Assembly (NCBI RefSeq): GCF_036785885.1
Contig: NC_092312.1
Coordinates: forward strand, 14,030,001-14,094,000
DNA length: 64,000 nt
Direction of reading: 5' to 3'
DNA from: Coffea arabica
Taxonomy: Eukaryota > Streptophyta > Magnoliopsida > Gentianales > Rubiaceae
Shown here: positions 1-64,000 of the stretch, piece by piece
Position numbering within the stretch: position 1 is the stretch's first letter
How the letters are laid out: every line of letters begins with the position of its first letter
The notes under the pieces: model-generated
What the model was told of the DNA's origin: nothing
The model's input: the letters and a program-made list of their open reading frames with translations, nothing else
The model's database searches: none
Program-made: the position numbers and the translations under genes

Positions 1-1450
1 AGTATAACTTTCGGATCAAATTCTCATAAATTGAAAGTGGGGTTGTGAGGTGCCACAAGCACACTAATTTGGAAGTGGGATTTAGCCCAAACATAATTAA
101 CTCACCATCAGTCTTGTTCTGTTAAAAAAGAAAGGGGTAATGATTGTGTCAATTTCAATTAGCACTAAAAGATAAGTTCTTCTTCTGCAGCACACACCTT
201 CAAAAAAGCAGAAATAATTCACATCATGAATGAAGATTCTTTGTCCTTTTCACTAAAGAAAGACACTACTATTCGTTTGCTGCCTCTATTACTGCTCCCA
301 CTGAATGGAGACAAATTATCAACAATTTATTTGATGCAATTTTCGAATGAGTCAAAATCATAAGCCCTTCTTGAAGATCAAATTTTCGGGAACAGCTAGC
401 ATTAATCCTCATAGGTATTTGATGATTTTTTAGCGATCAATGAGTAAAAATCAATTCGTGTTGAAGGAAAGGAAATCTAGGAAGTTGCTTCTATCTTTTT
501 TCTAAATCAAAGTGGCAATTGGTATTCTTAATTTGCATTCTTGCGATATTCCCACCTCTCATTCTAATGCTTTTGGTTATCAAATCAATGGCATGCTAAA
601 ATCTCACTTTGGTCTCATGCATGGCAGGAAAAGAAAAGGCAAGATTTATAAAAAAGAAAAACAGAACAAGAAAGGAAAAATTATTGCTACGAGTTCTGAT
701 ATTTGTCAACTGATGTAACTCAAAGATCACACAACTTGTACACAAATTGGTTATTCAGACATAAAATCAAAATTTTTAATAACTCACAATACTTGTTGCC
801 AAGATGAGTGGGTGGTCTACTAAGTAGAATTAAAGTACGTACCTGAGTTGAAAATCTTTGAATAGACATTGAAATACTACTTCAGTTGCTTGGGCTTTAA
901 CAGCTAGTTTGGGAGTTTAGAATAGAAAAGAAAAGGAGAGAAAGCTTAAGTTATGAAAAAAAGAAAAAGAAAAGAAGAGATTTAGTTTTGACGTTGTTTA
1001 GGAGTTTAAGAAAGAGATGAAACGATACTAGATATATATGTTGATAAAATTTTGTTTAATAGAGATTTAGGGATAAAAGTGGCATCTTAAATTTTGTAGC
1101 TGTTAGAATAATCCATCAAAATCTTCCTATTTCCTTTCTTTTCCATCGCTCAACCCCTCGTAAACCTCAGAACAAAGATATCTTTTCTCACTTTTTTTTT
1201 TCTTTTCCCCTCAAATCTAAGCAAGCTCCCAAACTAAGCGTAAGAGTTGAATCAAGCATTGCAAACCTAATTTCCATGATGGTAAGAAGTATAAAAGCCA
1301 AGCAACATACATAATAATTTCTTTCTTTCTCCTTTACGTAGTGAAGAGACTAGTTCTCACCTAACAACAACATGACGTTCAAAACCCTGTTCCTCAACAA
1401 ACATTAACTTCATAATGAAGGCAGAACTTGTTTTCCATTTTCAGCCCAAT
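1..1450. other. Intergenic stretch downstream of the cellulose synthase gene
   Basis: I see no gene here. Short open frames such as the one at 512-718 have no recognisable domain and no exon-like context. The sequence is AT-rich with A- and T-runs. The right end, near 1450-1698, is probably the 3' untranslated region of the minus-strand CESA gene. Confidence 0.5.
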
Positions 1451-1698
1451 ACATTGAAACCATTTGATATTTTCATGTGCTACAGACTTTTTGTACACTC
1501 AAAACAATTCTTACAAGTAGAGTCTTCCTGTTACCTTCACCTGCTTCTCTTGAGTTCAAAATTGAAGCCAAAAATCTATATAAGCTGCTGAAGATTTGAG
1601 GTTTGCATGTGATATGATTGATGAACACAAAGCTCCCACTTAAACTGAAGCGACAGCTAAAATACTTTTTAACTTGCATTGCAAGAAGCATGTCAAGC

Positions 1699-4600
1699 TT
1701 AACAGTCAATGGAAATGCAGCCCTGAGAAAGGTTAGAGGGATCCTGTTTGCTGACGAATGGATCAATCTTTACCCAGATAAGAGAGAAGACAGAGGCTAA
1801 TAGCACAGACCACAATACCACGATGGTTGGAGTTCGGTTTTGGCGGCCCATCATGCCCTTGAGGAAAGGATAGAGATGAAGAATCACCCAAAATGCAAAG
1901 AAAATTTTACCAAATAAAGGCCCCCATGATTCATATCCACTGTTGAGAGCATCAGAAAATCCAGCAACAACACCAACCAGGTTGATTATGAGAATGGTGG
2001 TTGGAGGGATCAATACTGTTGTCCACTTGATAATGTAGAGCTCTCCAAACTCTGTATCATCTGCTGCTTTGGCTGTAACTGTGAAGTTTGTGTCGATACC
2101 AGCAAGCATTTTGAGGAATCCCTGGAAGACAGCAAAGAGATGGGCAGATACTCCTCCAATAACCCAAAACTGCTCGTTACGCCACAATGCTTCGATGCTT
2201 ACACCACTCCATCTCAGTTCAAGTACACTAGTTGCAATGATGGAAAGGAAGAGGCCAAGAAACAGAACACTTGCAATATTTGACAACTGAAATCCAAGAC
2301 ATTCGAAAATGGTTCAGAGTTAGCTCTATGGTTTGCTATATTATGATTTTGTGCATTTTGATGTAACAACACGCAAATTACCGTTGGTATGATGAATTTC
2401 CCTGTTAGGAGGCATATGGCAGGCAATATACAATATGCTACCAGAGGAAGAGATGTGAAGGGATAGACAATGGTGTTAATGTATGCAAGCCTTTGAAGCC
2501 ATTTAAGACGGCCTCCTCCAAATCCATACCACAGAGGACAATGTCGGCTCAAGAAAATCTCCACAGATCCTAAGGCCCATCGCAGAACCTGATGCAATCG
2601 ATCAGACAAGTTAATTGGGGCTGATCCCTTGAATGCAGGCCTTAAAGGCATGCAGTATATTGATCGCCATCCACGGCAGTGCATCTTGAAACCGGTCAAG
2701 ATATCCTCAGTCACTGAACCATAAATCCAGCCAATCTAAGAGAAGAAGAGAGAGTGAGAGCTCCAAAAAGCATAAGCATTTCTAATGGATGGTTCAACAA
2801 AAGTTGAAGTGTAACTGTATGAACAAGAACTCTGGCTTTAGGGAGTGAAAAGCTCACAGTAAGGTGTTTAAAGAGCGTGATGAAAAATGGGAAAATCATA
2901 TCGTATGACGAAGATTGTCAATGAGTAAAATTCTAATTTGTCATCCAATCGGGACAATGATTGACACCAAAAAATAAAATAAAATAATAAGAAGAAAAGA
3001 TACCGGAAACAGAAAATGTCTAGGTTCTCTAAATCAATTCGCCCATGGACTGAAAATGCAATGCAAGAAGCAATCGGAGACAGGAAACAGCTTTCTAACC
3101 TCTTTACCCCATGCAGTCTTCTCTTCATAACTGCAACTGATAACCTGAATTGCTTCTTTGATCAGTATGGATGGATGTGCAGACTCAGCTACTCCTCCAT
3201 TTTCCATTAGGGTTGACTCGATAAAAACAGAAGACATTCCGAAAGTTTTCTCAAAACTCACTTGGGAGATGAGTAATGACCTCTCATACTCGTCATAACC
3301 TGAATAAGTTATCACAGTTGCATCTCAATATCTGCTATTATTCTAAGACTACTACTTGAATCTGCAATCTCATAGATTCCACTATTGATTGACTGGAATA
3401 GTTTTTCAATGAGAGTTAAATTTTCTCTCTTAGGGTCAAAGAAAAACTTACTCTCAATTTCCCTAAGGTTAAAGATGGCAGCATTTAGATCTTCCCTCTT
3501 TGCATCACGATAAAGCTCTGAAGGATCTTTCTCTTTTGCCTGCTTCTTACGAGGGCAACAACAGCAACAGTTTGAAGATGAAGAAGCCTTAGGTATACTA
3601 GTCAAAGATGATGGTCCATAACCATAAAGTGCTTGCCTGTTGAAAACACAACCAGTACCCACATATACAGGTCCTTGAATGCCATCCAACCCTTTCATGT
3701 TAACCTGTTATCCAATTTAATGCAAGGTATTAAAAAATTATTAGCAATCCCAATTGGAGTACTTTTAACTAAAACTAGCCATAATATGATCCAAAGGTAA
3801 ACTCACTGACGCAGTAACAATGAGGTTAAGGTATCTTGATTTAACAATTAAGAAATATAATGAGGTCAATATATCACAATTACCTTACACTAAGGAAGAC
3901 AAGATCAGAAATGTATGTAAATAGAAGGAGTTACTGTTCCATTCATAAAGGAAAGGTACTTTCTGACAGGCTGCATATTTTTTACATTAGTTCTTTAACA
4001 GAACTGGATTAACAGAAAGAGGGATCTTACATCAAAGAAAACTGTGTTTCGGTTAGCATATCTATCACTCTTATCAATGCCATCAAACCTCTGAGGGAAC
4101 TGGACATAACACACATCCCTGCCAACTTGTGGATCCATCAAGAAACACATTGCCTCTCGAATGGCCTTGCTATTGTTGACATAGTGATCACAATCAAGAT
4201 TGAGAATGTATGGTGCATTTGTGAGAACTGCAGACACCCTTACCTGTAAGCGATCAATGATATGGTGTCAGTTGAACAAGATATACTGAGATGTACAGAG
4301 TCACCAATCTTATTTGATAAAATACTTGTACCAGAGCATTTTCAGCACCAGCCTTCTTGTGGTGCTGATAACCAGGTCTCTTCTCTCTTGAAACATAAAC
4401 CAGTCGAGGAAGTTCATTCCCTTCTATGTCTTGGGCACCAGTATTTCCTAAGAAAACCTGAAAATAAGATTGAACAATTGGTTGAGTAACCAGACTGATC
4501 AGATTGTGATGCTGCAGACCTTTGGAACAGAACTTTACCACAAAATTTGATGCAACTAAATATTTTCTAATAGTTGATAACCATTGAGACATCCAACATA

Positions 4601-7600
4601 TTAGAATATACAATAGGTTGAACTATGAATAACTCGTATCAGGTGCCTTAGCTGCTTACAGTAACAACTATGCAGTCGATCAATGTAGTCAATCAAAAGG
4701 GACTTTTCCATCATCATTAAACCCAAACAAATGATCATTTAAGATAACCAACCTGAATCATGCCAGGGTGGTCACGTGTGTTATTTCCTGGCCAAGGCGT
4801 TCCGTCCTGCATTGTCCAGCCCTCCTCTGGAGTTTTTTGAGCTTTGGCTACCAAAGCATTTATTCTTACTTTGAACTCTTCATAATCTCTCTGCAGTTGA
4901 AAAACAACAGAAAAAGAAAAAAGAAGACAATCCTTAGACTGTATCTAGAAAATATATCTCAAGCAGTGAGAGATATAGTCTACAATACATGGATGAAATT
5001 GCATTCTAGACATTAAAAGGAACTTGCTGCATATGCTTACTTTCATTGCTCTCCGTTCCTTGACAAAAGAAGGCTGCACTTTATCCTTCAAGTAATCAAA
5101 CTTCTGCGAGAAGTAAAATTCTGGTGCTCGTGGTTCAATTTGAAACTTATTGCAGAATGGAACCCACTTCCTTGCAAAGTCAGCAGTTTCGACAAGGGAT
5201 TCGAATGTTAGCATTGCAGCACCATCATCAGAAACATAACAGGAGACTTTATCAACTGGATAGTCCACAGCAAGGATTGAAAGAACAGTATTGGCAGTTA
5301 TCAGGGGAGGTTCTTTCAGAGGATCAACAGTACTAACAAAGAAATCCACTCCAGCAAGCTGAGGTGGTTCTCCCTCTCTCTCATACCTGTCATTGTATGA
5401 AGACAATCATCTTCCATGCCAACTCAAGATTTAACAAGAGCATTTATGCAGATTAATCCACCCTCAAAGAAACTTCATTTTTGCAGCATATTCAGGTTGT
5501 TCCACTGTTCTAATACGTGTTCTCTTTCTACTTAGGTTAGATGGAACACGAGAACAAGTGATAAAATATGATTCAGTGATAAGTGTTAGAGAAATAAACA
5601 GCTTTACTGGTTAGTTATTTTTGAAAACACTGACTATGAGCATTTAGATGCTACTTGAAACTAAAAGCACAAGAATTACTGTTATGACACTTATGATAGT
5701 AATCACCTCTTCCTGTCAATTAAAAGTAGATTGGCAAACAAAAATTAAGTCTGTATAGGGAAGAGGATCAGGAAATTCTAGTTTAACAATATGTGTTGCA
5801 TGGATTCATGTCTAAAATCTATACCTCATAGATAGCCTGTCAACGAATGTTTCCCTGTTTATTGGGGACCATTTAGGGAACTGATCCAACACCCAAGAAA
5901 AAGCAAACCAGATCTCACAAATAACTGAAGTAAGCCAAAGACCATAGGCACTATCCACTGAATGCGTCAGTCTATATTGGAAGAAAAGGCCCAGAATGAC
6001 CAGCCGCATTATAATTACAATTCTGTACGAGGTCAGTTGAGTTTTAGGTATTGGAACAACTTGAGAAAGTGGCTGTGAAGCGTCTGCCAATCTGCACAAG
6101 TATCACATTTTGGTTACAGATACGTATTATAAATCAAGCAATCATATGGGTGGCTTAAATATAGGAATTCTCAGGGATTTGTGGAAGGCACAAATAATGG
6201 GATGATACCATATTCTACCAATGAAATGAGGCCAAAAATCAGATATCTCTTTGGTAGCAATACCCTAAAAGCCTTCCCTTTTTCTACTTCTGTGATACTC
6301 GAGATATACTGTGGAATACTTGGAGATTGAGAAAGCTATTGTACAATCGCATTCAAAAGTTTGCTACCATATCAGTAGCATTCTACTGTTATATGCAGTG
6401 TTGCCTTTCAAAGTAAAACATCCCAAATGTTTCCTGGACCTGTGTGTGGTCTGATGTCTATTTTCGTAAGCTTGAATGTTCTATTTTTGTTGTTGATAGA
6501 ACTTCCAGGAATCGTTGGCTCTCTCCGATAAGAAGAATGTCTTTAGTTGATAATAAATAATAGACCCTCCAATGAAAAGTTTAGACATCATATCAGCACT
6601 GTACATCCGTCCACGCACCTTTTTTTGTTTGGTTTTACCTTTTGGGAAATCAATCACGGGTTCAAGTTTTTAAATACTTACTGTTGTTCTTTTTCTTCCA
6701 TCTGCTGCTCTACGGGAATTTGAACTTCTTTTACGGGCTTGCTTGTGGCTTTTTTCTTCTTGCTCTTCTTTTCCTTCCAGCTCTCTACCCTATTTTTCCA
6801 GATTGGATTGCCAGATTCATCATGGTATTCTTCAATTGGCAATAGAAACAGAACGCAAGTCAGTTCCCAGCAAGCTACAAGAGAATAGACATGTAAATTA
6901 AGTTTTGAAACTTCAGCTTACTCACCACTGTCAACCGTGGAAACACTACTTATATTTCTTGCATGAAGTCCAACATCCTGCTGCAGCCACAGATCAGCCA
7001 CAAACTCAGCATTGGGGTTATCGTTTTTTGTGTTGTTATCATGTCAAAAAATATTCCAAATTTAACCACAATGTTTCATCAAAAGCTATCATTAATTATT
7101 CAGATTCATAATTTTGACAGAGTACAGATGTCCAGACCTGATCATTACTGAGACGAGAAGCCATGGTAGCATGCTTTCCAGACTCTTCGGTATTTTCATC
7201 TGCCATCAGTGAGCTATCTGTGACATCCACATGCAAAGAAGTTTAATTTAAAATTAGTAAGTAAATCATATCCACTTTTCTAGTAAGAACATATCTAAGG
7301 ACAAAAAACTTAGTTTAATGATCGGATCATTTGAGCTTTGAACTAGATTGGCATATTCTTCGAGTATTGAGCACCTTCATAAAGATTACCATTAATGTTT
7401 CTTAAACAAAATGTCTAAAAAACTGCAGGCAAAACCTCCGATTCTTTCATACACATGAGAATAAGAATGCTGCAGGCAAAATTGTCGGACGTTGCTATAA
7501 GAAAAGGGACAGTCTATGGTAAATTTTCTCCAAAGCTCTACAATTTTGTAGCATGCAAGGTTTCAGAACATGTTACTCAGTCTAACAGCTTAAAAAGCCT

Positions 7601-7911
7601 TTCCTAGAAAATTAAGTTCATTCCCGGATATGTTCCAATTCCCGAAGCCTCAATTTTTCAAAGACATTAATTAAGACATTGAAGATAACAAATGGAAATG
7701 CAAAGTAATTAAAGAAGTTCACATCATGGATACCATCATAGGGAGTGCCGCAGCGCAAACACGAAGCTCTTCCTTCCTTGATTTCATACTCAAAACAAGA
7801 TTTGCAAACTGGATAGTGGCATTCATGGCAAGCCACAAACACTTCACCATCTGAATTCAGTCCAAGTTGCTCACCACAAGTGTTGCATATTGGCACCCCA
7901 GACTCCATCAT
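1699..7911 (-). CDS. CESA8: Cellulose synthase catalytic subunit, CESA8 type (13 exons)
   Basis: Processive family 2 glycosyltransferase that makes beta-1,4-glucan from UDP-glucose at the plasma membrane. CESA8 is known to work with CESA4 and CESA7 in secondary walls. My exons are 7911-7734, 7217-7138, 6977-6926, 6829-6682, 6091-5825, 5386-5041, 4890-4753, 4457-4332, 4243-4031, 3704-3452, 3299-3100, 2735-2382 and 2286-1699, all with GT-AG introns. They total 2943 bp, in frame, for 980 residues (the family is about 985). The N-terminal RING-type zinc finger has cysteines 9, 12, 28, 31, 36, 39, 51 and 54. Two membrane segments lie near residues 165-225. Catalytic motifs are DDG (295-297), DCD (462-464), TED (676-678) and QVLRW (716-720), followed by the C-terminal membrane segments and an end in SIDC. 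The short MMES start and short N-terminal variable region favour CESA8 over CESA4 or CESA7. All key residues are present. I expect it to be functional. Confidence 0.96.
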
Positions 7912-7969
7912 CTTCGCTTAACTGTTTCCAATTGTCCCGAACCCCTAAGCCCCCTCAGTACCCCTTCCA

Positions 7970-8000
7970 CTTCTTCTTCTTCTTCTTCTTTATATGAATG
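7970..8000 (-). promoter_or_regulatory. CESA8 leader with GAA repeat and possible TATA box
   Basis: On the minus strand, 60-80 bp upstream of the CESA8 start codon, there is a TATAAAG-like box (about 7989-7996) followed by a seven-unit GAA run (7990-7970). If the box is used, the repeat lies at or near the transcription start. Position and motif are seen; promoter function is inferred. Confidence 0.35.
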
Positions 8001-8322
8001 AAAAGACACAACACTGAAGGGAACTACTAACAACTGTTGCTTTCTACACAGATTAAGCAATTTAGTGATCGTGAAGGAAGGTGGGGCGTGTTTGATTGGG
8101 TGGCTGGCATGTAGGTTGTGGCGTTGGTGTCAGATATATGTGTTTTGATCAGGAGAGAAAGATGGGAAGCAAAGTCTTTTTCTTTGGTTGATCAGAGGAA
8201 TTTGAAAAATTGCGGGAGTTTGAAGTAAGGCTATTTGCTGTTGGGCTTGGCACATCTCCAACCAACTGGACAGTCTTTAGAAATACGGCCACAATCAATG
8301 AAGCTGACAGGCTTTTAGAAAA

Positions 8323-8662
8323 GGGTTAATTCCATTTTGCACCCTTCAACTATACCCAAAATTCCATTTTGGTCCCTAAACTTTAAAACGGTACACTTTA
8401 ATCCTTAAACTGTATAATTTGTCTCACTTAAGCAAAATCATGAAGGAAGTGAGATGGTTTTTATGCTTAAGCGGATATCCTTTAGGGACTAAATTGGGGT
8501 AAATTTTATACTTTAAGGACTAAAATGGACAAGTACTATATTTTAGGGATTAAAATAGGACAAATTTTATGATATAGGGACGAGATTGTCCTATTTTAAA
8601 GTTTAGAAATCAAATTGAGATTTCGAATATATAGTTAAAAGGATACAAAATGAAATTAACTC
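8323..8662. mobile_element. MITE with terminal inverted repeats, about 340 bp
   Basis: The left end reads GGGTTAATTCCATTTTGCAC and the right end is its imperfect reverse complement (GAGTTAATTTCATTTTGTAT read from the other strand). The interior carries diverged inverted copies of a 'ggtccctaaactttaaa' type sequence, so the whole can fold into a hairpin. There is no coding capacity. It lies about 400 bp upstream of the CESA8 start codon. A partial relative is at 56405-56597. Confidence 0.7.
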
Positions 8663-9173
8663 ACTGTGTAGCCTCGATCCCAAGTTTAGTGGAATTAGCC
8701 ATTCTTGAATTCATGGTATTAGTACTCTTATGGGGACGTTCAATCTAATCTACAACATTTACAAGGGTTTCCCTTTCACGAATTCAATACGAGGGGGAGG
8801 GGAGAGAGAATCTCATCCTAGCCTTGTTGGTGGTATAAAGCTTCATACATACTCCATGAAGCTTAATGTATTAACTGTGAATTTGTAACATGAAGATGTT
8901 ACAACAGCCTTTTTTCTAGGTGATTGTACTTGTAGTTTAACCAGCATCCTTGTGCGAAAGAGAAATCTCACAATTGTAAAAGCAATTACACGATACAATT
9001 GATGGTTCGGATAGATGTATTTGAATAGAGGAATAAATTTATTGAATGACAACTTTTGATGAGTGAAAGGAATTTCCTACCATTGCAAAAATAATTGCAT
9101 TACACCATTGATGGTTCATATGGGATGGATGTAGTTTAATTATATGACACAACTGAAAAACTTGTTGAGTTTT

Positions 9174-9220
<47 letters not shown>

Positions 9221-9662
9221 ATTCCCTTAATGTCTTACATCTATTATGTTAGTGCTTGCATTACATCATCTACAAATGGCCTTTTTTAGATTTATTATTT
9301 TTATGGGCTTGCATGGGTGAGGGAAGAGTTGAAATTTGTTGAATTTGCCTCTATACTAACATATCAATTTTCTCAATTGAAATTAAGCAAGAAAACCAGA
9401 GGATAAGGAACAAAAAAAGAAAAGAACCATTACCAATTCATATAAGCATAAAATAAAGAAACACTTTTGCACTCTACAAAATGCCACATCCTAAAGTATA
9501 GGTCCCAATGTAGAAGAAGGTTATGGCCAATCTGAAGGCGGAAGAAGAGCCAAATGCAAATGGATAAAAGCAGATCCATTGCCTTTTGTACAAGCATCAG
9601 TGGAAGAAGGAGACTCCGCTTACTTTGAGGACCCAGAAAAAGGTCAGAGGTGTTCTTGTAAT
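8663..9662. other. Intergenic stretch between CESA8 and the WD40 gene
   Basis: AT-rich with no supported gene. It contains a TA dinucleotide microsatellite at 9179-9217. The part near 9480-9662 is probably the 3' untranslated region of the minus-strand WD40 gene. Confidence 0.5.
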
Positions 9663-12600
9663 TTATGTAACAGAATAAACCTTGACCACTCTGGATGTGT
9701 CACAAACAACTAGGTTCTCTGAATCCATCGGCGTAGTACAGAGCCAGTTAGCCTGAGAAAAATAACCCCCTCTGTTAGGAGAAGAGAATATCCGAGGAGG
9801 AACAAGGACTGAATTGAAACATGGGGAGAGAAATGAGAGAGGACTCACTTTTCTGCTCAAGCTGAAATTACTACATAGAAGATCACTACTGCTGCTGCCT
9901 GGTCGAACATCAAAAGATTTGGACCAATCCCATAACTTTACTGATTTATCATTGCCCCCTGAAATTACAAATTTACCTTTCTCCCCAAACATTGAAAACG
10001 TCCTAATACAGATAACATTAAGTCAGTGATGTTTTCGTGGAACTGTATATTTGCTGCAGAACTTTTTTAGATTGATATGAAACACTTACACACAGGAAAC
10101 AGCAGCAGTATGCCCTCCCAAAGAGTGATCCAAATGCAACTTCCTTTCATTTTCAAGACTTGGAGGATTAGCAGGAGCAGGAGAAGCACTGCTTCCTGAC
10201 ACAGACTTTGTACCTTTCTTAGGTTTAGATGAAGTTTTGGGCTTCGCTGCAGCAAGTTCCGATTCAATATTTATCACATCTACAACACCATCACCTCTAG
10301 CCACAGCACAGATCTTGCCCAACTTATCTACCATATCACTATCAGGAACTGCCAGGGAATGGACAAAAGCAGGATTCAAGCATTGTCCAATATTACCTCC
10401 ATCAGCAATGTCAGGTGTTCCTACAGCCAAATAGAAAAAAATTCTTAATTCAGCATAAAAAGCAGGTACCGGATAATTTTTCAAATTAAAGTAGTTCTGA
10501 ATTAAAATGTCTTTAGAACTCGATAAGAGAGTAAAAGCTTCAACAGAAGTGATCTCCACTTGTAAAATTTGTCATTCAACTCGGAAAAGTATTTTCGTAT
10601 ACTGACAAAAGTGTAAAACAGTTAAATGATAAGAGTATGAGAAGGTGTAGATACCAAAGTCTATCACTTTCAGAGGGCGCCCCTTTGAGAAGTCCCACAA
10701 CACAAGCTTCGAATCAAGACCACCAGTAATTACTACAAAAGCAAAACCACAAGACAGTGGATGGCTATTATGGTTTCAGGCTAGTTATGCAATTACTGAA
10801 AGATAGCAAAAACTGTTGAAGAAAACATCATATAGTACAACTTGGAAATGATAAATTTTCATGACACCTAAAGTCAGGAGATCTGGAGCAGTAACTATTT
10901 TGGAAAGAGCTAGCACGTCAGGAGAAGAATTTACATCAATCTCCCAAATACCCCAGACACATTTTGCAAGATGATGCACTTGCGTGAAGCAACAATAATA
11001 TCAAACTCCAAGACAATACAAAGGGAAATAGACTTTAAGTGTTATTAATTCTAAAAAGGCAAGTTGCGCATAATGTCACAGCTGTATGCTTGTGGATGCA
11101 AAAACTAAGTCTTGCACCAAAATCAGTAATGACCACACAAGATGGCTCAAAAAGTCCAATCTCAAGTCTTCAGTTGATTCTGTTACACAATTTGCAAATG
11201 AGAGGAGTGAGAGAAGTGTGGAGCTAATGCAATACGCTTAAGTCAAAGGAAAAAAACTAAGAAAATATTAGCTATAACCTAACATTCAACGTGATAATGT
11301 TAGGCACTTGAAAACTTATAAAAATATTCACTTTCTAGCTATAAGAACACTGAAAAACCCTTAAAGTCAAGTAACTGTTTGGGCATATCTTCCTCTCAGA
11401 CAGTGTACCACACCTAGAGTCCACTTATATGCAATTCTGCAAAAATTTTCCTAATAGACGCATTCTCTTCCTAGAAATCACCACAAGGACACAGCAAACA
11501 TCTACAGAAATTTGTGTAGACAATTCTTATCTCCTTTTACCAGGAAACCTTCTTTCATGCAACCTGCAAGCGACATATGTAACATTTCATTATGTTATTT
11601 CATAGATCACGCAACATCCACCCTCTGTATCACTTGCCAGCTTTCTGATTTTATTGGTGAGAAATCACATTACAACAGTTAAATACAAAAAAAATAAAAT
11701 CAGCATATAGTGTACTTTTTGTTCAATACCAATATATCGAAGGCCAAACTACTCTTCTAGTGAGCATCTGATAGTAAAGATTCGACAAAGAGAAACTTTC
11801 AAAATTGGCCAGTATATCATATATGTACAAATGGTATTAGCACAAGCTTGTGTTCATATAGTTGTAGCATATATAAAAAGACAATAATACTTGAAGACAA
11901 AAGCAGTTGAGTCATATAGCAGTTTATCAGGTATTTAATGAGAAGGTGAGCCTCATATCCAGGCATGTAGCCAAGTAAGGGAAATCATCTATTAGACTTA
12001 AGAGCGCAAGTCATGAGCATAACAAAAGAAAATTATTAAAATTACCTTCCCAGGGTCTCCAAGAAAGGAAATGAACACTGCTACAAATCTGAAGGTAATA
12101 AGGAAGGAAATAGAGTGTGTACACTTTCTTAAAACAACCGCTAAATCGGCAATTGGTAAAGGGTGTGTTTAGATGCCATTAGAGATTAAGCATGAAAGTC
12201 AGGTCTGCAATCCCTCGCAACAGAAAATACATCCAGAACAACAGCTAAAAGGGGCATACATACATACACACACACACATACATACATACACACACATACA
12301 TACATATACATATATATATATATACATATATATATTAAAAGTTTGCATGTTATTTTGAAATAAATAAGATTAATAAAATGTGGAAAGCACATTCTTCTTA
12401 GACAAACTGACCAGTGTCTTTATTTAGAAGGATACACTTGAGTGGCCAGCTCTTAAAGTTTTATAAAGGCAATGCTGCCTGATGTCAATTATCCGTAATA
12501 GGGACAGAATATAAGAATCAATTGTGAAAGCAACAGAGGTTCATAATAAAGAAAGGATTTTCTGCAGTCGAAGTTTTCTAAAGATGATCAACTACAGAAA

Positions 12601-15600
12601 CTTAAAAGTTTTCGCCATATCTGCATCTATGTGTTAAGGAAAGAGTCTGTGGTCTGGGAGGATGGGGAGAATGAGATGTTCAAACTATTAATATAAAACA
12701 AGGAAATCAAGAAAAGCATAGACCAAAATCACCAAGATTACACGATAGGCAAAGATGCACTCCATAGCATTTATTAGTTGTCCTTGGGACAGAAGCATGT
12801 AAAAATATAAGTACAAAAATAAAAATTTAAAAAGATGATAAATGAGAGAGGCAAACGGAGTGAAACTTTCTGAACTCTTTCTACCTACACCATCTAAACC
12901 ACACAAATAATTGTTTGGCACTCAATTTTTATTAAGTTGTTTTCCATGATAAACAGTATTAATATACTTGAAGCTTCAAAATTAACTCTTTCTTATGGCT
13001 TTCACTTTGCTCCAGCTCTTTTGCTCTGCATTTCTCACTTACCCTCGTATTTCTGCATAGAGGAGAAGTTATAAAAATAACTAAATTCCTCTCTATCAGC
13101 TTTTCTCTTCTTCTAGTTCAGTTGTTCTCCTCACCGAGCAAAAAGCAAGGTGGCATTTGCTAGGATTTTATGTAGACATTGTGCTTGACCATTACTCACT
13201 GCCTCTTTTTCTACCTCATCTTCATTACTAATCAATTATGGAATCACTATATAGTCCAGAAACAGTCCTTTATGTGAAGGCATACTGACAGATGTTTAAT
13301 TACTTCTCCTAGGCTTGAGCCAGGGCAAGTGACTTGATGAACCATCAAATGAAAGCAAGTATTCCCCTACCTCTGGTCTTTGAGGAATGAAATGAGGTTA
13401 GCAAAATCCTGTATTTACTTTACGTAGGCACATGCACAAAAAAAATTTCTATTAAGTACCTCTTGTCCAGTTTGTATGTGATTCATTTTCTTAAAATGTC
13501 ATTTTAGAATCCTAAATCAGATTCCCAAGATGATTGAAAGATGTACACATACTCAGATGCACAAATACATGCATACAAGCAAAAAATAGAGTCACAGAAA
13601 GGCAAAACTTTGGAATCTAAAAGGTAAATTTTATATTTGTATCTAATGTCTCTCATTCCTGCCACCAATTTAAGAGTTACAGAATCCCAGCACATTCTAT
13701 GTCCAGTCATTGAAGGCTTGCAACCATCAGAAGTCCATTACAAGCAAAAATTATTAATCATACAGCATAGCACATATAAGAAATCCAGATTTACACACAT
13801 TCCACAAAACATTCAGGATAGAAACTAGCTTAACCACCAGCCAGTACCTTCACATCACCACAATCATCCGCTGCAGCAAGGAAAGATGACTTTGAGTTGC
13901 AGGCAATCTAAAAATCCAGAAGGAATGATGTGAGCAAAAAGATTTTGATTTTACAATGACAATAAGATGAACTGGTGAAAGAACCCCCCCTCAAGTACGA
14001 AATAAGGAGCGGAAAATAATGAAAAATTGAAATCAAAGGATGAAAACCAGAACTGGACAATGTTGGTCACATAGAGAGGGACCTATCTCCTATCAACTAT
14101 AATACTGAACTAGGCCTTCACATTTTAAGAAGACCAAATGTACTGTACAATAACAAGTTGTGTAGCAAACAAATGCAGCAATCAGAATTCTTTGCATGTC
14201 TTCTCAAACATGCTAATGAATCCTGAATTTTTCTGAAACGAGTAAATAAGGCCAACTCTCATTATATCAAAGGTCAAAACTTGAAAATGCACATGGGACT
14301 TCTGCAGATATGTTTCAGTCTTATATCACCGCCATAACCCTCAAGCAACAGAACAGTTCTATGCCCAATCAATAACCATTATCCACAGGTGCCATCAAAT
14401 GCAGGAAATATGCAGAAGAATAGCAAATCTTCAGAAAGACACAACAACTTGCAACAGATGTCACAGGGAAAATGATGAGGTTATTTGTTGAGATGAGAAT
14501 CCAGGCATTAATGGAGTGAAACAATGCTAAACTAGAACTAGATTTGAGGAATTTGCTCAGGTTCTTACAGCTGAACTAACGTACCAAAATACCAACAAGA
14601 ACAAGCCCAAAATCCCAAATGCAAAACCAAGCAGTAGTCCTACTAATTAAGAGGCCCATTTTTCGTCAATCCAGGACAGTACATTAACAAGTATATGCCA
14701 TATAAACAGAAGCTGAATACATGCTGGAGCTCTTAACATCGAATCATACAATGGAAATATAAGACAATACAGGGAATGCATTGAAGAAGAAAATCTTTCT
14801 CTAGCCATGTTGCTTTTAAGAACAGATAAAAAAAGGAGCAGCATCAACCTATATGAAAAACAAGAACCATAAGCAAAGAAACATGCACCTGATTTATCTC
14901 ATCCTTGTTATAAGAGTAACTCTCCAATGGCTTCCATGAACCAGCCTTCAACAAATAGAAAGTATAATGTGTCAGTCCGCTGATATAGGTAAATGAATCA
15001 GAAGAAACAAGATAAAAAAGTTCATCATTCTGAAGCAAAGATAAGCAAAAGCTTCAGCATATTTGTTTTATCAGGTAATTAGTCAATGTGGAACAAAAGA
15101 AAACACTTGGAGTAGGCTGGCAATTGAACCACTAAAAAGAAATGATGCACAATGCTATCATACTCAAACAACAGATATTTTCATCCGATACAGAAGAACG
15201 TCTTATACTAATCTAGAACGATCGACTTTACCATATGAACATCAAAACACTTGACTTCACTTCCAATGGAAACATAAACCAGGTCTTCATTCCCTGCATG
15301 TAGAGATACTCACTTTCAGTTTGTCAACATCATATCCATTTCTCTATCTCTCTCTCTTCCAACATTCCCTATCACATCAGTGTGTAGGTTCTGCAACTAA
15401 AAGTTAGTGCCCTCACAAGAGCTTCCATTGTAGGATTCAAAAGCCTAACAGAAGACTCTTGAAATTTGTAACATTGTACATGGTGTCAATATTTAAACTG
15501 AAAGTTTGATAAATTTGAGGAGAATGAATATCCAAACTTCGATATCTGGTGTTGGTCTGTCTAACATTCACTACATACCTACCAAAATGGAAAGCTGAAA

Positions 15601-16753
15601 GCTATTTTTCTACAGACAACCATATCGAGTTAGAGCTCTTACTCTATTTCAAATTGGTTTTGCTTTTCTCTGAAGGATCTCATTAAACACATAATCCATT
15701 AGTTAAACATGTTATTGCTAATAAATTGATATGCATTCTCTCAGTTTTATGCAGAAGTCCCAGAAGGCAATCTACTATTCTCATTTCACGACACTAGTTG
15801 GGCCTAGCTAGTAATCAGATGTAATAAATAGACAACTAGATACTGCCAGTCTATTAGCTCCTTCAGCAATCGGGATTTCTGTTGGCACATATAAATGTGA
15901 ATATCAAACACTATAATATCCACAATTCAGAATCTTCAGGCTAAAAATCGATTCAATATGCAAATCTAGAAATTAAACAAGAAGTGAAAAACTCATTGTC
16001 ATGCCCCTACACCCAAATGGAAAGAATGATCGACAGCTCTAAACAGATACCAAATCCTCATTGATACAACGCCCAAAGAAATAGGAAAAGGTTAAAAAGA
16101 AAGAAAAACTAAATTCCTGTATGAAGAGTGGCAAATTTAGAAGCAAGCCGACAACTTTATCCACAAGAAGCATACAAGTCCCTTAGAAAGGGGAAAAAAA
16201 ATCAAAATTTCACGTGTCAACTAAACTAAGTGCTAACATTAGCTCCCAAAAAAAATAACTATACATTTATCCAAAATACACCGTTCCTTACCCGTTTAAC
16301 TATTCTTCAACAATCCAATTATGATTACCACTGGCAAGAAAAATAACTAAAATACAACCAAAAAAGAAACAAGAAGAAAGAAAAACTAACCTGGCTTGAA
16401 ACAGAGAGATGAAATGGGGTTATGGTTGCCTACATCCATCACAAATAAAACATCTTTGCACCTCATATCAAACCAGCACACACAACCATCCTACAATTTT
16501 TCCATAAAAATGAAATTAGTTAAAACTATGCAATAAATCAATATCGTGTTAATAATCAAAGTCAGCAGAATTGTGTATAACAGTTAGTAAACAAGAAAGT
16601 CCACAACTTTAGTGACCCTTTTCTCTGAGGATAAGAAGGTACCTCGCCGGCGGTGGCAACGAGGCCGGGGCGGTCCCGGGAAGCAATACAGCAAGTGGCG
16701 GTGGCTTTATGGCCTTTTAGCCGTCTCGAAGGCTCCAGCATCTTCTCTCTCAA
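9663..16753 (-). CDS. WD40-repeat protein, WDR53-like (11 exons)
   Basis: Predicted beta-propeller scaffold resembling plant and animal WDR53. WD40 proteins act as docking platforms; no enzyme activity is expected. Exons are 16753-16643, 16490-16391, 15293-15232, 14945-14889, 13907-13848, 12492-12436, 12088-12046, 10732-10655, 10420-10090, 10002-9849 and 9752-9663. They total 1143 bp, in frame, for 380 residues. The protein opens with a LKGHKATATCC repeat. Visible WD-type strands are CVCWFDMR (exon 2), KLVLWDF (exon 8) and SVKLWDW (exon 10). A low-complexity basic linker rich in lysine, serine and proline sits in exon 9. An alternative start is Met5 (16741). Oddity: exon 6 (IIDIRQ...) is preceded by CGG rather than an AG acceptor; every other junction is GT-AG. 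The match to WDR53 is from family knowledge; the function in plants is not evident from sequence. Confidence 0.85.
12257..12340. repeat. Compound ACAT/AC/AT microsatellite in a WD40 gene intron
   Basis: Runs of ACAT, AC and AT units lie in the intron between exons 6 and 7 of the WDR53-like gene. Open frames that cross it on both strands are artefacts of the repeat. Confidence 0.9.
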
Positions 16754-16839
16754 GTGTTTTCCTGTGTCTCGGAAAACTGGCTGTGCACAGGGGTTTAGGG
16801 GTATTTAGTATTTACCACAATATTGTGGTCCTAATTTGA

Positions 16840-17700
16840 AATTTAAAAGAATTATGACCCATGCATTTTGGGGAAATTTTATTAAAGCCAATGATATCTA
16901 TTTCAATTACAAATAAGACCAGTGGACCACTATATTTTAGTGAAGATAACACCTATGCTGTTATGGGTTTTCCATTTTTCTTTTCAGTTTTAATCCATCT
17001 ACAAAATTGCTATTCTTTGCTCATCATTGATTTATTTTTCCTTTCTTGGGTTCATCAATTAAATTCCTAAATTGCACATTGTTGATTTTTTATTTGTTCT
17101 TTTAATTGTAGCACATTAATCCCTAAACTTTTATCTAGTTGAATATTTGTATGTCTTGTTCTCCTCCAGCTCATTTTTTGTCACCTTAAAAGTCGTGTGG
17201 TCAACTTTGCTAATTTCCAAGATTTTAACAGACATGTTTTTTCAACAGATGCCCCAACCTTTGTACACGTAAATTACACTTAACTTACTACATAACTATA
17301 TATATAATCACAATTATTGCACTCTATGCAATTAAGCACTTTTTTGAATAAAACTAACACGTATATCTTTTAAAGTTTCATGTTTCCAAGTTGATGATGG
17401 GATATTTAGTAATGTTTAATAATATTTTTAAAACAATAAGCTGCACAAATTAGTTTGACCAGAAATACACAAAGATGACAATAACAGTTCTATGCACATC
17501 GAAAAAGAAAAAAGAGTACTGTGCACATAGCAAAGCCATCCATATACATTTTTTTAAAAATTAATCAGCCTTAAAATTTGAAAAGAAAATACTACATGCA
17601 CACTGATGTTAACATCCTTAAAAAATAGACATGGGATTCTTGTTTCCATAGCAGTTATAATTTTGCCTTTCCTCAACTTTGTCTTGGTGATAAAAGGAGC
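16840..17700. other. Intergenic stretch upstream of the WD40 gene
   Basis: No gene is supported. The sequence is AT-rich with short open frames only and no structured repeat I could identify. The part nearest 16760 should contain the WDR53-like promoter. Confidence 0.4.
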
Positions 17701-17709
17701 CAACCAAGA

Positions 17710-17835
17710 ATAAAAAGAGTTCGACCCAGTGGGTAGTTCGGTTAGGACTGATCGTCTGTTTTTACAGTAAAGTCTCAGATTCGACCCTCACTTACTATCA
17801 TTACTGGACATCTTTGGAAAAGAAAAAAAAAAGAG
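17710..17835 (+). mobile_element. tRNA-derived SINE-like fragment
   Basis: A region resembling a pol III A box (GTGGGTAGTTCGGTTAGGAC) is followed about 40 bp later by a B-box-like GATTCGACCC, then by an A-rich tail near 17820-17840. It does not fold into a clean tRNA cloverleaf, so I call it a SINE or tRNA relic rather than a tRNA gene. Confidence 0.45.
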
Positions 17836-17839
17836 TAAA

Positions 17840-19430
17840 AACGGTTCATGTCATTTAGGCTCTCTAGATTTAGGAAGAAATGCAAAACAAGAGGCATTTT
17901 CACCTAAAATAACTCAAAGAAACACGACAAAATATTGTGGCTATATGTGTAAAATCACGAAATTAATTACTAATGGTATCATTTTGAAGCTAAATTGTGG
18001 ATAAAAACTACCTCAGTTTGAGTGCTACACTTCATGTACCTAGTAGATCAAGACGTGAGAAGCCAAACTAATTTCGATTCATTTTATCTATGGGTCATGT
18101 TGAAAGGAAATGACAATTCCTAAAGAAAAATAAGAAGGCATAGACACAATTATAACTTGTAAAGTAAAAGGTTTTGAGCTAATGAAGTGAAAAACGCGGG
18201 TCTATATAAACTTATTAGGCAATTCATAGTTTTTGAAATGAGAAGAAACTTGTATAAGATGAATTTCTTGATGGTTTGCAATTTGCGTCGTTTAGTGGGA
18301 TACAGAAACAAATTCAACAATTTTAATCCAAGATTGGTCGTGATTATTTGTTTCTACGAGACAAATAACCCCAAAAAAAAAGGAAGTTTATTTTATGCAT
18401 CGAACTATCATTTTAGGCATGCGAGATTGTACTTAAACCAATGAAAACTAAAGGGTTTAATGTCATATTAAGGTTGAGGACGTAAATTTAGCACATTGAC
18501 ACATCCTTAATTTTCCTTCAGTTTTAATTTCTAGATATCCAGCCCTAACTCATGTATACTTACTTTACTACTATAATAATAAAGACGTGAATGAGTGGAA
18601 TTGGATTGCTGAATTGCCGCCAAATTGATTGAATGTTATTCGGCTTCTACTTGGTCCGATTTTTTGGTGGCAATTGCTGTAAATTTTTGAGCAGTATTAG
18701 TGGCAACTTCATAGTGTCAATGGTGGTGACTGCCGTAATTTGAGCAACCTTCGTGGCATTTTGATAACTTCAACATAGGGCTCAGTCGCCTCAAGTTCGG
18801 TTTCATCATCACACCGCCTCTCCTACATTCTCGAATTTGTCAAACAATTCCTCACCTTAACCACCATTTTAAATTTGACCCCCAAAAAAAAGCCAACATT
18901 CTAGTCGTCTCCTTGTAGGGATGATTTCTGGCCCTTTTTCATCCCTGAAGTGGTAATTTTCCGGTAATCAGTTGGTTATTCTAATGCCTAACAAATAAAT
19001 GTATCAACTACCTTTTTTTTATGGTTTATTACTAATAACTTGTTAATCCTTTATATCTTAAATGATATATTAATCTATTGCTTTTGCTATAAATATCTGA
19101 GTAATTATGACTCTAATATGCTTTTGATGTAAGGTACATTTAATTTTGTTGCAGTATAGAGTTTATGATGAATTCTTAATAGTGAAACAAAACAAATAAA
19201 TACATTGCAATAAAAATAAAAGGATGAGTTAAAAAAAATTAAATGATTCAATGTAAATATTCAAATAATAGAGTAAAAAAAATTGACAAGTGGCATGACA
19301 GCAAGGGAAAAAAGGAAAGAGAAAAGAAAAAAGTTGCAATAGAATAGTACAAAGAAGGAACAAAAATAATTAAATAGTAGGATAGTTTTGTCCAAACATA
19401 TCATTATGGGGATTCAGTGGCAATAACATA
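17840..19430. other. Gene-poor stretch
   Basis: I see no supported gene or structured repeat. Short open frames, such as the one at 18187-18444, have no recognisable domain. Confidence 0.4.
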
Positions 19431-19432
19431 AG

Positions 19433-20324
19433 GGATAATTTCACAAACCTCCTTGAGATTTGCCTTAATATTACTTAGCACCCTAATGGTTTAAAAAATC
19501 TCTCTTACATTCCTGTCAGATTTACTAGACAAGATGTCTCCATCATGGGTGGTAAATTAACAATATTATCCTACTCAAAACCCCTAATTGATTAACTGAA
19601 ATTGGCACCCAAAAAAAAAGAAAGAATTTGAAAGGAAAAAAATTACAATAACAATTAACAAAACTTCTATTTATAATGGTGCCTTTTTTTTTCGTAGTAA
19701 TAAAAGGCAAAGAACTTCTGACACAAGTATTTACTTAATATATCATAAGCACATCAACGGATACTAGGAGCAAATATAACTTATTTAGATTCTTTTTGCT
19801 CTCTAAAATCCTGATTGTCGCCTTCCTATTGGAACCATAATATCAATTCTTTATGTTAGATGATGATGATGAATTATAAGACTACTTTCCAATATTAGAT
19901 TTTGTTATGATTTGCGACAATATTTTCTACTAATTTTCTCTTTAAGTTGCTCATTTTGTTGCTAAATTTGTATTTCTTTTCATTGTTGTCTTGCCACCTT
20001 TATAATCCCAGAGTTAAAGTAGCAGCAACAATTCTACCTGTCTACCGCCACTTCTTTTTATTGCACTTATATCTCTCCCAATTTGTCTTTTGCCTATCAG
20101 CTTTATTTTGGTCTTAATTGCTGCACAAATATTTATACAAAGGGCAACAATAGGGTACAAATGGAAGTAAAATATTATCCTTCCTCTTGTACGAATTTTT
20201 TAATGCACAAAGGGTGATAATGTTACAAAACATTTCAATCAAGGGGAGGTCAGAGAGATTTCTGAAATCACAGGGGTGCTAAGTGATATAAAGGTAAATC
20301 TCAAGAGTGGTTTGTAAAATTATC
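19433..20324. mobile_element. Non-autonomous TIR element, about 0.9 kb
   Basis: The left end (GGGATAATTTCACAAACCTC, continuing through a TTAGCACCC block) recurs as an imperfect reverse complement at the right end. The inverted repeat is about 50 bp. No transposase is encoded. Related end sequences occur at 30635-30710 and 63535-63660, so this is a family in the genome. I could not find an unambiguous target duplication. Confidence 0.65.
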
Positions 20325-21509
20325 TGGTAATACAAATCACAACTTGGATAACAGTTGAGGGGGGTTTAGCGCAATTTATCCGTTTTGAAAATAGAGCATC
20401 TTGTTCAGTTGGCTCGGCTGAAGATATGCAAAAGTGCAAAAGCATCATATACTTCTTTGACAAAACTAGAAAGCTTACATTTTGCACTTTTGTCCTACCA
20501 TTTGAGGAGCCCTGTTACATTGGTTCAGACTACATTTTCAGATTGCCCTCCTCTTTCAGTCACACCTGGCAGATGCACACTTGGACAGTACTAAACGGAA
20601 GTAGTGAAATGCTCAGACAGCGAAAGAGAGAGAAATGTGCATATCATTTTCAATATACTACTAGTACCATTTACAACATGTGAATCTTGTTTGGCTCCGT
20701 GAATCTGCAATAGAATGCTTTCACGCCTGGTTCCCAAATTAATGTATAGATTAAATAGTCAATTTCTTCACCTGTACAATTTAAGAAGCAAGATATTTTT
20801 CTACCCCTGTTGCAAGGCAAGACAAACAATAGTTAATGTCGAAATTTCTATTAAACTTCCATCTAAGTTGACCATTCTTCTTTCAGATGTTTCATTGCTA
20901 TTTGCTAATAGTTGTACGTCTAAATATTCTTGTAATATGCTAAAAGAAAGAAGGGAATTTCTTCATTTCTTAGAAGTTTCTTCTCGTTTGGTTGGCCCTT
21001 GCGGCTCCTTTTCATGGTAGGGCAGTGTTCATTTTACAAAATTCGGTATCAAGCCTGGAAATACAAAGTGTACGAGTTAATTAAACTAAAGTGATTATGG
21101 AACCAGGATCAACAATTTGTGAAAATTTTTGGTTTCATCTCACTAACTTGTGTCTTCTTGAGTCAAGAACAATCCAATGCCTAGTACCATAACATCATAA
21201 ATTGGCCAAAGAAGATACAATTTCTAGCCATCGGAAAAAGATCTTCTACATATGTTTTTTTGGTTTATTGTATACAAAATGCAGCTATATACAAGTTGTT
21301 GAAGTTGTAATACAAAAAAATGGACTACAGATGCTATTATACAACGTCTACAAGCCTTTTTATTTATTCATTTTGGTTGCTTTTTTGGGTTCTTTTGATG
21401 AGGCCACAAGAGTTGCTAAAAAGGCCAAAACAAAAAGCACAAAAAAAAAAAAGAAAAGAAAAGAAATGAAAAAGATGACGAAGTGATAAACCAGAGAGTA
21501 AAGGCCTTA
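20325..21509. other. Intergenic stretch downstream of the DUF1685 gene
   Basis: No gene is supported. Short overlapping frames at 20385-21020 lack recognisable domains. An A-rich low-complexity block lies at 21430-21475, just past the DUF1685 stop codon. Confidence 0.4.
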
Positions 21510-22280
21510 TCATCTAACAGTTGAAGCAACAACATGTGCCCACCATTTGAGACTGTTTTTCATGCCAGTTTCATTGCTCACAGCAGGAACTTTCCAATTC
21601 ATCAAAGGGTTCTCTCTATTTCTCCTATCCAAAACTTCCCAGGCTTCAGAAAGGTAAGGCCTTGTAACTGAAGATTCATCGGGAGCAGAATTTCTTCTTT
21701 GTTCTCCAACATCTTTTTCTCTGCCTAACCTTTGCAAGCCAGGAATAATCTCGAGCAGACTTGAATCGTTTTTGTCTTCTTCGGAAAACACAAAACCAAG
21801 GTCCATAAACCCCTTGAGCTCTTCAAACTCAAGCTCTGATAAGCTCTTGCTCAAACCTTTCTTTAGTTTGTCGTTGCACTTCCTTCTCTTCTTCTTCTTC
21901 TTCTTCTTCTTCTTCTTCTTCTTCTCGTTATCATCGGTTTTAACTTTTCTTGATTCTGGCGTTCCTGGAAATTCAGCTTTCCCTTCTGTTTCTGATAGAA
22001 CTATTTCCAGCTGAGATGCAGAAAGAACATAAAGAACTGAATCTGGAGAGAATAAACCAGAGTTCGTGCTTGTTTTGGAGCTCATCGTGTAGTCACTATT
22101 TGACCTTGGATGGATTGATAATAATTGGCTCGAAAACTCAGCTATTGGTGAATCTTCTCCAATTTGGTGATCAGGGCTTTTCTTAAGGCTTGATGAAGTT
22201 GGTGAACTTGAACTTTTCTTGAAGATTTCTTGATTAAACCAGCAAAAATCGAACAGGGCTATAACCTCCTCTCCCTCCAT
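21510..22280 (-). CDS. DUF1685 family protein, single exon, 256 aa
   Basis: A plant-specific protein of unknown biochemical role. Seen in the sequence: an MEGEEVIALFDFCWF start; a serine-rich region at residues 20-35; a lysine block near residues 119-133 encoded by an AAG microsatellite; then the family signature LSELEFEELKGFMDLGFVFS, and later RPYLSEAWEVLDRR and a C-terminal KWWAHVVASTVR. The 'DLxELKGxxDLGFxF' and 'KWWAxxVAxxVR' motifs define DUF1685 in my recollection of the family. The frame is intact from start to stop, with no intron needed. The lysine block could act as a nuclear localisation signal, but this is inference. Confidence 0.85.
   Translation of the reverse strand: MEGEEVIALFDFCWFNQEIFKKSSSSPTSSSLKKSPDHQIGEDSPIAEFSSQLLSIHPRSNSDYTMSSKTSTNSGLFSPDSVLYVLSASQLEIVLSETEGKAEFPGTPESRKVKTDDNEKKKKKKKKKKKKRRKCNDKLKKGLSKSLSELEFEELKGFMDLGFVFSEEDKNDSSLLEIIPGLQRLGREKDVGEQRRNSAPDESSVTRPYLSEAWEVLDRRNRENPLMNWKVPAVSNETGMKNSLKWWAHVVASTVR
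21889..21925 (-). repeat. Coding AAG microsatellite (poly-lysine)
   Basis: About twelve consecutive AAG codons (CTT on the plus strand) inside the DUF1685 gene encode an uninterrupted lysine run. The length is a multiple of three and keeps frame, but such tracts are prone to copy-number change between alleles. Confidence 0.9.
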
Positions 22281-23500
22281 AAAAGGCTGCTCAAGAAATA
22301 TGATGAGCTGAATAATTTGTGCAACAAGTTTAGGCTTCTGAGAGTTATACTACCATATATTGACTTGGGTTGAGGCAATTGCCCTTCAAATTGAGTAAAA
22401 TTACCAAACTGCTTCAAACTTGCTAGTTTTACACGTTTTGCACCGGGGATTTGGTTGGTTCATTCTTTTTCTTTTTTTTTTTTGTCAAAATCTACAACAC
22501 TACAAAAGTACTAGTGCCATAAGGTCGGTTTCAAGGTCAAGGAATTACTTGCGTGTTACACGACTAAATAGTTGATGTCACTAGATCCTACTAGGTCCGT
22601 CCGCTTGATGCTTTTCTGAGCATGGTTAGGATAAGATCAAGCGTCAAACCACAAGCATGTGAAAGTTGCATGATTGATCAAAGCTAATGCAATGATGCTA
22701 TTTTGTTACTTCTTAATAGCAATGATTAATTTTGCCATCTAAACTTTATAAAGTGGCAATCATGCTATAAATGGCTTGATTTACTCTTATTGCAAGTTCC
22801 CACTTGCATTAAAAAAAAAAAAAAACCAGATTCAGGGCATCTCAAGTGTTACAACTTGTTGGATCTCTTCTTGATACCGTAATTAGTAAATGAATCCACA
22901 GTTTCTTCTTGAGGAAATATGTCACTCCCTTACTTTGAAGAGAAAAAGGTGAAAGATGATCACTCGCTATCCTTTAGTGATGTCCTTGAGAATGAGATGC
23001 TGTCATTGGTCATCTTTGAATATTGTTGGCAAGGATCAACAGTTTTATTTTATTTCTTTGTCCAAATGTTTTTGGACAAAGATCCATCCAAAATCATAAC
23101 ATTTGGTCAATGAAGAGATTTAGTTACAAAAACAAGCGTTAGCTAGTGTCAATAAAGATGAGTGTAGCTAAGTAAGATTAAGAGCAAACTACCTACTTAT
23201 TTCTTAACAGTTCCAAAACTTATATCTGTACAACTTTGTAACACCACTAAATGGATAAAGAAAAAATTGTATTCTAGTTTCTTTAGTAACTCAATAGTTG
23301 TTTAATTAGAAAGGAAGACAGAGAAATGGTTTCATTTCTCCATTTAGGGCATGTTCAGTAAGTATACTACAGAGATTTCTTCATAAGTAGTTCACATTAT
23401 AGCCTAAATGTTGCATCTAATATGGCACAAAATGAAGCATTACTGTCAGTAACGAGATCTTCCAAGATAAGATGTGGTATCTAGAATGGATAAGATGTGG
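22281..23500. other. Intergenic stretch upstream of DUF1685
   Basis: Presumed promoter of the minus-strand DUF1685 gene, then AT-rich sequence with no supported gene or structured element. Confidence 0.4.
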
Positions 23501-25660
23501 CATTAATGTAATCGCTTCAGCGAGAATGGATTGTTTCCAGTAATGTGCAATAGATCAAGAAAGAACGATCAATACAATTTGCGGGTTTGCACAGTAAGTT
23601 AGGTAAAGTAAGCCTTATTTGTATAGTGCAATTTAATAAAGCATGCATATGTTTAAAGGTTCACTACTTCTTGAAAACAACAAATGATGATCATATTTCT
23701 TTTAAGAAATCATTCGGGATATCTACTATTCAAAGTCAAGCATGGCATGTGCCCGTATTTGCTCTAAGCTGATGTATCATAATATTGGTATCCCTAACCG
23801 GAATTATTAACAACATGGCACTTCAGCACTAAGGCACATGGTCATATTTTTAAAATACAATTTCTAATTAAAGGTAACATAACTATACAAGTTTTGGACA
23901 ATATTCAAGCAATTAGCATATTTTGGTCAACCAACATTATTAGATTTCAATGGGAAAAAAAAAGATCAACCTGTAGACGATCTTCCAAGCTTATGGCATA
24001 CCATGATCAGATGAGCTATTCAAACATGGAAGCTACTATATCATGGATGCTTAAAAAATGGTGCCATTATAGCTTAGAAGAGAAACTTAGTTAGGATAGC
24101 ATGGAATTTCCTTCTTAATATCTAAGACAAATGAAACTAATTATTGCTGCAGTGGGATCGGAATGTTTCAGCAATATACAGTAGATCATGAAAGAACGAC
24201 CGACAGAATTGCATGTTTGCAAGTCCTTTGCACAGTAAGTTAGGTAAAGTAAGCCTCATTAGCATAATGCCTATTGAATAAAGTATGCATAAGTTTAGAG
24301 GTACCTTTCCTCCTGAAGACATCAAAAGGTGATCCTATTTCTCTTGAGAAATCATTTGAGATATCTACTATTCAAAGTTAAACATAGCATGTGCACTGGT
24401 TGTGCTCTAAAGCTGTTGAGCTATATTTTTCATATGATGATATTGATATCCCTATGTGCATTTATTAACAATATAGCATTAAGCACAAAGACAAAGCCAT
24501 ATGATAAAAAGAAATGCTCAAGGTAATGTAACTGTACAAGTTTTGGATAATATTCAAGCAATTCATTCACATTCATTGGTCAACCTGCATTTTCAGGGTT
24601 CAATGGAAAGTGAAATATGGAGAGGAAAAGATCAACCTGACTCATCATTGATAGCTACAATCATGATAACATTAATTGATTCATCCTAAATCTTTGGTAC
24701 CAAAATCCGATCAAAGTTGGCCCATGAGGAGGCTTACTTTCAATTGACAAGCTTAATTCCAAGAGTTGATGTATGAATTTTGGTTACAGGTAACCGTAGA
24801 TAAGAACAAGATGAATACCTATATCCTATTTTCTTGATGGGATCGGATTGATTTTTCTAACACCACCAAAGATAAGATTGGATCTTTTCACGACGGAACA
24901 GTAATAAATATGGGCAACAGGCCACAGGGGTCTTATTAGGTCCACATTATGGCTTAATGTTCCAAGAAGAATATCAGAAAAAGCTATGAGTGGTAGAGAC
25001 AGCAGGATGCTCCCATTATACACACACAGCAGAGAATATTGTCAAGGGATATCAGTCAACGAAGCAATTCTTCATTTATGCAAGATCAATAATGTTCTGC
25101 AGCTCGGTTAGATTCTCAACCTTTTTTTATTTGACAAGACTGATTCTCAATTTATTAACATACTGTCATGAAGTGAGGTTATCATACATGAAGCATTGAA
25201 GTTTCTGTCTAATGCTATATAGATGGTTCAAGCGGTGCCATTACAACTTAAGCGAAAATTAGATTTTTACTTAGCATATTAAGGAATTTTCCCGGTGACA
25301 TTTAAAGCAAATCAAACCTCAGCAAGAATTCTTTTCACCAAATGCGTTACATATGACAGAAGAATGACTAGCATCAATTAAATACTCACAAGTCTTTCCT
25401 TAAGAGGAATTCAGGTAAAATAAGGACCATTATAAAAATCACTTATTGTTTAAACCATGATAAGTCTGAAGGATCCTTACTTCTGGAGAACAACAAAGGT
25501 AGATTTTTCTTTCGAGACATTATTTGGAAGTTAGACAAAGCATGTGCACAAGTTGTCTTCTTTGGATATAATTAATATTATCATGATAATGATATTTACG
25601 TACAATTATGTTAACACTTAAACGCAAAGACAAGTTATGATAATTTTAGAATAGGAATCC
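23500..25660. repeat. Three-copy diverged tandem noncoding repeat
   Basis: A block beginning with 'gaaagaacga', followed by CACAGTAAGTTAGGTAAAGT, a 'gaaatcatt...gatatctactattcaaag' stretch, then 'catgtgc' and later 'acaagttttgga(c/t)aatattcaagcaatt', occurs near 23510-24110. It recurs near 24120-25330, and a more diverged and truncated copy lies near 25340-25660. Copies share order and strand but differ by many substitutions and indels. I find no conserved open frame across them, so they are either a noncoding tandem duplication or remnants of an unrecognised element. Confidence 0.65.
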
Positions 25661-25956
25661 GAAAGTCATATCAACTGGACAAGGTTTGCAGAATCTTCAA
25701 GTAATAAAAAGTACTTGCTTGTTCACAGTTCAGTATGCAATAAGTAACTCATCCAATTGAGACCCTTCATAAATATCCCATCCCTGAACAATACCACAGA
25801 AAAGTCAAGTAATAATCTAAATGCTGTCCAAAGCAAAAACGCAAAGAAAGAAAAGGTAGAATTGAAACAAAACTGAAGGTACTATAACTTGAGATTTGGG
25901 ATGAGCACGAACACCTGCCAAATTAATATTAACTTATTCGTGATTTTGGAAGTCCT

Positions 25957-27753
25957 TTATCTAGGTTGACAATCAGATTGGCCAACTGGGTTGCTTTTAG
26001 GACTCGAGAGTATGTTTTCGGGCATTTGAGGATGAGGAAGTTCTTCAGCTGCAAGCTCCAAATCAAAGGGCATGGCTTCTCTAGTACGTTGAGTAGTTTC
26101 TGAATTTTGTTGATTGCTGTCAACGGGATCACTTGTTAGCTTCCTAGTAGGACTGCTTTCATTGTTTCCTGAAACTATGACTTTTGGCTCTAACCGAGTA
26201 GCTTTTTCATCATTGCTTTTTGGAGAATTTACCTTTTGCACCGTGAATATCCCTGGTTGATCAGAAATGACCTCAGGAGGCAGATAATGATGGTTTCCAG
26301 CCACCAAATCTCGAAGAATTCCAAAATTCTGGTTCTCTAAATCGAATTGAGCCAACTTCCTTGGTTCAACTTCAGCTTCTCTGCTTTCAGAATTGAAAAC
26401 AGATTGCATCTCATTATTTGTCCTTGTAGGTTGATTATCAATTGGATCACTTGGCATAGTTTTAGACTCCACAGCTGGATGGTCTCGGTGGAGAAAATGA
26501 GCTTGAGGAACTGAACCATGGATTTCAGAGTCAATCAACTCAGTCCTCTGAAGCTGAGCCTCCAGATTTTGATTTTCCAATGGGACAGATGGAGTTTGAG
26601 CAACTATAGGAGTTTCATGGAGCTCAAAGTTTCTGATTTCAGATTCACTGTGGACTGATTCTCTAGGCTGAAATCCACTATGTATAACTGACGGCTCTCC
26701 AGGAAAAGCTTGAAATTGAGAAATCATTGATGACTGACTAAAGTCATGACATGGATGCTTCAATTCATTGCATGCCAACTGATTCTGTTTCACCTCAGAA
26801 TCCACAGTTAGAGTTTCTTGGGGCACAGATTGAGGTTCAATGCAGACAAGATTCTCAGTACCTGAAAACTTGTGTGAATCGTTCACTGGAGCAGTTGGCT
26901 CAGGCCAAAATCCCATGTCTTGGTTCTGATACCGTGGAACTTGATCCATAATCTCCTTATGAGGCAAGGCAATATTGGCTCCTGGTTTAATTGATGATTC
27001 TAACTTCCAATCTTTCAATGATCCAGCATCTGCTGTTAGTGTTTCTGATTGGACTGATACTTCATATACCTGCATGATCTCATCCTGTTCGACCATTCTA
27101 AGATTCTCTGCACCAGGAATAGACTGACATTCGTTCTGATAATCAAAATTTGGATTCTGCTGAATCACAATTTTCTCTACTGTAGATGAGCTGGTGTTGT
27201 TCCTTGGCAAATTAACTGCAGGAAGCGTAGAAGAGGTAGGTTCCTTGTGATATACATATGAGGCACTAGACTGTGGCTTAGAAGGTAGAGTCTGGCTACA
27301 AACAATAGGCTGCTGCATATCCCACTGGGGGACAATTCCATTACCTTGATTTTGCTGCTTAGGAGCAGGCATTGGCAATTCTGTCCTTTGATACAACTTA
27401 GCTTGTGGGGCAACATCATTTTCTGATGAAATAGGCATGATTTTCCCTGGTTCAAAGATAACACCGCGTAGGGGAGGAACATTGTTGCCTATCCTAACAG
27501 AAAGAAAATAGCCAGCATCAAAACAACCGTCAATTACACCAGAAACTACCCTTCCAACCATGCTTCTATCATTTGATTTTGTTTCAATTTGCTTAACTCC
27601 TCCGATTCCATCAGAAATTGGAGTTGAAGATGGTCGCAGGCTCCCTTGTCCCTTTCTAATAACGATCCCATCCTTACGTGGACGACCACGCTTTCTCTTT
27701 GCAGGAAGAACAACTGGAGTAGGTGTCATTGTAGGGTTATTCTGCTCATTCAT
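25957..27753 (-). CDS. AT-hook DNA-binding protein, 598 aa
   Basis: Probably a nuclear protein. The N-terminal AT-hook, KRKRGRPRKDG (residues 19-29), is the minor-groove binding motif for AT-rich DNA. It is followed by a conserved block at about residues 60-120 (VGRVVSGVIDGCFDAGYFLS... LRGVIFEPGKIMPISSENDV) that I associate with a small family of uncharacterised plant AT-hook proteins. The remaining roughly 450 residues are Gln/Ser/Pro/Glu-rich and look disordered. The coding frame is one uninterrupted exon on the minus strand, ending in CQPR. Just upstream is an AG acceptor consistent with a 5'-UTR intron. The gene lacks the PPC domain of AHL proteins, so it is not an AHL. Its target and function are unknown. 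Confidence 0.88.
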   Translation of the reverse strand: MNEQNNPTMTPTPVVLPAKRKRGRPRKDGIVIRKGQGSLRPSSTPISDGIGGVKQIETKSNDRSMVGRVVSGVIDGCFDAGYFLSVRIGNNVPPLRGVIFEPGKIMPISSENDVAPQAKLYQRTELPMPAPKQQNQGNGIVPQWDMQQPIVCSQTLPSKPQSSASYVYHKEPTSSTLPAVNLPRNNTSSSTVEKIVIQQNPNFDYQNECQSIPGAENLRMVEQDEIMQVYEVSVQSETLTADAGSLKDWKLESSIKPGANIALPHKEIMDQVPRYQNQDMGFWPEPTAPVNDSHKFSGTENLVCIEPQSVPQETLTVDSEVKQNQLACNELKHPCHDFSQSSMISQFQAFPGEPSVIHSGFQPRESVHSESEIRNFELHETPIVAQTPSVPLENQNLEAQLQRTELIDSEIHGSVPQAHFLHRDHPAVESKTMPSDPIDNQPTRTNNEMQSVFNSESREAEVEPRKLAQFDLENQNFGILRDLVAGNHHYLPPEVISDQPGIFTVQKVNSPKSNDEKATRLEPKVIVSGNNESSPTRKLTSDPVDSNQQNSETTQRTREAMPFDLELAAEELPHPQMPENILSSPKSNPVGQSDCQPR

Positions 27754-27784
27754 TCTGACTAAACTGGTATGCCAACCTCACACT

Positions 27785-28390
27785 CTGCAAAAGAATACTC
27801 CTGTTATTGTTTCTCTTGATACTAATATCATCTACTACCTAATAATGATCAAGAAAGTGACCAAAATAGAATTTTCATCGGGATCATTAACTATGAATCT
27901 GTTAGTCTACTAATGTAAAATATCTAACCATAATTGATGACAGAATGCTGAAAGACACATCCAATGAATCTTAAGATTTTGCCTAAGCAGTTACGCATAC
28001 TCTGCGGTATTCAGCCATAACCGTGCAAGACAACGTAGAACGTAATAATTGTGTATAAACTCAAAATAAACAACCGCGATTCCCCCAAAATGATTCTACA
28101 ACAAAATTCAATACCAAGAGGGATTAATCCAATATGATTTATCTGCCGTATAAAGGATCAAGAAATCAAGATCTATACCCCTTATTCATCGTGTGCATGT
28201 GTTTCTTGAATGTATAGTTCTACATGCATATCAGATTCATATACAGATGCTACGAATGAAAGACACGTAAAGCTTCTAAAAACTTACACAATAGAATAGA
28301 GCAAGGGTAAAATCCGAGCATATGACTATTTCAATCAGAGATCCAGCTACCAATCAATATTTTCCCTTTTGTGCGTTTCTCTCTTGACTT
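27785..28390 (-). other. 5'-UTR intron and first exon of the AT-hook gene
   Basis: Upstream of the start codon the minus strand shows a TTTTGCAG acceptor (exon resumes at 27784) and a GTAAGT donor (exon ends at 28288). This predicts an intron of about 500 bp in the leader, with a first noncoding exon near 28288-28390. Inferred from splice consensus only. Confidence 0.5.
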
Positions 28391-31300
28391 TCTCTCTCCC
28401 CATTTTTAATGGGCTTATTATATCTATTTTTTTCTTTTCTCTTTGAATTTTTTTTGGGATCATGCATTCTTTCAATGGGCTTATAATATACTCCATAAAA
28501 TTCCTCCCTCCCTACTTTTAATGGGCTTATTATAGTATCTATTTTTTTGGTTTGTAAGGATTATAAAAATAATTAATAGAAACATTGGTGACGCTAATTA
28601 GTAATTACTACTAGTTGTTGCCTTTTCTATTTTCTTTTGGCGTGACCATATGATCAATTGGTTTTAAATTGAATCTCTAGGCATTTTGTAAATATGGTAT
28701 TGGAGTTAAGTTTTAGAAATTGTTTTTGGTCTTTTCTTTTGTAAAGTAATTTAGGAGTTTAATTAGTTCAATAGAAATCTCTATTTTTTATTTAACGAGA
28801 AACTCCAAACCTTTCAAACCGAAAAGGGAAAGTTTGAGACTTGCCCCAAAAATCATACGAGACGATTCATTGGCAATTTGGGCTTAGGGTCCATCATATC
28901 ACTCGAGTCCTTTTGAACTATTTAACCATTGATTATACCAAACAAATATAGAAAGAAGAATGAACATTTTATTTAACTTGTGTACCAAACACTCGAATGG
29001 TAAATTTCTTTTTTTGTGACCATTTAGGGTAGAAAATACTTTCCATTCGTACCAAACTTGGGGTTAAAATAAAGTAAAGAAGGAAAGAAAAAACAACACA
29101 TATTTGTTTGACAAGAAAATTTTCGAAAGAAAATTTAAGTAACTAGTGGCAATTATTGAGAACACCGAGTGTAACGAATATTTTTTTTTTTCTAGAAATT
29201 TGCAAGTTTTGCAGGATACCAAATGTAGCAAATTGAGAGAAAGTGTAGGAAAATATTATTATAACTTTCTTGTTAAATAAACACACATAAGTAAAAAAAT
29301 GACTAATTTTCCTCACTTTCTCATACTCAACTTATTTTGAGGGAAGAATAAAAGCCTCCTCTCCTTCAGTCCTTCTTTGGGAATTCTCCTCTTGGACCGG
29401 GAATATCCAAATGATTGTCACGACCAACTCCCACACCCGTGATGTCAAGGAACCACCCTGCCACATCCCTTTTTCAAGAACATGTAAAATTAATAACGAT
29501 CACTTCTCTCTTACTTGATTTGGAGCTGAATTCCCAAGTTCTTTGGCACTTAGTTTGTACTTCTATTTGTCCCAACCTTACAGATAGGAGTGGTTGAAAA
29601 AAAAAAGGAAAAACTTATAGATAGGGAGGTCGAAGTAAAACTAATTAAGCATAATCTCAAAAAAATTCTGCATGTGCTCTACAAGTTAACAATTTGTCAT
29701 GAACCTACTAAATCTCTCAAGTAATGGATTTTAAAAAGAAATTTTAATCTTAGTTGTATATGTGTTGATAGATATTTGTGGATGTGCGTATGTATTAAAC
29801 CTTAAAACACTAACATTATGGGAGTCTATCGTGCAAATTGATGCTTGTGTCTCTTGGGCTTACTGGTACTTTACAAATACTTCGAGTGCAAATACCTTTG
29901 CAAAAACACTAACGTTATGGGAGTCTAAATATGATCCTCGACTTCGTATTGTGGCTTCAGGACTTCCTTAGGGCACCTAAGAATATTGCCAAAAAAAAAA
30001 AAGAGCAAGCAAAAATTCTTTGTTGCTTTATGAATAATCTCCGTTAAAATTCATTGATTTCATACACTTTTTTTTTAACCTCTCACCTCTTCGCACATCA
30101 TTTCCACCCCTGGCTGCCGAGCTCAAAATTTGAATCTTGAATATGATAGTGGAAGAACTCTTAGAACTAATTCAAAATATGATACTAGAATCACACTTTG
30201 TTTGGCTTTTTCACTATGAAAATTAATAAGCTTCCACAGTCAACGTGATATTATTCTCCTATACGCATCATTTTTCATTATGCAAAAGACAGCTGTTGTG
30301 AACAATCCAATAATCACCGAAGGTTAGCAGAGAATTTGATTACCGGGTCAAAGTAGAATATGAATTCATGCTAGTCCTTAAAATGAAATTTCAGGACTAC
30401 ATGGAGGGTGTTACCGTAATACTCAATGTACTTTTTAGCCATCTCTGGAATATTCTGATTTTGGCGGCGAATTATACAAAGTCAAGTCTACCCTCTTCGC
30501 CGTACACGGACGTACACGGCCTCCTTGACCCAATTTCCACGTGTAATGCGCTTGAGGGACGTCCATAGCGCACATCTACATGCCTAGCTGGCCGACTTTC
30601 TCTAAATTATGATTTTCTCGAAACCAAAGGATAATTTCACAAACTTCCCTTATGATTTTTGACAACCGTAGAGCGCTGCCTTCAAGTTTTAAAAATTATG
30701 TCTACCTGCTCAATTTTTAGGAACAATCGTTCAAAATATTTCTTATATTTTTTAAAATGATTTTGTTCATCATTTATTTTTAAAAATATAATTTTATGTC
30801 GTTTATAAATTTATATTGATCAAATTTGGTCCCTATATAAGTTTTTGACTAAATTTTGATCGGAATCCACTAGTTGCCTTGCACGTGATCTTTTTTAGAG
30901 CTGAAAATTTTCATTTTGTGCTTGTCTTTAGTAACCAGATGTAGTAGTTTATTGTTTTAAGCTCAAACATAAGAAATATCCAATCTAATGAATAAATTTG
31001 AAAACACTTAGATGTAACAAGGAAAATAGAACAAAACAATCAAACAAAATAAAACTCCTACAAAAAAAATCCTAAGAGTAGAGAAAACTCACACTCCAAA
31101 AATCTTACGAGGCAAGAAATTCTCACTACAAAATTGTCAGAGAAAAAAACTCTCATTAGAAAAGTCTAAGAAAGAGAATCTATTATAAAATCAAAATGAA
31201 AGAATTATGCATTGGGAGAGGGATCCCATGGCGAGAATTTTTAATGGTCTAAGGAGTTAACAAGGAAGAATACAATAAAAGTGGAGAGAATATTTTGGAG

Positions 31301-32080
31301 GGGAGAGGGGTGTCACTATCCTATTATTAAAAATCAAGTTCTGATACAAAGCTATACATCTTTTTTTTCATAACTCGCTTTTAGTTATAAAATCAATAGC
31401 CTTTTCATGTACTTTTGAAAAAAAAAAAAAGATTAGTTTATTTGTTAAGTGTACTTCTTGCACTGTGCTGATAATTATGATAGAATCGCCTGCCATATGC
31501 AGTTGCATAATTTCATAGCTAATATCTATAACTATCCTATGTTCAAAAACCAAGTTTGACTTTTCTTTCTTTCCAATATACACTTACTAGAAAGTTAAAT
31601 GACTTTGTTGATTTTACGAGTGTGAGTGAAGCTTTGCTCTAGGGATAGGTAGTCATTAACATTTTTTTCCTTGTAGAATGTCCTTGCGATTCTTCATTCG
31701 CTTATTTCTTGTTTGTAGGACAAATGTACCCAAACTCAGTGAAAGTTCCTTGCTGTAAGAGTGAGGACGAAGGAGAGTAAGCTTGGCTTTATACATCCCA
31801 CCACTTACATGGAGTATTAGGAAAAGAAGAAGAAGAAGAAGAAAATATCATGAAAATACATGAGTTTCTGCATCTATTTTTATTTGTTTTGAAATTTTAT
31901 GCGTGTACACTACTTAGAGTAGTAACAAAAAAAGGCAAAAGAGAAAGAAATAGAGTGAGGTATAAAGGCAAAAGGGCGGGGCTGCCTTGTTTTCTTTCCA
32001 TTTTTTTCCTCATGGAAAATTAGATATAATTTTTAATATTAGAGAATAAAGAGGACATAGAAGAATATATGGTTAATTTT
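28390..32080. other. Gene-poor stretch left of the MIR399 units
   Basis: No gene is supported. It holds a 25-bp direct repeat ('aaaacactaac.ttatgggag' at 29803-29827 and 29903-29927). At 30635-30710 it also holds a fragment resembling the end of the TIR element at 19433. Many A/T runs and a GAA-rich microsatellite near 31825-31842 are also present. Confidence 0.45.
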
Positions 32081-32289
32081 TAGAAGATGCTGTTGAAGAC
32101 AAAGTTGACTAACATTAATTCAAGTTCTAAAAACAAAAATCAATTCAAGTTGCTAAAAGAAATTTATAAGAATATTATGATCACGAATAATCAAAGTCAT
32201 AACTGAAGCAAATTCTTATAAATCAAGAAATTCTCACCATGCTTTAATTAATTTTGGATCAATGATTGGTTGATACGTTATCTCTGCAT

Positions 32290-32442
32290 AGCTGAATTGC
32301 CGGGCAAATCTCCTTTGGCAGTTAGCTTATGATTGTGGCTGACTTAGTAGCCAGCCTGTAAGCTGTAATTAGCTCAAGCATCAAGAAAATGTAACCAAAT
32401 TATAAGCTCCTGCCAAAGGAGTAGTTGCCCTGTAATTCGGCT
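32290..32442 (-). ncRNA. MIR399: MIR399 precursor hairpin, locus A
   Basis: Primary microRNA for miR399, which guides cleavage of PHO2/UBC24 mRNA during phosphate starvation. On the minus strand the 3' arm (32320-32300) reads TGCCAAAGGAGATTTGCCC followed by GG, a canonical miR399 isoform. The 5' arm (32430-32409) reads GGGCAACTACTCCTTTGGCA plus GG, the expected star strand. The arms pair over 11 bp and then 6 bp around a small central bulge. The stem extends at the base (GAATT with AATTC). The loop is about 88 nt, within the range of plant precursors. The upstream P1BS and TATA box support this strand. This is one of the two most intact loci in the cluster. Confidence 0.9.
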
Positions 32443-32490
32443 CCACACTTCCAACTCCATTGCTGCATTGAGCAAGTTTTAGGTTGGAAA

Positions 32491-32562
32491 TATATTTATA
32501 GGCCACGCCCAAAAAAAAAAAAAAAAGGCCAGCTGTTTGTTCCATGCAAATAGTATATCCTG
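32491..32562 (-). promoter_or_regulatory. MIR399 locus A promoter: P1BS and TATA box
   Basis: On the minus strand, GGATATAC (32560-32553) fits the PHR1-binding site GNATATNC. About 55 bp downstream is TATAAATATA (32500-32491), which lies about 60 bp before the star arm. The same spacing and flanking 'tgcaggatatactatttgcatggaac' type context recurs at loci C and E. Confidence 0.8.
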
Positions 32563-35500
32563 CAAACATTCGTATTCTGGAACTTTTAAAGAGAAAGCTT
32601 GGTTGAATTCCTTCTTCCATATTACCTCAACCCAAAAAAAAAAGTAGGAAATTTTCAGGAATTTCCCAACAAAATTAAAATTAGAAAAAAAGAAAAAGAT
32701 AATGGGATATTCTTGGCATTTCCGGGCTGTGCTGTTCCGTTCCATCCTGGGCGGTCCAAGGTACTGATGAAGAAAACCACTCTTCCCAAATCAAAGACAC
32801 AAACAACCAGCTCTTTTCCGATCACAGATATTAGGGTAGGCTGTGGTTGTTGTATACTGCCTTTGGTGTAGGGCTTAGTTTTATGTATTACAAGTATCAA
32901 TATAGACCCATGCATGTGTGTCAAATTTGGATAAATTCATGAAAAAAAGAGATTAAATTTAAAATAAAGCAACTTTTGTAAAAATAAAAAAGGAGAAGGA
33001 AGTTTTGAAAAGTCAATAACGTAGACTTTGTTCATAGTAAATATTACTCGTAGTAAAAATCTTTAAGTGGATAAGGGTAGGGCAATTTGATGGAAAAAAC
33101 AATTAGTCTGTTTGGTTAACGTAATTTGCAAAAAAAAAAAAATTGAAATATTATTCAACTTGCATCATAAACGTAATTTTCAACCATTTTTTTTATTTTA
33201 CATATATCATATCATAAAAAATGCTAAATATTTTTTCTAAATAATCTCCAATCCAAACACACAAAATTTTTCTGTGAAGTAACAAAAGAACATCTACATG
33301 TTTTCTTCTTTCATTTCTTAGGATTCTCTTTAAGTGTTTATCATGGCTGAGAAGTACTATGGAAGAGCTATTAATTACCAAATACAAGTCTTTTTAGAAA
33401 TCATTTGAATATGAAATATAACAGAAGGTGGAACCTTGCTCTTCTTTTGGCTAAAAGTGATGGGGGTCAAAACAGTAATGAAAATTTTGGCGTGCGCCTC
33501 TTTATTAATTAATAACCAAGGTTACTGATACAGACCTTAAAGTATTTCGTACTTTGTGCACTAAAGTTTTGAGAATTGCAGGAATAGTCCTCGGCATTTA
33601 TAACTCATATTATTTTAGCTGCTTTATGTATAAAATGATGTAATTTGGTCCTCAAAATTTTGAAATTGTAAGAATTTGCTCCCAAATTCTACTCCTAGTT
33701 CTTTTTTCCTTTTTTAAGCCTAAAAAGTTCACGCACAAATTTATGTTCAGGTAAATTGATGCATAAATACAAAACTAAACAACTTTTTTCAGTAAAATAT
33801 ATATGAGCTCATGTATTTTCTTTTTGGAAAGTATTGGATCCAGAGGAAGTTCTTGGAAGGTGCATGAGAATATGCTGTGCGCATGTGCCATTCTTTTTGG
33901 AAAAACATTACGGATTTACATTTATTTCCCATTAATCATTGAGCAAATGTTGTTGTTTAAAGCAAAAATTACGTTGAAAAATGAATTGAGGTCAAGCAAT
34001 TTTTCCCGTTGAAAAATACATAAGGACTGAAAGAGTATAACTCACCATGAGGGACTGTTTCTGCAGTTTTCCCTTAATGTTTTGTATGTTTTAGACATAA
34101 ATAAGCCCTCAATGCAATTACAAACATTTAAAGCCGCAATTAATGTTTATAGCGTAATTGTTTCGCTGATAGTGGTCAAATCATTTGAAATCGAGTGTGT
34201 CTTAGAAGAATTTCTTCATCTAGTGGAGGAAAACTAAACAAAGACTGATAAGAAAGAGAAAAAAAGGAGGAGCAAATTAAGCAAAGGAAATCGCAAAATA
34301 TCTCAGGCTCTTTTGCTAGACACTGATGCCCTCCAAACGCGTTCATCCGAGTTTAGAACAGTGGAAAACACGGATTTTTTCTGCAGCTTTTAAGGCTATA
34401 ATCCATGCAATACTAATTTAGTTAATTACCCCAACCACTTACATTACCCTGCAAAATAAGAAGGGTCATTTTCCATGGCCCTCTGATCTTCAAAGAGGCA
34501 GATAAACTTAGTTGAAAGATCAAATGAACTGGAAAGTGAGAGAACTATCTACAACAGCTTTTCACTTTATACTAGATGATGATTATTGACAACTGAGAGA
34601 AGAAAAAATTATTATAAGAAAAAAAAAGATATGAAACAGCACATTCCTAAGATTCAATAGCATTTTCTCTTTGGTCCACTCATTGCTTGTCTGTTCTAAC
34701 TTTGTGGCATTGAAGAACAAATTCACCTCAGTTAATTGCCTCAAAAGTCACTTAAAGATTTTATCACGATATTGTTTAGTCCTGAAACTGTTGAACCTAT
34801 AAATTCCATTAACTAGTATATTAGGAAAATCAAATTGGTCCCTTGGCAACGCTATAAAAGCCATATTTACATTTTAACCTACATTTTGGAACTTATATGT
34901 CATGACTTCTCCAAAGAAATTCCTAAAAGCAATTCTATGATGAGAAATGGTAATTGTCAAAAACTATGCCACTTGTGAGTTTCTTCTAAGTTGAGATGAA
35001 CTTATTTGGACTGTGGTTTGGTGCAAAATCCATAGTTTTTCTAGTCATATTTTTACAACTATAATTACTTGTTAGCTATATTGCTCTAAATTTTAATTAT
35101 ATTTCGTATGTGTAATTAATTCTCTTTAAGATCACATAGTGAAATTTTTTTTAAAGCATTAAAGTCAACTTCAAAGAATGATCGTTCTTTTTGTCAAAAA
35201 CTCAGTGTTTGAGTTGTCAAAAAAACTTTAGTGACTCGATTGGATCCACAAAGATTGGAAGATTAAGCACTAAAAATTGATGAACCAGTGAAAGAGAACT
35301 TAAGATCAAAATGTAGGGACTTCGAACGTAATTTACCCTTCAATTCAACTCGGGTGACCTATTGGATTCCATAATCCTTATGCATGCACGGATGCATGTT
35401 GAAATTTGCCGAATGTACGGAAAGAATTATACTTCGATTTGTAAAGTCATCAAATGAAAGCCAGGAAGTATCAATTGACAATTTCTGCATAAAATCTATA

Positions 35501-35737
35501 TCGCTTTCATTAGATTAAACAAGAAGAAGCTCCCCTTCAAGGCTAGGAAGATCACACATAATAAATCCTGCTAAAAGTCGAGACGTCCATGATATTTCTT
35601 CAATCTTCGTCAAGAGAATCTGAATCACAAAAAAAAAAAAAAGAAATAAAGTCAATAGACGTGAAAAGTCTTCCACAAAGGTATTGCTGGGTAATGGTGG
35701 GAATCGGAACCATATATATACTAATGGAATTGTCCCA

Positions 35738-35800
35738 GCATATGCCATTTCTTTCTTTGGCATATCCAAATTGAAGGTCCGGATATTGTTTCTATAAAAG
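35738..35800 (+). promoter_or_regulatory. MIR399 locus B promoter: two P1BS and TATA box
   Basis: GCATATGC (35738-35745) and GCATATCC (35760-35767) both fit GNATATNC. They are 22 bp apart and followed by TATAAAAG at 35793-35800, about 65 bp before the hairpin. The same pair occurs at locus D, and the first site is kept at locus F. PHR1 control under low phosphate is inferred from the motif. Confidence 0.82.
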
Positions 35801-35842
35801 GGGTTTAGCAATCTCGAGCTTTTGTCTGAATCACGGAGGCAA

Positions 35843-35965
35843 ATTGTGGTGTTAAGAATAACAGTGTGATTCTCCTTTGGCATGAAGATGTATAGATGCA
35901 TAAAATTGCATGTGTAAGTTACTCCATGCCAAAGGAGAATTGCCCTGCCATTCGCTCTCACAGTT
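35843..35965 (+). ncRNA. MIR399: MIR399 precursor hairpin, locus B
   Basis: The 3' arm (35927-35947) reads TGCCAAAGGAGAATTGCCC followed by TG, a canonical miR399 isoform. The 5' arm at 35869-35884 (ATTCTCCTTTGGCATG) is its perfect 16-bp reverse complement, followed by a loop of about 40 nt. The lower stem is less well paired. It is transcribed away from locus A; the two promoters face each other across about 3.2 kb. The open frame on the opposite strand here (35515-35961) is a shadow of the hairpin and flanks. Confidence 0.9.
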
Positions 35966-35999
35966 CATTTCAACGTGTTAAAATCATGTAGCATTCCAA

Positions 36000-38900
36000 T
36001 CTGTGGGATTTAACTGAGCAGGTTTGGTTTTAAATTTTTGTTCCTTTTGCGATTCAACAAATATTTATTACTCAAATTGAAAATGCATCTTGATTCGACT
36101 TTTTTTTCTTACATACTCAATTTGTGAATTACAAAAGTGCGGTAGGTGTTATAGTACTTGACTTGGAACCAGATTTTTGCATGTCGGAAATTAGTTCTCT
36201 GAGATTCCATTTGAATGGGCAGTAGTTCCATCATCTTCACTCTACAATTTTATTTTTTTTTTGATAGATTGAATATCTTCATGCTTAAATTTTTTTTTTT
36301 TTTTTTTTTTTGTAGTTTACGCAGCAAATCTTTTTTCTTAATTAAGACATTTTAATTTTATTATTGGGAGAACACTAATATCACTTTGTTTGTTCCTTTC
36401 CAACCTCATGTTGTCCTCTGTAAAGTGTTTCATTTCCTTTAACTATGGGGGAAAATTAATTAGAGTTCGGCAATATTGTTAGCACGAGAAAATGAATAGC
36501 TTTTCGCTTTTGATAAAAGATTTCCTTCTAAGATTATGCATGTCTAGGCATTCTTTGTTTGTGTAGAATTGTGATCAGCCGCATATAGTATACTTATCCC
36601 ACATAGAAGAATAAGGTTTTCGGAAATATATTTCCACACTGAAGAATGCCACATAAGTCGTTCTTAACAGTGAATTTTACCTACTAAATCTGAAAATTTT
36701 GTCGCCATAAAGGATGTTCTAATTGTCTGTATACCAATTGTGGAAGTGGAATGTATGCAACATATAAGCTTATTTTATTTTATTAATATAATTTTCTTTT
36801 TTACATGTGAGGTTATTTCTTTGCCAAAACAAATAAATATAACTGGAAATTTAAGGTCCCTATCATTAATAATACTCAAACAAGGCTAAGGAAATTTTAA
36901 GGAACAAAGCTGAACTTCTATGATTGCAACCACGGGATCCATCTCAAAAGGATACTGATATGTTTCAAAGCCTGAAAAGTCGAAAAGAAAAGATTATAAC
37001 TTAAGAACCTAATTACTGGCATGGCCGGTGAATTCTTTTAAGGCCATCATCCAAGAAAGTGGTCAGTGGAATATATAGTCTCCTCTCCTTTGCTTCATAA
37101 TACTTGATATTCTTGCGTCTTCATCAATCCCTCTCTTTCAGTATGTCTACGCAAACAGATTCTGAAGGAGGGCATGTTTTTTCGAAGAGGGCTCTAGTCT
37201 CAAGCAGCAGATGAAGCCTCTCTGGTGAAACCTGGTGGAAATCGTCCCACCCGGTTGGGATCCTCAGGCGCTACTTGCTGAAATCACCTTTGCATTTGTC
37301 TTCCATTGGAAACTCTACAAACCTGAAAACAAAGAGCAGAGCGAAGAAGTCCCAGGGAATCTGCACCCCAAGGATTCTCCGACGCTCAAGTCAATTAAGT
37401 ATTTAGCGGACGGGTATGAAGCCATGGAATTAATTTAATTTTTTTTTATTATTATTATGTTCTTTACAAATAGAAGTAAATACAAAGATAAAGATCTGTT
37501 ACAGAATACTTTGTGTTAGGAAGAAGCAAAATTTTTTCCTTCTTTTTATTTATTAATTTTTAAGAAGGGAAACTTAATCAGCGAGAGCTACTGAGATTTG
37601 GGTTAAGACTAAATGAATTGTGTTAGCATATATATAATATACTCCTTTTGTCCCATTGAAAATATCATATTTTTCTTTTTGTTCTATTATAAAACTACTG
37701 TCACTCACCTAAATTATGAGAATATATGCATACAAACACGTGTAACTCAATAATTTAAGGAAGAGAGCAAAAATGACCAAGTGTCTTTATGTTGACAGAT
37801 AGGAAACATTTTTCAAATGCTTGAAAAGGAAAGTGGACAAAAATCATAAAAAGTATAGTAAGAAGCAAAAATTTGATATGCACTGTAATTGTCATATTAT
37901 CCATTGCTTAATTACCACATGCCTATTTTGCATTGGGTTCCCAGTGCATGTTACCAATTTGATCTAACATTAATGTTGGTAGCCTTGTTTTGTTTATGTC
38001 AACAAATTGTTGATAACTTGCTTGAAACTTCATTTAATTTCCTCCTAATCCACAACAATTTTTACCTTTATTGGGAAACAATCCTATATTTTCCTTTCCA
38101 ACCCCAAATGAGAATTACTCTGTTGGGTCATTGCCTATTCTATCATTTTTGTGTTTTCCTACCTTGTGATGAAATACATGACCAAAACAGTAGTACGCCA
38201 TCAATAACTCGACCTAATAGATCTTTCTACCAGCGCAGTTGGGAATTATCAATTATGTTTTCATTAACTTACGATGGCTTTACTTACTAAAAAAAAAACT
38301 TAGGATGGGTCTACAGGAGTTGTACATTAATTTTACAGCAACTGGACAAATAATTGAGTCAACATCTACAAAATAAATAGTTTATTTTCTCAATCTCTAG
38401 ACTAAATAAATTGTCTTTCTATAAAATGAAACATTGTACTCAAAAATCAGCAAGGGGTGATCAGTAAAACATATAGCTTAACATCTATTGATTTATGAAC
38501 GTTTGCCCTCGACAAAATCAATTTTATGGCAAGATAATCATGTGTCTACCTTTTACGAAGCAGCAAACATGATTACTCATGAACATTAAATTGATGGTAA
38601 ATTGCTATGTTTAGTGTGTGTATATATATATCAGTTCGTTTTCACTTAAAAGAAATTTTATAGCACTCCATTATATAACTCATAAATTAAAAAAATAAAT
38701 TATTAAAAATTTACTATTATGAGGAAATAAATGGACGGTTACCAGTATATTTACCGTATTTCAAAAAGATATGCTACTTGTTTGAAGTAAAATCTGGAAT
38801 AAAAAAACTTATTCTTTTAACACTACTTAGGAATGTTTCTTTTTGAACTAATGTATTCCTTACTCGCCGCCTTTTTTCTTTAAGATAGAAAATTCACATT

Positions 38901-39580
38901 ATTCATTCCTGCTCACATGACAAACACGTAACTTAATCAGAAGTATGAAAGATAGTTAAAATGGAAAATTTTTTGAGCAAGTCGCGACCAAAATTGTGTT
39001 AAAAATTGCTATAACGACCAGTTGGAGAATTTTGATATTTAAAACCTTTTCTTTTGTAAAAGAATAATTATTTTCCACTGGTCATCATGTTGGCCTACCC
39101 TCTTGCTAAGGACCGCCATGGAATTTCCATTCACCTGGACCACAAACAACAAACATCCAAATATCTTAACACTCCACCTCCACGTATTGAAACCAAACCA
39201 AAAATATTGCTGTTGCTTGGCATCAAGCAATAGAACTTATCTTTATTCAGAAAACTAAGGAGATGCAGGTACTTTTAACTTTTTTTTCTATGCAAACATC
39301 GAACTTTTATTGTTATAGGACACCCATATTTCACTAGAGGAAAATAAATTAAACCTCATATGCCTGATCACAAATTACTGGACACAAATAAAAAGCACCA
39401 GAGTTTTTCATTTGACTAAAAAATCAATCTAAGCCGCGCAACTGAAGCATAAAAAAAAAAAAAAAAAAAAAAGCAAACGATACTTTTCAAAATTCTAAGA
39501 GCATACCTAAGGACTTACAAGTCCTTAATGACTTAGCTGAGATGAAAGTCAGGCGAACATTCTCGTTAGCTGCATTGCAA
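36000..39580. other. Spacer between duplication units 1 and 2
   Basis: No convincing gene. Open frames at 37235-37438 and 37889-38290 show no family I recognise. A diverged Stowaway-like end (TACTCCTTTTGTCCCATT) is near 37643. The rest is AT-rich. Confidence 0.4.
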
Positions 39581-39937
39581 TCTGATTACTGTTAGAAGAT
39601 GCAGTGGAGACAAAGTTGACAAACATTGCAAGTTGGTAAAAGAAGTAGTATTATGAAATTGAAGAAAATGCTTAAGTATTAGTACCAACGATAACAGTTT
39701 AAGACAAAGTTGACCAACATGATCACGGATTCACGAATCCATGTACTCCATAGACAGAACCAGAAAAAATTTCTTGAAATGGCGAATTTAATATACCTGA
39801 ACTTAAATGTATAACTTAAAATTTTTTAGGTTTTTATGGGGGGCAAGTTATAATTTATAAAGAGTGTTTTTGAAAATTTTTAATTTTGTAACGGGGGAAA
39901 ATTGAATTTTATACACTTTTCTGTTTTGGTTTTTTTT

Positions 39938-39956
39938 GGGGGGGGGGGGGGGTGTG
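39938..39956 (+). repeat. Poly-G tract
   Basis: A T-run followed by an uninterrupted run of about 18 G, then GTGGGGTGGGG. It lies in unit 2, left of hairpin C. Confidence 0.9.
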
Positions 39957-40074
39957 GGGTGGGGATGTGATCCGTCCCTGAATTGAACTCAGAAACCATA
40001 TAGAGGCTAACGGAAGAAAATGGTTAGGTAGTACCAAATTAAACCTTACCATGCTTTAATTCATCTTTGGATGG

Positions 40075-40165
40075 ATGGATTACTCGTTGGGCAAATCATT
40101 TACATATAGTCAGCTGAAAATTAGCTTCTGCCAGAGGAGTAGTTGCCCGGTAATGCAGCCAGAAA
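40075..40165 (-). pseudogene. Decayed MIR399 locus C (mature arm lost)
   Basis: On the minus strand the star-side arm survives as GGGCAACTACTCCTCTGGCA. On the mature side only the end of the miR399 sequence (GATTTGCCC) remains. The CTCCTTTGGCA complement and most of the loop present at loci A and E are missing, as if deleted. A normal precursor cannot form. Confidence 0.75.
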
Positions 40166-40213
40166 CTTCAACTCCGGCCATTGGTGCAGTGAACAAAGCT
40201 TGAGGTGGAAAAT

Positions 40214-40266
40214 GGATATATAGGTCATGGAATAAGCCTGTTTATTCCATGTCAACAGCATATTCT
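40214..40266 (-). promoter_or_regulatory. MIR399 locus C promoter relic: P1BS and TATA-like box
   Basis: On the minus strand, GAATATGC (40265-40258) fits GNATATNC, and a CCTATATATCC TATA-like box follows at 40223-40213. Both are in the same order as at locus A, so the promoter seems retained although the hairpin is broken. Confidence 0.65.
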
Positions 40267-40984
40267 GCAAAAAGTGAGTTTAATTTCTTCATCAATAGTT
40301 GTTAAACTGTTGGATTCAGGATTTTTTTTCTCTTAAGAACTGACACTTCTTGTGTCCCTCCATGATGAAAGAATGAGTAGCATATTCAGGAAAAACCATA
40401 TTTAGTGTATACTGAATATATAATTCTAGAATTATCTAACTACGCCGAGAGAGCAAAGAGTAAAATGAAGATAAACCATCATACATAGGTAGTTCTTTCA
40501 TGGTAAATTTATGTTCCCTTTACATATAATAGGCTGATCTATAGCATGATATATACCGTAAGTTCGGTATCCTTCACTGTTGAAAATACGTGATTTTCTC
40601 CTAACAGTAGTTAGCCTTTTTTTTTTTTTTTTTTGTCAAACTTTTGGAGGAACGAAGCTTTTACAGCGTGAATAAATCCAAGTTCTTCACCAAGCAGAGA
40701 GAAAAGTGTAATAATATGGATGGATTTCTTTATCTACATGGAGTAAATAGATGACAGGAGTCGACGGATGTCTTATATATAGTGCCTTCAAGAGATTTGT
40801 CATATCAATGTTTTAAAAGGCGTTTCTTAGGAGAGTCATCGGGTGAGGCTTAGGGCGGGCGACGATGGAATGGGGGCGCAATTGTTATTGGGGGTCAGAT
40901 TATTTTCTTTCTTGATTTCTACCAAAAATTCTTTTTATGACTTTTTTTTTTTTTTTTTTACACTAGCGGCACATCTGACCTAGC

Positions 40985-41104
40985 CTATCCTACTCCTACT
41001 CCTAAGAGGGGGGACTTACTATAAGGGAAGCGACTCTGGGGAGTGGGCCAATTGAGTCTACTCCTACTCCTAAGAGAGGGGGACTTACTGTAAGGGAAGC
41101 GACT
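40985..41104. repeat. Tandem repeat of a CTCCTAAGAG...GACTTA unit
   Basis: Units of the form 'actcctactcctaagag(g)n-gacttact(a/g)taagggaagcgact' occur at about 40985-41037 and 41057-41104. A third partial copy resumes at 41910-41950 on the far side of the hAT element, showing that the element inserted into this repeat. Confidence 0.8.
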
Positions 41105-41112
41105 ACTCCTAC

Positions 41113-41909
41113 TAGGGATGGCAATGGGGGCGGGTGCCCCGCCCCGCGGGGGGCTCTCGGGGCGGGGGTTGGGGCGGGGGGTGGGGCGGGGGCGGGGGGG
41201 AATTTTTTCCCCCCGCTTAGAAACGGGGCGGGGGGCGGGGGAGTATACCCCCGCCCCGCCCCCCGCAAAACAAAAAAAAAATTAAAAATATATATAATTA
41301 TATATAACATATAAGTTAATTAGTTATAAACTTATGATAATGATATTATTAGTTAGATATACTATATAATGTATATTAGTTTATGTAATATAATTGATAT
41401 AATCAATTATATGAATAATTCTACATGTCTACTAATAGAATTTATTAATTAGTTATATTAAATTTACTAATATATTTATACTAAATTTCTAATTACACTT
41501 AATAGAATAACACTTTTTTCTAAAAAAAAAAGCACAAACACAATAATGAATTAGTGATTGCATTTGTACTAAAAGTGAAAACTTGACTATTTTAGTTATA
41601 TTTATTTCATCATATTGGATTGTATTAAAATAACTTTTGTTTGATTATTTTTATGAGTTTCAATTGTAAAATTACAATAAATAATAATTTGGTGATGTGT
41701 TGATATTTTAGTACTTGATTATTTATTAAAATTTAATTATAATAAAATTATATAATAAAATTTTATTAACCCCGCGGGGGCACCCGCGGGGGAAGCGGGG
41801 CGGGGCGGGAGGCGGGGGACGGGGCGGGGGACGGGGGGAACTAATAGGCAACGGGGCGGGGGACGGGGGAGGGGTCCCCCGCCCCAACCCCGCCCCGTTG
41901 CCATCCCTA
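41113..41909. mobile_element. Non-autonomous hAT-type element with GC-rich ends, 797 bp
   Basis: Terminal inverted repeats TAGGGATGGCAA...TTGCCATCCCTA are flanked by a perfect 8-bp target duplication ACTCCTAC (41105-41112 and 41910-41917), the hallmark of hAT transposition. Subterminal regions are dense runs of GGGGCGGGG and its complement, while the core (41270-41770) is very AT-rich. There is no transposase. The open frame at 41002-41310 is low-complexity. Confidence 0.92.
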
Positions 41910-41917
41910 ACTCCTAC

Positions 41918-42715
41918 TCCTAAGCCTACTCCTAAGAGGGGACTTAATCACCATCTAATCAGACGGGTGCACTACTCACCCGCATGGATTTAGAACACTC
42001 CTTATATTGAGGTACATTGATGGGAGGTAAGGTTTGAACTTTTGATCTCCCACTTCACAATATACAGTGGTGGCCAACTCCTCTATTGGGAGTTGGTTTT
42101 TTTTATGACTTTGTTTCCTATACATTTTTTCCCTTGATGCCAAGATATGGTTATTCTCTGCCAACATACTAGATGACTGATGTACTAGTTATCCTTTAGA
42201 CTTTGACGCTTCATTGTTTGTTTTTATTTGTTTTTTTTTTATTTTAAATGAACGTAATCCGTGGGTTTGAGAAAATGAGTATTAGCTTTATTATTGGGAT
42301 ATTTCTATGGTCATAAAATCGCGCGCAAAACTCTTAAAAAAATATATTAAGATTAAGGATTTGAATTTATTGCTTAAATTTGTCATTTATGACTTTATTG
42401 CTTAAGTTTGCAATTTTATATTTGAATATGACTATGTAAACCGAGTTTGTTTGAAACATTGAAGGTTATATTTTTTGCGTTATGATTTTGCTTTTTAGGT
42501 AAGAATAATTTTTTAATAATGTTTCTTAATTTTATTTAAATATTTTTCTCTAATACATATATATATTTTGTAACTGTTACCATATTATTTTACTTTATTG
42601 TATTTTTAAATACTTAAAAATTAAAATTTGTGAGGCCATGCCTTGAGGTTTTCGTTCCGTTTGGACAGATATAAAACTTCGACCCATACCTTGGCCTTGT
42701 AAAACGTTGATCATA
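41918..42715. other. AT-rich spacer inside unit 2
   Basis: No supported gene or structured element. Homology to the other units resumes near 42720. Confidence 0.35.
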
Positions 42716-42904
42716 TTTGAGCACTCAAAGCATAAGGCGCTGTCTGCTAAGAAAATTAAGTTCTCCTTATGGGCTGTCTGTGGATGGCTTTCTACTCTTC
42801 AAAGAGGCAAATCTTGTTAGAGGCCAGAATAAGCTGGAAAGGGAGAAAAGGTATCTTAAATATGCATTTGACTTTATATATACCTGCTTGATCTGTGCTG
42901 GCAA

Positions 42905-42990
42905 AATCAAAAGATAAGAAAGTAAATCTTTTGGTAATAAACAACAAGATCAAAAGATAAGAAAGTAAACCTTTTGGTACTAAACAAAAG
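42905..42990. repeat. Two-copy tandem repeat, about 45-bp unit
   Basis: The sequence 'atcaaaagataagaaagtaaa(t/c)cttttggta(a/c)taaaca' occurs twice in succession, with two or three differences between copies. It lies immediately left of the hAT-type MITE at 43001. Confidence 0.85.
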
Positions 42991-43000
42991 GTGTAGGAGC

Positions 43001-43364
43001 TAGGGCTGTTCACGAATCAGCTCGAACTCGGTCAATATCGAGCTCAAGCTAATCAAGTCAAAGTCGAACTCGAACTCAAAAATATTCAACTCGTTACTCG
43101 CGAGCTCGATTATATATATTTTTTATTTTTTATTTTAATAGTAAAATTACACATATATCTCTAATATATTATTCGTTAAAAAATTATTATTTTATTCATT
43201 TTTAAAAATAAAATAATTATTTTTTATAAATAAAATAATTATTTTTATTTTATTTTTTAAGCTCGAGCTCGAGTTCGAGTTCGAGTTCAAGTTTCATAAA
43301 ATTAACTGAATGCTTGACTCAATTAAGCCAAAATTCGACTTAATCCGACTCGTTTGCACACCTA
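43001..43364. mobile_element. hAT-type MITE with GAGCTCGAG subterminal repeats (diverged copy)
   Basis: The left end TAGGGCTGTTCACGAAT and right end CGTTTGCACACCTA form the same kind of termini as the copies at 50738 and 52731. Subterminal 'gagctcgagttcgag' repeats flank an AT-rich core. The expected 8-bp flanks (GTAGGAGC and GCGGTAGC) match only partly, so this is probably an older insertion. It sits between the conserved blocks of unit 2. Confidence 0.75.
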
Positions 43365-43830
43365 GCGGTAGCGCATGCACCCTTATGGTACCATAGTATG
43401 CATCCACTCATTTCTAGCTTCAATTTCAGCCCCTGAACTTTCAAGAACAACTGTCCATATACATGCATGCATGTCGACATTAAGGTAATGTACGGACAGA
43501 ATTATGGATAGATTTGGAATATAATCGAATGGAAGATGGCCCGGTATTAGCAACAAAGTAATTAATATTACACAGACAAATCCTACTACAGGCATGCTTT
43601 TTTTTTTTAATTATTATTATTAAAGAGAAGAATCTCTATCCATTTTTCCAAACAAAGACATATAATAAATCCTCGTAAAAATGAAGACACGATTTCAATT
43701 CTTTCAATGTTCATCAAAGGGCATCTAAATCACAAAAAAGCAAAAATGTGTAGACATACAAAAGTCTTGCACAAGGGATCGCTAGTGATGGAGGGAATCA
43801 AAACCAAGGATGAGTAAAAGAATTGTCCTA

Positions 43831-43890
43831 GCATATGCTAACTCTTTCTTTGGCATATCCAAATTAAGGTGCGGACCTTCTTTCTATAAG
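43831..43890 (+). promoter_or_regulatory. MIR399 locus D promoter: two P1BS and TATA-like box
   Basis: GCATATGC (43831-43838) and GCATATCC (43853-43860) both fit GNATATNC with the same 22-bp spacing as locus B. They are followed by TTTCTATAAG at 43881-43890. Confidence 0.78.
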
Positions 43891-43951
43891 AAGCAGTCTC
43901 CAATTTCTGTGGCATTTCAAGCTCAAGTTTTTCTTTGAAGTTAAGGGAAAA

Positions 43952-44054
43952 TGTGGTGTAGGACTAACAGTGCAATCCTCCCTGTGGCATGAGGTCAATG
44001 CAAATGCATACTTCATCATGCCTAAGGAGAATTGCCCTGCTATTCACTACCACA
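43952..44054 (+). ncRNA. MIR399: MIR399-type hairpin, locus D (seed variant)
   Basis: The 3' arm (44019-44039) reads TGCCTAAGGAGAATTGCCC then TG. It equals locus B except for A to T at miRNA position 5. The 5' arm (GCAATCCTCCCTGTGGCATG) pairs imperfectly, but the lower stem TGTGGT with ACCACA is clear. With a seed change and weak pairing it may be a diverged miR399-like gene or a decaying one. The promoter is intact. Confidence 0.65.
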
Positions 44055-44621
44055 AGTCATTTGCATACACATTGTGTTCATTTTCCTTGAAAATTTTTCT
44101 TGAAAAGGAGAAGTATAATTTTTTTGAGACGCCATCGCGACATTCATTACCATGTTTTCCATTCCATTAAAAGAGTTCATACTACATATTCGAAATTTCG
44201 AATTGCATGATCATTTACTTCGAAGAAAAAACTTTTCACTTACAAAAAAAATGAGCCAAAATTTTACTTCACTTGACTTTTCTTGTGCACTGTGAGTCCC
44301 AATGCTTCTTCTATATCTAAATCCTCAGCAAATATTCCTTCACGAAGTGACCAATTAAATAGAGCCAGAAGATTAGCAACGACAAGATCAATGAGTGGGA
44401 CAGAAAAATCAATTCCAGGACAACTCCTCCCTGTCCCGTACCGGATCAGCTCAAAATTTTGCCCCTGGAATCCACCGAGCTATTGAAGAATCTTTCTGGC
44501 TTGAAGTCATTTGGCTTTTCCCAGAATGTAGGGTCAGTAGCAATTGAAGCTCTTGTTTTGACCAGAATTTGGAACCCTCCTATCATGCAACTCTCAAGAG
44601 TTTCTCTAGGAACAAGTAAAG

Positions 44622-44643
44622 GGGGGGGGGGGGGGGGGGGGGG
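44622..44643 (+). repeat. Poly-G tract inside the P450 pseudogene
   Basis: An uninterrupted run of about 22 G (C on the gene strand) lies exactly where P450s encode the proline-rich HPPxP segment. It looks like expansion of CCN codons into a mononucleotide run. Confidence 0.9.
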
Positions 44644-44899
44644 GTTGTGGATGCAGCCTCAATGACACATTTATTACCAGCTTTAGGTAGGTGAGTTTTG
44701 AAAGATCAGTTTCTTCCACCTTTCTTTTTGCCTTGATGGCTTCTTTGACTTGCTGTTGAGCTTTTCTTTTCACCACTGGATTCCTAATTGTTTCCTCCCT
44801 TGGCTATGACCAAGTTGCAGCAGAACTATCACTTCCAGCTACAGGAATGTCTTGTAATGCTCAACTTAATTAATGGTTGGCTAGTTCAAATATATCTAT

Positions 44900-45600
44900 G
44901 TGCATGTATGTGTGTGTGTGTATGTATAAGCTCTAGACATATAGGTTAAACATGAGGTAAACTATAATATTTCTAGTTAGGTAAAGGGTAATTACAGATA
45001 GGGTCATAAATTAATCAAAATTTACTATTAATGTGAGCTAACATGGATCTTTGCTAGATTAAAAATTAAGCAAAATATGCTCCATTTGAGGTGGTTATAA
45101 TAAAATCTTATGCTAGCTTGGCTCCGATGATAGTCAAGTCAATCACGAATATAAATATTATAAATTATGTGTGCGTTCAGGCTATAAAGATCAAATCAAG
45201 CTCTTGTTTTTTTTTTTTTCTAAGAAAAATCATAGTTTCATTCATGAAATCTGCACCAGTGTTAGAATATACAAGATCAAATGAAGCTAGAAAAGTATAA
45301 TGTTGGATTTTAGTATTATAGACCAAGTCATGTGACTGAGAAATGTATTTTCAAATTATATCAAGATGTTCATTTGGATTAATCACTAAATTATGAATCA
45401 TTTGAGATATGGAAGTATTATTTACTTGAAGAGTCGTCCGAATCTGAGAACTCAATTGTTGAAAAATGGGTGGAACTGCACAGGAAAATCAATGTCACAG
45501 AGAAACAAAGGCTAAAGATTGCTCATAGCTCGTTTCCACCCTACATAATTTACACGAATACAAATACTTCATGAAAAAAGGAAATAAAAGAAGGGAGAAA
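44900..45600 (-). other. Presumed intron of the P450 pseudogene
   Basis: Non-coding AT-rich sequence between the two P450 exon remnants, in the position of the single intron typical of CYP71-type genes. It includes a GT/AT-rich microsatellite near 44900-44930. Confidence 0.5.
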
Positions 45601-46327
45601 ATTAAGGATATGCATATTATAAGTATTCCTTTAATATTTTTATTTTGGTTAGACTGATTGCTTGGGCTGCATCTCCCTGGATTCGGAGCAATACATCAAC
45701 AGGATCATCGTGCTCGGGTTTAATTCTCTGGGGATCGTGATGCTCCTGTATTAACTTGTCAAAGAAATCATCCAGCTCCCTGAAGTTCTTATCGAGCCTT
45801 GAGTCCAGGGCATTAAACTTGTTAGGCCATTCCATCGATTCAAAAAAATCAGCAATATTGGGTTCAACTAGCAAGTTTTGTGGTTCATGAAGAATTGCAT
45901 GGAATCCGCTACTGCCACCATGACTACGACCAAAAGCAGGACGACAAATAACATTTTTGGAGAGGGTAAAAGACAGTTAGCTAATGTTGATAGAAATATT
46001 TGGTGAACAAGATAGTAATGTGTTGACCACTGAAGCCACCTCTTCATCACAAATTGCCTTAAAAGATTGCACTCTTTTTGCACTTAGCAACTCCAAGACT
46101 ATTATTTTTCTCATCTCCCCCCCCCCCCCCAATATTCACCATAGCGTACGTGCAAATGATAGGGTTTCGACTGAGAAATGCTACTCAGACTAGTGCCTCT
46201 GTGGCATCATTTCCATGATGGGATGTTTGTCGTCTTTTGAATGAGCCTAGTCGAATGCAATAAGAAATTTATTTAGAGATACTTATTTGGCCGAAAGTAG
46301 TAAAATAGGATAGGCTTATAATTAATT

Positions 46328-46683
46328 GGGGAAAAGTACTAGTAACTCCTTGTGGTTTCGTGTATTATCATATGAATCTTCTAATGTTTCAAAATATCTA
46401 CATAAAACAAAGTTTTAACCACTTTGTATAAAATCATAAGAAGATTACTTGAATATATGTAAAACCATAGACGTATATGCAAAAAATCATATGAATTAAA
46501 AAGGATATTATAATTTTATTGCACACATTTTTTAAGCACATTTGGTTCAAAGGCTAAAATCGGAGGTACATTTCGTTCATTTTTCACTTTATACCAAAGG
46601 GGGATTGTGTGCTTATTTTGAAACTTTAGTGGGGTCTTATATCAATATTCAAAACTATATTGGGGTTATTAGTAATTTACCCT
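46328..46683. mobile_element. MITE-like inverted-repeat element, about 355 bp
   Basis: The left end 'ggggaaaagtactagtaac' and the right end 'attagtaatttaccc' are imperfect reverse complements. The interior contains further inverted phrases typical of a foldback MITE. No target duplication is clear, and no protein is encoded. A TTA microsatellite follows at 46684-46708. Confidence 0.5.
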
Positions 46684-46709
46684 TATTATTATTATTATTA
46701 TTATTATTT

Positions 46710-47660
46710 CTTTAGCATGATACAACTCATTCAGAATTCTTTTGGGGGAAACAGCTCACTCTGTATCAAACAAAACTCTAGAGTTGGTAAAGGGGTAATC
46801 ACACCTCATCCAGGAAATTGATGGAGTCATTCCAAGCAGCAGGAATCAAGCACATCTACGCAGAGCGGCATAGACGTGCAGATTTTGTAGCTGAGGAGGG
46901 GGGCGAGCAAGAATCTTTTCTTTGCTGGATTGTAATCCCACTATTTAGCTATTGGTTGGAAGATGACTGTCTAGGATTTTCCGCTTTTGTTATGAAAAGA
47001 AGGGGTGCCCCCCGGTGTTGGGGCCGGGGGGGGGGGGGCGGGGAAGAGGTTCACTATCAAAGAGTGAAAACAGGGCCAAACATCAAACGCAGCCTTCTTG
47101 GTCCCGCCGCCGCCGTCGTCTTCAACACTGACGCGCTGTTACATTGGACCACCGACACATATAAATTAGAATATGACGACTGTTTGTGTATCAAAAAGTT
47201 ACACATAATACAAGAATAAAGGAGGAGGAAATAAATGCTGTGCGTGTTAATTTCATTTATAAGTTTGTTAATTTTTCAGTTACTCTAAATAAAGAGGTAT
47301 AGCTTTTTTATCATGTATTTTTTTAAAAAAATTTTAATAAATAAGTCGAAATTTATGCCTAACCGACTAACCCCCGCCATTTCTCAGTGATTTCCTTAAG
47401 AAAAAGGAGGTGGAAATAATTACACGAAGAAAGTAAAATAGAAAGAAAAGAAAAAACAATTATGCACACGGAGTCCTCGACTTGATCAACTTGAGAGGTC
47501 CTTGACCTCCTCGAGACACTGGGTCCATTTGGGTACCGTAATTTGGAAAAAAAATTTCAAATATTATCATAGCATCATAAATATAAATTTTTATTAATTC
47601 CCATATGAATCATTCACATAAAGTGTTATAGGTGTTATTCCAAGTAATCTCCTATCTTTC
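46710..47660. other. Spacer downstream of the MYB gene
   Basis: No supported gene. It contains a poly-G tract with GC-rich flanks (about 47026-47043). The open frame spanning it (46818-47219) is partly low-complexity and unrecognised. Confidence 0.4.
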
Positions 47661-47675
47661 TACCAAGATGATTTA

Positions 47676-49191
47676 TTAGTTGTCATGATGCCAGACCAAT
47701 GCAGGATCAAGAAGAGTTGTGATGGAACCAAGATCTGCATGATTACGATCATCATGCGAAAGCCATCTTGGACAAGAGTTGGGAGAAAAATGGTTGGCCT
47801 CAGCCTCATCATTGGTCTCAATGTTGGTACCCTCGGTCCCAACCTCATCATTGGTCTCACCGTTGGTACCCTCTGCTACTCTCTCGATAAATTCGTGTTC
47901 GAATCCTCCGAAATCCGTGTTGAGAAAATCCAAAAGGAACTTGTCCTCGATTTCGAAATCCATCATGAAGCCCGATAAGTAGCCTTCTTCTCCGGGAAAA
48001 ATTGGTAGTGATTCCTTTACCCCACCTGAAGGTGGCTCCGGACCAACGGTGTTGTTATGACCAGTAGGAGTTTTGTTGAAGTTGTTTTTGGCATCACTGC
48101 TGGGCGGTGGAGCTTGAGCTTTCACCGCCATAATAATACCGGCTTGTTCTGCACCTGCAGAAGCTTGCAAGTCTGCGTTGATGAAAACTTTAGTGCACCT
48201 CCTAGCTTTGGTTCGGATCACAGGAGTACAGAAGGATCCAAGCTTTTCTGAATTTGGTGGTTTGTCAGCACTCGTTAAATTTTGCAGTACTGCTGATCTG
48301 GACCTAGTTGATGACGGTTTGCGTTTTGTGCTGGAGGAGCTGTCTAAGTGTTGGCTGTCTTGAATTTGAATTTTTTTGACGATGTTGGTGTTCCAATAGT
48401 TCTTGATCTCATTGTCTGTTCGTCCCGGAAGCCTTCCAGCTATCAAAGACCACCTGCAAGGCAACACTGATGACCCTTAACTTAAAGATAGGAATTAGGA
48501 ACATAGGAATGCTGTAGATGTTGTGATTTCACTTCAGCATGATACACTTTCTCCCCCAAGTATAGAGCCCAATTTTTAGGAAATTGAAAGAATTTTATAT
48601 ACGTCCATGACTTTCAAAGATACAGCGTCTAAGAATCCTAAAAGCCTATACCTAACAACTGTCAAATTCTCGACAAACTAGGTAAAAGTACGTGTTGGCC
48701 CATCTGCTACACATCACGCAGAAAAAGGTATCGTTACCGGTGCCAGAATGCCAACAAAATGTAAAACGTACATATCAAAGTAAGCATGAATGGTGAAATG
48801 ACAGGCCTGTTTCCAAGGAGCTTGTGTAGCCTGATTATGAGGTCCTCTTCATCATCGGTTATGTTTCCTCTCTTGATATCAGGTCTAAGATAGTTCAACC
48901 AACGAAGTCTGCAACTCTTCCCGCATCTTTTGAGACCTAGTTTTTCGCCAGTTAATTTACACCGAGTAATACGAGACTTCAGCTTTTTTATTCCACTATA
49001 AACACTTATCAAGCACCTCAATCATCATGCACTTAATCTGATCAAAGTAGTAACTGACCTGCTCGTTTGGCAAGACTTGTCCATTTTCCTGCGCCGTGGG
49101 ACTGGACATAGTCTCTTAGCATTTTATCTTCCAATGGAGTCCAAGCCCCTCTGTTTAAGCCTTCCCTAGCACAACATGGGCGTCTCCCCAT
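47676..49191 (-). CDS. R2R3-MYB transcription factor, TT2-like (subgroup 5)
   Basis: Predicted nuclear regulator of proanthocyanidin (condensed tannin) synthesis, acting with bHLH and WD40 partners as known for TT2/MYB123. Exons 49191-49059 (133 bp), 48936-48807 (130 bp) and 48453-47676 (778 bp) give 346 residues. The first two lengths are the classic R2R3-MYB pattern. The start is [12 protein letters not shown]2 ends near [10 protein letters not shown] and R3 near [10 protein letters not shown]3 carries the bHLH-contact signature D76-L77, R80, L84, L91, R95. The subgroup 5 motif [12 protein letters not shown] is at 166-177. Intron 2 starts GC rather than GT. A 13-residue acidic segment (EGTNxETNDE) is duplicated near the C terminus. 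The acidic tail is plausibly the activation domain. Confidence 0.9.
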
Positions 49192-49360
49192 CTTTCTTTC
49201 TTTCCTTCTTGTGCTTGTATTTCGAAAGTTTGAACGACTATTACTGTGTGAATGGATTCTTGTGCCAAGAGAGACAGTGAGCGGCCTTGGTCACTGAATA
49301 AGATCTCGGGAGTGAGTATAGCTATTCGTTCTCCCGGAATGGTAGAGGAATGCGTGCACA

Positions 49361-49366
49361 TTTATA
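49361..49366 (-). promoter_or_regulatory. TATA box of the MYB gene
   Basis: TATAAA on the minus strand in a GCTATAAATG context lies about 170 bp upstream of the start codon. This is consistent with a leader of about 140 nt. Confidence 0.6.
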
Positions 49367-49411
49367 GCGGCCTTTTTCATATGTATGGTTTGTACTCAAA
49401 CCAAAAATATA

Positions 49412-49740
49412 CTCCCTCCGTCCCACTTTGATAGTACTGCTTCTTTTTTCACACAGTTTAAGAAAAAGTAGTTAATTTTGTTGGAAAAGTAAATTTAGAT
49501 AGCTATTTTTCTAAAATACCCTCACATTAAATAGAGTACAACTTTATGGGAACTTGAATTAATGGTAAAAAAAGAATTAACTCTCATTAAATGGGGTAGG
49601 TTTATAGCAACAACAACTTGTATTGAATAAGGGTATTTTAGGAAAATGAAAATACAACTACATTCTTCAATTGGAAAGTGGACTGCAATTTGGGACAGAC
49701 AAAAAAGGAAAACAGGACTATCAAAGTGGGACGGAGGGAG
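49412..49740. mobile_element. Stowaway (Tc1/mariner) MITE, 329 bp
   Basis: Terminal inverted repeats CTCCCTCCGTCCCACTTT...AAAGTGGGACGGAGGGAG are flanked by TA target duplications (49410-49411 and 49741-49742). This is the standard Stowaway signature. It encodes no protein. It sits about 45 bp upstream of the MYB TATA box. Confidence 0.95.
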
Positions 49741-49744
49741 TATA

Positions 49745-50230
49745 TGAATAAGTCAAAATTTAAAAAATTCATTGAAAAATGATCGAATTACCAAATATAT
49801 ATATCTAGAAATCATTTGTTTTATGCAACACTTATTATACATCTATAAAAGTACTCGTTGTTGCATTTGAAATCGAAGCACAAGTTTGGGGTAGTAAGGA
49901 TTTAAATGTTAAGTTTTGTTGTAAGAATTTGTGGGTGGGGGAAGAGGAAGATAATGTCAATAGAAGGGGAACATAATGGTTGAAATATAATTTCCCAAAC
50001 TTTTGGGGGCAGGTACTCCTCCCCGGCCCGCCATTTTTGGAGGTTTACTTTGTTAAGGAGGCATCGTCGTACGGGATTCTAATTATTTCGTAGCAGCAGC
50101 AGCGTACATTCCAAAAGTTAAGGTTGAAGGATCAACACGGTTTCTGTGTCCGTATCCGATGGGCGGGACCAAGTGTTTTGATAATTTAAATGAGTACTTA
50201 AATTTAACCGATTCAAGTAGTATTAATTCC
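49745..50230. other. Spacer beyond the MYB promoter
   Basis: AT-rich with no supported gene. It may contain the distal MYB promoter. Confidence 0.35.
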
Positions 50231-50234
50231 ACTG

Positions 50235-50310
50235 GGCCAGTGGCTCAGTGGCGACCACCAGGCTTGGGCTGTAGACGAGGATTCAAGTCTCACCTGTAGT
50301 AAAAAAAATT
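50235..50310 (+). mobile_element. tRNA-derived SINE-like fragment
   Basis: 'GCCAGTGGCTCAGTGGCGAC' resembles a pol III A box and 'GAGGATTCAAGTCTC' a B box. A short A-run follows (50300-50308). It does not fold as a proper tRNA. Confidence 0.4.
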
Positions 50311-50654
50311 TAGGAATTGTATCATAGTACTTCCTTGATTTAGTTGAATAGGTTATACCGTTGTTGAAAAAAAGTACTATTAATACATTCCTTTAAAAAA
50401 AAAAAGTATTAATACATTCATGCGTATTTGATGATAAAAAATAGTACATTAATTTTAATTAATTAAGTAGCACTTACTTTCTTATGCAAAACTTACTTTA
50501 AAAAATAAATAATATAGTATTCATTTATCACTTAATTCAAAATACGTCTAAATGTTAAAATTTTAGTACCACAAATTCAATAATTTAATAGATTCAAATT
50601 TTAATTTTATCAAACACTCGGTAAACTATCCATCAAACATCATGTTTGATTTGC

Positions 50655-50722
50655 CCGACCTGGGTAGCTCACCTGGTGGTGTAGTCTCTAGTTAGAGCAT
50701 CCACCAAGGTTCGACTCCCAGT
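50655..50722 (+). mobile_element. tRNA-derived SINE-like fragment
   Basis: 'CTGGGTAGCTCACCTGGTGG' (A-box-like) and 'AAGGTTCGACTCCCAG' (B-box-like) are spaced about 45 bp apart. The hAT-type MITE at 50738 is inserted just to the right. Confidence 0.45.
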
Positions 50723-50737
50723 AACCAAAATGGGAAA

Positions 50738-51197
50738 TAGGGCTGCAAACGAGCCGAGCCGAGTCGAGCTTTGAGCTAATCGAGCCGAGCCTCGGCTAAA
50801 TTTTATCAAGCTCGAGCTCGACTCGAATCAAGTCGAGCCGAGCTCGAGCTCGAAAAAAATAAAAAAAAAATTATTTTATTTTTAAAAAAATAAATAAAAT
50901 AATATTTTTTTCTGAATAAATAATAAAATATTAAGGATATATCCGTAATTTCACTATGAAAATAAAAAATAAAAAAAATATATATATAATATACGTAATT
51001 TATTATTAAATAAAAATAAAAATAAAAAAAAATATATATATACTCAAACTCGCGAGCCGGCTTAATATTCTGAGCTCGAGTTCGAGCTCGAGTTTGACTC
51101 GAGCTGGCTCGAGCTCGACTCGAGCTCGATTAATGTCGAGCTCGACTAGAGCTTGGCTCGAGCCGCTCGCGAGCGGTTCGATTCGTTTGCAACCCTA
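50738..51197. mobile_element. hAT-type MITE with GAGCTCGAG subterminal repeats, 460 bp
   Basis: Termini TAGGGCTGCAAACGA...TCGTTTGCAACCCTA (imperfect inverted repeats) are flanked by a perfect 8-bp target duplication ATGGGAAA (50730-50737 and 51198-51205). Long subterminal arrays of GAGC(T/C)CGAG flank an AT-rich core. No protein is encoded. Confidence 0.95.
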
Positions 51198-51205
51198 ATG
51201 GGAAA

Positions 51206-52720
51206 TGACCCAACAACCCAAATAAGGGTTGGGGCCTGAAGTTGGGCCAGGCCCTTTTTTTAGACAAAAAAAAAAAAAAAATCATGTTTGATTTTATATG
51301 TATAGCGTGATGAGAAGCTTTTGACAATGATACGTACGTGATTAACTTGGACATTCACAAGTCCCTGTTCAGCTTGCACAAATAGACAAGATTGAAATTT
51401 TTGTGGAAATGAACTGACGTTGCTACAGCAAAACTCAAAATAGGGGAGGTAAACCTTAGGAGAACCAAGTGAAGCTGTTAGAGACCTCGGAAGAGGTTCC
51501 TGAAATTATCTCTCATTGCTAAATTTCAAATAATGAAAGCATTTCGTAGTTGTCTTTGGATACACTTTCACAATTTATTTCTCAACGTCTGACTCACTAA
51601 AGGTCAATAAACTATTTAATTCTTAGGATATTGTCAACTATTCTGACCAAAAAGATTTACAAAAACTCCTATCTTGTAAATGTTTTTATCCGCTAGTATA
51701 TACACTATTAGTTTATATAAGATAAGTTGTTATTTTTATAGTTGCGTAAGCATATATATATATATATATATATCTTCCTCAAAATTAATATTTTAATTTC
51801 TTCTTAGTACAATATACAGTAAGAATGTTCTAATCCAATGAGAACACTCTCTTAATATTAATTTTTCAAATTATTCTTTTGGTTCTTTCCTAATATTTAT
51901 ACCTAGTTAAACTTAGGTTTGCATTACGAGATTTTAAAATACCATAGTCTCCACAAATATTGGGGTTACAAATTAGCGGAACCAAGAATGTGAATGATAT
52001 TTCAACTTTTTTTTTTTTTTTTTTGTGGTACTGAATTTATGCTTTTCTTGTGTCAATGACAAGTAGGATAATTGTTTTTTTTAAAGGCGAAAAATAGGAT
52101 AGTTACTTACTCCTATATTTTGGATTATATATTACTCGTATTCGAACCCTGGTAGAGTGTAAACTCGAATCGAACAACAAGCAATTCATTGAAGTAGTAA
52201 AATTATCATTTTAAGAGAATTTTGTAGAAAATAAATAGACAAGGAAAACTCAAGGCTTTTATATGTAGTTAAATATTCCCACTATTTTTCATGAAGACAG
52301 ACTTATTTTTATTCTCACCCACACTGAGCACAGTTAGTTAAAATAATCATTTTGCTTAGTACTTTCCTCAAATATCCTTCAATTAACGCAAAATGACACA
52401 TATTATTATACTATTCAAGCGGCTAACTCGAGTTACGAAATCTTTCCTAGAACTTATCATCGTTAATACCAAATGACAAATTAGTTGCCATTTTTAAAAA
52501 TCAAACAATACAAATATACAAATAAAATGAACCCATAATCATGAGACGGAAGAATTATGCGAAAATAAATAGTTTGGAACACCTGGGCTTGTTGATGCCT
52601 GAGGTGATGCCACTTGTAACACCTTAGGTCCAGTGAATTGACCCAATAACTCTTTTTAAACTAAAACCACGAGTTCAAAATAATTTAAAAAAAAAAACAG
52701 TTAATAATTCAATCGGCCGA
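51206..52720. other. AT-rich spacer between two hAT-type MITEs
   Basis: No supported gene. It holds an AT microsatellite at about 51748-51772 and T-runs near 52009-52024. Short frames lack domains. Confidence 0.4.
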
Positions 52721-52730
52721 AACTCGTATG

Positions 52731-53243
52731 TAGGGCTGCAAACGAATCGAGCGGCTCGCGAGCGGCTCGAGTCAAGCTCGAGTCGAGCTCGAGTCGAGCT
52801 CGATGTTAATCGAACTCGAGTCGAGCTCGAGCCGGCTCGAGTCAAACTCGAGCTCAGAATATTAAGCTCGTTAGCTCGCGAGCCGGCTCGCGAGCTTGGG
52901 TATATATATATATATATATATTTTTTTTTTATTTTTATTTAATAATAAAATTACGTATATTATATATATATTTTTTATTTTTTATTTTCATAGTAAAATT
53001 ACGTATATGTCCTTAATATTTTATTATTTATTAAGAAAAAAATATTATTTTATTTATTTTTTAAAATAAAATATTTATTTTTTATTTTTTTTCGAGCTCG
53101 AGCTCGGCTCGACTTAATTCGAGTCGAGCTCGAGCTCGAAATTTGCCGGCTCGTCGAGCTCGAGCTCGAGCTTGGCAAAATTTAGTCGAGACTCGACTCG
53201 ATTAGCTCAAAACTCGACTCGGCTCGACTCGTTTGCAGCCCTA
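52731..53243. mobile_element. hAT-type MITE with GAGCTCGAG subterminal repeats, 513 bp
   Basis: Termini TAGGGCTGCAAACGA...TCGTTTGCAGCCCTA are flanked by a perfect 8-bp target duplication CTCGTATG (52723-52730 and 53244-53251). It is in opposite orientation to, and closely related in sequence to, the copy at 50738. A local duplication of 'taataattcaatcggccg' brackets the insertion (about 52701 and 53264). Confidence 0.95.
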
Positions 53244-53259
53244 CTCGTATGTCACTCAT

Positions 53260-53740
53260 TTGGTAATAATTCAATCGGCCGAAACTCACACATCACTCAT
53301 TAAAATGTTGAAAGATTCTCCCTCCCTTTGTCCATATTGTCGAAATATAACAAATGCATGTGATTTTTTAGGTGGTCCTCGACAATTTCTTGTTTGCTTG
53401 GAGAAAATGAAGTGAACGGATTCTAGGATGCTCCTTTCGCGCACTATGAAGACGAGCATGATAGTACTAGAATTTTGTCCAGAATGCAAGCAAAAATGTC
53501 TTATGATCTTCCGAGACATATCTCTTTTAAGATTTTTTGTGATCTAATACAAGATGACAAGGTTTTCTCAAGGAATCGTCAATCTCAAGCTGCAGAAAAA
53601 TTAAACACCATTATTTTTTATTGATGAAATTGAAAACAAAAATAAGAAAGTTTTCGGACATGTAGTGCATTGTCTCTACCTAATTCCTATGGACCCCATC
53701 TTGACTCTTATAATTTGGATTTATATCTTACTGTTTTAAT
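53260..53740. other. Unassigned stretch
   Basis: Short frames at 53305-53415 and 53286-53519 include cysteine pairs (CPYC and, in a shifted frame, CPEC). I cannot tie them to a family. No gene is called. Confidence 0.3.
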
Positions 53741-53744
53741 AATA

Positions 53745-53890
53745 GAGTAAATCTTATATACACTGACTGTATATATATTATCACCGTTGGATTCATGATA
53801 TATATGTAAAAGTTAAATTTAAATTTTATATAGCTGTCATTCATCAAACGTAGATAATGTATATACTGTCAGTGTAAGAAAGATTAATCC
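53745..53890. mobile_element. Short MITE, about 146 bp
   Basis: 'GTAAATCTTATATACACTGAC' style left end and 'GTCAGTGTAAGAAAGATTAA' right end are imperfect inverted repeats around a short AT-rich core. No protein is encoded. Confidence 0.65.
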
Positions 53891-54412
53891 TTAACTAAAA
53901 ATACATACCTTTATCTATGTAGAAAGTTCTTTAAAATAAGTTGGAGTTGGAAGAACATTTCTTCAACAATAAATATTACCCTTCTTAAATTGTCAAATGT
54001 GAAATGCGTGCGTTTGTTTCTCAATTCTGGACGGTACAGAATTAGCCAATCAGGCTCACGTTGGAGACATCCTATTGGAGGTTAATATCACTGGATTGTC
54101 TTTTTTTTTTTTCTGCCGGAAATAATATATTCTATTATGCACCTACACCTATTTCTACTCTATATTAGGGAGAGGGGAGGACCCAAAGGGTTAAGAGGAG
54201 GAGGGGGGAGCCTGGAGGGGACTGAATCATTACCTGTCGAGGCGAGTGACTTTTCAAAAAATCATGAATTTTTAGAATGCAGACAAAAAATTTTGATCCT
54301 TTGACTTACATTCAAGCAAAGTTTTAAATCGCTTTCGGTAATCAATTATTCTCTAGGAGTAGTTGGTCATCATTGGTTTGTCACTGTTGCTCTCTTTCAA
54401 CTAATTTACAAG

Positions 54413-55925
54413 AAAGCTGCTGACAGGTGTCGAGCCTGTACAATAATAATTACCTACTCAAGAGAAATACAGATTTTGTATATAGTAGTGAGTAGGGTCG
54501 AATCCACAGGGACTGGAGAGAAATTTATTTCTTTCCAAATCAATAGAACAAAATTAGGGGATATTCAATGGAATGAAAGTGAAAATAAAATAAATAAAAT
54601 TTAAAAGCTAACTCACCAAGTGCAATTTACTAAAACTAGTAATTAATATAATTCTACCCAAAGGATCAACTTCTCAGGTACGGTCCGATTAAATGATCAT
54701 CGATGCAAAGATATTTCATTTATTCGTCACTAGGTTGGTTATAGTTATCAACAATCTCTGACAACCAGTTCTTCCTTACTTTTTCGACAGTCAAGGTACG
54801 ACCGTTGACTGCTTCCCTAACCAGAAAACAACCCTAGGTACGATCATATGAATTTAATTATCTAGTTGCATTAAAGCTAAAAGAACCCGACCCTAATCAA
54901 TAAATACGCTAAGAGGATTTATTTAAACTAGATCTTGCGTTTCCCCAACATAAAGCCAATTATGATGGTCGCCACTAGTTGTCAACTGAACGAACAATTA
55001 CGGATTCAATTCAATTAATGTGGCAGTCGGCTATTATATTAAATTAAACATCCGGCTGTTGATATTCAATTAATAAAATACCCATGAACAATTAATTCAG
55101 AAAAAGCGCGAATAGCAACAAATTGGAAGAAATAATGAAGATTCGATTAGATCTCACAGATATTATGGACCGCGCCTGCGCGTCGACCTTTGGGTAGAGG
55201 AGAAAATTAGCCGCTCATCATCATGTCAAACTCGCGTGATTTGATTAATATCATCCACACAATTGTCCAGAAATTAATTGCCAAGGAGTTAGAGAAGGTG
55301 AATTAATCAAAATAACAACAAAGAGAAACCTGGTTTTGTCTTCGTATTGGAACCGCAATTACAAAGCAAAAGGCTGACGAAGAATTGTCCAGCGCAAGAG
55401 TTAAAAGTCGAAAGGGAAAAGAAAAACTAAGGCTAATGTATCAATTGGACGTGAATCTGGCTTTCTGATTGCTACCCTAGAGAAAAGAAACGTTTTAAAC
55501 AATCATTGAAAAACTAAAGCTAAAAGCTAATCTCATGCCTAAGCCGTCAACCTGGCTTTTCTATTCTATATCTTTGTAGCCGCCGCCAACCAAGAAAGAA
55601 ACGTCTTCAGTAGCCGTTCTTTTCCTAAGGGTTTTAATCCCGTGCTCCTGATCCACGTAGAACTGGTCTTCTAGTTGGCCCTGCTGCTACCAAGCCCGCG
55701 GGTCCGGCTTTTAAGTGAGTCTCCCCAGTTTCTGGCGCGGGCAAGCTCTGAAATAAAGGGTCTTTTAAATATTTGCCTCAAAAGATTATTTTTAGCGCCA
55801 ACCACCTACAATTCACATAAATATCAAATATCAGCAAAATCTCAATTCTTAACACCATGAGTAACCAAAATTAGGACAGAATAGTAGAGCAAAACGTTCC
55901 CAAAAATCGCTCTATCAGCTGCCAG
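54413..55925. mobile_element. Putative non-autonomous retroelement or solo LTR, about 1.5 kb
   Basis: It begins TGACAGGTGTCGAGCCTGTA and has a GGGTCGAATCCACAGGGAC motif about 85 bp in. No open frame of note is present. The nested repeat near 58726 has a comparable 'ggtcgatcccacgag' motif at a similar offset, suggesting one superfamily. The right boundary (near 'ctatcagctgccagc') is uncertain, and I found no primer-binding site. Confidence 0.4.
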
Positions 55926-55929
55926 CACC

Positions 55930-56630
55930 AAACAAACTTGTAAGGACAGGTTACATGCGTCCTGATGAACTAGTGAATAAAACCAGTCTTTTTTTTTTTT
56001 TGGGTGGGTAGAATTCTTAAAAGATAGGCAAGAATGTATCTAATCCCCGAGGTTCTGTCAAGCTCGCTTTTAAACAAGGGGATCCCTCCCAAACAATGTC
56101 ACAAGTTTCATGATCCATGATTTATCGGTAGTGCATAACACAGGTTCTGGTCTTGAATACAATGAATATCAGGCAAACCATTACAAGATTTTGCAATAGT
56201 AGAACAAGTTGGTTCGCCCTTCAACCAAATGGTGAACATGCACAAAGAAACTGACTCAACATGGTCAATGAAAAAAATTAGAGGCCATCAAACTATTTAT
56301 TGCCGAACAGATATGTGGTAAGCATCCAATTATACGTCATAAATAGCACAATTATACAAAAAGATGGGAGCATATATGTGGTAGGAGAGTATCAAACAAT
56401 TTTTGCAATACACGCGTAAAACTTGTCCTATTTTAGTCTTTAAAATATAAAGTTTTTCACTTTAGTATAAACATCGGCCAAAAATTTCACTAAATGGAAT
56501 AATTTTATACCTTAGAAACTAAAGTATCCCACTTTAAAATTTAGGTATAAAGGCAGGAATTTGAGTATAGTTGAAAAGTACAAAGTGAAATTAACCTATA
56601 TTCTTTGATACCCCGGCCAAGGATCCCAAT
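55930..56630. other. Spacer left of duplication unit 3
   Basis: No gene is supported. 56405-56597 resembles the right half of the MITE at 8323 (ending 'caaagtgaaattaac'). Confidence 0.45.
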
Positions 56631-56848
56631 CTGATTTTTGTTAGAAGATGCTACGGAGACAAAATTCACAAAGAATGCCAAGTTGGTAGGAGTATGTAGC
56701 AAAATACGAATGTATGTCCATGAAGTCAGAAATAACATCGAGAATAATTGAAGAAATGCTTCATACATAATAACCATATTGATCCTTAGTACTTACCATG
56801 CTTTAACAAATATTTGGCTGGATTGTTCACTAGTTGGTATAATTGTAA

Positions 56849-56986
56849 AGCTGGATCGCGGGACAAATCTCCTTTGGCAGTGAGCTTATCATTCTAGCTA
56901 GCTTGTAAGCTATAATCAGCTAAGCATTTAGAAAAGGTTAAATAACCAGCTTCTGCCAGAGGAGTAGTTGCCCAGTAATACAGCTC
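56849..56986 (-). ncRNA. MIR399: MIR399 precursor hairpin, locus E
   Basis: On the minus strand the 3' arm (56879-56859) reads TGCCAAAGGAGATTTGTCC then CG. It equals locus A except C to T at position 17 (and the last bases). The 5' arm (56973-56953) reads GGGCAACTACTCCTCTGGCA. The stem closes with AGCTG and CAGCT at the base, and the loop is about 73 nt. The seed is canonical, so target recognition should be kept. A star-arm T to C change gives one A-C mismatch. Confidence 0.82.
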
Positions 56987-57039
56987 CAAACTTCGACTTT
57001 GGCCATTGCTGCAATCGACAAGCTTGAGGGGGAAAATGT

Positions 57040-57090
57040 ACTGATAGGTCATGGAATAAGCCCATTGGTTGCATGCAAATAGTATATTCT
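57040..57090 (-). promoter_or_regulatory. MIR399 locus E promoter: P1BS, weakened TATA
   Basis: On the minus strand, GAATATAC (57089-57082) fits GNATATNC in the same flanking context as locus A. The TATA position reads CCTATCAGTACA where locus A has CCTATAAATATA, so core promoter strength may be reduced. Confidence 0.65.
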
Positions 57091-57144
57091 GCAAAACATT
57101 CGACATTCTATTAAAAATTACAAGCCACTCTAATTTTTTCATTG

Positions 57145-58000
57145 ATCATTAGCTAAACTATGTGCTTTAGTTTTTTATCCCTTTTTTTTTTTTTTTTTTT
57201 TTGGCGTAGTTGAGTCTTCCCGTTCTCCTCTCTGCCTCTTAAATTCTATCCCTTCCTTGCTAAAAAAAAAAAAAAAAAAACCAAAAAAAGGTCTTCTTTT
57301 ATTGTTCCATACTGAAAGAAATTCAAAGTATATGCAGAAAACTCATAATTATTGCATGTAAACATAAATCACATGCATTATGCTAGAATTATCTACTTAG
57401 GCGTGATACACAGAGTGTGAGTTCACTATCTTTTCATTGTTGAGATTACTTGATTTCATCCTAATAGTAGTTAGCCAATTTTTATTAAATTTATCATTAT
57501 TAGACCAAATTAAAGATGGAGAAGCAAAATGTTTTAAGCACAAAATTAATTCACGGTCCATCAAGTAGCCAGAGTGACCAAATAGCGAATTACTCTGGAT
57601 GGATTTCTTTATTTTATGAAATAAATGGATCACATTAAGATCAAGAAATAGCTAACATATGTAGCATCTAATTAAGCATAGGCTGCAAGTGGATAAAGTT
57701 AAATACTTTCTAGTCTATCCCTCCTCAGATAAAATATCAACTACAAATTAAAGGGTTGTCTGTTTGATTGCCTTCAATGTTAGGGGAGAAACATCTTGAG
57801 AGAACCCATTAAAGAGTCTAATGTGCAAGTTAAGAATTCAACTCTAAAATATCAACTAAAAAGTTTGGTAAGAAGCATTGAAGGTGAATGATGGAAAGTC
57901 GAAAAGTATGGAGATACTTGATGGTAAATCTAAGTTGATGATTCAAGGGTCAAGGAAAAGGTAGAGTTCAATGTTAATTTTGGAAGTGAATCGGTAAAGA
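57145..58000. other. Spacer between hairpin E and retroelement sequence
   Basis: Long T- and A-runs (57182-57202, 57262-57280). No gene is supported. Confidence 0.4.
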
Positions 58001-58471
58001 CTTTCTCACAACTCCAACGGTTGATATTACATCCCAGATGATTTTTAGCTTCGGATTATATTTTTTAGGTGGTGTGACATGTGTTCTAAAGAAACAAAAG
58101 AATTTAATTTTCAAATGTCAGAAAACTTTGATGGCTATGAATTTTATGTTGCGGGTGTAGTCTTGGAAACCACACATGGCGAGATAGTTCTGAGGATGGA
58201 AAGAAGTATGATAATTTTATCACTTGATTGTCTCAATGATTAGGGTTAGGGCTAGTAGTGATAAGAAATCCTGCAACGGGAGATAGTGAATTAAGATACC
58301 TTCTCGCGGGTAAACTGGAGATTGGACCCGTAGTAAATACACATGTTCATTTATCGATTAAATTAATTTAGTATCAGGACTGTATTGATTAGAATGTATA
58401 GTTCGGTACCATATTATTTGGTAGTTGAAGGCAAATAGTTGCTAAAAGAAATATTCGCCAAGGTGGAGATT
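58000..58471 (+). mobile_element. Retroelement internal tail with polypurine tract
   Basis: Sequence immediately left of an LTR start ends in AAGGTGGAGATT, a typical Copia-type polypurine tract. No intact protein is visible. This should be the 3' end of an internal domain. Confidence 0.5.
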
Positions 58472-60946
58472 TGTTAGGAAATGGGTTTAATTTCTTTTAG
58501 ACAGGTTTTTTATTTTGTGTGGAAATAACTAATTTTCTAATTGTTTTTAGTTATTTGAAATAGTAGTCAAGGAATTTTCTATTTTGTTTAGAATTTAGAA
58601 GTTATTTCTTATTCTGTACAAATCTAGAAATTAGCATTGATTTCCTGTTGTTATTTGGTTTTTGATCAAATAATATTCTCCATAAATAGATGCGTTGGTT
58701 GACGGGGTTTTTTGCTATACGTACAAGTTAAAAAACCAAATTACACCTGTTCATTGCAAGTATACAGGTCAACTAGTAGTTTAGGGTATATATCGGGTCG
58801 ATCCCACGAGAAAGAGTGAACAATTACCGGTATTACTAAATCTTCTCTATTATTTAGACTATCAATGAATTATAACAAATTTAACCTACTGAAATTATAC
58901 TAAATAACAAATGAATGCTCCTTAGGTTATGGTATCCCTAACTACTCATGCAATTGTCATTTTTGGATCATTGAATACTACATCTAAGTTAGTTATGGTG
59001 TAATTTCCTTATGCCTTTGAATCCTACTTTCGTAGTGAATCAATTATATTCACAACTAATCCATACCTATTCTCATGGTTATGAAATTAGCTATAAGTTC
59101 ATTTTTTCAATGAAATTACATGAAATTAATCACCAAAATCTCATAGGTGCACCTCTACTCTCGTGAGTATACTCCCCATGTTTAGTACTAATTGAACTAA
59201 TATTAAATCTTAATTTTCATTGCAGAAATAACACCTTAGATAATCACAATTAATGGTAATCATGATTTAAAGAGTTAAAGTGCTAAATAACTTGTTCAAA
59301 TCATAGCAGTCAAATAGCCAAATAATAAGCACTAACAATCATAAAAAGTTCAACCAAACCCAAGGCATAAACTTTAAAGACACATAAATAACATAAATTC
59401 TAGAACTTGTATATTAGCTAAATTTGGAATCAAGTACAAAAGAGAAAAAGTTGGAAAGAAATGTAACCCTTGTCACATGAGTTCATCTCCTTGCCTTCTT
59501 CATCCTCCAACCTCTTCTTCATTTAACTAATAAACAAGAAAGATGAACTAACTAGTTAAAACTATCCTACACTAAAGAAATGGAAGAACTACATTTCTGC
59601 ACTCTTCTAGCTTCTCCCGTATGATCCTTTTAGACCTCCCAAATGTCTCTACATATAAACTACTATAAAGCTCATTTTTCACTAGTCAAATTTTCCACAC
59701 TTGGTTCCTAAATCTGAAATTGTTAAGATAGTCAATAACAAATGTTTTTAACTTGAAAATAAGCCACATTTCTTGCCCTTTTGTCTTCTGAAGCATGTGC
59801 ACCGAATTCCCTTGCAACTTATAACTGGAAAGTAATCTGAACACAAGAGAAATTGCTGAGCAAATTGCAGAATTTCAGCTACAAAACGCTCCTACACAAA
59901 ACGCGGCTTGCAGTCGCGTTTTGTCAACTCGTGTTTTCAATTCTGTGTTTTTGGCTTCATTTCAACTGCAATTTTCTCTATGATGAAGGCCGAAGTAGTT
60001 TTTGTGCAAAACACAAAAGTTTTAGTCCTTTGAATTAACTTTCCAATGCTTTAAAAATCATCCAAATTGGAGTTTTGTAGATTGAGATATGACCGAATAC
60101 TAACACCTGGTCAAACCCCTGTTTTCAACTTTGCACAGCAGTGTTGAATTTTGGTATTTCGACTTTTTGACTGAGTAATCGGCTGAATTGGATTCTGATG
60201 TCTTCATACCGAATTTAGATCTATCTTTTAGCTTCAAAATGGTATAAAGATTAACTCAATCCAATATATGTAGCTCCAGATATAGTCAAAATACGAAAAT
60301 GTGTTTGAGTTGTCAAAGCTGATTTTTCTTGATTTTTTTTGTCCTCAAATTGCATTTCTTCCTTTTACACTTCATATTTTATTTTCACCACTTTAATCCA
60401 TCATCAATCATCCAAATATCTTCTCAATGCACTTCATTTGATGATTGAATCATTAAACCTATAAAATATGAAGTTTTTACCATAAAAATCAATAGAAATG
60501 CAATGTTAGCCACTTTATAATAAAATGTAGATTTTTACCAAAACAATAGTTATTTTAGTTATAAAACTAAATAATCAAGCCAAAATTAACTAATCAAACA
60601 CACTAAAAATATGTAAAATATATTCTTATCATTGGTATACTACAAAAAGACATACAAGAAGCATACAAAGGCAACATGTAGTCTTATATATGGGGATGAG
60701 AGAGGGTTTTTGGAAGATGAGAGATGGTATACAAAAATTGGGTTTGGGTTCAAGTTGTATTCTAGTATAGGGTTTTCCTTTTATAATAAAGAACGGGTTT
60801 CTCTCCTTGGACGTAGACTTAATGATATAGTCGAACCACGTTAAATGTTGTGTGTCATTTATCTTTCATATTTGTGACTGTTTGTCATTAAATTGTTGTG
60901 TATTTAATATTTCAATAGTTATTTATTCCACGTTTGAATCCTAACA
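58472..60946 (+). mobile_element. LTR interrupted by a nested repeat
   Basis: The LTR starts TGTTAGGA (58472) and ends TCCTAACA (60946), perfect inverted ends. The two LTR parts (about 58472-58725 and 60620-60946) are split by a roughly 1.9-kb unrelated repeat. An internal-type polypurine tract is on its left and a primer-binding site on its right. Confidence 0.65.
58726..60618. mobile_element. Nested non-autonomous repeat inside the LTR, about 1.9 kb
   Basis: It carries 'cattgcaagtatacaggtc' and 'gggtcgatcccacgag' near its left end. These phrases recur in non-coding plant retroelement sequences. No protein is encoded. Boundaries are approximate; a TATAC at both edges may be the target duplication. 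Confidence 0.4.
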
Positions 60947-60948
60947 AG

Positions 60949-60959
60949 TGGTATCAGAG
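60949..60959 (+). other. Primer-binding site (initiator tRNA-Met type)
   Basis: TGGTATCAGAG begins two bases after the LTR end. This is the standard plant LTR-retrotransposon primer-binding site for tRNA-iMet. Confidence 0.85.
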
Positions 60960-61550
60960 TTTCAAGTTACGAGATTGAGGCTACTCATGGTTTCAGAGTT
61001 TCAGGTTGCAAGACAAGATTACTCATGGGCAAGTGAATTCTTCTCAGAGTTGGACCGGTGAAAATTCTCTTCTTGATGGTGGATCGAAGTACCAAAGTGT
61101 TAAAGAGTTGATTAGTGTTGGACTAGGTGCACCATGACTTTGGCAGGGGGTCCGGTTGGAGTTAGGATCAAGGAGCCAAGGTTTGGCAGTGATCCATAAT
61201 ACACTTTGGATATTGAAGAAGAATAAGTCAATGATTGAAAAATGAGATGATCTTAAATAATGTGGGTTTGCATTGAGTATTAAAGTGGGCTCTTAACTCT
61301 AAAAAGAGATTGTAAACTTGGGTTTAATGTGAAGGGTTACTTATGAAGAGCGAAATTTGTTAGATTCATAAGTAAAAAAATATACATGTTTTACATTGGT
61401 TCAAGAGACGAAGAAAAAGCGATTGATATGTAAATAAAGGCTTAAGACCTAATAAATTAAACTTTTGGATTTTGGACCCTTACTTACATATTAACTGCTC
61501 TTTTTTTTTCTCAAACCAATGTACGTAGGACATAGTCTTTTACTTATAAA
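60960..61550 (+). mobile_element. Retroelement internal leader without coding capacity
   Basis: Sequence right of the primer-binding site has no gag-pol frame. It returns to unit 3 homology near 61560, so the element is non-autonomous or truncated. Confidence 0.45.
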
Positions 61551-61956
61551 CCTACCATTCAACTCTCCAAAAGGGACAAGTAAACTAGTTGGAGGCCAAA
61601 ATACACTGGAAAGTGAGACAGGTATCTAGAAAATGTACCGGGTAGAACTAAGCTTAAATTTGGAGTATCATCAAAAGAAGGAGAGCTGGGTATAGCAACA
61701 CAAAATTTGACTATACATGGCCACAAAGGCAGTTAACATGTTTTTCGAATTAGGAGAAGAATCTCTCTCCATCTCCAAAGAAGTGCACACAATATGTCCA
61801 CGTAAAAATCGGGACACGATGTTCAATTCTTTTCATGTTCATCAAAGGGAATCTAAATCACACAAAAGAAAAAAGTGTACACATATAAAGTCTTGGTCAC
61901 GGGACTGCCAGTGATGAAGAGAATCGGGACCGTACATTAGTGTAGGAATTGTACAA

Positions 61957-61964
61957 GCATATGC
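61957..61964 (+). promoter_or_regulatory. MIR399 locus F promoter relic (single P1BS)
   Basis: GCATATGC is kept in the same flanking sequence as loci B and D, followed by TTTCTATAAT. The second P1BS and the hairpin are absent, consistent with deletion. Confidence 0.65.
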
Positions 61965-62149
61965 AAAGTCTTTCTATAATAGTTTTAACTCAGAGTCCTA
62001 TAATAGTTCTAACAAATTTTTCCACTTAAGAGAAATTGTTTAACTCAAAGTTTACATTATTTAAATTAATAGGTAAATGCAAAGGAATATAGGGGAGACT
62101 AGACCGATCCAATTATTCAGACTAAACACATCTGCCACTTTATATGAAG

Positions 62150-62340
62150 AAGCAATCAAGTGAAGGAGTGTTTTCTTATGCATTGTGAGCCCCAATGCTT
62201 CTTCCATATCCAAGCTTTCACAAATGATTCCTTCAGGAAGTGTCCAATCAAACAGAAGCAGAAGGTTTGCAACTACAAGCTCAATGAGCAGGATATAAAA
62301 ATTGATTCCAGGACAACTCCTCATGGATTTAAATCTCCAA
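62150..62340 (-). pseudogene. Cytochrome P450 C-terminal fragment, CYP71 clan
   Basis: On the minus strand the translation RSCPGINF, then LIELVVANLLLLFDWTLPEG and EEALGLTMHKK, is the end of a CYP71-type P450 starting at the heme-ligand cysteine. Everything upstream of the heme loop is missing. It is closely related to the pseudogene at 44270 and occupies the same place in its duplication unit. Confidence 0.85.
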
Positions 62341-62477
62341 TCTCCTTCCCCGCTTCTTAAATCACATCCTTTCCTATTACAAGCAATTAAACAGTCATAA
62401 AAGATTTTTCACTTAAAATGTTCTAATTCTAATGAGGTTTTTATATTTTTTTGGGCAGTGGCTGGGTGTTTTGGGGG

Positions 62478-62501
62478 GTGGGGGGGGGGGGGGGGGGGGG
62501 A
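62478..62501 (+). repeat. Poly-G tract
   Basis: A long, nearly uninterrupted G-run (more than 20 G) preceded by GGGGGGTG and followed by ACGGGGC. Confidence 0.9.
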
Positions 62502-62519
62502 CGGGGCTTTGCTTCGTCC

Positions 62520-63530
62520 CTGCAATAATTGCATGCGGCCAGCCGCCTTGATTTGTCTTTCAAAGTCTATTAGCAATCATGTAATGATGGATGTAGACTT
62601 TTACTGAAGGGGGCGAACAATCAACAGCCAACAATCAAATATACAATACTAACTATTTAGGAGAAGATAATTAGCAATTGAAATTTGTTTAGTAAGAAAC
62701 ATAACATATAAAATAAAATTCAAAAATTAGATTCTCAACCATTTTAAATTTTTATTAGTAAATATTTTTGCTTAAAATATAAATGAAGAAATTTTAAAGA
62801 AAAAAAGGAAAAAGAAAATACCTTGGAACAATGGAGCACGGGAAGAGCATTTGCTTTACAACAGAATAATGCAATTTCGAGTAGAATAAATGCTGATCTT
62901 TGCCGTTGTTTAACAGTACTCCTACTTTAAAAAAAAAAAATCCAAGTCATTTTAGTGGTTGATTTTGTTTGGTTTGATATACTGAAATTCTATATACTGC
63001 TATCTGATTTAAGTAATAACTATTTTATACTAATACAAAGAGTGACTTGTATAATAGAAAATTAAATGGGACAAGAAATAATAACTAACGATAAAGCATT
63101 TTGTTTTTTTGGTTTTGCGCCCCGGGGGGGGGGGGGGGGGGTGGATTAGAGCCTCTCAAATTGAATGATTGCCTAGTTATGTATAGTTATGTAATTCATA
63201 CAATATTTGGTATAAATTAGTGCTATATTTGGTGTAAATGTAAATTCATCAATTCATACAATTTGAAATAACATCATTATTATACTAAAACGGTACAAAT
63301 TTGTACTAAAAGTTATACAAATTACATCAATTATACCGAATCGTGAAAAAATGAACTGGAGAGGGCCCTGATTCTTTGGTTCTTTCCGTACAGTATTCAC
63401 ACAGCAGCCTTGACCGTGAGCCTGCTAAGACGTGAAAGCCCAACAGGAGATTAGCACATCTTTTTTGCGCAAAAGTTTACTTGTCAAACTTGCAATTTTA
63501 TCAATAATCACAAAGATCATTTACTCTTGG
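62520..63530. other. Spacer at the right end
   Basis: No gene is supported. A second poly-G tract lies at about 63124-63141. Confidence 0.4.
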
Positions 63531-63534
63531 GATA

Positions 63535-63660
63535 ATTTCACAAACCTCCCCTGAGGTTTATAACAATTGCAGTCACCTTCTCTTAAGTTTTAAAAATTAC
63601 ACCTACCTCCCCTACTTTTACTATTTAGGTAACTATATAAACCCAATATACTACATTTCT
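63535..63660 (+). mobile_element. Left end of a TIR element, related to 19433
   Basis: GGGATAATTTCACAAACCTC followed by 'cctgaggtttataacaattgcag' matches the end of the element at 19433 and the fragment at 30635. The right end is not within the window or is not recognisable. Confidence 0.5.
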
Positions 63661-64000
63661 CTTCAAAAATCCTAATATACCCTTATCGACATAACAACAA
63701 AGAGAAAAAGTTAGTTTAATCACGTACATTTTCTTTTTCTAAAACCACTACAAACCTACCACCACATCAAGCCAATCGAGCAAGCTATTATTTATAACTC
63801 AGTCTCCATTTCAAGTGATTGTAACAATATTCGCTGCTTTAGAATCATTTTGTTGCCCAAAGGCTTTCCCTAAAAACACGAGATCAAAAATAACCCCATT
63901 TAAAAAAACCTAAAAGCTTGCCTATAACTTTCTCAATCCACTAGCAATAGCTAATCTAGCCCATCACCACCTATATGGATACTAGAAGCAATGCCACAGT

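Follow-up and report, generated by a model that had tools for sequence, protein, structure and literature searches.

The window, by which we mean the whole 64,000-nt stretch of Coffea arabica DNA analysed here, carries a CESA8-like gene at ~1.7-7.9 kb and, further along, six positions related to the MIR399 microRNA family, which we call A to F in their order. Only three of them matched the Rfam family RF00445 above its gathering cut-off of 57 bits, namely A (32290..32442, minus strand; 73 bits), B (35852..35957, plus strand; 70.7 bits) and E (56849..56985, minus strand; 67.8 bits), and B also exceeded the gathering score on the minus strand (58.8 bits). Position D (43958..44049, plus strand) is a sub-threshold MIR399 hairpin (44.8 bits, E 2.4e-7), and no Rfam match was obtained for C or F, with C searched down to E 0.5. 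The six MIR399-type loci counted in the preliminary description are thus three canonical loci, A, B and E, whereas D is sub-threshold, C is without a mature arm and F is without a hairpin.

At the genome level, the array comprises ten positions over 52.7 kb in the order A- B+ C- D+ E- F+ G+ H- I+ J-. The window end truncates it, so that six of the ten positions lie inside and four further hairpins (G to J) lie ~10-21 kb beyond the end. Three copied units are indeed found in the window, but the term triplication reflects where the window stops, as the array has ten positions rather than six. By nhmmer, no copies were found outside A or J in C3 14021001-14156000 (C3 being the window's chromosome copy) or in C4 14095001-14185000 (the second chromosome copy). 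C4 has the same eight hairpins as C3 (A, B, D, E, G, H, I and J); five of these exceed the Rfam gathering score on C3 (A, B, E, I and J) and six on C4, where H is added; G and H each miss the threshold on one or both copies. C3 and C4 are ~95% identical in the longer blocks. The 21 blocks of more than 800 bp range from 90.7 to 98.8% identity with unaligned stretches of several kb in between, which would suit homoeologues from a recent polyploid better than a pair of haplotypes. Both chromosomes carry the same array and are of similar size (76.9 Mb for C3 and 77.3 Mb for C4), which speaks against homoeologues without being decisive; we consider them rather unlikely, and the question touches only the comparison of the two copies.

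All eight hairpin copies contain a 21-nt mature sequence of the TGCCAAAGGAGA-TTGCCC type on the 3' arm, and this sequence is absent at C and F. In the window, it reads TGCCAAAGGAGATTTGCCCGG in A (32300-32320, minus strand), TGCCAAAGGAGAATTGCCCTG in B (35927-35947, plus strand), TGCCTAAGGAGAATTGCCCTG in D (44019-44039, plus strand) and TGCCAAAGGAGATTTGTCCCG in E (56859-56879, minus strand). Compared with the consensus of their type, the mature sequences of A, B, I and J show no difference, those of D, E and G show one (at positions 5, 17 and 18, respectively), and H (positions 7 and 18) and the C4 allele of E (positions 8 and 17) show two; the change at position 8 is specific to that allele, and the mature sequence of D is identical on C4. 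The predicted fold of D leaves mature positions 5, 6, 12 and 18 unpaired. When the mature miR399 pattern was searched with up to three mismatches, five matches were found in the window, B accounting for two, one per strand, while 0.07 were expected and none of 100 shuffles reached five. Folding compared with 100 shuffles gave z-scores of -7.6 for A (MFE -65.9), -8.4 for B (35845-35965), -4.4 for D and -4.3 for E, all better than shuffled, whereas the equivalents of C (z +1.2) and F (z -0.5) folded no better than 100 shuffles.

Minus copies carry ATTTG-type and plus copies AATTG-type miR399. Strand and type agree at 10/10 positions, with C and F typed through promoter homology (Fisher p 0.008, the copies being non-independent). 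The alternation of strands described for A to F was borne out; it is broken beyond them, as F and G are both plus, and nhmmer found no A-type relic between F and G in C3 14021001-14156000 or C4 14095001-14185000.

Positions C and F are relics. C (40092..40278, minus strand) consists of a promoter and a 5' star arm, recognised by nhmmer (72.3 bits, model 170-393) and by alignment to A and E, which places its loop and mature arm in a deletion; C4 lacks this copy altogether. F (61632..61975, plus strand) is a B-type promoter only (70.8% to 43487-43849; nhmmer 71.7 bits, model 5-241 only), in which ~340 bp are kept up to 61975, the hairpin is gone, and homology restarts at 62171 inside a P450 remnant. 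Decay, as claimed before, is well supported. It is conceivable that C and F live on as Pi-starvation transcripts for another use, with the star arm of C as a weak miR399 decoy. C keeps a P1BS and a TATATAT, its arm reaches 75% of the perfect-duplex energy when paired with miR399-A, with a central asymmetry, and the arm differs from E at 2/37 sites compared with 25/138 in the promoter (p 0.07). However, the arms of A and E pair with miR399-A about equally well (73% and 70%) simply as star arms, and C is absent from C4. An IPS1-like endogenous target mimic at C was rejected, since there is one extra central nucleotide only and miRNA positions 6 and 13 are mismatched; IPS1 has a three-nucleotide central bulge, although later work, as described in the available part of PMC6162444, indicates that poor central pairing suffices. 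We regard retention of C and F for such a use as very unlikely.

P1BS sites were found within 200 bp upstream at 6/6 window positions, while 8.6% of 200-bp windows hold one. Those of A (32553..32560), C (40258..40265) and E (57082..57089) occupy an aligned position common to the three. B and D carry twin sites (35738..35767, starting at 35738 and 35760 and thus 22 bp apart, and 43831..43860, with starts 22 bp apart), and a single site remains at F (61957..61964). On both chromosome copies, twin P1BS 21-23 bp apart are present at B, D, G, I and J; besides these, one other close pair occurs in 135 kb. The B and I promoters are only ~48% identical, yet both carry the twin sites, and at H no P1BS was found within 300 bp. 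An upstream TATA element was identified at A (TATAAAT) and B (TATAAAA), and no TATAWAW within 300 bp of E. Given that the twin sites mark five of the eight hairpin copies even where promoters hardly align, they suggest a rule of how PHR may control MIR399 genes, one that can be tested directly. In a bolder proposal, the array would be an ancient regulatory cassette under selection, built around a twin PHR-binding module of fixed two-helical-turn spacing, from which miRNA-less positions would still fire, and the C transcript would serve as an internal miR399 decoy that balances the neighbouring copies; we find this far-fetched and give it very little credence.

Same-strand colinear homology joins 32.05-36.0, 39.58-44.43 and 56.63-62.32 kb, corresponding to AB, CD and EF. 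Sensitive blastn detected six same-strand blocks for AB/CD, three for AB/EF and nine for CD/EF, with best scores of 205, 169 and 192 bits, while 40 dinucleotide shuffles per comparison gave at most one block and at most 35.4 bits, and the score did not exceed 54 bits in 15 comparisons with five control stretches of real sequence. Chance similarity was thereby ruled out, and the absence of colinear homology that would have spoken against the preliminary description was not what blastn returned. Two reverse-strand blocks (one AB/CD, one AB/EF) coincide with the hairpins, whose sequence is palindromic. Some short same-strand blocks fall away from the diagonal, a 91-bp homologous piece is shared by 28.5-32.1 and 62.3-64 kb, and a 62-bp piece, a dispersed repeat, by 44.1-56.6 and 62.3-64 kb.

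The preliminary description also had a P450 carried along with the unit. P450 C-terminal stubs do accompany two of the three units: one beside D (44267..44479, minus strand), covering the haem region, with a PDB match to ferruginol synthase (E 1.8e-5), and one beside F (62169..62336, minus strand), 66% identical to it over 56 aa (E 2.4e-22). But these are broken remnants only, and tblastn found no P450 beside B, so an intact P450 gene is not a part of each unit. Their Pfam p450 scores (10.5 bits beside D and 11.7 bits beside F) are below the cut-off of 22.8; a stop just upstream interrupts the reading frame beside D, and the PDB matches of the stub beside F include no P450. An ORF at 45617-45976, P450-like by eye, was dismissed after neither Pfam nor PDB gave it a P450 match.

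The window is consistent with two duplications of a head-to-head pair. On longer alignments C groups with E (bootstrap 67% on the promoter and 99% on a 43-column downstream piece) and D with F (99.9%; pooled CD+EF 2000/2000), a topology on which both types agree, and a spacer block within the pair (AB 34475-34571, CD 42784-42878, EF 61558-61635; blastn) recurs in identical order in all three units. AB is the outgroup unit and the most intact. On the shorter proximal promoter alignment, however, B lies nearer to D (0.27) than F does (0.32). This would be expected if both types had been duplicated singly, gene by gene, and the alternation were what inversions and losses left over, and the same holds for the adjacent plus positions F and G, the modest C-E bootstrap on the promoter and the B-C (36.0-39.6 kb) and D-E (44.1-56.6 kb) spacers, which share just two marginal matches (E 0.001). 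Such a history is improbable given the shared spacer block and order, the agreeing topologies, the complete match of strand and type, and a hairpin tree in which H and I are both outlying. In that tree, the eight minus rows and the eight plus rows each fall on one branch side (0/500 label shuffles as low), with weak branches parting the groups (62/0, 51/33). In the minus group J clusters with A/E and H falls outside (96/95); in the plus group G clusters with B/D and I falls outside (83/88, a fork left open, with the placing of I flagged as unsure). The neighbours H and I as outlying lineages of both types fit the prediction of a divergent pair H-I. Pair duplication is traced only for the window part of the array, as the H and J promoters show no visible alignment with those of A and E, and the phase of the repeat escapes strict proof. 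AB, CD and EF look young, and G to J older.

Taken together, these results very probably describe a PHR-driven MIR399 cluster that silences PHO2, expanded by duplication of a pair and then eroded. Two divergent paralogues would make ATTTG-type miR399 from the minus copy and AATTG-type from the plus copy. Nearly all copies have a short P1BS promoter of their own, which PHR factors may switch on under phosphate starvation, and the predicted 21-nt miR399 from the 3' arm would silence PHO2. Repeated duplication of the pair would have produced the young copies AB, CD and EF besides the older G-J. Erosion followed in the later copies: the mature arm of C and the hairpin of F are gone, D is changed at mature position 5, and E is without the TATA consensus. 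Such a history might imply dosage expansion of a phosphate-starvation regulator, although the most intact unit is the outgroup AB. The array offers a graded copy series of one such regulator; intact, altered and lost members can be compared side by side on both chromosome copies, which allows promoter loss to be distinguished from hairpin loss.

The array resembles the MIR399 family (RF00445) in mature sequence, its 3'-arm position, hairpin score and P1BS promoter sites, and differs in the changed D, in C and F without a product, and in G and H, which score too low on one chromosome copy or both. Several MIR399 genes also lie close together in the Arabidopsis MIR399d/e/f cluster. According to the available portions of PMC3604812, Eutrema salsugineum likewise has several tandem copies, four of MIR399a, but there apparently one gene was copied, with no alternating pair. 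Among titles and abstract openings on MIR399 clusters and on tandem, divergent or bidirectional layouts, most of them listing entries only, none describes an alternating MIR399 array, and the accessible parts of PMC2773440 (maize), PMC6057443 and PMC9409226 hold nothing on MIR399 layout. Five MIR399 genes of both types (Vvi-MIR399a, d, e, f and h) are placed on grapevine chromosome 10 in the available text of PMC10931670, and by the mature sequences in PMC2831844 Vvi-miR399e equals that of A, and Vvi-miR399a/h that of B and I. VviCESA8 is given as VIT_10s0003g01560 (PMC9413262, in part) and the grapevine MIR399a transcript as VIT_210s0003n00240 (PMC6488645, in part). On these partial sources, grapevine CESA8 and MIR399a share the 0003 number block on chromosome 10, and a CESA8-like gene stands in our window. 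We take this locus number to denote a shared scaffold. The grapevine MIR399 genes and CESA8 on one chromosome hint that the array may be old, the likeness covering the shared chromosome and the mature sequences. As regards the layout, the phrase "not a standard description" is justified as far as the surveyed literature goes, but MIR399 clusters, tandem copies and, in the parts of the papers available, the two-type grapevine set were already published. We see in the array a well-built member of an already known class of gene cluster, not a new type of system.

The partly decayed MIR399 array is real and exceeds the extent visible in the preliminary description. We searched the 1.2-Gb assembly (131 contigs, strands counted apart) for the MIR399 family and found at least 34 matches, a lower bound because scoring covered only 45 of the 64,078 first-look candidates. 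These included at least eight places on C3, which carries the window at 14030001-14094000, at least eight on C4, its second chromosome copy, and at least one each on C15 and C16, where tRNA was observed near the single MIR399 gene (local 1238-1318 and 1090-1170, respectively). Past the window end, four further hairpins were located on C3, namely G (C3:14103905, plus), H (C3:14106951-14107044, minus), I (C3:14111639, plus) and J (C3:14114855, minus). With window positions A to F, relics C and F included, the array comprises ten positions across 52.7 kb, 3-13 kb apart. Strand matches mature miR399 type throughout, minus copies being ATTTG-type and plus copies AATTG-type, with the relics typed by promoter. 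Searching C3 14021001-14156000 and C4 14095001-14185000 brought up no additional copies or relics.

Six MIR399-type loci had been proposed in the window, and three of them, A (32290-32442, minus), B (35852-35957, plus) and E (56849-56985, minus), are hairpins above the Rfam cut-off. D (43958-44049, plus), however, scored 44.8 against 57 bits; its mature sequence, TGCCTAAGGAGAATTGCCCTG, is altered at position 5, and the same position is unpaired in the hairpin. C and F are relics: C keeps its promoter and 5' arm, with the loop and mature arm deleted compared with A and E, while in F about 340 bp of promoter survive up to a break at 61975, and homology of F with the D unit resumes only at 62171, within a P450 remnant. 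The folding z-scores (A -7.6, B -8.4, D -4.4 and E -4.3; C +1.2 and F -0.5) agree with these assignments. Over the whole array, five of the eight C3 hairpins (A, B, E, I and J) and six of eight on C4 (the same set plus H) are above the cut-off, and G and D are under it on both. The mature sequence of H was also altered (TGCCAAGGGAGATTTGCTCAG), and on both chromosome copies the stretch from I to J holds a sub-threshold MIR9563-like hairpin (local 1878-1967 and 8045-8134).

Comparison of the window with itself revealed mutual colinear same-strand similarity among 32.05-36.0, 39.58-44.43 and 56.63-62.32 kb, the proposed divergent-pair units AB, CD and EF, as had been claimed. We identified six same-strand blocks for AB/CD, three for AB/EF and nine for CD/EF, with top scores of 205, 169 and 192 bits, exceeding both the maximum of 40 dinucleotide shuffles per pair (1 block and 35.4 bits) and that of 15 comparisons against five unrelated real stretches (54 bits). 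Both reverse-strand blocks coincided with the palindromic hairpins; off the diagonal there were also a few short blocks. The P450 said to travel with the unit was confirmed in two units only, as broken stubs adjacent to D (44267-44479) and F (62169-62336) that share 66% identity over 56 residues and are both under the Pfam p450 cut-off. The D stub matched ferruginol synthase in PDB (E 1.8e-5), no P450 match was found for the F stub among PDB chains, and tblastn with the P450 pieces over the C3, C4, C15 and C16 stretches placed copies next to D and F only. Other features of the window were a Myb-domain gene (R2R3-like by eye) between CD and EF (47676-49021, minus), a roughly 0.45-kb direct repeat with 73% identity (23511-23956 and 24143-24609), and a dispersed element, probably a transposon, with short self-complementary stretches, two inverted copies (50738-51197 and 52731-53243, 80% identity) and a partial third (43111-43364).

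The proposal that one pair was duplicated twice fits the longer alignments, in which C paired with E (bootstrap 67% over 155 promoter and arm columns, 99% over 43 downstream columns), D paired with F (99.9%, 322 columns), and all 2000 resamplings of the pooled promoters grouped CD with EF. On the shorter proximal promoter alignment, however, B and D were closest (B-D 0.27, D-F 0.32 and B-F 0.37, F being present in about 97 columns only), so the proposal does not fit there. Because the promoters of B, D and F differ by about 0.7 from G and 0.9-1.0 from I, the three units form, judging from promoter divergence, the young part of an array that is itself older. The hairpin tree parted plus and minus groups on weak branches (62/0 and 51/33); in it, A and E were joined by J with H outside (96/95), and B and D by G with I outside (83/88). 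This branching points to the neighbours H and I as outlying lineages of the minus and plus types, a pattern more in keeping with a divergent-pair unit than with a convergent one, with the placement of I flagged as unsure. The divergent pair is favoured, not proven, as the phase of the repeat.

P1BS (GNATATNC), the PHR-binding motif, is bound by PHR1 according to PMC4991007, and the action of IPS1, PHO2 and miR399 is described in PMC6162444. Each of the six window positions, which are not independent copies, has the site in its upstream 200 bp, and 8.6% of 200-bp windows contain it. A, C and E each carry one site at a common aligned place, B and D two sites 22 bp apart, and F retains the first. 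Among 48 P1BS in 135 kb of C3, six pairs lay 12-60 bp apart, five of them upstream of B, D, G, I and J (spacings 22, 22, 22, 22 and 23 bp; C3:14065738-14115075, the B pair at window 35738-35767). The same five pairs (22, 22, 22, 22 and 21 bp; C4:14111008-14159220) and one other occurred among 35 sites in 90 kb of C4. The spacing looks kept across copies, since the promoters of B and I share only about 48% identity; at two helical turns it would place two PHR dimers on one DNA face. The one site at that place in A, C and E, together with no P1BS found within 300 bp of H, means that the rule does not hold for every copy. A further pair, 51 bp apart (C3:14115997 and 14116048) and about 1 kb upstream of J, adjoins no MIR399 hairpin, likewise on C4. 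TATAWAW was found close to its expected position in A, B and C, and beyond the window in G, H and J; it was not found there in D, E and F, nor in the I promoter. Thus, E is a hairpin without the TATA consensus and C has the consensus without a mature arm.

The same eight hairpins occur on C4 in identical order across 51.7 kb, and C3 and C4, which we took for haplotypes, aligned in 21 blocks above 800 bp at 90.7-98.8% identity (weighted mean 95.2%). Relic C is missing on C4, where the 2.2 kb at C3 14069910-14072149 (window 39910-42149) are absent at 14115897/14115905. The mature sequence of E on C4 (C4:14127345-14127365; C3 counterpart at window 56859-56879) is TGCCAAACGAGATTTGTCCCG, with a position-8 change, and its TATA region reads TATAAGT on C4 versus TATCAGT on C3. 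Position F is a relic on both, and the D mature change is identical on both. Erosion of the array seems to be still going on. Altogether, what is new and most useful here is that strand and type go together strictly along the array, that the array has young and old parts, that the chromosome copies differ and that the twin-P1BS spacing recurs.

A CESA8-like cellulose synthase gene lies at window 1699-7917 on the minus strand, and the nearest PDB chain for one piece of it is 6wlb, which we take to be poplar CesA8. On grapevine chromosome 10, Vvi-MIR399a, d, e, f and h are reported (PMC10931670), a and h being AATTG-type and d, e and f ATTTG-type (PMC2831844); the MIR399a transcript is given as VIT_210s0003n00240 (PMC6488645) and VviCESA8 as VIT_10s0003g01560 (PMC9413262). 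This suggests, without showing, that coffee and grapevine share this MIR399 cluster together with its cellulose synthase neighbour. In Eutrema, MIR399a is described in four tandem copies (PMC3604812). The coffee array is one of a known kind of gene cluster.
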